A stretch of DNA of 64,000 nucleotides from Sorex araneus (lineage: Eukaryota > Chordata > Mammalia > Eulipotyphla > Soricidae): positions 152,452,919 to 152,516,918 of the forward strand of contig NC_073306.1 of NCBI RefSeq assembly GCF_027595985.1, read 5' to 3'. The notes beneath the pieces are model-generated. The model did not search any database and had not been told where the DNA came from. It worked only from the letters and a program-made list of their open reading frames with translations. Below, piece after piece: positions 1 to 64,000 of the stretch. Made by a program: the position numbers and the translations under genes. The stretch's first letter is position 1; each line of letters starts with the position of its first letter.

Positions 1-617
1 ATGAGGAGCTCCCCGGAAGTACCACCCCAGAAGCCTGGAAGTCAATCATCTTTCACCCACTTCCTTCCATTCCTCAGGTATATCCTTCTCTACTGCCTGC
101 CTCAACCTCTTTCGTACCCATGCCTGTCAGTCTGCAGAAATGCCCCTATTGACTTGCATTTACCACCCTATATTTGAAACAAAATTAATTTATACAATGG
201 ATCAAAGCGAATATGCCCTGAGGTCTTTAGTGTCTGAAAGAAGGGGTGGTGGTTCTGTCCACTGAGACTAAGTGGTTTCTAGGTCAGATTTTTGATTCTT
301 ATTCATCTGATGCTTTGGAATTGGGGTGTCCTGTTTCTTAAGAGCCCCAACTGCAGAGGATTCCAGTGGCCTAAGCTAAGAGTCTTCTAACTAGAACATT
401 TTCTGACAATGACAGTGGGGCTGTGTGTCCACAGGGGAGAATAATCTCACAACATTCTTAGTCTTCAGGGGGAGCACCCCCGGGGCCTGCCTTCTGATCA
501 CAAGGTCCATGAGAAGAAAGGGAACACATAGGAAATAAATTAAAGGAGCGTTTATAGCTCATCAAAACAACTTCTCACATAGTCCAAACAACTCTGTCTA
601 CATTGATAAGCCTTTAT
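1..617. other. Unique non-coding DNA
   Basis: No recognisable repeat, RNA gene or open frame with domain content is visible here. Stop codons are frequent in all frames. It is probably intergenic or intronic single-copy DNA. Confidence 0.5.
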
Positions 618-796
618 TAGTTTTGTTTGTTCATTTGGGGGCCACACACAGAAGTACTTAGGGCTTACTCTTGGCTCTTAGCTTAGGGATCACTCCTGGC
701 AGACTCAGGGAACCATATGGGGTACTGGGGAATTGAATCCCATGTCAGCCATGTGCAAGTTGAGCGCCTTACCTGTTGTATTCTCACTCCATCCCA
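618..796 (-). mobile_element. SOR SINE, type A, old copy
   Basis: Reading the minus strand gives a tRNA-like head, a central part with the usual 'catatgg' motif, and a tail near 618 with degenerate purine content. The plus strand shows the family landmarks in reverse order: 'gggggccacac', 'cactcctggcag', 'gaaccatatgg' and 'gaattgaatcc'. It is clearly diverged from the young copies in this window, so the insertion is old. Confidence 0.8.
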
Positions 797-799
797 TAA

Positions 800-1944
800 G
801 GATTTATTCTGAGTGATACTACCCCAAGCACCTTCAATAGTTTAAGCTCATTACCTGAAACTTCAGGTCCTGTGATCTCCCTGTTCTGTTGCCAGGAGAT
901 GCAGTCAGTTCCCACAGGCTCAGCAGTCAGCCCCAAATCTTCTTAGCTCCTGTCTGTTCTTCAAAAAATATAGTGTGAATTCCTTCCTAAATATAGGAAG
1001 GAATGGATCTTCTCTAATACCAAGAGGTGATTAATCAGATCTCAAGACATCACAGTACAGAGAGGGCCCTTCCACCTGCTTCTGCATCCTCTCCTGTCCA
1101 TGCAGGCCTTGAACAGCCATCTCTCAAAAACTCCAGTCTGTTGAAAGCTCCTCCTTGTGTCCTGCAATCGACATCCATTCCACATCCCAAAGCTGGTAAT
1201 TCCAAGTGGTATAATTGCTACTGTCGTCATCTTGTCATGTCTTTAGCCTTTTGTCATGACGGGCAGGGGCTGGGACTCAGGATGAAGGCATTGAGCCAAT
1301 TGCTCAAAACCCTCCTGGAAAAGCCAGCCCCAAGACAGAGAGATGAAGCATACTTGGGTTCCTGGCCACTGTTTCTGCACCACCAGAGCCCCTCTTCTGT
1401 GTGGCTTTGCCCTCCAATTCCAGTGAGCATCTTCCAAAAGACAGAGAGCAGAAAAAGCTGACCTGTGTGTGCTACCTTTTCCTCTGTGTTCCTCCAGAAC
1501 TTTTCTGTCCAGTTGGAAACCTCAAGACCCTAAATCATTGCACTCACACTCACCATGGTCCCCTTTGCATTAGAATCCAGTCTTGGCCCCCACCTCATTG
1601 TCTGATCCCTGCATCTATTTGAATCTTCAGCGAAAACTATGTGAAGAGACTCAAGATTTGGCATTTTTCAATCTGTTCAGGCAGGCCCTTGTTCTAAAAG
1701 CTGTGGAGTAATGGCGCATATCCGGTTAGGAGAAAATTCTAAGGGATCTTATTAAACAACTTTCTGAAATCCCTCACTGAGAATTGATTTTGCAGGTCTT
1801 GGGGTGTAGAGTAGTTTGGAGTACATGCCAGGGTGACAGGGTGTGACCACAGTTTAGAACTTGCTGCCCTGGACCTCCCAGAGCAGCAGGTTGAAGTGAT
1901 CTCTCAGAGAATGATCTCCTTATGTCCAGAACTTTGACAATTTA
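800..1944. other. Unique non-coding DNA
   Basis: A 144-codon open frame lies at 1027-1461, but its translation is low in recognisable structure and has no domain. It overlaps equally long open frames on the other strand, so I treat it as chance. No repeat is recognised. Confidence 0.5.
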
Positions 1945-2114
1945 ATCTTTTTTTTTTGCAGAGGGGGCACACTCAGCAGTGCTCAGGGGTTACTCTGCAC
2001 ACAGGAATCACTCCTGGCAGTGTTTGGGAGACCATCTGGGATGCCAGGGATGGATCCCAGGTTGGTCGGATATAGACAAGTGCACTATCCACCGTACTAT
2101 CGCTCTGGCCCCTT
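1945..2114 (-). mobile_element. SOR SINE, type A
   Basis: The poly(T) at about 1949-1958 is the reversed A tail. Then come 'gcacactcagcagtgctcagg', 'aatcactcctggcagtg' and the reversed head ending 'ctatcgctctggcccc'. It is a full-length, moderately diverged A-tailed copy. Confidence 0.88.
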
Positions 2115-2115
2115 G

Positions 2116-4820
2116 ACAACTTACTCTGATCCAGAGAATTTGTCTCCTCAAGAAGCTTTGGATTTTATTTCCTTGCCTTCTTTTCTGGCATTTGTGAGCT
2201 TTCCTTCATAAGAACAGTGACTCAGCACCGCCCCATGCTGTCTTCCTAGCCCACCTTCTCACTCCTGAACTAATTGGAGCTCTTTGAATCTGAATCTCTT
2301 CAGCCCACTCTGCGGTAAAAGCAGAAGTGAACAGAAGATATCTTCTGAGGCTTTTATTACACAACAAAATGTTTGTTCTCATTTTTCCTACCTCTGATAC
2401 CTAAGTATAAAATTCAACCTCTTAGCAAAGTTAATCCACGTTAGGCCACAAGGCATGTTTGTATGATCTGGTGTAGACTTTTCAGAAGACTCTCATATGT
2501 ATCCCACAAAGTATCTGTAGTATGTGGAAAGGACATCTTATTCCACGATTAAGTCTTTCCAGCTTCCTAAACTGTCAGAACTTTGGGAGGAAAAGAACAG
2601 GATGAACTCCCAGCCTATGTTCATAGCACACTGACCTTAACTTGCTTCTTTCAGTTCTCTCTCTTACATTCCTGCCCTTCATTTCTAATCCAGAGCTGCT
2701 TTTGCTGTTGTTCCAGCTTTTGGTTATCTTGGCAATGCTTAAGACACAAACGGAAAAAAAGCTCAGTGGCATGTTTCATACAGTGCTGCTATCTCCAGAA
2801 AAACATTTCAAAAAATAGCACCAATGCCCCAAAGATTTAGATACATACTTCTAACACACATACAATATATCTATCTGACCTCTGAGCCCCAGTTCCAAGG
2901 CCCTGTCATTAACCAAGTTCTGAATCTTCTGTACAAGGGTCCCACAGTAGCTCCAATTCCCGATGTCTCAAATGGAACACATTAGCTTGCCCCAGAAACC
3001 TGCTCCCCTCTGCCTGCTTGCTTCTTCAGAATGTCATCACCTCTACCCCCCTAAAGTTATTCTCTTTAACTATGCACACCATGCTCATCTCCAAATACAA
3101 ATTAATAGAGACAGTTATTCTGGTCCTCAGCTTTATGCCCGTCAAAATACAAAGCAAAGAATAGCAGCTCCAATTTCATAAATACTGAATCGAAAGGAAG
3201 GCACTTAACCATAAAGTTGCTTGAAAGTGTTAAAAAAAAAGCAAAGGCTTATGTGCATTTAATCTTCTCCACAATTAGCACTTTACAGAAAATGCTTTAA
3301 AGATGACAGTACCCGATATTTGTAGATAACTTTCCAAAGTGTTCTCATATGTGTAATTTCACAGAAAAATTTAATTCAAGGAAAACTTCTGCACTCAAAA
3401 GATAAATCTGAACCTCACCTCTACCTCTTACTAGCTTACAGAACTTGAGTTTAAGGTTTGATCTCTTGGTTTATCAAATAAGTCAAGGCTATTTATGATT
3501 CTTAAGATTATATCCTGTTTGTGAAAGTGCATTATAAGCTAATGGCCTCCTCTAAGAGTCTACCATCTGTGAAGTCACCTGGTAGAGGTGACACTTTCTA
3601 CTATGGTCCTACTGAGCCTGATCTTATTTCCCAGCAAGCAACACTGAAATAGTCCCACTGAATCTCTATATCTTTATTAACGGACTGGTTTCAGTCTAGT
3701 CAGCCAATTCAATAACTATGTATTGAAATAAAGGATGAACTTTTAGCAAATGTGCTTGTTGAGATCAAATTTACCTCCTCGTGTTCAGTTAACAAGCTTT
3801 CATTTGAATTGGGGTCTCCTTTTCTAATTCTGTTCTGGACTCTGATCAAAATCAAAGAGGAAGTTTAATTTGGAAGAATGCTTGAATAAAGCAAGCCCAT
3901 ACATCTGTCAGGATTTTTAACCTTTGCAACAATAAAAATACAAAAACATATGTATGAATATGGAATAATGGTTCGAGAAAAACAAGGTAGGAAGTCAAGT
4001 TAAGAAGTAATGGTTCTGTGTTACTGAACTAACAAAGAATAGGTAGTGAATTTGACTTGCCAAGAAATGGCCCTTTGTTGCCAATTAAACTGGAATGATC
4101 CCTCGTCAAAACACGTATCACAAGAGGAAGTTTGAGGTCCTGATGTTCATTTATTGATGTATTTTTAGGCACTATTGCTGCCTTACTCCTCCTTCCAGGA
4201 AGTTCTCTCTTTTACATATAAAACTAACTCCTCACTCAATGAAGGTTAGTATCGGAGTCTCCCTCCCACCCATAAAACCTGTTTGTCAGCTGGGGGAGGC
4301 AGAGACATTCTGAGGAGAAACCGCATGAGACATATATATCCGGGACAACCTGACCCATTATTTGCCGTGCCTTCCCCCTCTGTGGTGTGCCCAGATGGAA
4401 AGCAGGATCTGTGGATGCCCCATCTCTTGGCTCCTTCCAGCTCCATGGAGCCAGAAGCTTCTCTCACATCGCTTCATGCTAGTTGCCTGCTGACCTTTTA
4501 TGAGTTGTAGCTCATGTGCCCGACCAACTGATTTGTTCCAGCTGCAGCTATACTGTCTACCTCCCATGTTAGTTAATTGATCCTGGCTGTGCCTGGTCCT
4601 GCAGAGAAACTGTCTTGCAGCATATGCAATATATCCTGAATGCGATCCTGTGTCCTGACAAGGAACATAAAAATTAGAGACAGCAGGAAACAAGAGGAGG
4701 GAAAAGTCAAACAGAAATGCATGAATGTAAGTCCCTTGGCTTGACCCCTTGAGCCTTTTGAACACTGTCCATTTCTGCCTGGACCCACTGGCTTTCTTTC
4801 TACAGATTGCATGATTCTTT
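2116..4820. other. Mostly unique DNA with one MIR remnant
   Basis: No coding exon is supported. The only repeat I recognise is a MIR-like stretch near 3405-3535. The block at 4246-4810 has overlapping short open frames on both strands with no domain content. Confidence 0.45.
3405..3535 (+). repeat. Ancient MIR SINE fragment
   Basis: The order 'cctctacctcttactagctta', an 'acttgagtttaaggtttgatctc' core, 'tggtttatcaaataag' and a trailing 'gtgaaagtgcattataag' follows the MIR layout (cttactagctgtgtgacc, then aacctctctgtgcctcag, then tctgtaaaatg). It is heavily diverged, as expected for this pan-mammalian family. Confidence 0.55.
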
Positions 4821-4937
4821 TTTAAAATTTTATTTTGATTTATTTTTATTTTTAAAATATTTTTAGTAGTGAATTGCCATGAGGTACAGTTACATACTTG
4901 TAAACTTTTGTGTTTGTGTTTCAGTCATACAATGATC

Positions 4938-5127
4938 TAACTATAATGACCCTCAGAGCAAATTGTTAGGTATTCATGGATTCAGTGTTGGTGATGATTC
5001 AGACAAAATAGCACTGTAGCACTGTTGTCCCCTTGTTCATTGATTTGCTCCAGCGGGCACCAGTAACATCTCCATTGTGAGACTTGTTACTGTTTTTAGC
5101 ATATCGAATACACCGTGGGTAGCTTGC
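4938..5127 (-). mobile_element. Type B (RTE-tailed) SINE, 5' truncated, extended 3' end
   Basis: It is inserted in L1 sequence with a perfect target duplication 'catacaatgatc' at 4926-4937 and 5128-5139. It keeps the type B tail (reverse of 'actggtgcccgctngagcaaat') and part of the RTE-5'-like body, but stops before the tRNA head. Beyond the usual tail it carries about 70 bp (4938-5010) that recurs at 14310-14384 with the same terminal nucleotide. Confidence 0.88.
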
Positions 5128-5603
5128 CATACAATGATCGAGTACCCATCCCTCCACCAGTGCCCATTCTCCACACCAGTGATCCCAGTATCCCTCCCAC
5201 CACTCCCACCCCATCCCCCCACCCCATCTCTGTGGCAGGGAATTCCCTTTTGTTCTCTTTCTCCTTTGGGGTATTGTGGTTTGCAACAGAGGCATTGCGT
5301 GCCCATTTTGTTCCATCTATAGTCTACATTCGGCACCCATCTCCCAACCCGAGTGGGTCCTCCAAATACCCTTTACTTGGTGTTCCCTTCCCTATCTGAG
5401 CTGTCTTTTCCCCCAGCATGTGAGGCCGGCTTCCAAGCCATGGATCAAATCTCCTGGTTCTTATTTCTACTATTCTTGGGTGTTAGTCTCCTATTCTGCT
5501 ACTTAGTATTTCACAGATGAGTGCGATATTTCTATGTCTATCCTTCTCTTACTGACTCATTTCACTTAACATGATACTTTCCATCATGTTAATGCTCCAT
5601 CTT

Positions 5604-6045
5604 GGACTGGAGCGATAGCACAGCAGGTAGGGCATTTGCCTTGCATGCAGCCAACCCGGGTTCGATTCCTCAATCCCTCTCGGAGAGCCCGGCAAGCTAT
5701 CAAGAGTATCCCGCCAGCACGGCAGAGCCTGGCAAGCTACCCGTGACATATTTATATGCCAAAAACAGTAACAAAAAGTCTCACAATAAAGATGTTCCTG
5801 GGGCTGGAGCAATAGCACAGTGGGTAAGGTGTTTGCCTTGCACGTGGCCGACCCAGGTTCGATTCCCAGCATCCCATATGGTCCCCTGAGCACCACCAGG
5901 GGTAATTCCTGAGTGCAGAGCCAGGAGTAACCCCTGTGCATCGCCAGGTGTGACCCAAAAACCAAAAAAAAAAAGAAAAATAAAGATGTTCCTGGTGCCC
6001 ACTTGAGCAAATAGATGAACAACAGGATGACAGTGCTACAATGAT
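5604..6045 (+). mobile_element. Type B SINE, full length, interrupted by a type A SINE
   Basis: The head 'ggactggagcgatagcacag' is followed by a B-box-like 'ggttcgattcc' at 5659-5669. The RTE-5'-like body follows ('ctcggagagcccggcaagct', 'cacggcagagcctggcaagc', 'atatgccaaaaacagtaac'). After the inserted type A element the tail resumes at 5991 with 'cctggtgcccacttgagcaaat' and ends 'ggatgacagtgctaca'. The flanking L1 shows an imperfect target repeat 'atgatacNttccat' at 5571-5584 and 6041-6054. There is no poly(A), consistent with RTE rather than L1 mobilisation. Confidence 0.9.
5802..5978 (+). mobile_element. SOR SINE, type A, young, inserted in a type B SINE
   Basis: A complete A-tailed copy with B-box-like 'ggttcgattcc' at 5857-5867, body 'cagcatcccatatggtcccc' and an A-rich tail. 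The 17-bp target duplication 'aataaagatgttcctgg' is perfect (5785-5801 and 5979-5995). It interrupts the tail of the enclosing type B SINE, so it is younger than that element, which is in turn younger than the surrounding L1. Confidence 0.95.
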
Positions 6046-6540
6046 ACATTCCATGTTGATCCACCTATATGCAAATTTCATGACTTCATCTTTTCTAACA
6101 GCTGCATAGTATTCCATTGTGTATGTGTACCAAAGTTTCTTTAACCAATCATCTGTCCTTGGACACTTGGGTTTTTGGCTGTTGTAAACAATGCAGCAAT
6201 GAACATACAAGTGCTGTTGTCATTTCTACTATACTTCTTTGCCTCTCTGGGATGTATTCCCAGAAGTGGTATTGCTGGGTTAAATGGGAGCTCATTTTCT
6301 GATCTTGTTGCCATGAATATTCTGTTCCTATAAAGTACTTCCCAGTTCTGGCCTTCAGAAGTGAATGATACAGAAGTAAATTCAACAGAATTCCAACTCT
6401 GATCTAGGTCATAATAACTCAAGGAATAAAGACTCACAAAGAGTATGTGTAGCACCTGGGTCAGTTATTCACAGAGGTGAGGAACCCTTGGGCCTTTCCA
6501 CAGGTTCTTTGAGAGGGTCTGCTAGGCCCAGCCACGTTTT

Positions 6541-6775
6541 GCAATGAAACTGGCATGCCACTTGCCTTTTTTAACTCTCCTCTCAAAAATGTAGTATAGT
6601 TTTCCAGATTGCATCAGGGGGGAGGGTGTTGTGGTCCTTGAGTGGGGGGGGGGGGTGATGCACTGGTGATGGCTATGGTGCTGGAACTATGTGCATGAGA
6701 ACCCATTAAAAGCATACAGCAAAGAAGCTCAATCATTTTTAAATAAATAAAAAATTAAAGGAAAAAATCCACAAT
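6541..6775 (+). repeat. L1 3' UTR-like end
   Basis: A G-rich tract at 6616-6655 is followed by 'gatgcactggtgatggctatgg' and an A-rich end ('aaataaataaaaaattaaagg'). This G-run, 'ggtgnnggnttggtg', A-tail layout recurs at the 3' ends of other L1 pieces here. Confidence 0.5.
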
Positions 6776-6914
6776 ACAGTAAATAAGAATCATGATAATC
6801 CAAGGAGTCTTTCATAAAGATAGACATTGAAGAGATTGCAAAAATGTAAACTAGTGTCACTCTCCTTAGCATGGTTCACTTGAGAAAGTTACTTTTCAGA
6901 AAGGCATGTTATAG

Positions 6915-7424
6915 CATTGTGTGATTGTTTTGCTGAGATTTTAAACGAATAAACATATTAATAAATACATTTGCCTATAACATACATTTGCCTACCAACC
7001 AGAGGATATTTGCATTATTTTCCGTGTAGGACTGTTACAAATAAAGCTATAAATAAAAAACTCTTGCACACAGCACTGTCTTGATTTACGATTAAGTTCA
7101 TGCAGAAAAAAAAAACATTGTAGGCTGGGATTATCATATGCCAAAACAAGCTGGCGACACCATATACTCAGGCAGATTAGGTGATTCGATCTTGATGCTC
7201 ACACGGCTGATAGCATCTCTCTCCTGCTGCCGTGCCACAGAGTACATCCCATCTAGAGAGAACTAAGTTCCAAATTCAAGGTACAGCTTTTGCCATGTAA
7301 AGGTCATTTTTTCATCATTTAAAGTTGTCATGGGTTGTGAACCATCTGCACATGTTTTTATATGTAAATGGGTTGTTGTTTCTCTGAGTATTGAGACCTT
7401 TTTGTTCAGGTTTTAGAGGGATAT
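6915..7424 (-). repeat. Old L1 ORF2/3' UTR fragment
   Basis: The stretch 'gactgttacaaataaagctataaa' and the following text read in reverse as the L1 segment near the end of ORF2 ('gctgctataaacatt...'). It is highly diverged and is split from the 7828-8290 piece by two SINEs. Confidence 0.5.
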
Positions 7425-7601
7425 GGTTTTGTTTTGTTTTGTTTTGTTTTGGCTTTTTGGGTCACACCCAGTGATACTCGGGGGTTACTACTGGCTCTGC
7501 ACTCAGGAATTGCTCGGGAGACCATATAGGATGTCGGGGATCCAACCAGGTCGGCCTCATGCAAGGCAAATGCCCTTCCAGCTGGACTATCACTCCGGCC
7601 C
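7425..7601 (-). mobile_element. SOR SINE, type A
   Basis: The (gtttt)n run at 7425-7450 is the reversed A-rich tail (AAAAC units). It is followed by 'gtcacacccagtgatactcgg' and a reversed head ending 'ctatcactccggccc'. It lies head to head with the next SINE. Confidence 0.9.
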
Positions 7602-7635
7602 AGGGAATATGTTTTTAATACGAAGTTACCCATTT

Positions 7636-7813
7636 GGGAGCTGTAGAGAGAGTACAGCAGGTAGGATAGTTGCCTTGCATGAGGTCAACCCGGCTTTGAA
7701 CCCCAGCATTGCATGTGATTCCCTGATGCCCACCAGGAGTTAAGTCCTGAGTGCAGAGCTAGGAGTAAACCTTGAGCATCGCTGGGTGTGGCCCAAGATA
7801 AAAAGAAGGAAAA
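7636..7813 (+). mobile_element. SOR SINE, type A
   Basis: Head 'gggagctgtagagagagtac', body 'ccccagcattgcatgtgattcc', tail 'gcccaagataaaaagaaggaaaa'. The target duplication 'gaagttacccattt' is perfect at 7622-7635 and 7814-7827. Confidence 0.92.
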
Positions 7814-7827
7814 GAAGTTACCCATTT

Positions 7828-8290
7828 ATAGCCCAACTGTACTATTTTTCACTCCCATCAGTTCTTTGGGGATCTGACTGTTTCCCATCCTCACCAGCAC
7901 TCTTCATCACCACTAGGTTTTTATATGTGTCATTTTAATATGCCACAGCAGTTCATTATAGCCTTAATATGAATCTCCCTAAGAGGTACTGGTGTTGCAT
8001 CTCCTTTTAAGTATTTATCTGTCCTCTTTGGTAAAGTGTCTATTTAAGATTTTGCCCATATTCTTATTTTGGATTGTTTATTTTCTTGCTATTGCCTTTG
8101 AGAGTTTTTTTTAAAAATATATTCTGAATTTAAGCATTTGGCCATATTATGAACTTATTTTTCTCAGTCTGTGTTTCTATCCTCTTAAGAGCTCTTCAGC
8201 AGAACCAACATTTTTAATTGTAATAAAATCCAATTTGTTTATTTATTATTTTCTAGATCATGCTACTGAGGTCAAAAACTAAGCACTTTA
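7828..8290 (-). repeat. Old L1 fragment (3' UTR side)
   Basis: Reverse-strand L1 landmarks include 'ttggtaaagtgtctatttaaga', 'ttttgcccatattcttattttgg', 'gcatttggccatatta' and 'aataaaatccaatttgtttatt'. They match the order of the 3' region of ancient mammalian L1 elements. Degraded, with no open frame. Confidence 0.65.
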
Positions 8291-8574
8291 GTCCTAAGAT
8301 TGGAAGTCATAAGCCATAAATATGGGAAAGTTTTTAGAGTGTAGAATAAACTCTTTTAAGGAATATATTGACAAATAAGATGGGGAAAGTGGTTATGAGT
8401 ACTAGATCCAAATTAGACAGGGAATGTGAGTTCCCAGCCAGAATATGGTCCCAGGGGAAGAAACTGAGTTTTTGGTTTTTTCTACTTTTTGTGCTTCCTG
8501 CCACTCCACCCCCCACTTCCTGTTATGTGTCATGTCAATGGGCACACAGATGTATGGGAGGAAGGCACAGAGTG

Positions 8575-9165
8575 TTTCATAGGTATGTCAAGGGAATGAT
8601 TTTCAGAATATATAGAGAACTCATACAATTCCATAGCATAAAAGAAGTAGCAACAGTAAAATAGACAAAAACCCTAAGTAGACCCTTCACTAAAGAAGAC
8701 ATATAGATGACCATAGACACATTAAAAGCACTGCTTATTTTAAGAGAAATGCAAAATAGTGAAGTGACCTATATGAAAAAAATCTACAGACAGAAAATAT
8801 TGGTAAGGATATGAAAAAGAATGTACACTGTTGGTGGAAACAAATTGATGTGGAAATGATGTGGAGAGGCCTTAAGAAAGACTAAGAAAATTCCACAAAA
8901 TCCAGCAATACCACTATTAGGCATTTATCCAAAGATATAAAAACACTTACTAGAAAATACATTCACACCCCTATGTACACAGCAGTACTATTTACAATAA
9001 CTAAAACATAGAATAAACCTAAATGGCCTTCAACAGATGACTAGACATAGAAGTGCTAGGAATACTACTCTTGTATATTGGAACACTACTTTGCCATTAT
9101 AAAATGATGAAATCATGACATTTTGGGTCAAATGGATGTACTGATACTGTCTTATAATATATTGT
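8575..9165 (+). repeat. L1 ORF2 C-terminal and 3' UTR fragment
   Basis: Recognisable L1 blocks in order: 'agacccttcactaaagaagacat', 'actgttggtggaaac', 'ccagcaataccactattaggc', 'ccctatgtacacagcagtactatttacaata' (truncated and diverged), then 'aaatgatgaaatcatgacatttt'. Many stops and indels; a dead remnant. Confidence 0.75.
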
Positions 9166-10822
9166 CTCTTCACTACCTCCATCTATTTTTTTGATATATT
9201 GTAGAACAAATTATATAGAAAGCTCATTTTGTAATTCAACAAGCCAGGATTAAAGCTTGGGTCTTTTTGTGACAAAACCCATATTCTTTTTATAAAACAT
9301 TTTGTGTTAATATGTCAAGTTGTTTTTTACAAGATAAAGGGGTCTCTGTTGATAATCAGAAATGCTTTTTCTTTCTCTATTACTCTACTTCATTCCTACT
9401 CTTTCCACCCCTCCTATCTTTTCTTTTTATTCCTTCTCTCTCTTTTTTACGACTTTCTAAATTTCATGTACTACAAAACACTTTTTTGTCTCCCATATTT
9501 GAAACTTTCTTTATAAACTAAATCCTATATGCTGAGTAGTATAACTTTTGATTTTCAGTAACTAATGCATTTACTGGCACTACACAAACACCATTCTATA
9601 GGGACCATCTGTGTGAATAAATCCTACAATAAGATAGCAAAAATCTGCTTTCTAGACCTGTAAGGAAGAGACTTGCTTTGTTATAGAGTTTTTTCTTTAA
9701 TCATGGGACTATAGTTATAAAATAAGATGAGAGTTCTGTTTTACCTGTTGATTTGAAGAACTATTTGAGTTTTAAGGTTCTGGGAAAGTTTATTATTCCT
9801 GGATTCATATTTTGCCATTAATTCAATTATTCCTTAAAAGCTTCACTTGAAAATTCATCCATGGAATTTTTAAGGCAATAGAAATTATCCCTACAACTTG
9901 AAAGTTCACACATACTGAGGGAATCTAATCTTCAATAGTCAGCTTGGTGTTAAACAGAGAGAGGAGACAAGATTTCCAGATGTTTTTCTTATTAATTCAT
10001 TCATTAATATAGGAACTTGATAAAATACGAATTCCCAGCTATGTCATGAAGCATTGTTTACCTCACAGGTTTAGGAGAAAAGACTAGACTTCTGTTAAGA
10101 GCTGAGAATGGTGCATGACGATCAGAAGGCACCTAACAATTCTGAGCTCCCTTTGTCATTATTTTCCTTTAATTCCTATCAAATAAGCTCAGATATTCAT
10201 CTCTCTCACATTTTGAGTGTCTTTGAGCAGTGCTCCCTGTGAACCTGCCTCATTCCCTGAACCCAGCTCCTGGAATTCCCATGTCCAGCTCCAGCCACTC
10301 CAACTTATGGTTTCCAATAACTTACAGTCTCTATAACATGTTTCAAAGTATGATTTTGACAACCTCTGCATCAGATAAATTGAGTAAATCAATTTGCTAA
10401 ACTTGAGAAAACATTGATGGTATTGTCTGGAATAGCTTAGCTCTATCAAAAAATAAAACAAAACAAAACCAAAAACAACAACAACAAAAAACTCTTTTGC
10501 AAGTGAGTTCTCTATCTGGTGTACGTCCAAAGGTTAAGGTTTCATAAATGATGGTTCTGTGGATCAAAGCATCTTGTCATAATCTCTTACTCAGGGAACT
10601 CAACATCAAGTCTCAGTTAAAATTCAGTTACCCCCAAGAGTTACCTCCCCTTTCACTTTGGAAAATTTTAACATATACAAAGGTATATACTGTCCTGAAC
10701 TTTCATTTACCCATCAATTAATTTCAATACTATCATCTGATGTTCAGTGTCGTTGGCTCTGTAGATCTGAGGAGTGGGGAGGATAAATAAACAGAAGATA
10801 GAACTGACTAAAGGACAACATG
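9166..10822. other. Unique AT-rich DNA
   Basis: No gene or clear repeat. A short A/C-rich run at 10449-10490 is low-complexity sequence. Open frames at 9304-9521 are leucine/phenylalanine-rich because of pyrimidine-rich DNA and are not credible genes. Confidence 0.45.
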
Positions 10823-11014
10823 GAACAGAAGATATAGTACAGCAGGTAGGGCATTTGCCTTGCATACAGCCTACCTGGGTTTGATCCCCAGCACCCATAT
10901 GGTCTCCCAAGCACCACGAGGAGTGAGTCCTGAGTGTAAAACTATGAGTAACCCCTGAGCATCACTGAGTGTGGCCCCCAAACCAAAAACCAAAAACCAA
11001 AGCCACAAACAAAA
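10823..11014 (+). mobile_element. SOR SINE, type A
   Basis: Head 'agatatagtacagcaggtaggg', body 'gatccccagcacccatatggtc' and an A/C-rich tail of 'ccaaaaa' units. A short target repeat 'aaaggacaa' flanks it (about 10810-10818 and 11014-11022). Confidence 0.85.
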
Positions 11015-11061
11015 AAGGACAATAGAAAACCCTAGATAAATTAAAAGTATTTTCTATTCTT

Positions 11062-11221
11062 TCTGGTTTTTTATCTTTTTTGTTTTTTTGGAGGTCACTT
11101 ATAGAGGTGCTCAGGGGCCAGTCTTGGCAGTGCACAAGGGACCATAGGGTGTCAGGGATCAAACTAAGAGCTCCTGGATAAAAAGCATGAACTTAGCCAG
11201 TTGAGTTACTGCTCTGCCCCT
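11062..11221 (-). mobile_element. SOR SINE, type A, diverged
   Basis: The reversed tail 'tttttgtttttttggaggtcac' is followed by 'gaggtgctcagg' and a reversed head ending 'gagttactgctctgcccc'. It lies tail to tail with the previous SINE. Confidence 0.78.
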
Positions 11222-12060
11222 TGATGAGTTTTAAAAGAAAACGATATGGTCAAAATTGCTTTAAAGCAAAGATCACTATGCTCTTAGAAGATTGGTCATA
11301 ATGGGGCAAGGATGGACTTGGGGAAACCAGAGAGGACAATGTCAAAGTCAAAGTGCCCTGGAAAAGGCATCCCTGCAAAAATACAAGGGCTGTGCTCTGG
11401 TGGTGCTCTAGGATGCAAGTTTTAACACCAGCTTGTGTCAAGAGGAAACGTTTCTTCCCTGGGAATCAGTGAACACTTCCTGCAGGATGGTTCAGTTTGA
11501 GTTTACTCTTGAAGCCAAGTTAAGATAAGTATTTCTAACTCTTCCGGTGCAAAGAGTTTAGCTAGCAAAGAACATTGTTTATAGTACATTGATAATTAAA
11601 CCTGACCCTCCAGTTACCATGCTTGAGTGACCTTCACTTGGGAGGCTCTAGCATATGTGTGTTGTTATTTTAATGAGCAGCATTTCCCTATCCCTCCTGG
11701 CCCCCAATACAAATCCACAGTTAGTCTATATGGTTCTTTGGAGTCATTACCGTGGGCGCTCACACTTCCAGCATAAAACCTCAAATGAATGTTTCTCACA
11801 AGCACTTTGCTTTCTCGTTGAGGCTGTTCAAATGTCAGTGGTTTTAGCACGGAGCTTAACCTTTACGCATTTTCACTAGAGTTTCAGAAACACAGCCTGT
11901 GCTGGATTTTCCTTACGACAGTGGGTGGGAATGTTTTATACACATAGTTATAAGCCAAGAATTCTGGTAGTGCCATCAAACTGTCTTTGAGACATCATAT
12001 ACGTTTGAGTGCTTGCAATAAAGCACTAGTAGTCCATCACACTCAAATGTTACACACAGA
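11222..12060. other. Unique non-coding DNA
   Basis: No gene, RNA or repeat recognised. Short open frames on both strands at 11655-11879 overlap and carry no domain. Confidence 0.45.
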
Positions 12061-12215
12061 ACATTTGCTTATTCACTCATTCAACAAAATATTTACCAAG
12101 GCTTTGCTGGGGAGCAAGCACTCATAGAGGTAGTGAGGGAATACAGTCCTCAACAGAAAAGAAAGCCCTGTCTTCATGGAGTTCATATTCCAGCAGAGAT
12201 TGTAAAATAGGGGGT
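12061..12215 (-). repeat. Ancient L2 LINE 3' fragment
   Basis: The order 'attcactcattcaacaaaatattta', 'ggggagcaagcactcatag', 'gccctgtcttcatggagttcat' matches the reverse complement of the L2 3' end (cattcaacaaatatttattgagc ... ccctgccctcatggagctta). Confidence 0.65.
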
Positions 12216-12324
12216 CAGGCAGTAAGCTGAGAGACTCTTGATGAGAAAATTTTAAAAAGAACTGAAATGAATAGAAGCCACATTCCAGTAGATTCCAAGG
12301 ACCAGAAAGAACTGCACTGTATGT

Positions 12325-12565
12325 TCACTGTCATCCTGTTGTTCATCGATTTGTTCGAGCGGGCACCAGTAACATCTCTCAGTGTGAGACTTATTGTTAC
12401 TGTTTTTGGCATATCCAATATGCCATGGGTAGCTTGCCAGGCTCTGCGGTGCGGGAGCGATACTCTTGGTAGCTTGCCGAGCTCTCTGAGAGGGGCGGAG
12501 GAATCGAACACAGGTCGGCTGTGTGAAAGGCGAACACCCTACCGCTGTGCTATCACTCCAGCCAT
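12325..12565 (-). mobile_element. Type B (RTE-tailed) SINE, full length
   Basis: On the plus strand it begins with the reversed tail ('tgtcatcctgttgttcatcg', 'gagcgggcaccagtaac') and runs through the RTE-5'-like body ('ggtagcttgccaggctctgc', 'agcttgccgagctctctgag') to the reversed head ending 'gtgctatcactccagcc'. The B box is recognisable ('gaatcgaacac' in reverse). There is no poly(T) at its 3' boundary. Confidence 0.9.
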
Positions 12566-12662
12566 GCTAGTGGTTAGAAAAGAATCCCAATTATCTATTT
12601 TACTTCAAAATCACTGGAAAATAATTGACCTAAATGTTTACAATATATAGTAATATATTGAA

Positions 12663-12828
12663 TGGGGCTGGGGCAATAACACAGCGGATAGGGCATTTGC
12701 CTTGCATGCGGTAGACCCAGGTTCGATTCCCAGCATCCCATATGGTCCCCCGATCACCTCCAGAAGTAATTCCTGAGTGCTGAGCCAGGAATAGCCCCTG
12801 TGCATCACCAGGTGTGACCCCAAAAGCT
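12663..12828 (+). mobile_element. SOR SINE, type A
   Basis: Near-consensus copy: 'ggggctggggcaataacacag', B box 'ggttcgattcc' at about 12719-12729, 'cagcatcccatatggtcccc', 'gcatcaccaggtgtgacccc'. The A tail has been replaced by a (TATC)n microsatellite that starts directly at its 3' end. Confidence 0.93.
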
Positions 12829-12829
12829 A

Positions 12830-12883
<54 letters not shown>

Positions 12884-12897
12884 CCTATCTATCTATT
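12829..12897 (+). repeat. (TATC)n microsatellite
   Basis: About 17 near-perfect TATC units with one 'ctac' interruption near 12881. It grew between the tail of a type A SINE and the head of a type B SINE, so it probably expanded from the A-rich SINE tail. Confidence 0.97.
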
Positions 12898-12898
12898 T

Positions 12899-13139
12899 GG
12901 ACTGGAGAGATAGCACAGCGGGTAGGGCATTTGCCTTGCATGTGGCCAACCTGAGTTCGATTTCTCTGTCCCTCTTGGAGAGCTTGGCAAGCTACAGAGA
13001 GTATCCCACCCGCACGGCAGAGCCTGGTAAGCTACCTATGGCATATTCAATATGCCAAAAACAGTAACAAGTCTCACAATGAAGATGTTTCTGGTGCCCC
13101 CTCGAGCAAATCGATTAGCAACAGAATGACAGTGATACA
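12899..13139 (+). mobile_element. Type B (RTE-tailed) SINE, full length
   Basis: Head 'ggactggagagatagcacag', body 'cttggagagcttggcaagct', 'cacggcagagcctggtaagc', 'atatgccaaaaacagtaac', tail 'tggtgccccctcgagcaaatc' ending 'gaatgacagtgatacag'. It ends in a short CAGTGATA-like repeat, not poly(A). Confidence 0.92.
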
Positions 13140-13382
13140 GTTTTATATATATATATAGTTGACCTTCATTATTTTTGGATATTACTAAAATTTAATTGCA
13201 ACCCAACCTTAACATTCATAGTGCTTTCATGGTTATTGGAGATATGTGCAGAAATTTTTGAGTCACTTGGTATGTACAGTCCAGATGAGGTCCAGTCAGG
13301 CAGTCCTCATCCTTGTTTTAGCTATGAGCCCATTAAGTTCCAATTTTACACACTTTGAATTGCTTTCCCTTGGTGACTTGCT

Positions 13383-13862
13383 GTTTGTTTATTTATTTAT
13401 TTATTTATTTATTTTTATTGAATCACCATGAGCTACAAAATTTTGATGTTTAAATTTCAGTCATACAATGATCAAACACCCATCCTTCCACCAGTGTACA
13501 TTTACCACCACCAATGTCCCCAGTATCTCCTCCCCTCTGTCTCATCCTACCCCTGCTTCTATGGCAATTTCCCTCTTACTCTCTCTCTACTTGATCTGTT
13601 TGCAATACAGATAGTGAGAGGATATCATGTTTGGTCCTTTATCTACTTTCAGCACACATCTCCCATCCTGAGTGATTCCTCCAACCATCATTGACATAGT
13701 GATCCCTTCTCTATCCCAGCTGCCTACTTCCCCAGCTCAAAAGGCAGGCTCCAACTATGGAGCAATCTTCTTGGCCCTTGTCTCTACTGTCCTTGGGAGT
13801 TAGTCTCATATTATGATATTTTATATTCCACAAATGAGTGCAGTCATTCTATGTCTGTCCCT
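13383..13862 (-). mobile_element. L1 3' end, 5' truncated
   Basis: The (TTTA)n run at 13386-13413 is the reversed A-rich tail. It is followed by the same L1 3' UTR blocks seen at 31158 ('gaatcaccatgagctacaaaa', 'cagtcatacaatgatcaaac', 'ccacaaatgagtgcagtc'). An imperfect target repeat of the form 'tNccttggNgaNttgct' is seen at 13366-13382 and 13863-13879. Confidence 0.85.
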
Positions 13863-14003
13863 TTCCTTGGCGATTTGCTTAGAAAGTCCCCCAATCATAG
13901 GATGCAAATACTGTCTGGTGCTCCTAAATTCTGGAAGACTGTGATGTGTCTCATAAAGGAAACGCATGTGTTTGATACGTTTTGGTCTTCTTTGGCCTAT
14001 TGT

Positions 14004-14174
14004 TTAGTTTTGTTTGGATACCATACACAGCAATGCGCAGGTCTGCTTCCTGGCTTTGTGGTCAGGGATCTCTCCTGGCAGGGCTGGGGGACCATATGGG
14101 GTGATTTGGATTGACCTGAGTCAGTCTTTTGCAGCACAATTGCCTTACATGATGTATTAGCTCTCTGGCCTGAT
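14004..14174 (-). mobile_element. SOR SINE, type A, diverged
   Basis: The plus strand shows 'gggatctctcctggcagggc', 'gggggaccatatgggg', 'gcacaattgccttacatg' and 'gtattagctctctggcc', the reversed family landmarks. Strongly mutated. Confidence 0.78.
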
Positions 14175-14309
14175 AAGTTTGTTCTTTTGAGTGAGTCCAA
14201 TGATAAAGAATCAATCTCATATGTTAAATATGGCATCTTTAAACAAAAATGCATTAAGACAAATATTGATTATTTGATAAGATAATTGTCACCAGAGGTT
14301 CATAGAAAC

Positions 14310-14614
14310 TAACTATAATGACCCTCAGAGCAATTGTTAGGTATTCATGAATTCAGTGTTGGTGATGTTTCAGACAAAGTAGCACTATAGCACTGTTGTC
14401 TCCTTGTTCATTGATTTGCTTGCACGACCACCAGTAACGTCTCCATTGTAAGACTTGTTGTTGCTGTTTTTGGCATATCGAATACACCATGGGTAGCTTG
14501 CCAGGCTCTGCTGTGCAGGCAGGGTACTCTCGGTAGCTTGCCGGGCTCTCCGAGAGGGACAGAGCAATCGAACCTGGGTTGGCCATGTACAAGGCAAATG
14601 CCCTACCGCTCCAG
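14310..14614 (-). mobile_element. Type B SINE with extended 3' end
   Basis: A full type B copy (reversed tail 'cattgatttgcttgcacg', body 'cggtagcttgccgggctctc', B box 'caatcgaacc' in reverse, head 'gcaaatgccctaccgctcc'). It is preceded by about 75 bp (14310-14384) nearly identical to 4938-5010. Both copies end at the same base, which marks a subfamily with a longer 3' terminus. Confidence 0.9.
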
Positions 14615-14794
14615 TTCATTAATTTCCTTATGCTATATAAATATAACTTTCAAAAACTTTACTATAACTTAAGGTCCAGAAAAGATTTAAAAAAAGGTTT
14701 TAACTGTGATGAAATACATAGCAGTAGTTAATAAATGCCTTCATATTTATTGTCAGGAGGGTTTCTTAAACCATTGGGGTGGCTAGAAGATAAC

Positions 14795-14885
14795 ATTGAA
14801 AAGATAACAGTGAGATGGGCACTTGTCTTGGGCGACCCGAGTCTGATCCCCAGCATCCTATATGGTTCCCCAAACACTGCTCTAA
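14795..14885 (+). repeat. Partial SOR SINE head
   Basis: Sequence 'cttgggcgacccgagtctgatccccagcatcctatatggttcccc' (in pieces) matches the head-to-body junction of type A. The start and the A tail are missing. Confidence 0.6.
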
Positions 14886-15189
14886 CAACTTGGGTCCAAC
14901 TCTGAATCCAAATGAAAACTGAGGTGGGCAGGAAGGATAGAAACTGAACTACCCTTAATTATCCATGATCTATTCAGATGGTACTGGAACAAAAAAGGTA
15001 GAGAAGTTAAGAAAAATAATATAAAATACAAATTATCCTTTCCTTTTCTTGCTTCCCATTATGGCTTAAGGTAAAATAGTAAAATTAAATTTTATGAGAA
15101 GTGTATGTTTAAATGCTCTTAGAAACTAGAACCATTACTAAGTTTATTAAGATGGCAGATTTCCACTGGGACTATTGGTATTACCAGTC

Positions 15190-15300
15190 ATTTTTTTTTA
15201 ATTTGGTTTAGGGTTTGCACCCACCAGTGCTTCTTGGGGATGGAACCCAGGGCTCATGTATGTGCACCTGCACCCTGGCCTTTTGTGCTATCTCCCCAGT
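15190..15300 (-). repeat. Old tRNA-derived SINE fragment
   Basis: 'ggatggaacccagggctcatg' and 'gtgctatctccccagtc' resemble a reversed tRNA-like SINE head. Too diverged to place in type A or B. Confidence 0.5.
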
Positions 15301-15445
15301 CTTATTATCAGAGTCTTAAGTGTTGAAACCTGGGTCCCTAATATCACCCAGTTTAATCAAAAGCTTTGTTCCTATAGACAACTGTTTTCTCATAGCCCTC
15401 TGCATTATTATCTAGATATGAAGAATATGTATCTAATTCTTTCCT

Positions 15446-15602
15446 TGTTTTCTTTTTGGTGTTAGGGCCATACCAGGTGGTGCTCAGGTACTGACTCTGC
15501 GCTCAGAGATCACTCCTGGTAGGCTCAGAATGCCAGGGACTGAACCCTGGTTGGCTGCATGCAAGAAAAGTGCCTTACTCACTGTACTACTGCTTCAACT
15601 CC
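15446..15602 (-). mobile_element. SOR SINE, type A, diverged
   Basis: Reversed landmarks 'gggccataccaggtggtgctcagg', 'agatcactcctggtaggctc', 'ggactgaaccctggttggctgc' (read in pieces) and 'ctgtactactgcttcaactcc'. Confidence 0.8.
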
Positions 15603-15704
15603 TCAATGATTTTTTTCTTCCATAGTACATGGGATTCAGCTCCGAGCCTCACATGTGCAAGGCATGTGCTACACTGCTGAGCCACATACCTAGCCCTATC
15701 TTTT

Positions 15705-17047
15705 TTTTTTAAATTTTATTGAATCACCATGTGGAGGGTTACATAGTTCTCAGGATTATGTCAGTTATACAATACTCAAGCACCCTTCCCTTCACCAGTG
15801 CCCATCTTCCATCACCAACCCCCCCTGTACACCTGCCGCCCCCTCCCACCGCCCCAGTCCCCACCCTTGTAAGTGATAAGTTTCACTTTGTTTACGCTTT
15901 ATCTCGATTACATTCCATGTTTCAACACACAACTCACTACCGTTGCTGGGGTTTCCCCCTAAAAAGAAAAAGACAGTCCTATTGCCAAGGAAGCATTTGA
16001 TAGTTCTCCATTGCTAAGAATATAGAGATATTAAGTCCCTCTGTTTGTTACATAACTTTTCTTTTTCCCCCTTGTCCCGCGCCACCGAGTTCACACCTGT
16101 TTAGTAATCGCTACGCTGTCTGACAAAGGGAAAAAAACCAAAAAGGGTGGTTATTTCCCATCATCAGCCAGTGTGGGGCTCTGGCTTAGTTGATAGTCTA
16201 GTAGAGTGTCTGCAAGCAGTTTCTGGAACCAAAGGCCTTGCGCTGGTATCGGCTCCGGCTCGAGATTCCACCAGCGTCCCGCTGATCCATGTACATAATT
16301 TTTCCCCTTATATCCCATTCCCACGCCACCAGGTCTGTTTGCTTAATGGACATCACACTATGGTTGACGCCACGCCGCGTTTCTTCCCGAGAAAGAAGGA
16401 TATTTCTTCTCAGCCGGCATGGGGATATAGCTTAGTTCAGTCTAGAGAGATGGCTACCACTTTGATTGCCTTCAATATTTCAGCAAAAGACTTACTATTC
16501 TTGTTAGGATCTCCCACAAAAGTCCGACCCATTAAAAAGGAACCATTACATATTGCTGATGCTAAGATGACATTAGGTCGCGCGGCCGCGGTAGCGGCCG
16601 CGTGGTTTTGGGTTTCTGTATAAAGTCTAGGGAAAGTACAACCAGAAATAACATCACTACAAACTTTTACCCTTTTATGGTGCTCATAAGATGGAGAAAA
16701 CTAGAGAGAGGCTCAAAGTCTCCATTTTGCGCTCAGAAAGCCGTGGACCCTGCGCTGTGCTCGGGAGGAAGGGGTTGAGAGAGAGAGGTTAAAAGAATTG
16801 GGGAATGCCCGGTTTCCACTGTCGCAGCCTGCTGTGGGGTCTCCGATCCCGTGCCGGAATTAGTTCAGTGGGCTGCTTGGAGTCCAAGGGCACTCTTTTG
16901 GGCTCTTCCATCATGCTCGATCCGCAGCAGGGCCAGAAGGAACGCACACGTGGGGGAGGTGGGTTTAAGTATCTATCTGCGGTCGGCGGGGATCACCGCC
17001 CCCGCCCCCCTGGGGTCTCCCGCGCGAGCGCGTCCTGTTTCAGCTGA
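15705..17047 (-). mobile_element. Composite L1-tailed non-autonomous retroposon, apparently complete
   Basis: A 1,343-bp insertion bounded by a perfect 16-bp target duplication 'cctagccctatctttt' (15689-15704 and 17048-17063). The poly(T) at 15705-15710 is the reversed A tail, so the element reads right to left. Its 3' ~150 bp ('gaatcaccatgtggagggtt' and onward in reverse) resemble the local L1 3' UTR. Its 5' part is CpG-rich, with two NotI-type 'gcggccgc' sites at 16582 and 16594. A motif of the form 'gttgaaatattgaatgtaatc' (read in sense) recurs inside it. It has no ORF in the sense direction. The perfect target duplication and retained CpGs imply a recent insertion. L1-driven mobilisation is inferred from the tail and the duplication. 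Confidence 0.85.
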
Positions 17048-17339
17048 CCTAGCCCTATCTTTTAATGGTCTTGCGCTAGTGGTCTTATGCTAATTTCATG
17101 TCTATACCTAATTCTTTCAATTCCTGTTTTTTGATTCCTTCACTTTTACCCTGCACTTGTGAATTTTTTGATTTGTTCAAGGATTGGCTCAATGGCCAAA
17201 TTGGCCAAGTTCACATTATATGTGAATATAATATCATGACAATGTTAGGTTATCTATGAGCTCACTCAACAAAATATTTGAGTACCTACCGAATGCTAGT
17301 CATAAGCAATCAGGGATAGGGGTATAACAGTGACTGTTT

Positions 17340-17460
17340 TCTATATATATATTGTATTTATTTAATATTTATATATATAAATATTATTATATTTATATAT
17401 AAAATTGATGCAAAAGAATATATATAGCATAGGAGTATAGCAGTGACATATATATATATA
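17340..17460. repeat. AT-rich microsatellite tract
   Basis: Imperfect (TA)n and TTTATATA runs, interrupted by non-repetitive pieces that are also found nearby (see findings). It lies within an L2-like remnant (about 17255-17335 and 17461-17520, minus strand). Confidence 0.8.
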
Positions 17461-17601
17461 CCAGTCCTGTGCTCTGAATCTTCTACCCTATGGAGGAGTA
17501 GTTATGGTGGCAACAGAAAGTCAGTTAAGTCAATAAACATGTCAAGTGGTGATAAATGAAAAGAAGAAAAATTGCACTGTAAAATGAAAACAAGTGATGA
17601 G

Positions 17602-17768
17602 GGGACTGGAGAAACAGTACAGTGGGGAGGGAGCCTGCCTTGCATGCAGCCGACTAGGGTTCAATCCCTGCACCACATATGGTCACAAGGAGTGACCCCT
17701 AAGTGCAGAGTCAGGAGCAAGCCCTGAGCACCAGCAGCTTTAGCCCAAGAACCCATTCCCTCAAAAAA
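17602..17768 (+). mobile_element. SOR SINE, type A
   Basis: Head 'gggactggagaaacagtacag', 'gcctgccttgcatgcagccgac', 'gagtgacccctaagtgcagag', A-rich end 'tcaaaaaaag'. Moderately diverged with internal losses. Confidence 0.85.
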
Positions 17769-17769
17769 A

Positions 17770-18852
17770 GATGATGACAAAAACCGATGTTATTATCTAC
17801 AGATAGGATAGTTAGGAAAGGTTACCCTGATGCATGGCAACACTTGAACAGAGACCCAATCAAATGAGCAAAAAGAGCATATAGCTAAGTGAGAGAAACA
17901 TTCATGTTTGCATTGCATGAATGCAGGAGTATACTTAAAGAGATGTGAGGAATAGTAACTTAGTGGGAGAAAACAGAAAATGAGACTGGAAAGGTGGAGA
18001 ATGACAAACTTCCATTTATATTGGGCCTTTTAACTCTTGGGAAGGAACTAAGTTTTACTGAGGCCCGTAGAAACTATTAGAAAATTGATGCAAAAGAATG
18101 ATATAGTGTAATTTATCCTACTGTGTGGAAAATCTGGGCAAAGTAGCAACAACAAATGAGAATTGTTTGGTTTTCTCCCCTTTTTTCTCCCACTACATAC
18201 GGAGCGACACCTGAGTGCTGTTGAAAAAATCGTGGGACTTTAAGACAACAAGAGTTCAAATCAGATCTGCTGCGTATATATGTCTGTGATTTGGGACAAG
18301 ATATTTCCTCTCAGTAGGCCTCAAATTCATGATCTGTAAAATAGAAACACCCCAGCATTGTAAGCAAGGTTGTTGTTAGTATTAAATAACAAATGAACAC
18401 CTGCTATTTGGCAAATCACAAGTACTAATTAAGTCGAAGCAGCATTTAAAATATTATCTAAATTTTCTGTTATTCATGCATTGCCAGTGGGAATTTTATA
18501 ATGGAAATTAATCTTGAACATATATTTTAAAAAACAATCCACATTTTAATTGAAAATGTGGTGCATGTTTCTGCTAAAAGATCAAATAATATAATGGGCA
18601 AGCAAGAACTTTGAGCTTCTAGTTTATTCCAAGTTCCTAGTTCTTTTCAGAGGCAGCCATTGCTAATCATTGCATATGTGTGTATATGTATATGCAGACA
18701 TGAGTTTTTATGTATATAAATACTTCAAAAAAGAAATCCTTTATTTAGGAATGTTTACATTACAAGTTCAGATTTTAAAGCAATCTGGGTTATTACTCTA
18801 TGACTTCTCCTTATGTTTATCTCAGAAGGGAACTTATCCTGTTTAATGCAGG
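17770..18852. other. Mostly unique DNA with one MIR remnant
   Basis: No gene. A MIR-like remnant lies at 18245-18430: 'gttcaaatcagatctgctgc', 'gtgatttgggacaag', 'gatctgtaaaatagaaac' and 'gttgttgttagtattaaata' follow the MIR order on the plus strand. Confidence 0.6.
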
Positions 18853-18866
18853 TACCCTGTTAAGAC

Positions 18867-19113
18867 GGACTAAAGCAATAGTGCAGTGGGTAGTGCAGCC
18901 TTGCACTTGGCTGACCCAGGTTCAATTCTTCCATCCCTCTCGGAGAGCCCGGCAATCTACCAGGAGTATCCCACCCACACGGCAGATCCTGGCAAGCTAC
19001 CCTTGGCATATTCATATGCCAAAAACAGTAACAAAAAGTCTCACAATGGAGATGTTACTGGTGCCTGGTCAAGCAAAATCGATGAACAATGGGATGACAG
19101 TGCTACAGTGCTG
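18867..19113 (+). mobile_element. Type B (RTE-tailed) SINE, full length
   Basis: Head 'ggactaaagcaatagtgcag', body 'ctcggagagcccggcaatct', 'cacggcagatcctggcaagc', tail 'gttactggtgcctggtcaagc' ending in a duplicated 'cagtgcta' unit. The target repeat 'ccctgttaaNac' is at 18855-18866 and 19114-19125. It ends in a short tandem repeat with no poly(A). Confidence 0.92.
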
Positions 19114-19125
19114 CCCTGTTAAAAC

Positions 19126-19681
19126 ATTGGCAAACAATACTCATCTAGTTTCACATCTCTTGCCCTCATCCCTATCAAATTGGTTCTGTAAACTTCAGTG
19201 GTCAGAGTTGATTATCTCTTGTACCCATTAGTATATTCTATGTTGTTAGGAGAACTATTGTCATTTCATATTTTAGTTGACAATATATTCTAGGGAATGA
19301 CTTAAGGTTGGTCTAAAACAATACCTATATCTCCCTCCATTTGCTGAAGTCAGGTTTCAAAGTGCCCATATCACCCCACATGCATATGCCAACGTGACAT
19401 AAAGAGAATGTTCTCTTCCTCCCTGTCTTGGGTAATGGAGATGCTGCGGCAACCTTGCATGTCTCCATAGAAGAGGCACTGTGCACCCACCGGGGTGATG
19501 AACAAGAAAGAAGAAAAGAGAATGAACACTGGATACTATTGTTGAGAGGCTAAACCACTCTTAAGACTCATTAATTCTGGATAGATGTAGGAAACTGCCT
19601 TGAGAATTTCAGCTTTTCCCCCATACCATTACTTTCAGTCAAAAGCATCCTATATGATATAGCTCCAAGATACATCTCAAG
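19126..19681. other. Unique non-coding DNA
   Basis: No gene or repeat recognised. Confidence 0.45.
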
Positions 19682-19694
19682 AATGTCTTTTTCC

Positions 19695-19865
19695 GGGGCT
19701 GGAGCAATAGCACGGTGGGTAGGGTGTTTGCCTTGCACATGGCCAACCCGGCTTCGATTCCCAGCATCCCATATGGTCCCCTGAGCACCACCAGGAGTGA
19801 TTCCTGAGTGCAGAGCCAGGAATAACCCCTGTGCATCGCGGGGTGTGACCCAAAAAGCAAAAAAA
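19695..19865 (+). mobile_element. SOR SINE, type A, young
   Basis: Near-consensus full-length copy ('ggggctggagcaatagcacg' to 'gggtgtgacccaaaaagc' plus poly(A)). The target duplication 'aatgtctttttcc' is perfect at 19682-19694 and 19866-19878. Confidence 0.96.
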
Positions 19866-20109
19866 AATGTCTTTTTCCAACAATGCATTTGGATAATCTT
19901 CTAAAGTTGGACCCTCTTCAATTCTATAGCTACTTACACCATTTCACTCCTGTGTCTCTGGTTCTAGATTCACAGCTCCCAAGAAATGCCTACTTCCTCA
20001 CCAGCCCAGACATCAGGTTTTCTTCCCCAGGAAGCCACCAGACATTTGGAGAGAACCAAGGAATTTAGATCAGTAACATAACCACAAACCAATTTCAAGA
20101 CATAGGATG

Positions 20110-20285
20110 GTGAATTGATTCAACACTTCTTCATTTTCATTTGTTCAAAAAGTATTAAATACCCATTTGTTAAGTTTCAGGAATATTGATATAGTAATAT
20201 AATTGAAAATTAAATAATTATCTGCTCTTAGTGAGTTTATAGCCCATCATATAATCATATAATCAAACAAATCAAGGTATAATTG
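20110..20285 (-). repeat. Probable ancient L2 fragment
   Basis: 'tcatttgttcaaaaagtatta', 'acccatttgttaagtttcagg' and 'gctcttagtgagtttatagccc' follow the reversed L2 3' layout, heavily diverged. Confidence 0.45.
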
Positions 20286-20352
20286 CAAATTATGAGAAGG
20301 AGTAAGCATGGAAGTATAAACTGCCTAGTAATCAGAGGATGAAGACCATTAG

Positions 20353-20514
20353 GGGCCAGAGAGATAATAGAGTAAGCAAGGTGCTTACTTCACACAGCCA
20401 GCCTGGGAACAATTCACCTGTGGCCCATCACATCCCAGGTACTGCCAGGAGTAATCTCTGAAGGCAGAGCCAGGAGTAAGCCCCCAATGCAGTCATGTGT
20501 GCCTTCCACCCCAA
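20353..20514 (+). mobile_element. SOR SINE, type A, diverged
   Basis: 'ggggccagagagataatagag', 'gtactgccaggagtaatctc' and 'gcagagccaggagtaagccc'. A target-like repeat 'gacNattag' lies at about 20344-20352 and 20516-20524. Confidence 0.82.
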
Positions 20515-20524
20515 GGACTATTAG

Positions 20525-21615
20525 AAGGAAGAACTTCTCCATCAGTCCTAACAATTCAAAGATGGTTGAAGTAGGATGGGAAAAATATTACAGATTTCAC
20601 TGAAAGTTAGAATTTTCTTCAATGTATGAATCTGGCCAACAAGTATATATTGTAGCTTCTTCAGAGATACTGAAATAGTTCTTACAGTCATCATTAATTT
20701 GGAATGATTATAGTTATTATACCTGCCACAAGATCCTGATATTTAGTGAGCTAATAAGTACATCTAATAGAAAACAATCATTAATAAAACAATTTTAGAA
20801 TTATTTTGATAACTTTTAAGAAATATGATTATAATTCTGTGCACTTTTTGTATTTAAAAATGTTATTTCAAGAAGGGATTACTTGGACTTCTTGAGGCCC
20901 TCAAAAGAATCGTTGACAAAAATAGTTAAGAGATTTTCCTTCTTTCTCTTATCAAAGTGACCATAAGTTCTGAGAAAAATCAGTGTTGACATCTCCTCCC
21001 CAACTTGCTGCCCCCAGCTCATCCCTGTACTCCCAGAGGCCATGTAATCACAGCCTCAGAGAAATTAAGAGTCAAAAGAAGAATTTAGAGAAATATAAAC
21101 AGAAATAATTCCATGGGAAGAGGCAAAAAGTCCTTGCTCCTCGGAAAAGGGTAAGATTTGGATGTTCCTGCCAGAAGAGGCAGAAATACTCCTTTTGCTG
21201 TACAGGAATTCTGTACAGCCAATGCCTGAATTCCAGGGGGAGAAACAGGGGGCTTGAACCAGGCTTAAAGATCAAACTTAAACCAGCCTCAGTCTTGATC
21301 ATCATGCAAAGCAGAGCAGAGAGCAGTGGCTCTTAGGAGCTTGGGCAATAACTGTTACAGCTGTGACCTTCATATTCTGAAGACTAACTGGATATTGCTT
21401 AACTCTGGTTTTCAAAATGTTTACTGAGGAAAATAAATGGAATTTCCTGTCTTCCTACTAATCTGAGATAAAAAACCTTTTCTTCATATGGTAACCAATA
21501 TTCCTTTTCTCATAGCACATGCTGTTGCTCAGTAAGATCCATGCCTGCTCTTCTAAGAGCTAAAAGACACATAAGAGCTAACTTTGAGCATTGGAGCCCA
21601 AGTGTCCTTTCAAGA
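20525..21615. other. Mostly unique DNA; holds copy 1 of a local duplication
   Basis: No gene. The segment 21425-21590 recurs, diverged, at 22308-22475. Confidence 0.5.
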
Positions 21616-21617
21616 TA

Positions 21618-22060
21618 TCACAGGAACTGAGATCTGGAAACAACTCAAGTGTCCAAGAAGAGATAAGTGAGTAAAGGAACTGTGAGAGATAGACAATGGG
21701 ATGTTTCTCAGCAATAAGAAAAGATAAAATGATGCAATTTGTTGCTCCATGAATGAAACTAGAGGTTCTTTATGCTGAGTGAAGCCACTCAGAAGGAGAA
21801 AGACAAAATATAATAATCTCTGATAGGTGGGATATAAAGAAACATAGTAAGGGGATAAGAAATGGAAATATCAGTAGAACTTGGGAGCTTATCCACAGAT
21901 CAGAACGTATCAAGAGAGAGTAGAGGAGGTGGATGGGAGGGGATCTTGGGATGCTGGTGAGGGGAAGCGAGTGTATGGTGGTAGGTAAGGTGTTGGACAT
22001 CGTATGCACAAAATGATCATTAACTGCATTAGACATCATGCTCTTTCAATTAAAAATTAG
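21618..22060 (+). repeat. L1 3' fragment
   Basis: L1 blocks in order: 'ctggaaacaactcaagtgtcc', 'gatgcaatttgttgctccatg', 'gctgagtgaagccactcagaagg', 'ggtgggatataaagaaacatag', a G-rich stretch and 'caattaaaaattag'. 5' truncated and without open frames. Confidence 0.75.
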
Positions 22061-22479
22061 ATGGGGTATCTGAGTGATGCAACCAGGAAGTGTCACTCAT
22101 GATCAAAACTTGTGTGGGTGTGTGTGGTGCCCATGGTGAGCTGTATAATCATAATCCATGCAAATGCTTCAGCTAGAGCTAGTGATACCCAGACTAACTC
22201 CTCCACAGCAACCATCACGTAGTGCTAGACATGGAGAGCACTACGGCCAAGCAGGTAAGATATGTGATTCATTCCCAGATCTGATGGGGTTTGTTTCCTT
22301 TTTTTCTTTTGAGGAAAGTGAATGGAATTTCCTGTCTTTCTCATAATCTGGGACCAAAGCCCCTGTTTTGATATGGTAAATGATATTTCATCTTTTATCC
22401 CAAGTGCTGCTGTTGAATAAGACTCATACCTCCTTTACTGAGAACTAAAAGACACGTAAGAGCTAACTTTGACAGCTAT

Positions 22480-23450
22480 ATGCATGAGCCCCACAAGCAG
22501 ATATGTGATATCTGGTCACTGCAGTAACAGCAACAGTGAGGGGAAAGGGAGAAAGAAAAGAAAATACAGCTCTGAAATAGAAAGAAGAACTCCATTTGAA
22601 GGATTAAATAGAAACAAAGCTGTTCTTGGGAAAGTGAAGCATGCTTAAGGATGAGAGAGACCATGCAAGAGAAGAAAGAAAGGTCAGTGAGTCTCAGGGT
22701 AAGACTGGAGAGGAAAGAGGCAACCAGGGACTGTTGAGACTTCCTGATTACAAACAACATTAAGAAATGGGACCATTCTCATAGCAACATAGGTTAAGTT
22801 TTAACTGTATATGCAACAGGGCGAGCAAAAGATAAGAGAATGAGGTCATTATAATTTGTTCTTATAATTTGTTACCTTCACCTTCATTACTTTCATCACT
22901 GTAAATATTACCATCATTAACACCGTCATTATCATCAGCCATGGTTTAGTAAGTTAACTGGTTAACTTGGCTGAAATGTAGAGACTGTTGAAAAAAGAAA
23001 GGGGCAGGACAGTATCGACTCTCTTGGACTCTATTGCAATCATCTGTTGAGAAATTATACTGCGTTGAGCTAGAGATATAAGGGAGTGAAACAAAAGGAA
23101 GTGTTTTAAGAAAGGAAACAAACCCATCAGATTTGGGGATGAATTAGATCTTCGGTGTGAGAAGCGTCAAAGTGGCTGACGCATTAGCATGGTGATATGA
23201 CTCTCCTTGAGATGGCATCATCATCATCTCCTGACATAAAACTCCCCAGAGAAGAAACAGGCTTCAGTAAGGAAGGGAAGTGAAAACATTTCAGGAGTTT
23301 AGCTATGATACAATCGAAAATTAAGTGATTGTGTGGCATTTTGGCTGAATCTGAATGTGTCTGGACATGTGAACTATTGCTCAGATTAATTCAAAAAATC
23401 TTTAAATTTTCAGAATTTAAGCCACACGTTATCTTTCTTAATCTTTATAT
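22480..23450. other. Unique non-coding DNA
   Basis: Purine-rich (22540-22700) and then mixed sequence; no gene recognised. The CAT/TCA-rich stretch at 22865-22940 is mild low-complexity DNA. Confidence 0.45.
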
Positions 23451-23453
23451 ATA

Positions 23454-23527
23454 ATGATAATGATGATGATGATGGTGGTGGTTGTTGTGGTGGTGGTGGT
23501 GGTAGTGGTGGTGGTGCTGGTGGTGGA
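23454..23527 (+). repeat. (ATG)n/(GTG)n trinucleotide repeat
   Basis: ATG/ATGATG units change into GTG/GGT units along the tract. Any translation gives homopolymers (Val or His/Pro), so open frames here are artefacts of the repeat. Confidence 0.95.
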
Positions 23528-23659
23528 CAGTCCTGGAAATGATAATTATGGTGATGATGGTATTCATGATGGAGATGAAGAAAGTGATAACGATGATAGT
23601 ACTTTTTTTCTAAGCACCTCTGTACATTGTTTTCCATGCTTATTCTACCATTGTATGTT

Positions 23660-23745
23660 TTACTTTATACCTACTTTATTGTCAAGAAACTGAGGGTTAT
23701 GATCACATAGCCAATTAGTGGCAAAGCATGATCCAGACTCAGAAA
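23660..23745 (-). repeat. MIR fragment
   Basis: 'caagaaactgagggttatgatc', 'cacatagccaattagtggc' and 'catgatccagactcag' match the reversed MIR core (gaaactgaggcacag ... gtcacacagctagtaagtgg ... ccagactc). Confidence 0.65.
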
Positions 23746-23814
23746 ATTTGTGCCATACCACAAAAAATATTAATTATTCAATACTTTACTTTCATCTTTT
23801 CCTAGTGACCACGC

Positions 23815-24030
23815 CTAGATATTGTTGGGGCCCAAGGTCACTCACAGTTATGCTCAGCCTAGAAGTAAAGCCTTTGGTGCTCTGTCTGGTGGGTTTTGGG
23901 TGCCATCAGAGCAACATTCACTGGCACTGGAATTGGAGTGGAGACATGCCCGTATTCAGGGTCAAACGCAGGACCTCTTGCATGCTAGGTGCATGTTCTA
24001 CCACCTGCAGGATATCTCCAACCTTTGAGT
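23815..24030 (-). repeat. Old tRNA-derived SINE fragment
   Basis: 'gggtcaaacgcaggacctc', 'ttgcatgctaggtgcatgttc' and 'taccacctgcaggatatctcc' look like a reversed SINE head. The rest is too diverged to classify. Confidence 0.5.
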
Positions 24031-24102
24031 GTTTTAATCTTGCTCAAATTATATTGTGAATATTAAATTTAGCAATGATAATTGTTATTTTTGATGCATT
24101 TA

Positions 24103-24277
24103 TTTTATTTTTTGGGGGGGGTCACACCCAGCGAGGCTCAGGGATTACTCCTGGTTCTCCACTCAGGAATTACTCCTGGCAGTGCTCAGGGGACCATACG
24201 GGATGCTGGGGATTGAACCCAGGTTGGCCGAGTGCAAGGCAAATGCCCTACCCCTGTGCTTTTGCCCCGGCCCCCCA
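24103..24277 (-). mobile_element. SOR SINE, type A
   Basis: 'gtcacacccagcgaggctcagg', 'gaattactcctggcagtgctc', 'ggaccatacgggatgctggg', 'gcaaatgccctacccctgtg'. Full length; the reversed A tail is at 24103-24115. Confidence 0.93.
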
Positions 24278-24359
24278 ATAGGCTTTATTATGTGTCAGAG
24301 ACTTTTTAAGATGCTTTTCATGGATGATATAATTTCTATATTTCAACCTTATTTCCACC

Positions 24360-24480
24360 TATTATTATTATTATTTCCACTTTAGAGATGAGAAAACAGT
24401 CACATGGTATTTAATTTGCTTATAGCTAAGTGAGTTGCAGTCAAGATTAGGACCAAAGAAGTTCAGTTCCAGAGTTTATG
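24360..24480 (-). repeat. MIR fragment
   Basis: 'tattatttccactttagagatg', 'agaaaacagtcacatgg' and 'gctaagtgagttgcagtc' match the reversed MIR pattern (ccattttacagatgaggaaac ... gctagtaagtgg). Confidence 0.65.
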
Positions 24481-26910
24481 ATGTTACCAGTATGTCCTAC
24501 CATTTCAAATTTACACAGTGTTTATGATAGTTTCTCCTGTATGGCGAGCATTCAGTGCCACTCTCCAAGAAATCAAAACAAATCTGTCTCAAAACTTAAT
24601 GAAGGACATTGATGTGCGCAAAGTTGAGGAGCTAAATCCACATTAGCATTAAAGGCTGAATGTCGAAATGTCAAAATTCTCACCACAAGAGAAACTCAAT
24701 AATATGAATTTAACATATTAGTGACTGAGCCCAAAATGGGAGTCATGAAATGATCCAAATATAGGATCTCTTTGATGCTGTATCTTGGAAAAATGACCCA
24801 TACACTCATGTGCATAGTTTGTTGAACCTTAGAGAGGACAATGGTACATGTGTTACAAGATCTCATTTTCCTACTCCTTCCTCCAGAACAGACATTGCTG
24901 ATCTGTTGTGCTGATCATCACAATGCTGCCACCACCACCAAACACAAGCGCAAGTTCACCTTCAACATGATGCTTTCTCCAAACTCACTAGGAAAGCTGC
25001 TCAATGTGCAACCTATCGACAGAGCCTGAATGTTCTCATGCATCTCGAGTCCTTTTCTGTTCTGTCCTGACATCTCATCCCTCTGAAACAAAGTCCTGCT
25101 TTCTTAGGATCTTCTTCTGCATCCATCTGCCACCTTCAAATGTCTTTGCTCAACTCCAAAGTTGCACCCCTGGCTCCAAGAGCCGGTGCTCTCCTTGGGC
25201 CATGAGGAGGGAATACAAACCACATGCTGAAAGGAGTGCAATTTGTTCACACCTCTGTCTGGGGATGATAAAACTGCCATGGCAACTGGAGGCCACGTGT
25301 GGCTGTCAGCAGCCCTTTCAGTCCAGGCCTTCCCACATTGCCCAGCTCCACATTCCTAGAGCTCTGGGGCGTAACTCTCTCCTCTCTTCTCTCTCTCTCC
25401 ACCCCTCCCATCTCTCACTCAAAAATAATTCAGCTCTTCCTAAATTTGTTTCCTGCCAGACTGTTCACAGCTGTTGTCTACCAGCACCAGGCAAACCAAA
25501 AATGAAAGGGCTATTGCTGACATCCCTACAAGTCACAGCATCCCAGAAAAAAATGAGATGCTCTGCTCCTCCCTGGGTTGTCCATCCTCCTCTTGCTTCC
25601 CTCTGTCTTCTTTCTGCAGCTGTGGAGGGGAACTTCGTGAAGCACTCTGACAGGATACTTGTTTTAAACAGCTGTGGTGCTATTTTTCACCATCTGTTTT
25701 TAAGTACTAGAACCAAACCATAATGTCCTTGAACATCTCCTGGGCCCACTCAGCACTGAATCAAGACCTCTCAGCAACCCTGATTTGGGGTACAGGCTAA
25801 CAGCACTTAGAGTAAGATTGTCTATGTGCAGGTACAGAACAAATCAATGGCTGGATGCTGGAATGTCCTGATGCCATCAATCAGTCCCCAGCGTGTGTGG
25901 ATTGACTGTGAGGTGGGTCTTGGCAATTTGAGGCTGGACTGGGAGACTGATATACCTCGTGGGTGCCCACTTCTTATGGTGCCTGACTGTCAACAGTCTC
26001 TCCACTATCAGAGCCTCCGTTATCTGTTAAATGTTAGTGTGGAGTCATGTTTCTTCACATTCCAAAAATGAGATCACAATGGTGTGGGTACAAAAAATGA
26101 CTGGCAAAGGGAAAAGAAAGAAGACAGAGTCCATGAGACCCTCTCGCTCAGGAAAAAATTGAAAAACAGTGGTGAACAAGAGTAATACAGCAAGATACCA
26201 AATTTTCCAAGTGTGACTGACATCCTGTAGCTCTGTTGAGCGGCGAGTGGGGATGAGGCACTCCTGTCCCCAAGCATCAGACAAACCCAAGGCTTGTTTT
26301 CTCTACCTGGCTCCACCTTCCCATGTGATTTGCAAACAGTGAGGTCTCTGCAGTGACCTGTCTCCTGACTGTCCCTCGCTATCTCAGATTACTTCTTCAA
26401 AGCCAGAAGAACTGCTCTACCTAGTTTGGTAAGATGGACTCTTATGTGATGTAATCAGGTGGGAGTGGGTGGGATCTTGTGACCTTTTGACATTTCTATT
26501 AGCTAGAAGCAAGTGGCAGATTCTGCTCTTCTTAAGGAAAAGGAATCACACAAGGGCATGAAACCTTGTTGGAAACAAGAATCCAGCCTCCCACAAGCAG
26601 CTTTCACATCTTTCACAAGGTCTTTCACATGTTACCATCCCCGTTCTTTAGAGGCCAGCACCGACCCAGTGCGAGGAGCCCAGTTAGGCTTGGGCTTAGG
26701 CTTAGGGTTAGGGTTAGTGAGTGCAGCTTGGGAAGCTTATCTCAATATTCCTGATCAAATTCAGCCTTTGTGGACTATTTTTTCCAATGAGTCCATTCTC
26801 CTCAATGCATCTGCAAATACTCATAAACAAATGACAGGAGTATGAGATTTCCCTTTAAACATTATGATCTTTATAACAAACATTTGAGATTTAAAAATAA
26901 AACTTAAATA
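24481..26910. other. Unique DNA; longest open frame but no gene supported
   Basis: It contains the longest open frame of the window, 239 codons on the plus strand at 25004-25723. The translation is rich in Ser, Leu, Pro, Cys and His, has no domain I recognise, no repeat of conserved motifs and no evident splice context. I do not call it a gene. A telomere-like tract lies at 26684-26717. Confidence 0.45.
26684..26717 (+). repeat. Short interstitial telomere-like tract
   Basis: The tract contains two perfect TTAGGG units (26702-26713) plus a trailing TTAG, preceded by TTAGGC-like and TTGGGC variants. It is isolated in unique DNA. Confidence 0.8.
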
Positions 26911-27105
26911 CTGGGCCAGAGAAATAGCACAGCGGGTAGGGCATTTGCCTTGCACATGGCTGACCCCCGTTCGATCCCCGGCATCCCATATGGTCCCCTA
27001 AGCACTGCCAGGAATAATTCCTGAGTGCAGAGCCAGGAGTAACCCCTGAGCATCACCGGGTGTGACCCAAAAACCAAAAAAAAACCCAAACAAACAAATC
27101 AACAA
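26911..27105 (+). mobile_element. SOR SINE, type A
   Basis: 'gggccagagaaatagcacag', 'gttcgatccccggcatccc', 'gcatcaccgggtgtgaccc' and an extended A/C-rich tail. Full length, low divergence. Confidence 0.93.
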
Positions 27106-30100
27106 ACCTTCAATAGTAATTTGGGTATTATGGTTTCAGTAGTGCTGAAATTCATGGTAGTGATGTGAAATTTCTGCCTTCCGTCACCACCAAAGTACCC
27201 ATGACCCCAGACCACTGATTCTATGCCACTTCTGGTGCAATTGACTTTAATCTGTCTTCCTACTGGATCCTGACAGTAACATATAAAGAAATATTCTTCT
27301 TATTTCCTATAGGGAATTAGTCCTTAGGAAAATTAGATGGCTATGAAGATCACACAGCTACAAAGTGATGGAATCATAATAGAATCAACATGCTGGGCCT
27401 CATCCCTGAGACTGTAATTTCTGGTTGGAAAAGAATAAGAATCATGTATTTCATGTAAAGATAAATGGCAAGTGGAAGATACACAGAGGACTAAGAGATC
27501 AGTAGGTCTTTAGAGGATTTTTCAGAAAGACTGTTTCAGGAGAATTTCATGGTAACAGTGGTATGTGAGTTAGATCCTGCAGAACAGGATTCAGGGCTTG
27601 CTGGAGTGTTTAAAAAGATGGGCATCCAAGTGGGTGTCATGGCGCGAATAAAGTAAAGAGTGGAAATTTGTGAGTTTTCAGAATACCCAAGGATGATTAC
27701 TCAGGTGGGAAAAGGGGAAAAACTGTAGAGGAGAAGCAAGGAGGGAAGACTGGAAGTCTTTATCTCCTATTTGGAGATAAAGATCTACGTTGCTGCTGAG
27801 CTCCAAGCCTCACCAGCCTTCTTCAAATCTCATGCTGCAGTATCAGCAGTTCACCTAGGCTTAGCTTCGAGGGGCAGCAAATTAGAGCAAGGCAGCATCT
27901 TTCTCTGCTATGGAAACAGCTTCGACTCCCTGAGAGGTGGTTGTGTGAAAAGGACTGAGCAGATATGGTTTACTTGTAGTTTGTCAAAGAGGTGGTTTTG
28001 GTCTCTCTAAGTCTTTGCTTCTAGCTCCACCAAAAATGGAAGTGAGAACTACCTATCTTACAAACTTTTTGAGAGGTGGGAAGGAATAAGATCATCTGTA
28101 AGTACCTAGTCAGCATATTAAAAAAAAAGAGAGGGGTTATGCTTTTAAAAATCTCTACCAGTTGGTAGATATGATATGAATTGATCTTCCAGGGATACCC
28201 GCATAATTCTAGATATATAATCCATATTTTTTACCTCTTTCTTCATCATTTATCCCTCAAGCTTTGTTCATCTTCAGTTTTAAAAGATTTTAAAAAATCT
28301 ATTTTCCCATTTGTCTGTGGTGATGAAAACAAAAATAAATTTATCAGTAGCCTAACATAGAAGTCCTGTTATACCAGAGCACCAATTCTCAATCCATTAA
28401 TGCCTGTATGCCCTTTTCATTGCCACAATTTGAGGATACTACTGGCACCTGGTGGGTCATGGCCAAGTACACTGTAGTCAGTGTTGCCACCCTACAAAGC
28501 ACATGTGAGCGATTATGGCATAGAAGAGTTTATCTCCAAATGTCCTCAATACTGCAACTAAAAATTCCTAGACTATAGGTGAGACATTTGTGGTACAGAT
28601 CTTAGCTCTGTCTTGAATGTACTAATAAATAAAAATTTAACTTCTCAGGGCTTTGGGTTTTCATACCTATAAATTGCCTGTAACAAAGTGGACAAAAAGC
28701 TAAAATGTGTAGCAAACTTCTCATAAAGTTGTCCGTTCCCACTTTGAAAGACTGTCCTTTACCCTGAAAATATGGTGCAGATTTGTTGAAGACTAATGAT
28801 CAACACTCTTCTCTTTCAAATAATCGTGATCCTTTAAATATATTTTACTAGTAAAATCCAGATTTCAAAGAATTGTTTCAAAAATCTCTTCTGGCTTCCA
28901 CAAACTATAGTTCTATCAGAAACAAAAGGCATGCTTGAACATTGCAGCTTGATGAAGTATAATAATTTCTGCAAAACATCCTGTGTGAACCAAGGCTTAG
29001 TTAGTAGACCAAAAGCTCCTCAGGGTATTCCAGGTACTAGAATTAGGAGCATGAACAACTGTTGGAAGAGTAGAGAGGTAAAGGACAGAGAAGTCACTGT
29101 TGCTGAAGGGCACCGGAGCCAGCATGCAAGTACCCGGAAGCAGACAGCAGAGGGGCCAGCTCCCACTTGCACACCCATTTGTACAACAGAGAATGATGGC
29201 TCCCGATCAACCTCCCAATCCCTATACAAGTGCCTCTCATGGAAAACTAGGGCAAGGGGATTTCGGGCTTATGAGAGCTCCAGGTTTTCATAGTGGAGGT
29301 CTTAGAATGAGTGTCAGGTTGACCAAAACCCAACATATATATTGGACAGACGGAGCTACTAACCTGTGCTCCACACACACCCTCTGCTCCATCCTTCCAC
29401 GGATCCCAGGGTGAGCCAGATGGAGACTTGGACAGCCTCCAGGAGAAATGGGGGTGGGGCAGGGGAGGGGAAGAGAAGGTTAGTTACAATGAGTTAAATC
29501 AATCAACATTGTTTACCAGAATTGTCTGACTTTCAAAATAATTCCTGGCTCACTGTGTAATGTTGTTGGGATGATATTTTGGAGTTTTCAATTCCCCATT
29601 AGCATTTTGTAAGCCAACCAGTCTCTGAGATTCAAATCCTGTGACCATTGCATTAAGCTATAAAACATTGTTCTGCTGACACAGTAATTGCCTGACATGG
29701 CTACCTGGTTCGAACTCGTGCTTAGTATGCAAATCGGCTCCAAGAACGCCTTTGACAATTACTTTTCTGTCCACAGAAACTGCCCCTCGACAGAAAATGT
29801 ATTCCAAAAAGGACTATTTTTTTTTCTGCTTTTAAAACTAAAAAGCTTGCAAGTCCGTTGGTAGCGGAGAGCAACAACATATGCTTATAATTATGATTAC
29901 CATCAGGGAATTCAACCTAACTGAGGGAAGGGGAAGAGGCCTGCCAAGGGGGAGCACAAAAGCTCTCTGAAAAACAGCAGATGAAAGGAGCCCAGTCGGC
30001 CTGGCTATTGCTGGGGAATGGGAGAAACTTGATTGCAGAGCGCTGAGCTGGTTTCCCTCCAGACTCCAAAAGAAATGTCTCATGGGCAGATGAAGAGATG

Positions 30101-31145
30101 CTGACAAGCAAAATCAGACTCAGGGATCTCTTCCCGTGTCAAATTGAGGGAGTAACCCCCAAGGCAAGCTCTGGCTCAGACAGTTGGCCCAGTTCACACT
30201 TCCAAGCCAGACATGCATCTTGTCCCAGCCCACCAAGAGCAGCGCCTTGCTCTGATCCCAAGGGACGTACGTTGTGACAGCAGCAGAATCCAGTGTCTTA
30301 ACAGTGAACGTGGGAAAGAGTTAAAACCTATCCGAGGAGAACCAGTGTTAATCTACTTAATGTCAATAGTATTTTATACGCATACAATGGTAAACTTAGC
30401 CCACCAGTGTTATCCTACAAATAAGACCAAATCATATGCAATAAAATAAAAAAGCATCCTATAGATAGTGGGTACTAAATAAACATTAATTACCTCATTC
30501 CTCTACATGAAACAGCATATGAATCAAAGATATTCACTCAAAAACATAATGATATACTTGGTGTCAACTTAGAGCTCACTTTATCCATACCCTAAATGAA
30601 TAATTTTTTGCTTCCCAACTTATCATGCTACCTGGAATACAGGTTTTATTTAACCATTTCATATAAAAGGACAGAGTTTTGCTCGTTTCAATGTGAGAAA
30701 GCAAGTCATAGGAAAAAAGCTGAGGTAGAGATATTTTTCAATACGAATCTTGACTATTTAACGAGGTATCTTGAAAAGATAGCAGGCTTCATGGACATAG
30801 GAAAAAACTAGGAAAATGTAGTCTTGCAGGATCCACAATCTGTTAACTGCATCGTGTCTCTCCAGCAAAAGAGTTCATAGATAACCTCTTATACTACATT
30901 AATTTTTACTGCTTGGTTTGCTCTCTTAGTCTTTTTTCTCTATATGTCTTTTGACATCTTTCTACCACTTGACCAACACTCTCTATCAAGTTCCTTGATT
31001 ACCCAAGGTATTTTTTTCTCGTTATACAATCTTCAAGCCAAATCATGATACAGACCATTTTCAAACCAGAGGTTGACTACCATTGGAATCACTGTCTACC
31101 CTAAATAAATGAGGGTGAAGGCCACATGGTCCTAAGTCATCATGG
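27106..31145. other. Mostly unique DNA with old MIR traces
   Basis: A MIR-like trace lies at 27285-27420 (minus; 'gaagatcacacagctacaaagtg') and another at 28600-28720 (plus; 'tgtacagatcttagc', 'cttctcagggctttgggtttt'). The rest is single-copy. 29530-29830 is repeat-free and holds octamer and homeodomain-type motifs, so it may be regulatory (see findings). No coding exon recognised. Confidence 0.45.
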
Positions 31146-31625
31146 TTTCCCTGGAATATTTTTTTAAATTTTTTTATTAGTGAATCACTGTGGGTAACAG
31201 TTACAAACTTAGGAACTTTTGTGTTGGCATTTCAGTCATACAGTGATCATTTACCCATCCCTCCACCAATGTTCACAATATTCCTCCCACCACCCCGACC
31301 GCATCCCCCACCTCCCACCCTGCTTCTCGGCAGGGCATTCCATTTTGTTCTCCCTCCTTTTGGGTGTTGTAGTTTGCAATAGAGGTATTGAGGGGCCATT
31401 GTATTTGGTCTATAGTCTACTTTCGGCACGCATCTTTCAACCCAAATGGGTCCTCCCAACATCCTTGGCTCGATGTCCCCTTCTCTATCTAAGCTGCCTT
31501 TTCCCCTAGCATGTGAGGCCAGTTTCCAAGCTACTGGGCAGACCTCCTGGTCCTTATCCTACTACTCTTGGGCGTTAATCTCCCATTCTGTTACTTTATA
31601 TTCCACAGAGGAGTGCGGAGTGCAA

Positions 31626-31626
<1 letters not shown>

Positions 31627-31678
<52 letters not shown>
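31627..31678 (+). repeat. (CT)n microsatellite inside the L1 3' UTR
   Basis: An uninterrupted CT run of about 26 units within the reversed L1 3' UTR. The same position in the L1 at 4822-6312 has only a few pyrimidine steps, so this expanded after insertion. Confidence 0.97.
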
Positions 31679-31679
<1 letters not shown>

Positions 31680-32103
31680 TCTGACTTATTTCACTTAACA
31701 TGATACTTTCCATGTTGATCCACTTATATGCAAATGTCATGACTCCATCTTTTCTAATAGCTGCATAGTATTCCATTGTGTAGATGTACCAAAGTTTCTT
31801 TAACCAGTCATCTGGTTTTGGGCACTCCGTATTTTTCTAGATTTTGGCTATTATAAACAGTGCCACAATGAATATACAAATTCAGATGTCATTTCTACTA
31901 TACCTTTTTGCCTCTCTAGGATATGTTCCCAGGAATGGTATTACTGGGTCAAATGGGAGCTCAATTTCTAATTTTTTGAGAATTGTCCATATTGTTTTCC
32001 AAAAGGGCTGAACCAGTTGGCATTCCCACCAGCAATGAAGGAGAATCCCTTTCTCCACACATCCACACCAACACCGGTTGCTTTTGGATGTGTGCCAGTC
32101 TAT

Positions 32104-33658
32104 GATCATATCAATAGATGAAGAGAAAGCATTTGACAAGATCCAGCACCCATTTCTGATGAAAACTCTGCCAAGATGGGTATAGAAGGGACTTTCCTCA
32201 ATATACTCAAAGTCATCTACTACAAGCCTATGGCAAGCATCATCCTCAGTAGGGGAAAAACTAAGTGCCTTCCCTCTAAGATCATGGATGAGATAAAGAT
32301 GCCCACTCTCTCCACTTCTGTTCATCATAGTACTGGAAGTACTTGTAATAGCAGTTAGGCAAGAAAAAGATATTAAGGACATTCAGGTAGGAAAGGAAGA
32401 AATTAAGCTCTCACTCTTCGCAGATGATATGATACTATACTTAGAGAACACTAAAATCTCTACCAAGAAACTCCTAGAAACAATAGACTTGCATAGTATA
32501 GTTGCACGCTATAAAATCAATACCCCAAAGTCTATGGCTTTCCTACACATAAATAATGAGAAAGAAGAAAGCGACATGAAAAAAAGCAATCCCATTCACA
32601 ATCATGCCTCAGAAAATCAAGTACCTCAGAGTCAGCTTACCTAAGGATTGAAGGACTTGCACAAAGAAAACTACAAAATGATACTTCAAGAAATAAAAAA
32701 GGACATGAGGAATGGAAAGAAATCCCCTGCTCATGGATTGGGAGAATTAACATTGTCAAAATGCTAATACTCCCCAAAGCATTGTACAAATCCAATGTGA
32801 TCCCTATAAGGATACACATGACATTCTTCAAAGAAATGGAGCAAACACTCCTGCAATTCATATGGAACAATTAGCCCGTACAAATAGCTAAAGCAATTCT
32901 TGGGAAAAAGAAGAAAAGAAGGTGGGAGGAATCACCCTCCCCAACCTCAATCTCTCCTACAAAGCAGTAATAATTCAAATAACATGGTACTGGAACAAAG
33001 GCAGAGCTTCAGACCAGTGGAACATGGTTGAATATCCTGACACACATCCCCAAATATATGATCATCTAATCTTTTGTAAGGGAGCAAGAAATGTGAAGTG
33101 GAGCAAGGAAAGCCTCTTTAACAAATGGTGCTGGCAAAACTGGACAGCTACATGCAAAAAAAATGGGCTCAGATCTCTACCTAACACTATGTACAAAAGT
33201 CAGGTCAAAGTAGATTAAAGGCCTCAACATCTGACCAGAATCCATAAGGTACCTGGAAGACAAGGTTGACAAAACCCCCCATGACATTGAAGCTAAAGAT
33301 ATCTTCAAAGATGACGCAGCACTGGCCAAGCAAGTGAAAACAGAGATAAACAAGTGGGACTATCTTAAACTAAGAAGCTTCTGCACCTCAAAAGAAACAG
33401 TGAACAAAATATAAAGTCTACAGAATTGGAAAGGATATTCACCCAATACCAATCTGATAAGGGGTTGGTATCAAGGATATACAAGGCACTGGTTGAACTC
33501 TACAAGAAGAAATCATCCAACCTCATCAGAAAATGGGGGGAGGAAATGAACAGAACTTTCCTCAGAGAAGAAATCCAAATGGCTAAAAGACACATGAGAA
33601 AATGCTCTACATCACTAATCATCAGGGAAATGCAGATCAAAACAACAATGACGTATCA
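32104..33658 (+). pseudogene. L1 ORF2 reverse transcriptase and C-terminal fragment (dead)
   Basis: Translation in shifting frames gives an RT segment beginning 'SIDEEKAFDKIQHPFLMKTL' (about 32110-32170), then the catalytic block '[13 protein letters not shown]' (about 32410-32450) with both aspartates intact. The thumb and C-terminal region follow ('IQITWYWNKG' near 32975). ORF2 is normally about 1,275 residues, and only the middle and C-terminal part is present. Several stops and frameshifts break it. It is the inverted half of the L1 insertion and has no promoter of its own. Confidence 0.9.
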
Positions 33659-33670
33659 TTTCCCTGGAAT

Positions 33671-36600
33671 TTTTTTATTTTATGCTGAAGTCCCAGCATA
33701 CTCAGAAATCTTCCACTGAAAGCCATAAAGTGAAAACCCCAAAACTTGAAAATCCCCTCAATCCCTGACAAACTGAAACAGTCACTCACTGAGATCCCAG
33801 TATGGGTGATTCAGCCCAGGAGGCTTAGCTGAGGAATAGCACACATGTAGTAAACATTTCATCTACTAAGGACCAGGGAGCCTGGGGTATCTCCCTGACA
33901 TACAAGGGCCAATCTGACTCACAGGACTGCTCAATCAGTATGTGGAATTCAACTGATTCCCATCAAAACTATTGATAAAAACAAACACTCTAAGTCTACA
34001 ATCTCTCTGATCTCTGACAATTTGGAAGGTTTAACCTTTTTGATATTTATTCTGTTCTGAATTTCTAAATCTATAACCAAAATAGTGCCTGTTGGATTTA
34101 ATCAAATATAATATTCTGACTCAAAGGAAAACATGTTGCTAAGAATAGTAAAGACTGAAAATAAACTGATGGTCTAAGGGACCCACAGATGCGACCAATA
34201 TTCATTCCCGAGACTGTGAAAAGTGGTCCATATGCTGATTGCCTATTTTATTCTCTCATTCTCTCCTTAAACCAAAATTTAGTAGAAAGATTTATTGGGC
34301 AACCACACACAAAGCCACGCTGAATTAGCTAGAATTTGAGATTTGAAGAAGACACATTTTAGAATGCTAATTCGGTCCAAGATTCTAGTGCCTCTGCATA
34401 TTTGAGGGTTTCACAAAAGTACCTTCAGGTTTGCTGGAAGGACTCATAGTTGTTGCTAGACTCAGTTACAGGTGATTCTGGGAATGGATGTGTTAAAGTC
34501 AGGCTAGGTAAGATGGGCATGTGCAGAGTCTGGGGCAGATCTAGGGGTGACATTTCTGTTGACCTCACCTGCATCACTCTCCAGCTATGGGTGATACAGC
34601 ACTCAGTCTGGCTGTCAATCGAGAATCTCACTAATCTTAAGTATCCAGAAATGTAACTGGGATTACATCACTTAAGCTTGACTGAAGTATTTCTTATGTG
34701 GTTGAACAGTTTCTGGTCACCATATTCAAATTTAGAGTTTGGGACAATTAACCTCATAAATCTAATAAAGACAAGACATTCCTGAATACAAACACACTCC
34801 TATCACTGGGAAGAAAAAAAATAAGCATTCAGAGGTCACTTTCAGGAGTTGGGAAAGAAGGCCATACTTCTCTTTGGGCAAGGTGATATTCTTTACTATA
34901 CATGACCCAAATAAACAATTTGTATTTAACATCTCATTTAACCCTCACAAATCTATAAGTATCATTTTTATTCCCATAGGTTAATGAGGAAATAAGAGCT
35001 TAGAGTGGAGTCATAATGGGTTTGGGACTTGTGCTAGTTCTATAGGAGTTCTTAAAAACTTCAGGAGCCCAAAAAAAAGGCATCCAGGATTTGTGTAAAC
35101 TCTGGAGATACCAAGATAAAAAATTCATGGTCCATGTATACTAGGACCCACGAGGAAACTTTAATGAAAAGACTATTTCCAAAATTATAAGCAATACCAT
35201 AGGATGGTGTAGTATCTTGATTCTAGCAACACTTTCTATGTCCAAATGTACAGAGGGGACTGGATAAACATTGGATCAATTTGACAGGTGTAAGTAGTAG
35301 TCAGGAGCTATGGTTTCTGGTAGGAAAATATCATGAACCTATATTGGAAAGAGAACTATGAAAAAAAACATCTAATCTTAGTCTCATTTACCCCTGATAT
35401 TTTTTAAATTGTTTTGCACTGGGCAAAACCACCAAGACAAGAGGTATCATGAGAGTGTACACAATTCTGAAGTACAGATCAGTGTGAGAAATGTGAAGAG
35501 TATATCTGGAAGACTAAATAGAAAGTATTTTGTATCCTTCTGATCCCTACAAAATAGGATAGAGAAACATGTAGTTGTAATCCAGGGATAATCATATCTT
35601 TAATAGAGACAGACAAACAGAGACAGAGAGACATTAGGTATAATGGAGGGAACAAAGAAAACAACTAGGAGACAGATTTGCATATTTTTCTTGAACAGTG
35701 AGTCATGAATCGTCATATGTGTAAGATAAAGATGGATGTGCTCCAAGACATTATTCATATAAGCAAAGACATGGAGATTTAAACAGTATCAAGAACTGTA
35801 TTTAGTTCTTCAGTCTTATGTTCCAGGGCCAAGTAGCAAGTGATGGAGTTATGAAGTTAGACTGAGGCAGACCATGGAAAGACCCTCAAGTGTTCTATTA
35901 GTGTTTTGTTGTCTCAAAAATTTTTTATGAGATTCTAATTTAACATGTATCCTTTTGGCGATTGGAAAAATGGATTAGATAAATATGATTCAATGAGAAA
36001 ATATCTGTTAAGGGACTATTGCAATGGTTTAGAGGAGAACTTAGAATGGTGCAGTGTAGGAAAAGGATGTGAGGAGGGGTCTTGATGCAGAGAAAGAAAG
36101 TATAAAATATGTGGTTTACTGGGATGGATTGGAGCTAGGTTCACTGGGGTGAATATTGATGATAAAAAGAAAAGCCATCGCTAATAGCTTGTAGTGCCTG
36201 GATATTTACATGTTCCTTTATAAGGTAAATCATTTTCTCAGCAACATCATCACGTCAGACACTCTTTTTTTTCCTAAGAAAGGTTTAAAAGATAGATTCT
36301 TATAAAATGAATGTTATGTATGGGCATGTGAAGTTTAAATAACTCCAGATTTATAAAATTTTAAGACCAGTAGAAAAAGGAAAACTAATGTATGATAGAC
36401 CAATAAATAAATAGTGAGGAAATGTTAATGGCAATGAAATAGTTGTATAGAAATGTTGTATATCTTTGTATTCTCAAGCATGAATCTTGTGTTAGCTACA
36501 CACTTAAGAATGAAAAACCACCTTCAGTGATCCTAAAAGCACTGTATACAAGGGAACTGTCAAATTGATCTCATTTGGTATTTATAAAAATACCATGATA

Positions 36601-37125
36601 TTGCACTTGGTATGTACCAGGGAATATATTATAGCATAGCATTGCAGATCTTATGCTGCATCACACTAATTTCCTTTGCTCTTCATAAAAACTTTATTAC
36701 CTTTACTTTTTATCATTTCTATATTTACTATAAAAAATTCTTTTGTTCTTATCTCTGTCAAGGAAGTGCTACCATGAATAATGAAAAAAATGTGTGTAGT
36801 GGTCAAATATGCCTATATAAGGAAAGATTCTGTGTGAAAATTCTCCACTCTATAGGAATTCACTTCCATTGACATTCACCCAGAAGAATAAGTTTGCTTA
36901 GCCCTTTTCAGAATTCTTTGCTATTGATTAAAATCTTTATAATGCACTCAGTCCTCTCTTATCAATTAGGACTCTGCACTCCAAGGTTCCAAAAATGACA
37001 CTTTTGTCATCAGACTTATGACTGATTCTCTGCTTTGTATGAATTTATCATCCCAAACCACAAATCTACCCATATTCACAGGCATGATTCTTTCTCAGAT
37101 CATTTACACACATTTTAATGTCCCA
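33671..37125. other. Unique AT-rich DNA with a MIR trace
   Basis: A MIR-like trace lies near 34915-35015 (minus; 'taaccctcacaaatctataag' and 'ggttaatgaggaaataag'). Otherwise no repeat, RNA gene or coding exon recognised. Confidence 0.45.
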
Positions 37126-37126
37126 A

Positions 37127-37270
37127 CAGGGTCAGAGAACTTGTACAGCAGGTAGGTTGGCTTGCATGCAGCCAACCCAAGTTCAATCCCCAGCATCCTA
37201 TATGGTCCCCCAAGCACCACCAAGAGTGATTTCTAAGTGCAGAGCCAGGAGTAACCCCTGAGCATTGGGG
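37127..37270 (+). mobile_element. SOR SINE, type A
   Basis: 'gggtcagagaacttgtacag', 'gttcaatccccagcatccta', 'gcagagccaggagtaacccc'. It ends near 37270 without a clear A tail, so it is 3' truncated or decayed. Confidence 0.88.
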
Positions 37271-37394
37271 AGTATTTGTCACCAGTTGAGTCTTCTGTGT
37301 TATTGTTTTTGTTTGTTGAGTTTAGTTGGCTTCTATGTTACTTTGTCACCTTATTTAGTGTACTCCTACTGGAATTTCAGTACTGTGGAATTTG

Positions 37395-37505
37395 GAGGTG
37401 TCACATGGCCACGGCAGGATTGGTGTTGGATCATCTAAAGCCCATAACAACTATATTATGAACAACTTTGTAAACCCATTTACCATCATCATAAAGTGAA
37501 GAAAG
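37395..37505 (+). repeat. L1 3' UTR-like end
   Basis: 'ggcaggattggtgttggatc', 'gaacaactttgtaaaccc' and an A-rich end match the terminal block of local L1 3' UTRs. Confidence 0.5.
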
Positions 37506-37579
37506 AAAAAAGAACCTCTTGCCTCAAAATTCCTTGTGTGGACTGAATTAGCCATCCCTAAAGTGAGTAGGGCTCATCA

Positions 37580-37705
37580 TACTCCTTGGAACTTGATGCA
37601 TGAGGTCAAAGTCTGGTTCCACCTCAAGCGGCTTTATGACTTTAGACCAATCATGTCTTCCTTTTGGAACCTCAGTTTCTTCTTTTCAGAACAGAGCCAG
37701 TAATC
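37580..37705 (+). repeat. MIR fragment
   Basis: 'ggttccacctcaagcggctt', 'tgactttagaccaatcatg' and 'ttggaacctcagtttcttc' match the MIR core (tgaccttgggcaag ... cctcagtttcctc). Confidence 0.65.
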
Positions 37706-37716
37706 ACAATGAGGAC

Positions 37717-37980
37717 GAGCACTGTAGTACTGTAGCACTGTCATCCCATTGTTCATTGATTTGCTTGAGCGGGCACCAGTAATGTCTCCATTGTGAGACT
37801 TGTTGTTACTAGTTTTGGCATATCGATAACACCACGGGTAACTAACTTGCCAGGCTCTGCTGTGCGGGCAGGATACTCTCGATAGCTTGCCAGGCTCTCC
37901 GAGAGGGACAGAGGAATCGAAACCAGATCAGCCACATGCAAGTCAAATGCCCTTCCCGCTGTGCTATGGCTCCAATCCAA
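37717..37980 (-). mobile_element. Type B (RTE-tailed) SINE, full length
   Basis: The reversed tail 'agcactgtcatcccattg', 'gagcgggcaccagtaatg', body 'gccaggctctgctgtgcggg', 'gatagcttgccaggctctcc' and the reversed head ending 'gctgtgctatggctccaatcc'. The 3' boundary is a tandem 'agtactgtagcactgt'-type repeat with no poly(T). Confidence 0.92.
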
Positions 37981-37984
37981 TGAA

Positions 37985-38970
37985 AACAAGTAAATAAGTT
38001 TTTTCCAGGAAAAAAAATGATCAATAAGATGCCACTTGTGTTATGTCCTAATGTCCTTGGAAGGAGACCAGATTGACTCTGCCACACTTGCCAACAGGGA
38101 GATAACTCCAACTGTACCTTGCAGGTTATTTCCAATTCTTTATTCTCTGGCATATTTTGGTAAAAGGACGTGTTGGTATTTGAACAGGTTACATTGACTC
38201 GGACAAGTTGGGATTTGGACTTTTTGGGTTTGGACAAGCTTTATGAGCTGCCAGTGCTAATCTCTATCTCTGTGTACTTCCATGGTACTTTTATTACTCA
38301 AATAAAAGTAATCCCTCTACATTGATTGCCCCCTTTTAAGGCCCTGCAACTGAACATTTGAGACAAGATAAAAATACATGGAGTGAGGTAACTAAACTCC
38401 TATCATCTTTCATTAAGAGAAAATTTGGGGAAAATTAGTCCTTTCCCCCCAAAAAAGCCTATTAAAATATTAAAGGAGGAGTTAATGACAGGTTTAACTA
38501 GCCTCTTATGGCAAGCCTCCAAATCTTAACCTAGTGAGCTTGGTCTGGGCTGTGACAAACCAGCTGTCACAAGCTGTGCATGATCATTAGTTACATACAA
38601 GAGCATGATAAATTAAAGCCTAATGGCTAGAAAACTTTGAAGCTCTGGTTTGCTTAATGCCGTCTCTTGCTTCTTTCAAAGGCATGCCATAAGAAAATGA
38701 CATTGAATGAAATGAAACTGAAAGTTCAGAAAATGACCCACGTATTTCTTCACATTAATTTTTGACAATGTATCTAAAACAATGCAATCAAAAAAGTAAG
38801 TCTCTTGAATAAACTCTATTGAGAAAATTGGGCAGACGTGCAAACTAATGATTCTGCATTGCTCTCTAATGCCATATCCAAAATTAAATACAAAACGAAG
38901 ACCTGGATGTAAGACCCAGTGCCGCAAGTACGCAGAAGATAACATAGGTGAAAGGCTCCAATGACAGCAA
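37985..38970. other. Unique non-coding DNA
   Basis: No gene or repeat recognised. Overlapping short open frames near 38676-39160 (minus) run into the adjacent SINE and are not credible. Confidence 0.45.
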
Positions 38971-38974
38971 GAAA

Positions 38975-39430
38975 AAAAAGTATATATAAAACAATTTGAA
39001 CTCCTCTAAGTTGAAGAGCATTTGTTTTTGCTTTGTGGGTCACACCCAATAATACACAGGGGTTACTCTTGGTTTTGCACTCAGAAATTACTCCTGGCAG
39101 TGTGCGGGGGACTGTATGGGATGCTGGGAATTGAATCTGGGTCGCCTGCGTGCAAGGCAAATGCTCTACTCACTGTACTATCATTCCAGACCCTGAAAAG
39201 CATTTCTTATAGAAAAAAATATATATAAGCAAAAAACCCCAAACAATTTAATGTGTCAAAAAAGTACATATAAAACAATTAGAGCTCCTTTAAATTGAAA
39301 AGCATTTTCATACAAAAAAAAGTAAGCAAAAAAAAAAAATCAAACAACTTAATGTTTCAAAAAAAAGAAGTACATACAAGACAATTAGAACTCCTGTAAA
39401 TTGAAAAGCATTTTTATAGAAAAGAAAGTA
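38975..39430 (+). repeat. Local tandem repeat of ~100-bp A-rich units, interrupted
   Basis: The phrase 'acaattagaactcctgtaaat' followed by 'tgaaaagcattttNataga' appears three times in variant form (near 38990, 39277 and 39381). A shared linker 'caaacaacttaatgtttcaaa' lies between units. The first unit is split by a type A SINE at 39024-39195. The third is split by the composite retroposon and resumes at 40585-40620 ('atcaaacaacttaatttcaaa'). Confidence 0.8.
39024..39195 (-). mobile_element. SOR SINE, type A
   Basis: 'gtgggtcacacccaataatac', 'gaaattactcctggcagtg', 'gatgctgggaattgaatctg', 'gtactatcattccagaccc'. Target repeat 'gaNaagcattt' at 39013-39023 and 39196-39206. Confidence 0.92.
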
Positions 39431-39432
39431 TA

Positions 39433-40573
39433 GGGACCCTCGGGGACTAAAGACTTTGATTCCAGAGACCTTCTAACACATTTTGGCATCCAGTGCAGTT
39501 TCTTACAGCAATGCGCTGGGACTGTGAGCTGGGCTACAACTCCGTGCTGCCTGGGGATGGATCTTTCCTCTCCACCCTGTCTTTCTGCAGGGAAAATGGC
39601 GGCGGCAGCAACATCCACGTGGCGGGAGCCATCCTGTAAGACTCCTAACCCAGAGGTATATGGTTTTTACACTTGGGGCTCCTAGGGAATCATGGGAAGT
39701 GGGTGTAATCGGCACACCCTCAGCCCAGATAAATCCAGAGCTGCTGAGAGTGAAACGGACCCTCTGCTCCTAAAAACTTTGATTTCAGAGGCCTTCTAAC
39801 ACATTTTGGCATCCAGTGCAGCTTCTTACAGCAATGCACTGGGACTGTGAGATGGGCTATGCAATTTCTGGCAGAATTTTCCCTGGACTTTATACAAAAA
39901 TCCAAAACCGCGTGGACACAGCTGCGTCCGTGTGACTTAACATCACTTGTGAAGTGAAACGGTTCCTTTTTAGCAGGTCTGACTTTGGGGAGAAAACTCC
40001 AAATAATAACAGTGAGTGTTTTGTTGAAATATTGAAAGTAATCAAAGTAGCAGCCAATTCTCTAGACTGTGAACTAAGCAACAGCCCCACGCCAGCTGAG
40101 AAGAGGAAATATCCCTCTTTCCCAGTCGTTTCCCGTTTTTGGGGAGAAACGCGGCGTGGCGTCCACCATACTATGAGGCGTGGGAAGGGAGATGAGGGGG
40201 AAAAAAAGGAAAAGGAAAAAGAAAAAAAATAGTTATGTACTTGGAGCAGTGGGGCTACATATCTCTTCATTCTCAGCAATGGAAAACTAATTATCAAATG
40301 CTTCCTTGTTAGTAGGGCTGTCTTTACTGGGGGGAAACTCCAACAACAATAGTGAGTTTTGTGTTGAAATATGGAATGTAATCAAGGTAAAGAGAAAATG
40401 AAGTGAGATTCATCAGTTATGCAGTTGGGGGAGGGGGGCAGGGGCGGGAGTTATACTGGGGTTTTTGGCGGTGGTATATGGGCACTGGTGAAGGGATGGG
40501 TATTTGAATATTGTTTAACTGAGACATAAGCCTGAGAACTTTGTACTTTCCACATGGTGATTCAATAAAAAAA
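39433..40573 (+). mobile_element. Composite L1-tailed non-autonomous retroposon, second copy
   Basis: A 1,141-bp insertion bounded by a 15-bp target duplication with one mismatch, 'agaaaagaaaNtata' (39418-39432 and 40574-40588). The 5' part has two tandem ~320-bp units: the block at 39437-39550 recurs at 39756-39865 ('cacattttggcatccagtgc' in both). A YY1-type 'aaaatggcggcgg' lies at about 39594-39606. The middle shares 'gcggcgtggcgtccaccata' and 'ttgttgaaatattgaaagtaatc' with 15705-17047 (in reverse). The 3' end is the L1-like tail 'ccacatggtgattcaataaaa'. No sense ORF. Confidence 0.85.
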
Positions 40574-40631
40574 AGAAAAGAAAATATAAGCCAAAAAAAA
40601 TTATCAAACAACTTAATTTCAAATGGGCCAC

Positions 40632-40808
40632 ATGGGGGTCAGAGAGATAGTACAGGAGGTAAAGCACTTGTCTCGCATGCGATCATGTAGCCACAACTCT
40701 GAATTGAATCCCTAACTCCACACATGCTCTCCTGAGCACCATGTAGAGTCACTCATGAGGTCAAATCTAGGAATAGACCTTGAGCACCACCAGCTGTGAC
40801 CAAATTAC
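40632..40808 (+). mobile_element. SOR SINE, type A, diverged
   Basis: 'gggggtcagagagatagtacag', 'ctcctgagcaccatgtagag', 'gaccttgagcaccaccagctgtgacc' (read in pieces). The A tail is decayed. Confidence 0.8.
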
Positions 40809-40839
40809 CACAACTGCAAATGGAGCAATAATTTGCAGA

Positions 40840-41560
40840 GGAGGACATAGAGATGGCCCATAAGCATATGAAAATATACTCATCATCACTACTTGTTAAG
40901 GAAATTCAATTAAAGTCACAGCGAAATGCCACATCCCATTGGTGAGAAAGACTTACATGCAAAAGAACAATTATTGAAGAAGGAGTGGAGAAAATCAAAT
41001 ATTTGTTAACTGTTGGTGGGATGTAAATTGGTGTCACCATTTTGGGAAAAGTTTCAGCTTCCCCAAGTAGCTAAGGAGCTATTCTATGGTAAAGCAACCC
41101 CACTTCTAAGTGTCCAGAAAATACAAAACTATTAGCACAAAAAGTCAGGTATGTCTTCAAGTTTATTTACAGCATAATTTACAATAGCTTAAATATGGAA
41201 GAAAACAAATTGAATGTGGATATATAATTTAATAAAGAGGATGTAATACAATAACTATTCAGTTATTTTAAAAGAAGAAATTTTGCTATGCCAGCAGTAA
41301 TAATAAACTTGTGGGAGGAGGGGAGGTGTACAAAAAGTGAAATAAGCCAGAAGGAAAAAACAAGTATTAGATTATTTCATGCATGCCATATAACACAAAG
41401 ATATAAAATTGATGGGAAGACAAAAAGTAAACCAGTGTACACTGATCACAAAACTCAGGTTCCCTGAGAGAGAGAAAGGAGTTCGCTGGTGTGAAACAAG
41501 CTGGGAAAGGCATTTATAAAATTTTGTGATGAGTTTATTTGTTAAAATACTTTTGACTCA
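40840..41560 (+). repeat. Old L1 3' fragment
   Basis: 'gaaaatatactcatcatcac', 'ttgttaactgttggtgggat', 'gtaaagcaaccccacttcta', 'tttacagcataatttacaatag' and 'aaataagccagaaggaaaaaac' are the L1 3' landmarks in order. Degraded. Confidence 0.75.
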
Positions 41561-41906
41561 CACACACACATACGAAGAAAATGACATTAAGTTTGTGGAG
41601 GTGCAAATGTTGAAGAAAATAAACAGGGGTGAATACATGAGCAGAGATCTTCAATTCCAAGCTGGGTGCTACCCCTAAGGCAAACTTTTGGGTGTGGAGT
41701 GGATGTCCCGGCATTTTACAGTTCTGCTCTAGGAGACCACTTGGAAAGGGTCAGGTGGTCTTATAATACCATCCACTTGGATTTCTTCTAGCACCTTATT
41801 CTGAATATTTGCACAATACTAATGATACCTACACTTATTGAACATTTCATCAAGTGACAGGAAATGGTAAAGTCTGAACATTTCTACAAATTAAAAATAT
41901 GATGTG

Positions 41907-42075
41907 ATGGGCCAGAGAGATATTACAGGAGGTAAGAGACTTGCCTTGCATATGGCTGACCCAGGTTTCATTTGTGGCACCACATCCTCAAGCCCACCAG
42001 AAATGATCCCTGAACACAGAGTGAGGAGTAAGCCATGAGCACTGATGAGTGTGGAACAAAGCAAAAACAACAACA
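41907..42075 (+). mobile_element. SOR SINE, type A, with microsatellite tail
   Basis: 'gggccagagagatattacagg', 'ggctgacccaggtttcattt', 'gatccctgaacacagagtg'. The A-rich tail has changed into CAA, CTA and CTG repeats (42063-42110). Confidence 0.85.
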
Positions 42076-42110
42076 ACTACTACTATTGCTGCTGCTGCTA
42101 CCATTATTAC

Positions 42111-43100
42111 TATTGCTAAGATAGTTTATAAATAATTTATAAACTCAAAAGTTTATAAATAATAAAATAATGCACAAAAGCAACACATCCTATGACCCAG
42201 ACTTGAAGAATATAGAGGAAGATCATGGAGGCACTGTCTCCTTATACCTAAGGCCCAAGAGAGCTGAATTTGGATCAACTCTGGTTAATCCAGGGCTACT
42301 GTAGCAACAGGGCTCTCAATTGAGGATAATGGAAATAGTTCCTTCTACTTTTTTTCCTTACTTGTGATTTGGGATGAAAGCTGGTAGATATGGGAAGACT
42401 GAGTAACTGTTTGCCAGAATTTGATTTCGTAGCATTTAGCATTAACTTGGAAGCCCTAGAAAAGTGATTATAACAATGGCTCTTTTCAAAAAGTCTTAAT
42501 GTATCCATTCTTTTGCCCTGTGACTATGATTATGCCATGGCCTTATGGTTGTAAGGTCTATGGTGAGCAGCAGAAATGAGTACGCTCCAGTCTTGTACTT
42601 GGGTATTACAGGGATTTGGTTATTTCTATCTATTCTTGCATTTATAAAACTGCAAGGAGACCAGGGCTGACTATCTCCTTAGACAAGAGCACAAAGCATA
42701 TCTGAGGTGTATTTGTCATCCCAAAGGAGTGCATTCAGGTTCAATCAATTGTCAGACTTAAAGTGTCTCAGCCTAGACCTGCAAAGCTATTGTACTAAGC
42801 TTTTGCTACTGAGAGAAGGATAAATTCAGCCTTGACCAGCTAACTATAGTCCAGATAATGTTGAACATACATCCATTATTGTCTGACACAGAGGATTTAT
42901 GGATGTTCCCCATATGGTATTCTGGTGCACATGGATAAATAACATGGAATCTTACAGAAGCTGCTATGTCATCCTGGACTTCTAAGAATAAAATCATTAA
43001 TGATATCACTACAGTTCATGTCACAGGGCTCATGGTAGTGGGGAAAGGGAAAGGGATTCTAAAACATTTGTAGCTTGTGTATTGAGGTATCATCATTTAC
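42111..43100. other. Unique non-coding DNA
   Basis: No gene, RNA or repeat recognised. Confidence 0.45.
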
Positions 43101-43104
43101 AATA

Positions 43105-43450
43105 GTCTTAAAATCATTGCTTTATACTTGCAGAACTGCTATACCAAATGCCTCCCTCCACCAGTATGTGAAGATCATTGCACCATGATCCGTGGGTCCC
43201 CACTCTGCCCATCCCCTTAGCTTTCTCACCTACAAGTTCTGTCATGTCAAGGGATTGGTTTCCATTGGACATTGTGTAATTCATTTCTTTGTTTATTTTC
43301 ATTTTAAGGAGGAGCAAGGTCATTGGTTGTCTTTAACTTTTGTACTCACTTTATTATTAATCCTCCAATTTCATCCAATCTGTGGCAAACTGCAATTTTT
43401 CATATTTTCATATAGCTGAGTAGTATTCCATCATGCATTCTAGCACATTG
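43105..43450 (-). repeat. Old L1 3' UTR fragment
   Basis: 'tttcattttaaggaggagc', 'ccaatttcatccaatctgtgg' and 'tagctgagtagtattccatc' are reversed L1 3' landmarks, diverged. Confidence 0.65.
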
Positions 43451-44480
43451 ACATAGAATCAAGCTCAAAACTCCCTTTGTTTAGCCCAATTTGAATCAGG
43501 CCCTTCTGAGCACTCACAGCTCTAGACCTGTTCTTGGCATTCTCTCTTTTTCCTTGCAGAGACCAATTTTAGAAAGAAATCTGCAGTTAGTTTGAGAGAA
43601 TCCCTCAACCCTTGATATCAAACTTTCTTTTCCTCACCCTCCAAATAACAACGGATCAAGCTAGACTCCTCGAGTTCATTTAGCAAGAATCGTCCTGTTC
43701 TGCTTCTTGTACAAATAACCCTGTTGTCCCTTATTTTCTTCATAGTTGTGCCCAGTCTCTCTCTCTCTCATTCACTAGCAATATGTGATTGCTCTATATT
43801 GTGATTAGACACAAATAGTTTGCTGTTCTTCAAATGAGCTGCAAAATGATTGTTTAACACAAGAAACATACATTGAATATCCCCTATATGTAGGACCACT
43901 TTCTAAGCACCATAAGTTGCTTGGAGGAGTCATTCCCGGTAGGAGCACATGTGGGGGAAAGGCAGCAAGGACCTTCCTCCCTATACACCGCAATGCTGCA
44001 ACCCCATGTTTTACTCATCACCTCTGCAGAGAGCTTCTTTTGATAACAAGAGAAAGTATGTCCTTCAGGTGTGTTGGGTGGGTTAAGTTGGTGACCATCA
44101 ACATAACTAAGTTTCTGTTGTCACATGTAACCTTCATCTGTGTGGTATATACACATGTGTATGCACCACTGTAAAAAAAAAAGATGATGTTTCCAATTTC
44201 CCAGGATTCTCAGGTTTTGTTCTGCAGACTCCATCAGTCAAGTTTTTACACCACAAACACCTAAGCTAGGTTTTAAGTCTTCCTTGAGGAAAGAGAAGTC
44301 ACCAATTCACACAAAACCCCAAGACCTATCGTAGGCAAGGGTTACCAATGATGAGTGAGTTCTCTAACCTAAACATAGCTAGCTGGTGTTTATCAGTTCG
44401 TTCAATGTCATGCTTGATACCACAATTTGTAATCAGATTCCTTTTTATTGTTCCTTTCTTTAAAAAAAACATTCTCATTA
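43451..44480. other. Unique non-coding DNA
   Basis: No gene or repeat recognised; 43756-43770 is a short CT run. Confidence 0.45.
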
Positions 44481-44680
44481 GGCACCTCAATTTATAACCA
44501 TGTCCACACTAAGTTTTCAGGCATTCTGTATTCTGACACCAATCCCACCACCAGCATTAATTTTGCTCCACTAATGTCCCCAGCTTTCCTTGGTCTCACC
44601 TAGCCTGCCTCCTTAACAGACACATTGTTCAGATGAATCACTGAAGTTGGGTGTCATGCTTCAGTATTGCTGGCTCTGTG

Positions 44681-44733
44681 GTATATACATATTATATATA
44701 TGGTATATATATGTATATATATGTGGTACACAC

Positions 44734-44779
<46 letters not shown>

Positions 44780-44790
44780 ATGTGTGTGTA
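44681..44790 (+). repeat. (TATATG)n / (TA)n microsatellite
   Basis: Runs of TATATG hexamers flanked by TA-rich sequence, within old L1 DNA. Open frames in all six frames here are produced by the repeat. Confidence 0.95.
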
Positions 44791-45093
44791 CCACACCTAT
44801 ACACCACCAATGTGTCCAAGAATCTTGGCTCTTGCCCCTGTTGCTTGGCTGTCTACCTATTCTTACTTCCCATCTCCATTTCTCTTCTTTCTTAACCTTT
44901 TCATTTCCATAATTTAGAGCCAAGGGTTTGCTCTACTTTGGTATTTTGCTTTCTCTAGCCATGTTATATACAAACAAGTGGCATTTCACTTCCTTCCGAC
45001 TTACTTCACTTAACATGGCATCCTCTAGTTCCATCCAAGTCACAGAAAATTGTGTGATTTCGTCATTCCTTATGGCTGCATAGTATTTCATTG

Positions 45094-45170
45094 TGTATAT
45101 ATACCACACCTTGGAATGGTGTGGTATATATATATATATATATACCATTCCAAGGTGTGGTATATATACA
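45094..45170. repeat. Perfect 27-bp inverted repeat (hairpin)
   Basis: The arms 45094-45120 and 45144-45170 are exact reverse complements (core 'ccacaccttggaatggt'), separated by a 23-bp TA-rich spacer. It lies inside a reversed L1 3' UTR where other copies have no palindrome. Confidence 0.95.
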
Positions 45171-45525
45171 CTCAACTTTAGTTGGATACCAATGCTGATT
45201 ACATATCCTAGAAATTGTACTAAATGCTGCAACAGAAAAAAGGTCTTCATATGTTTTTTTGAACTGATGTTTTTGTGTCCTGGGAATAAATACCAAGAAG
45301 TGGAATTGCTGGGTTATACAGAAACTCTATTCTTACTTTTTTGGGAAGCCTCCATTCTCAATGGAGTCAAACCAGACAATATTCCCACCAGCAGTGGATG
45401 AGAGCTACTTTTAATTTTACCACATCTCAACTAACACAGGATGTTTTCAGTCCTTTTGATATGTATCATGCTCACTTCTTCAACATCTCTGTAAAATGAT
45501 CACTGAGATTGTTTTTTAAAGATTT

Positions 45526-46585
45526 TCTACTTTTAAAGCTTTAGTCCCATTGTTAAATTGTTGTGTTAGATAGTTTAATATGAATTGGTCTCTCCCCAAC
45601 AAACTCTACCTACATAAAAATTTTTCTTAGCAATTTCCAAGAATGAAAGTTCCAATATCTTTCTATTTTTAATAGTGATGGAAGGAGCTTCAAGTCACAC
45701 AAATAGAAGAAATAAGACTCTTTTTCCCCCGCAGAGCAAAGAAAATGTGACATAAGCAAACTTGAAAAAAAGGCAGGTTGTGAGGACACTGATCACACAT
45801 TTTAGAAGGTTGCAGTTCTTACCTAATAAAGCACAGAAGTTGTACAAAAAGTTTACAAGACATCAGCTGAGTAAGATACTCAGGGCCTCTTAAGAACCAC
45901 ACCACTTAGTGGTGGCAGACATCAAGGATCTCTTTGGTAGCTGAAATTTTTTCTAGAAATGGTGACTTAAGATCTATTAATTTATGTGGTGTCTGTTACT
46001 ACTGGGTCCCCCACTCCAGCTACACTGATCTTTTTGCTGGTGCTCACACATGCCAGATCACCTCATGACTTATGTGCCTGTTCTCTCTTCCATCTGTGTG
46101 AAAATAGCACTCACGCAGGCTCTATGGCCCCTTTTCTTCTCCAAGCCTTTGCTCATGCTGTCTTCCAAGACAACCCAATGTATCCTATGAATACCAGCAA
46201 TATTCTATTTTACAAAAAATGGTCCCTATCATCTCTTCATATGATTTCAAAGTGTATGTGATCATTTGTTTAATTACTTGTCTTTTTTATCCCAACTTGC
46301 ATAAAATCACCAGGAAAGCAGGAAATTTGCTCAAGGCTACCATCTGACAACCTGAACCAAGTCTAGCATAGAGATCTCTAGTGAAGGAAAGAGTGCATAT
46401 ACTACCCATAGACTATGTTATTTTTAGTGACTTTTTGAGACAAAAGTTACCAGAATAAGACTACATCAGACCCATAGTCACAAAATTTTCCTCCCCCCCC
46501 AAATTCATCTTAGAGTTTTCTTATGTCTTATGCCAACTCTACATTTTATATACACAAGAAAATATGCGTAAGTACATTCTTTTAA
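45526..46585. other. Unique non-coding DNA
   Basis: No gene or repeat recognised. Confidence 0.45.
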
Positions 46586-46598
46586 AAATAGTTTTGCT

Positions 46599-46770
46599 GG
46601 GGCTGGAGTGATAGCACAGTGGGTAGGGCATTTGCCTTGCATGCGGCTGACCCAGGTTCAATTCCCAGCATCCCATATGGTCCTCGGAGCACCGCCAGGG
46701 GTAATTCCTGAGTGCAGAGCCAGGGGTGACTCCTGTGCATCGCTGGGTGTGACCCAAAAAGAAAAAAAAA
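46599..46770 (+). mobile_element. SOR SINE, type A, young
   Basis: Near-consensus: 'ggggctggagtgatagcacag', 'gttcaattcccagcatccc', 'gcatcgctgggtgtgaccc' and poly(A). The target repeat 'gttttgct' lies at 46591-46598 and 46771-46778. Confidence 0.95.
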
Positions 46771-47039
46771 GTTTTGCTAAAATTTTGGCATACTACGAAT
46801 ACTATTTGTTAGCTGAACAATATGATGTGGAATCATTCCACACCACTACACATGGGGGAAAAAAGCACCTGCTTGCCCTTCTATTGAAAAGATACATACA
46901 AATGAATTTAACTAGTTCCCTATTCATGGACACATATATTGCTCTTATTGTGTGTTTTCTTTTGATGCTCATTATTTTGGTCACTTTCAAGAAATAAACT
47001 CAACCAGTTCACTAACCATTTCTGACCCACCTAAATAAG

Positions 47040-48665
47040 ACTTTCATTTGATTCCACTGATTTACTGTAACACAAGAAATTTCTAGATTTGGCAGAATTT
47101 CTGGATTAAAGGAGATAGACTTGTAAAATGAATTACCAAATTATCTCACAAGGAGGATGTGTCATTTGTGTTCCCAGGACCTGAGAGTTCCAATTCCCAC
47201 CAGAGCCAGCTAACACTGAATCTACAATGTTCTTAACTTTACCAATATGATAGATAAAATAAAATGTTACCTAATCAGTTTTATTTGCACTTTTTATTAT
47301 ACTGGGCATATATTAACACATCTAAGAACCATTTGTATCTCTTGTTTTGTAAACTTCTGAAATCTTTGTCCTTCCTTTAGACTTTTTTTCTATTTTCTTA
47401 GGGATTTATAAAAGTTGTCTATAAAAGAAAGGATCTCTATGTTTACAGTATGAGATATAAATACTTGCTCCTATTTTGTAGTTTTTCTTTTATGTTTTAT
47501 TTTTCTTTGCAGAATTCTATTTTTACATATATGGTTAGATTTGTAAGGATTCATGTTGACTTTGTGTTATGATAAGAAATTACTTTCTTTCTCCAAGATT
47601 ATTTTTAGAGAATGTCCATATTTTCTTCTATATTTTATGGGTTCAATTTATATTGAATCTTGTAAAAATATAAAGAACTCAGTTTTATGTGTGAGGTGAA
47701 TTGGGAACCAGTTATATAAATTAATTAATTTATTCATATATATGCATATCTATTTATTCACACATGTTTACGTGTAATTTGGGAAGCCTACCAAACTTTT
47801 CCAACTTAATTTCTTTTGAAAATCATGTTTCTTTTTAATCCTTTAAAAATATTCTAGTAACTATTCAAATGCATGGGCTTATATCCTTGGATTCTTGATT
47901 TATTTCACTGTATATGCAGCAATACCACACTGTTTCAATTAGCGTAGATATATGTTGTGATTTAATACCCAGAAAGAACTAGATTCTCCCCATTATTCTT
48001 TTTAAGCATTATCTTGACTCTGTTTATTTCATTTTCATTTTAAATTTGGGTGGGGGTGTCTCCCAAAAGCTGCTCAGGATACCCTCCCTGAAATTATTGG
48101 CAAACCAGGCATTGGTTCACTGCTAAGGACTATATCTGTTTGGCTACTGGGATGCCAAGTATTACCTAGACCACCCCAGCAATTGAAGCTGCACTTGGAA
48201 ATGCACAGAAGGACCATTTGGCAACAGCAATGAAACCTAGGTCAATTGTATGCAAGGCAAGCATCTTAACACCTGTGCTATCTCTCCAGCCCTTCTACAT
48301 TAATTGTGCAGTCATTTTATCAGAGTCCACCAAAATTCCTATTTGAATTGAACTAAATGAGAATTCCTCCATTCTCCACTAAACAAGATGGTGATTGTGA
48401 GAGTAAGGCATATTTAAAGCTCATTTAGCTACATATCATAGAAAGAAATATTCATCTTTCTCTGGTTTTCATGAAGATGAGCTATTGAATTTTATCCAAT
48501 ATCTTTTTAGCATCGTTAGAGAAGATCATATAATTTCTCTCTTTTGATCATTTTCTATGATAAATTACATGGATGGATTTCCCAACATTTTAACACCTTG
48601 GAATGAAATCCCACTTAGTTCTAGCAAATTACTCTTTCAATGTGCTTTTGGATTCTGTTCATTAT
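47040..48665 (-). repeat. Old L1 fragments split by an old SINE
   Basis: Reverse-strand ORF2/3' UTR-like text includes 'tttgcactttttattatac', 'ccatattttcttctatattttatggg', 'ttgatttatttcactgtatatgc', 'ttatcttgactctgtttatt' and, after the SINE, 'ttgatcattttctatgataaattacatgg'. It is ancient and non-coding. An old SOR-like SINE lies at 48025-48297 in reverse. Confidence 0.6.
48025..48297 (-). repeat. Old SOR-like SINE
   Basis: 'ggcaaaccaggcattggttc', 'gtatgcaaggcaagcatctt' and 'gtgctatctctccagccc' are reversed head landmarks. The body is expanded and diverged. Confidence 0.6.
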
Positions 48666-48669
48666 TATC

Positions 48670-49022
48670 TTAGTCAGTTTGGGCAGCTATAATGAAATGC
48701 CAAAGACTGGGTGACTTAAATAACAGACATGTATTTCTCACAGCTCCAGAGCCTGAGGAATCCCGTATCAACACTCCAGCTGATTGGGCTCCTGGTGAGT
48801 TCCCTCTTCCTGGCTTTCAAGTATTGCCTTTTCACACCATGTCCTCACATGACAGAATGACAGAGAATTAGCAAGAAAAAACTATTTTATATTTCTTTTT
48901 ACAAGGGCACTAGTACCTTGGTAAAAGTCTCACCCATACTGACCACAGCTTATCTTAATCATGGCTCAAATGCCATCATACTAGAAAGTAGGACTCCAAC
49001 AGAGGGCTTTGGTGGATGACAC
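48670..49022 (+). repeat. Dispersed eutherian repeat, family not determined
   Basis: 'gtcagtttgggcagctataatg', 'agactgggtgacttaaataac', 'tttctcacagctccagagcc' and 'gctcctggtgagttccctcttcctgg' recall a common eutherian interspersed repeat. I cannot assign the family by eye. Confidence 0.45.
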
Positions 49023-49059
49023 AAATCAGTCCATAGTAGTAATATCTCTCTCTGTAATA

Positions 49060-49200
49060 GGTATATATAATATACCTATGTGTATATAATAAGTATTATA
49101 TATAATATATTATATTATGTATTAGTTTAATATGTATATATAATATGAATATGTGTGTATAGAATATACATTATATGTATTACATATAACTTGTATCATT
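49060..49200. repeat. AT-rich tract at the 3' side of the RTE
   Basis: (TA)n-like sequence with TATATAATATAT motifs. It contains a 24-bp segment (49105-49128) repeated exactly at 52617-52640 on the other side of the RTE. Confidence 0.85.
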
Positions 49201-49249
49201 TGTCATCCCATTGATCTTCTATTTGCTCGAGTGGGCACCAGTAATGTCT

Positions 49250-52200
49250 TCATTCATCCCTGTCCCCTGCTAGTGTAGCCTAATGGAATCTGCTCACTCC
49301 AGGAACATGAAGAGCCTCAAACCGTTTGTTCAGGGTTTTGACGAATAAGTCTGACCATCTCGTAGGTTGGCAGCCATGAGGTCTTTTGAAATCCTGTAGA
49401 ATCCACATGGTAACAGCCGTCATCTCTAAATTATATTACATGTTCGGCCCATCTGATTTTTGACGCCTTGGCAAACGAGACATAGTCCCTGATTCTTGAT
49501 CGTCAACAGAGGATGGAACTCTGGATTCCTTCCCTCACTTGAGTGAAACGTGATACTCCAAGCATAGCTCTTTTGATTCCTCCTTGAGATACCCAAATAG
49601 CGTTCTCATAACTGTTTTCATAGGGTCCAGGTCTCTGAGGCGTATGTTAGTGCAGGAAGAACTGGGGAGTCAAAAAAAATGTGCCCGGAGTTGGAGTTTC
49701 TTCATCCTCTTAACCACTTCTTTGATGCTCTTGAAAGCATTCCATGCTGCTCTCTTCCTCCTGCGCAGTTCTGGCGCCAAGTTGTTCATCACGTTGAATT
49801 CTCGACCCAGGTGCACATAGCTGCTGCATTCGGAGATGTTCGTTCCATTGAGAGCAAATGGAAAGTCAGGAACTAGTTCATTCTTCATTGTCTTGGTGAG
49901 ATTCAGCTGTAGTGTGACCTTTCCACACTCGTGGTCAAAGTCGGCCAGCATTCATGCTGCTTGGATAATGTTTGGTGTTATTAGAATGATGTTATCAGTG
50001 AAGTGGAGGTGGTGCAGTTGGCGACTGTCTATCTTCACTCCAATTCCTTCCCATTCCAGTCGTCGCATGACATTCTCAAGGGTGGCACTGAAGAGTTTTG
50101 GTGAAATGGTATCGCCCCCAATAATAGTGAGTTCTTTGTTGAAATATTGAATGTAATCAAAGTAAAGTGAAAATAAAGTGAAATTTATCAGTTACACAGA
50201 CGGGATGGGGGTCTGGGGAGCTGGGGGGGGGGGAGGTATACTGTGATTCTTGGTGGTGGAATATGTGCACTGGTGAAGGGATGGGTGTTCGAGCATTGTA
50301 TAACTGAGACTTAAACCTGAAAGCTTTGTAACTTTCCACATGGTGATTCAATAAAAGAATAAATTTTTTTAAAAAAGAAAGAAATGGTGTCACCCTGCCA
50401 AACCCCTCTCTTTACGTCAATGATCACTTCCTTGTAGAATGGTGAGATCCTGGCAGTGAATCCGTAATACAGCTCATGGAGGATCCTGATGTACTGAGTT
50501 TGAACGCCCTATTTGGCTAGGGCTTCGATGACCGCTTCAGTCTCAACAGAATCAAAGGCCTTCTTTAAATCGATGAACGTTAGATAGAGCAGCATCTTGA
50601 ACTCTCACAAAACTTCAATGAGCTTGGTCATTGTATGTATATGGTCAATCGTGCTGAATCCTTTTCGGAACCCTGCTTGCTCACATGGTTGTCCTTCATC
50701 TAGTGTTCTGCCTATTCTATTCAGGATGACTTGAGTGAACAACTTGTAGATCACGAAAAACAGGCAGATTGGGTGATAGTTGCCGATGTCCTGGATGTCT
50801 CCCTACTTGTACAACAGAATGGTCCTGCTGGTTTTCCATTGGGACAGAACCTTGCCTTTAGACAGGTAGCATGTGAAGAGCCGAGCCAGTGTATGAACGA
50901 GTACTGGCAGCAGATTCTTCAGGTGTTTGAATCTGACCTTGTCTGGACCAGGTGCTGAATGCATCTTTACTGATGAAATGGCGTGTCGGATTTCTGAAGG
51001 GAGGACATTAGGAACAACATATCCATCTTGCAGAATTTGGTATGTAAGCAGGTAGGACATGGCTGTCGAAGAGATCCGGGTAGAAGTCATGAATAATCCT
51101 CTTTATTGCCCTTCTGGAAGATGTGATAGATCCACCAGGACATCGGAGGGCAGTCATCTTGGTCTTGTAGTTGGCGAAGGACAGGTGAGTGTTGTGAATA
51201 CTTTTCCCAGCTCCTGCTGCATCAGCCAACACTGCTGCTCTTCTCTCTGTGAGGGCCTCCTTTATCGCTTCTTTGCACAGCTTTCCAAGCTCGGACATCA
51301 GCTTGTGATTGCCCAAGGCTCGTGCCAAACCACATTGACGAATGAGCTCAAGAGTTTCCAAAGATAGGTGCCTGTTTGTGGCTTTCCCACTCTCAGCATT
51401 CTTCGAGCATTCATGGAGGTGCTGAACCAGTCGATCGTATTCCTCATCGATGTTGTCAATGACGGCATTTTCCCATGTTGCTGTAATAGTGCCAAAGAGC
51501 TCCCAGTTGGTGGTCCTTCTGGGAGTTCTCTTCTTAAACTTTGCAGACCTCTCTCCCCACTCTGTGAAGTAGAATTTTGCACGAAAGAGACGGTGATCGA
51601 TCCCATTTCGAATTTTGGGACAACAGCGACATCGGTCAGGCAAAACCTTTGATTGAATATGATGTGGTCAATTTTGTTGTGGAACTGTCCACCGGGAGAC
51701 TCCCATGTCCAACGTTTAGATTCAGCCTTCTGGAAATGTGAATTACCATGGATGGTCTTGATCGACATGATGAACTCAGTCTCTTACCCTGCTCGTTCCA
51801 TTCTAGGCCATGGGTCCCAATGTGGAGTTCTTCGGGCGACCTTCTCGGTCCTATCTTAGCATTAAAATCACCGATAATGATCTTGTAGAAGGTGTGGTCT
51901 TCTTTATAGAACTTCTCCAGCTCCATGTAGAACTCATCAATTTCTCTTCATCGTAGTTGGATGTTGGTGTGTAGATGACAAAGATAGAAACTGCCAGCAG
52001 TGAGCCACATCTATTCAAGCGTAATCATCTGCTTCAGCTTGTTAGGCATTTGAATGAGACAATGCTCATGGCCAAGTTTGTGTTGACAAGGACACCGACG
52101 CCACCAATGCCTCTGTTGTCGCTTGTTCCGAGGAACAGTTCTTCTTCAGTGTTGAAAATGGCATGATGTAATTGACGCCTTCTCGTTTCAGTCAGACCAA

Positions 52201-52290
52201 TGAGGTCATACTTGATCTTCTGTGCTTGCACCATCAGGTCCTGGATGGATGCTTTTGATGCCAGCGTATGTGCATTGAAAGTGCAATCAT
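49250..52290 (-). pseudogene. RTE endonuclease-reverse transcriptase ORF (broken)
   Basis: Endonuclease: 'LIGLTETRRRQLHHAIF' (52160-52210), 'IIIGDFNAKIGPR' (51845-51890) with the catalytic-type GDFN, and 'KIDHIIFN' (51656-51683). The linker 51008-51643 keeps a 211-codon open stretch. RT: 'SAPGPDK' (near 50955), 'TFIDLKKAFDSVE' (50541-50580) as motif A, then the motif C position reads 'HFTDNIILI' (49981-50015) instead of the FADD-type motif, so one catalytic aspartate is Asn. The C-terminal part has 'HLGREFNVMNN' (49800-49850) and 'LPALTYASETW' (49620-49660), ending near 49262. Stops appear near 50590 and 50510 and several frames shift, so no functional protein is made. Confidence 0.9.
50118..50380 (+). 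mobile_element. L1-tailed retroposon inserted in the RTE
   Basis: A 5'-truncated copy of the composite family: 'ttgttgaaatattgaatgtaatc', a G-rich tract, 'cactggtgaagggatgggtg', 'ccacatggtgattcaataaaag' and an A-rich tail. The 15-bp target repeat 'gaaatggtNtcNccc' is at 50103-50117 and 50381-50395. The two mismatches are compatible with one CpG-type change and one other transition. It is younger than the RTE insertion. Confidence 0.92.
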
Positions 52291-52404
52291 TTTAGTCCTT
52301 CTTCGTTTTAGTAGTCTAGTTCATCCCTGAGATGTTATCAGCCTCTCTTTGCTCATCCTTCGTAACACTGCCATGTTGGGGGCTCTTTTGGTGTCAGGCA
52401 AATG

Positions 52405-52545
52405 AGGCCCATTGTTGTTACTGTTTTTTGCATATCGAATATGCCACAGATAGCTTGCCAAACTCTGCCGTGTGGGCGGGGTAGTCTCGGTAGCTTGTCG
52501 GGCTCTCTAAGAGGGATGGAGGCTTTTAGGGTGGCCTCCAATCAC
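52405..52545 (-). promoter_or_regulatory. RTE 5' end, shared with the type B SINE body
   Basis: In sense (minus strand) it reads from 'ccatccctcttagagagccc' through 'cacggcagagtttggcaagc' to 'gatatgcaaaaaacagtaac'. This is the type B SINE body without any tRNA head before it or SINE tail after it, and it runs straight into the RTE coding part. It is probably the RTE 5' UTR or promoter; that role is inferred. Confidence 0.75.
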
Positions 52546-52554
52546 CCTTACAGG

Positions 52555-52640
52555 TGTTCTCATACGTAGTATGTATATATGATATACTCATATGTAGTAT
52601 ATATAATATATTATGTATATATTATATTATGTATTAGTTT
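52555..52640. repeat. AT-rich tract at the 5' side of the RTE
   Basis: TA-rich sequence resembling 49060-49200 and sharing the exact 24-bp segment (52617-52640). Confidence 0.85.
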
Positions 52641-53450
52641 TGTCTAAAATTTATATCCTTTGCTCCTGTTTAGGGTTTAAATTTCAGTATTAATCTGTTT
52701 TTTTAAAAAAAACTTCAAAATATACTTATTTTTACATTTCAGAGCTTTAAGTAGCCCTGGATTAAACTCTTCCTTACAGGTTTGGTGAATCACTCCATGA
52801 AACCATCTGAAGTGGTTGCTCTTCAGGGATGTAACCCTTGGACTACACTGACAATTTTAATGCACACTATGAAACTTCAACGTCAGACCTTCTTAATGGG
52901 ATCCTAACAAAGCCCTAGGAGGGTACTTGAAGGTATCCACAGTCTATATACTTTTGTGAAATTTACAAAGAAAGATGTTTTTAATCCCTGGGATAAGGTC
53001 ACAGTTTTGATCCATGCTCCTTTTGTGTTACTCCTGTTTTTGTCAGGTGATGTTGGAGAGGTTACAAATGTTTTTGAAGAGAAGGTTAAAAGGAATATAA
53101 CAGCCTTGGAGGGGATCACCCAAATGTCCTTTCAAGAAAAGGTTTGGTTCCTAACTGAGGGAAGTGTGGTCAGGAAACAGTCTGTAGCCTGCAGCAAGTC
53201 CCGAGTTCCTGGAGACTGGAGAGCCAACTCTTCTGAGAGCCATCCCTCCTCCAGTGACTGAGTGAGGAGAGAGACTTAGGCCCAGACATTTGAGTCCAAT
53301 GCAGGTGATGGTGTCTCTGAATTCCCTGCATCATAGGCTCTGAACTATTCTTCCTCTCCTTCCCACCACACATACTTCCTACTGTACATCTTGTGCCCAA
53401 AACTGCTTCTCAGTGTCTGCTATTTTTGTTAGTTGTGTTTTGATTATTTT
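52641..53450. other. Unique non-coding DNA
   Basis: Overlapping open frames at 52904-53400 on both strands carry no recognisable domain. No repeat recognised. Confidence 0.45.
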
Positions 53451-53454
53451 TATT

Positions 53455-53598
53455 TTAGAAATTGTTTGGGTTTACACTCATTTGTGCACAGGAGTCACAT
53501 CCAGCAGTGTTTAGGTGATTATGTGATGCTGGGATTAAATCAGCGTAACAGCATGCAAAGCATGCACCTTAACCCTTGTGCTATCTCTCTTGTCCCCA
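53455..53598 (-). repeat. Old SOR-like SINE
   Basis: 'cacatccagcagtgtttagg', 'gatgctgggattaaatcagc' and 'ttgtgctatctctcttgtccc' are reversed type A landmarks, diverged. Confidence 0.7.
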
Positions 53599-53680
53599 AA
53601 CATCTGTTTTTAGATAACTTAGCCTGCAATAGGAAATTTAAGTTTGGTACATGTTTAGCCATTTTTCCCCCCTTTTCAGG

Positions 53681-53886
53681 TTTTTTTTTTTAAAAAAATT
53701 TTATTGAATCACCATGTGGAAAGTTACAAAACTTTCAGGCTCAAGTCTCAGTTACACAATGCTCAAACACCCATCCCTTCACCAGTGCACATATTCCACC
53801 ACCAAGAACCACAGTAAACCTCCCCCCCACACCCCCACCCCCTTAGCCCCCCATCCCGCCTGTGTAACTGATAAATTTCACTTTTA
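53681..53886 (-). mobile_element. L1-tailed retroposon, 5' truncated
   Basis: Poly(T) then 'gaatcaccatgtggaaagtt', 'ctcagttacacaatgctc', 'cccatcccttcaccagtgc' and 'gtgtaactgataaatttcac', the same tail as 50118-50380 and 59130-59670 in reverse. Only about 200 bp of the element is present. Confidence 0.85.
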
Positions 53887-53916
53887 ATGGGCCACAACAC
53901 ACATGTGCATGCGCGA

Positions 53917-53962
53917 GCTCTCTCTCTCTCACACACACACACATACACACACATACTCACAC
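53917..53962 (+). repeat. (CT)n(CA)n microsatellite
   Basis: A short CT run followed by a CA run with minor interruptions. Confidence 0.95.
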
Positions 53963-55250
53963 TTGCTCACTTACAAACAGATTTATGATCTTTGGGCTTT
54001 AACCACTTCTATGCATTGTTATGTATTGTTGGCCTGTGTGGTATCTAAGAATGACTTCCAGTGTGCACCAGTTCCCCAACATTCTTACTCATTGGCAACG
54101 TGACACGGAAATGGAGCATTAGCAGTTTTATTGAGATATGAATTTGACAATAGTGCCCAGTTCTGTAAGTATCCAAGGTGAAGGAGAAACGCAACTGGAG
54201 ATGTCTACAACCAGAAGCTGACCTGTGGCAGTCAATGTCTTATAGCTGTTAGACATATAATTGTGTAACTAAAGTTTTGTTTCCAATCAACACTAGATTA
54301 AATGGAAGTTTCTAATGGAAATATCATTAAATAATGCAATATATACACTTATAGAACACCACATTATTAAAAAAATCAATTTGCCAAAATAGAACTGATC
54401 AGAATTCTTGCTTGTAGGACACAAGTCTATAGTAGTGTTGAATATAACTAAAATATTTAATACAGCCTTAGAAAGTTTGACAGTTTTCAAACAAATTTCA
54501 TCTCAAATCATCACCCAAAACTAAGAAAGTCTGAATAAGCAAATATTTTTTGAAAATATTATATGAAAGAAATATTCACAAATACTTGTCAATATGTCGG
54601 TATGTATGGTTTACAAATTATCTATTTATGCAATTATGCAGTTCAATACAACCTAATAGCAATTTTAAAATATGTTTGGTAATAAGATCAATTCAATTAA
54701 TATTTAAGGTTAACTGCTGCACAGGAAAATTTACAAATATCTGAAAATATATATCTCATATATTAAAGAAACAAAAGTGTTTTTCCAAATCTTCCAATAG
54801 TTCTTTCTGTTTCTTTCTCTTTTCTTTCTCTCTTTCTTCTTTTGTAGATAATGAGCAACTGACAGAAATGAAAAGAGATATTATGTTAAACAAAATTTGG
54901 GATCAGCTATGTGAATCTCAGGAGAGATGCCAAGCTGGTAAAAGTCACAGGCTTACTAATGTTTGGGCTGAAAACTGGAGCCTCCTCAGGAAGGGGGTGG
55001 GTGGAGAATCATCCCAGTTCTACAGATCCCGGAGCTTCTGCAACATGTGGCTTCATGAAACCGCCAAATTCTGTAATACTGACATCTGAGTAGGAACACA
55101 GTGAATTAGATGGGAAAGTAGTATAGAATCCAACAAGGCTTGGTTACAAGCAGCCTAGTAAACCCTCAGACAATGACTTTAATAACACTATTGCAAGATA
55201 TAACAACTTAAACAAATTTTCTTTTACTGTACTATTTTTTAATTTTTTTA
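53963..55250. other. Unique AT-rich DNA
   Basis: No gene or repeat recognised. Confidence 0.45.
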
Positions 55251-55269
55251 AAATTTCGTTGTAATTAAA

Positions 55270-55460
55270 CATAAATTATTTTGTGCCTGCTAGGGGGCCA
55301 GGCTTGGGGGATGGGTGGGAAACTGGGGGCGGACAATAGTAGAAGGAAGGTTGCATTGGTGGTGAGATTGGTGGTAAAGCACTAAATGCCCAAAATAACT
55401 GTACTATATATGGCTTTGTAAACCATGGTATTTAAATAAAGTTAGAAATAATTAATAAAA
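55270..55460 (+). repeat. L1 3' UTR-like end
   Basis: G-rich 'gggggatgggtgggaaactggg', 'gcattggtggtgagattggtgg', 'tggctttgtaaaccatgg' and an A-rich tail: the terminal layout of the local L1 3' UTRs. Confidence 0.65.
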
Positions 55461-56380
55461 CTAAATTCTGATTAATAATTTTAAACTTTCTTGCCTGTCT
55501 GTCTGTACAGAATGAAGCTCAAAATTCATTATTGAAGAGATTACAATTTAGTGAAGAACTGTAAATATATATGTATATACAAATAGTAATGATAATAACC
55601 TGAGTTCAATATTTATTTCCATAGATAAAAACATTAGAGAAGAGCAAATAAATAGAAATATTTTATTACCAGAAGTTTATATTAGAATTTGAATTCAGTG
55701 TTTGTTATTACACCATTTTTTATATATGTCAAACAAACATTTATCTTGTCAAATATTTTTTTGTTTCACAACTTATGTCATTTTTTAAAGCAAGTGCAAA
55801 TCATTGAGGAGGTGGTCTAAAAAGATCAGAAGCAACTCTATTTCTTACAAGTCTTAATATGCACTTAGCATCTTATATTTAGTATTTTTAGATTTTCTAT
55901 TTCCTCTGATGTCAGTTTTAGTGACCTATGTTCATTATAGTCACCTTTCCAATTTATTTTCATATCATTATGCAAAGCTGTTCATAATATATCTTTTTAT
56001 GTCTGTTATTATTTATATCTTATAATTTAAATTGTGTACTCATTTTGTTCTCCTGACTGCTACTCATTGGAATCTGTTTATTGTGGACCATCTTAAAAAC
56101 TCATTAGTTGTACAATTGCTTTTAATTAAGTTACTTTTTGCTTTAATTGTTATTTATTTTTTATTCATGGCCTGTCTTCCCTATTTTAATTCTTTTATTT
56201 TCAAATATTCTTTATTTAAATGTGTTCACTTTTCTCAAGATATAATTGGGTTTTGTTTTCTAATTCAGTTGTACTTTTGATTTTATGGTATTTAGCTCAT
56301 TTCCAGTTTCTGATATGTTAATATGCCAATTATAGACACATTAGGATGTTGTATAATGATATGCTTTCTATATGTATAAA
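55461..56380. other. Unique AT-rich DNA
   Basis: Very AT-rich; no gene recognised. Parts may be ancient L1, but I cannot show it. Confidence 0.4.
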
Positions 56381-56384
56381 TTTT

Positions 56385-56545
56385 CTTTGTGGGGGAGATG
56401 GGAGTTTGACACATCCAGAGATGCTCAGTACATATTCCTGACTCTCAACTCATGAATCACTCCAGGGACCAGGAGTGAGCCTTGAGCAAGCTAGGAGTGG
56501 TTCAAAGACCAAACACCAATCAAACAACCAAAAAAAAAAAAAAAC
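56385..56545. repeat. Fold-back SOR SINE remnant
   Basis: The left part (56385-56462) is reversed 3'-half SINE text ('cacatccagagatgctcagt', 'catgaatcactccaggg'). The right part (about 56463-56545) is forward 3'-half SINE text ('caggagtgagccttgagcaag', 'gtggttcaaagacc') ending in poly(A). The same half therefore appears in both orientations. Confidence 0.6.
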
Positions 56546-57070
56546 CAGTAAGATTTTAACTACTATGTAACACAGCAATTCCACTTCTTGGCATGTAAGC
56601 TAACAGTCCAAAAACTGTATTCCGATAGATATTTGTATGCCTATGTTCATTGCAGTGCTATTCCCAATAGCCAAAATGTGGAAACTCGAGTGTTCAAGAA
56701 CAGATGACTGGATAAATAAATTAGTAAATATACATAACAGAATCCAGTTTGTCTATAAAACGATGAAATCTTGCGATTTTTTTCTATGTATACAGATCTG
56801 AGAGTATTACGCTGAGTGAAATTTGTCAGAAGGAGAGGGACATAGACAAAATAACCTCTCATATGTGGGATATAATGAAATATAGTAAAAGAATAGCAAA
56901 TACCCAAAGGCAACAGAACCTAAGAACCAGTCTACAGTAATGAGTTTGCCGTGGAGGTGTGGGCAGGGACAGGGGGACAAGGGTGGGGTGACTAGGGGGT
57001 AGGACACTCTGGGGGGGCAGTTGCTCTTGAAACATTTTATGCATGAAATTGTCATTAATAATATTGCTAA
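56546..57070 (+). repeat. L1 3' fragment
   Basis: 'cacagcaattccacttcttgg', 'gttcattgcagtgctattccc', 'gtgaaatttgtcagaaggag', 'cctctcatatgtgggatata' and a G-rich stretch follow the L1 3' order. Dead. Confidence 0.78.
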
Positions 57071-57149
57071 TCATAGTGCCTAGAATTGTTTATAAATGGT
57101 TTTAAGTAGAGGTTCATAGAAGCCATACATTCAGAAATGTTTTTTCTGA

Positions 57150-57308
57150 GACCAGGGAGATTTCCTACCAGACTGGAGCACAAGCTTTGTATGCAGGAAC
57201 TCTAGATCCAATCCCCAGAATTACATGTTCCCCAATACCACCAGCAGTGGCCCCTGAGCATTAAACTAGGAGCAGTTCCTAAGCACACTGCATGGGGCCC
57301 AACAGCCA
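57150..57308 (+). repeat. Old SOR-like SINE
   Basis: 'ctagatccaatccccagaatta', 'caccagcagtggcccctgagc' and 'gagcagttcctaagcac' show a diverged type A body. Confidence 0.65.
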
Positions 57309-57535
57309 GTACGAACTTTTCCTCATGTATTTTGTAGCTGAACTAAATCTAAAATTATTGGATTTTATTTTCATGTAAGGAAACATAGTCCTTGTTAAAT
57401 TTTCATTCAATCTTCCTAACTTCCAAAGCTTCTTTCTGTCTTGGTATCTTACTAGTCCCTTATACTGCCTGTCCAATCAGGTCTTTTCAGTTTGTTTTCA
57501 TTCCTTCTTGCATCTCATTCCCATCTCGTTCTGTG

Positions 57536-57606
57536 GGGAGTCAGGAGTGATCTCTCAGGAGCACAGAGTCCAGAGCCCATAGCCTATCCAGGTGTGGCCA
57601 CAAGAC
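57536..57606 (+). repeat. SINE 3'-half fragment
   Basis: 'gagtcaggagtgatctctcagg', 'gcacagagtccagagccc' and 'ccaggtgtggccacaag' resemble the 3' half of type A only. Confidence 0.5.
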
Positions 57607-57802
57607 AGAAGATCCAACTTGCTCTATGAATCCAGCCACCCCAGATTCAAAACCATACCTTCATCTGCCTCATTGGCTTCTATTTTTCTCTCCATCCCAC
57701 TGGGACTCCCCCCCTACCCATTCCTTTCTGTTTTTATTTCCTTCTTTCTTTTCTTGCTTTTTAAATTTTTTTCTTTCCTTTTTTCTTCTTTTTTTTCTCC
57801 TT

Positions 57803-57964
57803 TTTTTTTGGCAGGGGGCACACCCAGCAGTGCTCAGGGCTTCTGGCTCTGTAAGAGAGATCAGTCCTGTTGGGCTTGGGGGACCATATGGGGTGCTGGC
57901 GATCGAACCCATATCAGCCGTATGCAAAGCAAGTGCCCTCCTCGCTGTCCTATTGGCCTGGCTC
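57803..57964 (-). mobile_element. SOR SINE, type A
   Basis: Reversed tail of Ts, 'gcacacccagcagtgctcagg', 'gggggaccatatggggtgctgg', 'gcaagtgccctcctcgctgtcc'. Moderately diverged. Confidence 0.88.
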
Positions 57965-57969
57965 TTTCT

Positions 57970-59125
57970 TACTTTATTTCTGTTTTGAGAAGCATAACTG
58001 CTTCTCTTTCTTTTCTGGAAATGGGAACTGATTTAATAATTTTATTATGGAATGAATTTCTCTTGCTGAGTAGACATTTTTTCCGGGTTCTATTCTACAA
58101 TAGAATAAAATAAAAAAAAAATCCTAAGTGAGAGAAAAGTCATCTTGTGTTGATTGTGGTTTTCTCTCTTTCAGATTCCTCTTCGTTGGGAATAAGCACC
58201 TTCCGAGACTTGATTGCCTCATTGCAACTAGTTAACCCTGTCTCTCGGGCTTAGAGATTGAATTTAAGACAAAAACACATGAAAATAAATTAAGGTTTTT
58301 GTGAGAATCAAGTGAGTTAACGAGAAGGACAGCCGTTTTAAAAGTTTGATAAATTGTGCAACCAATGGTTCTCACTAATAGGAAAATTCAAATAAACTTT
58401 GCGACTCTTACCCAGATTTTTCATTTCGTCAAAGCTTATTTTATTAAATACATAGTAGCATGCTTTCAGCAATAAAAATCAATGAAGACTGCTGTTTAAA
58501 TTTCTAATATGTGATGAACTCAATTTATTCCAGCTTTTGTTTATTTAGTTTGTGACATGCCCTTTCTCAGTACTGTGAAGTGTGATTTAAAGGTTTCAGT
58601 CAGTCTCATAAATTTCTTTACCATACTTTTAGGTGGTAAGACAAATTTCTATGTCTACTTATGGTCCCTGGCTTCTTTGAGTATGAATTTAATAATAAGC
58701 TTTCTTATTAGCAAATAACTCATAGTAATCCCGTTAGTCATAAGTGGTGGGGACAAAGTCCTACTCGGCTTTATAATAGTGGCATCCAGGAGATGAGTAG
58801 GACTTAGTTTCTGTTTGTTTCTATCATGAAACCCAACACCTGAACTTTGTCTTTTTCAGTCAGTTATGGTTATTGCTAATTCACAGTAATGCTTGGTATT
58901 TTTGGAACAATTTCTTGAGATATATTTTAAGAAATTAAGGCAACCTTAAATAATATAGTAGGATGCTACTACATAAAAGCTCAGCTGTAGCTATTTTCTT
59001 GATACAAGGGTAAAAGTCACCTTATTTTGATTTCAAAAGCATTAGTTTTATTTTATTTAGATTTTTATTTAAAATTTCTCTTGAACTTTCAATAATTTCT
59101 TTGTTAATTTCCAAAAAGTAGATAG
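57970..59125. other. Unique non-coding DNA
   Basis: No gene or repeat recognised. Confidence 0.45.
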
Positions 59126-59129
59126 CAGC

Positions 59130-59670
59130 TCTCCGCTGCTGCATGACCATGGCCCCAGAGGCCAGCTAAACTACTTTGGCACCAGCAGCTTCTTGCAGAA
59201 ATGTCTCTAGACTATGAACTGAGCCACAGCCGCCATCTTATGACGACCACAAAAGGGAGGTACGAGCTTGCGGTGATGCAATTTCTGGCAGGAATTTCCC
59301 TGGACTTAGTTACTAAAATATAGAAATCCAAAACTGCACAGCTGCGATATCTCTTCATTGTCAGCAATGGAAAACAAATTGTCAAATGCTTCCTTTTCAA
59401 CAGGTCTGACTTTGGGGGGGAGGACTCCAAACAATAATAGAGAGTTTTTTTGTTGAAATATTGAATGTAATCAAAGTAAAGAGAAAAGTAAAGTGAAATA
59501 TATCAGCTACACAGGTGGGGGTGGGGGTGGGTTGGGTTGGGAGGTCTATTGGGGTTCCTGGTGGTGGAATATGTGCACTGTTGAAGGAAGGGTGTTTGAG
59601 CATTGTATAACTGAAGCTTAAGCCTAAAAGCTTTGTAACTTTCCACATGGTGATTCAATTAAAAAATTTA
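59130..59670 (+). mobile_element. Composite L1-tailed retroposon, third copy
   Basis: It shares 'gatgcaatttctggcaggaa', 'cagcaatggaaaacaaattg', 'ttgttgaaatattgaatgtaatc', 'gcctaaaagctttgtaac' and 'ccacatggtgattcaatt' with 39433-40573. 5' truncated relative to that copy. No convincing target duplication could be read, so the 5' limit is approximate. Confidence 0.8.
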
Positions 59671-60217
59671 AAGAAAATAAAATAAAGTTAACTTTGGTAA
59701 CAGAAAAAAATGTAGATATTTAATATTAAAATAAATATTCAATGTATTTAAAGTGCATGACCCTATTTTGATATTATATGTATGTATATATTTCCAACTA
59801 AACACACATATATATTTTAAGTAAAATACATATTAAATCCTTATGATGCTTTATAAAATTTTTATCTATTTTAAAATAAAATACTTTTATAATAGAAAGT
59901 TTTGGAAGATACTTAAAAATGTCAAGACACTCATTAAAGAAGCGAAAAACAAAATAAAACAATAAATAAAATAAAATAAAATACAATGCAACTGACTACA
60001 ATAAAGAATTATAGATTTCCTGACTGCATAATAAAAAGCTAAAGTGCTCAAATGAAAAAAAACATACTTCAAAAATATAAGTGGGGAATGAACAGAAGCA
60101 AAAAAGCAACTGACTACAAATAATACAAAGAGAAGCTCTGTCTCCATAGCAATTGGCAAAATGCAAGCCAAGATTTTTTTTAAATGTCATCTAATTGATT
60201 AACAGTTTGAGGGAGAA
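59671..60217. other. AT-rich DNA
   Basis: A/T-rich with short (AAATA)n at 59955-59985; no gene recognised. Confidence 0.45.
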
Positions 60218-60229
60218 AAAGTTGGATTG

Positions 60230-60533
60230 ACCCGGGAGGAAGCATAACATGACACTCGCCATAACTATGCCGCTGGACCCCGTGCCAAGCTGGTGCATTT
60301 GGGGTACCCCAGACCCACCCCAAGGGACCCAGCCCTGGCAGCAGAAAATCTCCAGAACTCAACTGCCACCATGTTCACAGCTGCTCTCCACATGCTTGCG
60401 CCAAGCCTCGCCCACGAGTGAACCTATTCCTGGACACTTCATAGGACACACCACCCATATTCCAAGAGAACTGCACCACATTTGATGGGGCTCAAAGTAT
60501 GAGGCAACCAATCTTAGAGGGAAATATATTTTT

Positions 60534-60592
<59 letters not shown>

Positions 60593-60924
60593 GCACACAC
60601 AAGGCTCAACCTTCAACAACATATTAGTGATCTCTTATAGGAGGATTTGATGGCCCCTGGGTGAAATGCAACAGTCTTCACACTCTCTCCCTTAGAGGAA
60701 ATAGTGGACACTTTTTTGTAGCATTTTCAGCATTTTTTTCATACAAACAATACAAAATATATTATTTCGGTTCTGTTTTGGGACAGGGATTAGGGTTCAG
60801 GATGGAAACATCCAAAATATGGTGGTGGGTGGGAAGGTGTAATGGTAGTGGGATTGGTGTTTGAATACTAAATGTAATCAAATATTGTGAACTACTTTTA
60901 TATATAAAATTTAAAAAAAAATTT
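60230..60924 (+). mobile_element. Retroposed 695-bp cassette with L1-like tail
   Basis: Bounded by a perfect 12-bp target duplication 'aaagttggattg' (60218-60229 and 60925-60936). The 5' part (60230-60490) is GC-richer and unlike the other families here. A (CATATA)n run lies at 60533-60592. The 3' part has 'gatggaaacatccaaaatatgg', 'agtgggattggtgtttgaat' and an A-rich end like the L1 3' UTRs. No coding frame with a domain. It is either a non-autonomous L1-dependent element or a chimeric L1 product. Confidence 0.75.
60533..60592 (+). repeat. (CATATA)n microsatellite
   Basis: About ten nearly perfect hexamers inside the retroposed cassette. Confidence 0.96.
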
Positions 60925-61059
60925 AAAGTTGGATTGGATAAAAAAATTAAGTTTGAGCAATGAAAAATTTAAGCATGTTAATCAAAGGAAACTCTTGAAG
61001 AGTAAAAACGGACACAATTTTATCAAGTAATTTGGCATTTGCTCGTACAGATTAACCTT

Positions 61060-61350
61060 TGCATATCTGACAGACCATAATTTTTTCATACTTATCCAAG
61101 AGAAACTTTTTTACCAGTATACCATGAGATGTGTAGAAGAATGCTCTCAATAATACTACTCAAAATAGCAAAAAAAAACAACAAAAAAATGAGAGTTATG
61201 CAAATGTGCATTACCAAGAAAGTGGATAAACTCTGTCATAGAGTCACATTTTCATGGAGCAATGAAGACAAATAAACCCTATCTACATATTATTGAAGTA
61301 CCCTGTTGCTGCACTACTATATATGGGTGATGCAACATAAAGTGAAGAAA
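61060..61350 (+). repeat. Old L1 fragment
   Basis: 'ccaagagaaacttttttacc', 'gaagaatgctctcaataata', 'ggataaactctgtcatagag', 'ggagcaatgaagacaaata' recall the L1 3' region, strongly diverged. Confidence 0.5.
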
Positions 61351-62535
61351 GGGAACCACAACCATAACAAATAAATAAACAATTAATTTACAATGGCCCA
61401 AGCACCCACGAACCAAGGTTCATGGGCCATGGATATTAGCAAGGACTGCAATCAGTTCTCTTGTATGCACACTGTGAACAAATCTTAAAAGATGAATTAC
61501 CTTATTATATTTTTCACAAAGAAATAAAACTTAATTTTGCTTCACAGGTGGCATTTTAAGATTACTTACTAAATATATACTTCAGTCGCCCCATGCTCCT
61601 TATTCTGAATATTTTGGCTTCATTCTGCTTGTACCCAGATGTCAGTAATTATACTTTAAGTAGTTTCTTTCACTCAATGTCTACTTTTTCCTGATCTGTC
61701 TTTCTCTATGTCATTATTTTTTAAGTGACAACTCAACATGTTCGTCGAGGCTTTTTTAATGGAGGCATACTTTTTTTTGAACAGATAACAGAAATGCAAT
61801 GAAAATAAAAGATATGGAGAAATGCAAGAAAGCACAGAACTCAAACACGAGATTTAATTGACTCATATGCCCACTCCATTTCACATATGGTTTTACTTAA
61901 AAAGTCCGTTTTTCCTTTCTTGTTCATTCCCACAAAACAATTGCTATTAAGAATTCCTTTGTTTTTTAATTTGTTTAAGCTCATTATGTAAAGTTTACCA
62001 ACATAACCCAATAGTAAGTACCTAGAAGGCAAGGAGTGCATTTGGAGCTGATGTTAGTATGTTACCCAGTGCCCTGGAAGCTCTATTGCAGGTTGGATGT
62101 GTCTATGTGCTCCAGTGCTACAGGCATTGATTCGCAAGACTATTCCCTGCAACCTTCCCTGGAGGGTTGCCCTTGAGCTAAAAGGACTGGCTTGGAGTTT
62201 GTCTCCACTGCAACAGCCAGCAGCCAAAGATTGACCAATGCAAGCACAGAAAAAAACTCTTGCCTTAGAGCTGCGCAAATTCAGTGGTAACAAATTACAC
62301 TTGGAAACTTCCCCCAGGATAAAACTGAGGGTAGATTTGGCTTTCCTTAGCATCTTCTGCTCTCTTATCCTTTATTACTCCCTTACAGAGTTCTCCTGAG
62401 AGCATGTCCTTCATAAATCACTCACGCATGAGTTCCCTTCTCAAGCTCTGACTCTAGAAAACCTAACAGTTATTTACCAAAATGTATATCGTCTGAAATA
62501 TTGAACACAATGGTTGGAACAGAATAGAACTTGGT
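61351..62535. other. Unique non-coding DNA
   Basis: A 99-codon open frame on the minus strand at 62054-62353 has no domain I recognise. No gene is called. Confidence 0.45.
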
Positions 62536-62547
62536 ACTTCTCTATTG

Positions 62548-62697
62548 GGGCTGGAGCGATAGCACAGAGGTAGAGCGTTTGCCTTGCACATGGCCGACTG
62601 GGGTTGGATTCCTTGCCCCTCTCAGAGAGCCCGGCAAGTTACCGTTACTGGTGCCCACTCAAGCAAATCGAGGAGCAACGGGATGACAGTGACAGTG
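62548..62697 (+). mobile_element. Type B (RTE-tailed) SINE, internally deleted, young
   Basis: A perfect 12-bp target duplication 'acttctctattg' (62536-62547 and 62698-62709). The head is near consensus ('gggctggagcgatagcacag'). The body runs only to 'gagagcccggcaagttac' and then jumps to the tail 'gttactggtgcccactcaagc', so about 80-90 bp of the RTE-5'-like body is missing. The 3' end is a CAGTGA repeat, not poly(A). Confidence 0.94.
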
Positions 62698-62709
62698 ACT
62701 TCTCTATTG

Positions 62710-63920
62710 AGTTCAGTGGTGTTGACGTTTGTTAATGTGATATGTATGTATGTAAAAGAATTTACTCTTCTTTTTCCGTATATAGAAATATGTATTTAAG
62801 GATTCTTTATTGTTAAGGATGAACACATCTCAGAATAACTTAAATGCAGAAGATAATTTACTGGTCCACATCTCTGAAGAGGCCAAGTGTAGGCTAAAGA
62901 ACTGAGTTAATAATCACTTCAGGCACAGCTGAAATCAGCCACTCAGATTAAGCCCTTCTTTGCTGGTTTCCTTATAGGACTAGCATTCTCTAGCAGTGTT
63001 GTTTTGTTTTGTTTTGTTTTGTTTTCTTAAATACCAGTTGTCTTGTTATGGAGAAGCCCAACTAACCAAGTGGAGATGACCATGAAGGGAAAAATAAGGA
63101 CCTGGCTTGAAGCCTCAACTGAGGCCTGGGCCAGCTCCCACAGACCTCATCAATCTTGCTGTAATGTGGGTGGGCCACCTTAGAAAGTGGATCCTCCAGC
63201 CTCATTCTGAGTCATCTCAGCGGATGCTACATGAAGTGTAGATGAGCTGAGCCCTGACACATGGAAATGCTTTCAGCACACCACAAAGCACACCCAGAAT
63301 CTCTGTGTCTCTCTGTCTCTGTTTTACATATATAACACGGGTTGTTGTTGAAATGCTCTTTGTGGAAACAACAGATCAAATTGGACGTATAAACCTATTC
63401 TTGCCAGTAGCAGTTTTAGTTGTAAAAGTTGAAAAAATAAATGCTGGCAATAGCAAAATTAAAAGCTCATGGGGTCATGAGTCAAGAGGAGTCCATTCCA
63501 GCCCCGCCCCCACATTGTCATATCCATGCTTTTCTCAATCTTCTCTTACGGAAATGGAAGCATAGGCTTCAGTCATAGTCACCACCATTAAACTTTCGGA
63601 GTAAAATTAACTTTCAGCACCACATAGTTAAGGAAAATAACTTGTAATTTCACTCATTCGTAGTTTATTGAGGATTTCTGCTAATTATCAAAGTATTTGA
63701 AATTTTTCTGAATATATCACAAGAGATTGAGACTTTGTGATCATTTTATAATGCAGTGTAATGCACTTCCTACCACACACTCAGTGACTTCCAGCATCAC
63801 AAAGTTGTTATCTCATGGATTTAATAAGTCAGGAGTCTGGCTATTGGTCAATTGGCCTGGGAACCTTAGAGGGAAGCTGAAATCTAGGTGTTAATTGGGC
63901 TCTTTCTTCCTTTCTTTGAT
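62710..63920. other. Unique DNA with a (GTTTT)n run
   Basis: (GTTTT)n at 62998-63025. Otherwise no gene or repeat recognised. Confidence 0.45.
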
Positions 63921-63924
63921 TTTC

Positions 63925-64000
63925 TGTCCAGAAGTTCTCAGGGCATTCTCCTGGCTCTGTGCTCAGCAATCATTTCTGGCAGTATTCAAGGGCTCACATG
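63925..64000 (-). mobile_element. SOR SINE, type A, cut by the window end
   Basis: 'gttctcagggcattctcctgg', 'gtgctcagcaatcatttctgg' and 'cagtattcaagg' are the reversed 3' half. The head would lie beyond the window. Confidence 0.72.

Follow-up and report, generated by a model that had tools for sequence, protein, structure and literature searches.

In a 64,000-nucleotide stretch of Sorex araneus DNA, hereafter the window, we find a SINE family, type B, which very probably combines the head of a local SINE with both ends of an internally deleted RTE1_Sar-type LINE and would be moved by the protein of that LINE. The observation is real, and the layout itself is already known from other animals. 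All eight type B SINEs named in the original prediction are present in the window, together with nine head-only matches, and the consensus built from the eight copies (256 nt) consists of four parts. The first is a tRNA-Ala-like head, common to the local poly(A)-tailed SINE family and expected to carry an RNA polymerase III promoter. Consensus 1–66 agrees at 61 of 66 positions with the corresponding head of the poly(A)-tailed SINE in the window, and in one of the eight copies, that at 5604, ARAGORN calls a tRNA-Ala (TGC) at 5610..5681 on the plus strand, so that type B would possess a head of polymerase III type. The second part is probably derived from the 5' region of the LINE and measures about 110 nt: consensus 65–175 aligns gap-free with positions 52522–52412 of the minus strand (96/111 identical, with one RTE copy as reference). 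Seven nucleotides of apparent filler lie between the RTE 5' and 3' pieces. The last part comprises about 54 nt of the RTE 3' end, which is the end of its ORF, and then a short microsatellite tail; consensus 183–236 aligns, again gap-free and with the same single copy as reference, with 49254–49201 of the minus strand (46/54 identical). At the first junction, homology to the head of the poly(A)-tailed SINE ends at consensus position 66 and homology to the RTE starts at 65.

The predicted match of body and tail to the two RTE ends is firmly upheld: local alignments score 147 (body) and 68 (tail), while 1000 mononucleotide shuffles of each reach no more than 28 and 27. The exact limits fall slightly inside the 52405–52545 and 49200–49255 first proposed. 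Both ingredients of the proposed chimera, the internally deleted RTE and a head common to the local SINE family, are likewise visible in the alignments. All eight copies had been credited with body and tail. Head, body and tail are found in six of the eight within the 64 kb, whereas the 4938 copy is without the head and the first part of the body and the 62548 copy is without most of the body.

Four of the eight copies are flanked by target-site duplications that exceed the 95% level of random placements. The 5'-truncated 4938 copy (4947..5127, minus strand) has about 70 bp of extra sequence past its SINE tail, and a 12/12 duplication flanks the SINE plus this extension. The 5604 copy (5604..6048, plus strand) is interrupted at about 5801–5981 by a poly(A)-tailed SINE with its own 17/17 duplication, and is one split SINE with its tail at about 5982–6048, beyond the insertion; the duplication of the 5604 copy itself (15/18) is separated from the head by about 15 nt. 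The remaining two are 9/9 at 18867..19113 and 12/12 at 62548..62696, the copy with most of its body deleted, both on the plus strand. No duplication exceeds the random placements in the other four: 12325..12557 (minus strand), 12899..13151 (plus strand, adjoining a TCTA microsatellite), 14310..14614 (minus strand) and 37717..37976 (minus strand, 6/6). The head of the 14310 copy is partly deleted, and this copy shares the 3' extension of the 4938 copy, with 176 of 195 positions identical across SINE and extension.

The LINE itself is a dead element on the minus strand at 49201..52557, both limits approximate, and is, judged by its protein matches, of RTE1_Sar type. Frame changes and stops interrupt it, as does the insertion of an L1-like 3' end. 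The nematode-type protein P0001 aligns with it over residues 4–946 in six tblastn pieces in varying frames with a total of 14 stops, though there is overlap between pieces and the final one begins within the inserted DNA. Pfam finds a reverse transcriptase domain in the broken copy (RVT_1, 6.6e-12) and, beyond RVT_1, no endonuclease domain there, while P0001 has both Exo_endo_phos and RVT_1. Homology to the ORF extends to 49199 at the 3' end. These features agree with the traits of the RTE clade, namely a single ORF with endonuclease and reverse transcriptase and a short 3' end. With the 5' block, the element measures about 3.1 kb without the insertion, the ORF starting directly after the block. 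A possible target-site duplication of this copy (7/7, AT-rich) was rejected as evidence, as it merely equals the 95% level of random placements.

Protein similarity demonstrates a relation of this RTE to elements of strongylid nematodes. Among the 120 matches listed of 343, every one with an organism shown comes from a strongylid nematode, some of the 120 having no name or a partial one, and a taxonomy look-up places six of the seven named species in Strongyloidea. RTE1_Sar has been reported from S. araneus and nine nematode species, and is presented by its authors as the third RTE for which transfer between parasites and hosts is known (PMC6542046). A search of collections of genome contigs and viral contigs with an alignment of ten relatives found no nematode or shrew DNA, and the SINE tail and body patterns had no match in the viral contigs.

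The 3' part of the SINE corresponds to the last codons of the RTE ORF (49201..49254, minus strand). Of the C-termini of nematode-type proteins used as queries (24 of 121, those ending DDR, ESR, EDR or EHR), all 24 match the RTE end; they also match seven of the eight SINE tails, and nowhere else in the window at E up to 0.01; shuffled C-terminal queries give no match from 120. The tail of the 18867 copy is the only one of the eight without a match to these 24 C-termini. The coding part had been described as missing from the SINE. Its interior is indeed gone, but since the tail represents the last ORF codons, not all coding sequence was lost.

At the other end, the block shared with the SINE body (52412..52522, minus strand) overlaps by about 20 nt a region around the start of the ORF (52264..52431, minus strand) that is collinear with the N-terminal extension of a Haemonchus contortus protein (tblastn, E 1.5e-16, 55% identity over 56 aa). 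Because this extension spans the edge of the block on the ORF side, that edge is native to the RTE. It encodes AKNSNN, which lines up in register with the N-terminal extensions of nematode proteins. As good a match as that of AKNSNN to Haemonchus ARNSNK arose in 4 of 10^6 random draws, and as good as that of YAKNSNN to Necator HAKNSNR in none of 10^6, both stretches having been picked after they were seen. Taken together, the sequence comparisons support, strongly for the tail, an RTE ancestry of the tail and of the ORF-side edge of the block. The proposal that the block is the very 5' end of the RTE fails: about 35 nt farther upstream, to about 52557, are absent from the SINE, this upper limit being the start of AT-rich DNA as judged by eye.

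The upper 85 nt or so of the block are seen in a single RTE copy, the sole block-bearing one in the window. We found no support for the idea that this upper part recognisably resembles the Necator N-terminal extension: upstream of AKNSN the similarity is not significant, shuffled peptides scoring as high in 35 of 300 cases with the SINE body and 110 of 300 with the RTE. When AKNSN was added to the Necator peptide, shuffles scored as high in 6 of 300 cases with the SINE body and in 137 of 300 with the RTE stretch, which was cut at 52431, short of the AKNSN codons. The motif EACNLPV, selected once it had been noticed, was back-translated; of its eight best-scoring positions in the window, six lie within type B SINEs, but 23 places outrank the RTE itself; three longer back-translated stretches did no better, with 243, 159 and 381 better places. 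With the translated 5' region, no protein match was obtained up to E 10; a query of the first 60 residues of P0028 matched only P0028 and one further Haemonchus protein; and in Rfam nothing in the window reached the gathering score, the two weak matches close to the RTE 5' end being unrelated. We infer that the whole block is standard in shrew RTEs.

Two other accounts of the block deserve weighing. It may have arisen in a shrew SINE and been taken up by the RTE, either throughout the shrew lineage or in this copy only, for example by template switching during insertion. The presence of the block in just one observed RTE copy, and the lack of significant similarity between its upper part and the nematode extension, would fit such an origin; we consider it unlikely given that nematode N-terminal extensions are collinear with the sequence in which the block's ORF-side edge lies, that about 35 nt of non-SINE sequence separate the block from the AT-rich flank, and that no SINE head lies upstream or tail downstream within 400 bp. 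The prediction had stated this last point, and it stands: neither head signal upstream (both strands) nor tail signal downstream (RTE strand) was detected within that distance, with positive controls, and we reject the block as a neighbouring SINE on this ground. A window so rich in SINEs might also have placed an independent SINE fragment beside the RTE by chance, yet we regard this as extremely improbable, for besides lacking a head or tail on the tested sides, the block ends inside sequence conserved with nematode RTEs, and its inclusion yields the element of about 3.1 kb in which the ORF start follows directly.

Under our preferred reading, in which the block belongs to the RTE, the family most likely began with an RTE copy or RNA whose interior had been deleted, the 5' block being fused to the local SINE immediately behind its B box. 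Polymerase III would transcribe the resulting SINE, and the RTE 3' end of the transcript would be recognised by the RTE protein and copied by reverse transcription at a nicked target site. The common 3' end and a tail without poly(A) both suggest that the RTE mobilises type B in trans. As predicted, type B SINEs end in CAGTGCTA/CAGTGA repeats; this RTE copy has at most degenerate units such as CAAATGATA and CAAGTTATA, identified by eye. Movement by L1, with the RTE pieces as mere ancestry, could be argued from the L1-like 3' end within the RTE copy and from the poly(A)-tailed SINE that shares the type B head and, to judge from its tail, is probably moved by L1. The type B ends, made of CAGTGCTA/CAGTGA-like units and not of poly(A), speak against it, and we judge it highly unlikely.

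In the literature searched, mostly outside subscription journals, we found no description of a shrew SINE linked to an RTE, though one may be annotated in Repbase, Dfam or SINEBase; the word SINE is absent from the main text of the RTE1_Sar paper (PMC6542046). With a SINE partner, the RTE1_Sar transfer would have a multiplied effect on the genome, and type B insertions would provide many markers for timing that transfer across shrews. Type B would also add an independent case to the question of why RTEs repeatedly yield SINEs made of both their ends.

The Sor SINE of shrews is reportedly of the T- class, an assignment said to go back to Borodulina and Kramerov in 2001. The window's poly(A)-tailed SINE is probably this element, which would then share its head with type B and differ in its body and poly(A) tail. 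Compared with a consensus built from nine copies of the window's poly(A)-tailed SINE, type B ceases to be similar at position 66, and type B, having neither the Sor body nor a poly(A) tail, appears distinct from it. The Sor SINE is mentioned in PMC11240701, PMC7279448 and PMC10137851.

Among ruminant SINEs, Bov-tA holds a Bov-B 5' part. Table 1 of PMC3747384 lists Bov-tA with a tRNA-Glu head and a Bov-B tail, and Bov-A2 with a part from the 5' end of BovB and a Bov-B tail; as listed, both come close to the type B layout and differ from it in the tRNA-Glu head (Bov-tA) and in having Bov-B as their LINE. RTESINE1, MAR4 and RTE1-N1_LA appear in the same source with a part from the 5' end of an RTE and an RTE tail, and no tRNA head is listed for them, whereas type B has one. 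The hagfish elements SINE1-1_EBu and SINE2-1/2-9/2-10_EBu are described with bipartite RTE sequence behind the head, and internal deletion with chimera formation was proposed for their birth (PMC7245038); their layout is that of type B, but the heads given are 7SL or other and the LINEs are hagfish RTEs. The same layout is described for the SINEs of birds mobilised by AviRTE (ManaSINE1, GymnSINE, BuceSINE, ManaSINE2 and MeloSINE), in which a head precedes a two-part tail taken from the 5' and 3' regions of an RTE that moved horizontally between nematodes and vertebrates (Suh et al. 2016, PMC4844689). AviRTE is another RTE, associated with filarial nematodes; the heads reported are tRNA-Glu, 5S rRNA, 28S rRNA or GC-rich, unlike the tRNA-Ala-like head of type B, and their 3' part is assigned to the 3' UTR, whereas that of type B is the end of the ORF. 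It is a tentative but genuine possibility that a LINE crossing between roundworms and a mammal gave rise, in the mammal, to a SINE family that descends from the worm LINE everywhere except in its tRNA head and seven filler bases. Alongside BovB and AviRTE, its LINE would then be a third horizontally transferred RTE with a both-ends SINE, suggesting that the 5' block is kept not by accident but as an aid to the RTE protein in using the SINE RNA.

The eight type B SINEs of the window are composed of a tRNA-like head joined to sequence from both ends of a minus-strand RTE LINE. The original prediction had placed these ends within 49200–52545, and comparison of the type B consensus (256 nt, made from the eight copies) with both RTE ends, together with blastn searches of the RTE ends and the SINEs against the window, confirms this composition and sharpens the limits to 52522–52412 and 49254–49201. 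The head occupies consensus positions 1–66, as delimited by alignment to the poly(A)-tailed SINE, the other SINE family present. The body (65–175) corresponds to RTE 52522–52412 on the minus strand with 96 of 111 nucleotides identical, and the tail (183–236) to RTE 49254–49201 on the same strand (46/54). Both alignments are ungapped, with one RTE copy serving as the reference, and score 147 and 68, respectively, compared with maxima of 28 and 27 in 1000 shuffles each. A filler (176–182) lies between body and tail, and short CAGTGCTA-like units follow position 236 as the terminal part of the consensus. Individual copies are 85.6–90.6% identical to this consensus, which understates their divergence given that it was derived from only eight copies. 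All parts are present in six of the eight; the copy at 4938 is 5'-truncated and that at 62548 is without most of the body. The head is identical to that of the poly(A)-tailed SINE at 61 of 66 positions, and in an alignment with nine poly(A)-tailed copies this homology ends where the RTE homology starts. ARAGORN called two heads as tRNA-Ala, that of copy 5604 and that of a poly(A)-tailed copy (46604–46676).

Judged by its protein relatives, the RTE copy (~49201–52557) matches RTE1_Sar, an element reported from nine nematode species as well as S. araneus, for which horizontal movement has been argued (Dunemann and Wasmuth 2019, PMC6542046); the terms SINE, UTR, and non-autonomous do not occur in the main text of that paper. 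The match in turn suggests a Sorex-like shrew as the source of the window. A 215-residue part of the RTE copy, with stops read as X, gave 343 matches in a database of 5.8 billion proteins (E up to 0.001). Among the 120 matches listed, all those showing an organism belong to Haemonchus, Ancylostoma, Necator, Heligmosomoides, Nippostrongylus, or Angiostrongylus, and several, including the two best, have no full name. These six genera are all Strongyloidea (NCBI taxonomy, one species per genus checked). The highest identity among the matches listed is 81% over 63% of the query. The best match, a nematode-type protein of 946 aa (P0001) with endonuclease and RT domains, shows 76% identity over 99%, and its residues 4–946 align to the RTE copy in six pieces with stops and changing frames; the copy is thus essentially full-length but dead. 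Inside it, at ~50117–50386 and in the opposite direction, is an insert resembling an L1 3' end, which we term L1-like from its sequence, with a 13/15 duplication (GAAATGGTATCGCCC / GAAATGGTGTCACCC).

The RTE ORF extends almost to the RTE 3' end, and thus the SINE tail is former coding sequence. The last 40 residues of 24 proteins (of 121) ending in DDR, ESR, EDR, or EHR were used as tblastn queries against the window (E up to 0.01). All 24 match the RTE end, and the SINE tails are matched by 18 (4938, 37717, and 62548), 12 (12325), 10 (5604), 8 (14310), and 6 queries (12899); at this threshold none of the 24 matches the tail of the 18867 copy or any other place in the window, and 120 shuffled queries gave no match there. 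The tail thus passed from RTE to SINE and not the other way round.

With respect to the body, the RTE 5' block (52522–52412) had originally been described as having no SINE head before it and no SINE tail after it, and 400 bp of flank on each side bear this out, with no head upstream and no tail downstream. Nine of the 120 listed proteins (by name, six Necator and three Haemonchus) are extended at the N-terminus by more than 50 residues. The extension of one Haemonchus protein, P0028, matches RTE 52431 to 52264 (55% over 56 aa, E 1.5e-16) and therefore crosses the block edge at 52412. In a fixed register, the residues within the block read AKNSNN in shrew and ARNSNK in Haemonchus, a match reached by 4 random draws in a million; that of YAKNSNN in shrew to HAKNSNR in Necator was reached by none in a million. 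The two tests depend on each other, and the stretch was picked after being seen. Together, the crossing of the edge and the in-register match indicate that the ORF-side edge of the block is an original part of the RTE. For the stretch upstream of AKNSN, no significant match to the Necator extension was obtained, shuffles being as good in 35/300 (SINE body) and 110/300 (RTE). The upper ~85 nt of the block are based on one shrew RTE copy; two sequence collections scanned for nematode or shrew DNA yielded none. Two units within the block, GAGCCCGACAAGCTACCGAG and GAGTTTGGCAAGCTATCTGTGG, are related to each other, and the block also has an inverted repeat, GCATAT TCG ATATGC, also found in the SINE consensus; these could possibly represent an RNA structure or a protein site.

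Target-site duplications were scored against 200 random placements (95% level, 7.0; maximum, 9.0). Four of the eight type B copies exceed the 95% level, namely 4938 and 62548 (12/12, score 12 each), 18867 (9/9, score 9), and 5604 (15/18, score 7.5, with ~15 nt between duplication and head); the best duplications of 12325, 12899, 14310, and 37717 are not above it. The RTE copy, whose flanks are AT-rich, scores 7.0, equal to that level. A poly(A)-tailed SINE, flanked by its own 17/17 target-site duplication, interrupts the 5604 copy at 5801–5981, and thus the poly(A)-tailed family was active after the 5604 insertion. The 62548 copy (62548–62696) has its 12/12 duplication despite the loss of most of the body; if this loss preceded insertion, the body is dispensable for movement. 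Two minus-strand copies, 4947–5127 and 14310–14614, have ~70 bp in common past the SINE tail and diverge directly after ATTATAGTTAG, and in one of them a 12/12 target-site duplication lies beyond the extension. The pattern suggests either 3' transduction out of a single source copy or a subfamily whose 3' end is new, and such extra sequence is odd for an element supposed to require the RTE 3' end.

The predicted origin from an internally deleted RTE and a local SINE head is supported by the alignments of the parts, and from these we infer a likely history of deletion, head joining, and trans copying. The RTE would have lost its interior, and the remnant would have been joined behind the B box of the local SINE head; the chimera would then be transcribed by polymerase III, with the RTE protein acting in trans and copying the RNA via the RTE 3' end. 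We found no description in the open-access literature searched of the shrew family or of its tie to a nematode-transferred RTE, and a repeat-database entry may exist. This kind of SINE is itself already known. Mammalian pairs listed in PMC3747384 include Bov-tA, RTESINE1, and the Afro SINEs, and neither shrew nor Sorex occurs in that article. A route of internal deletion and head joining has been proposed for hagfish SINEs (PMC7245038), and non-autonomous elements of bipartite structure are described there as common among RTEs. In the AviRTE SINEs a head is followed by a bipartite tail of 5' and 3' parts, and AviRTE itself was transferred between birds and nematodes (Suh et al. 2016, PMC4844689).
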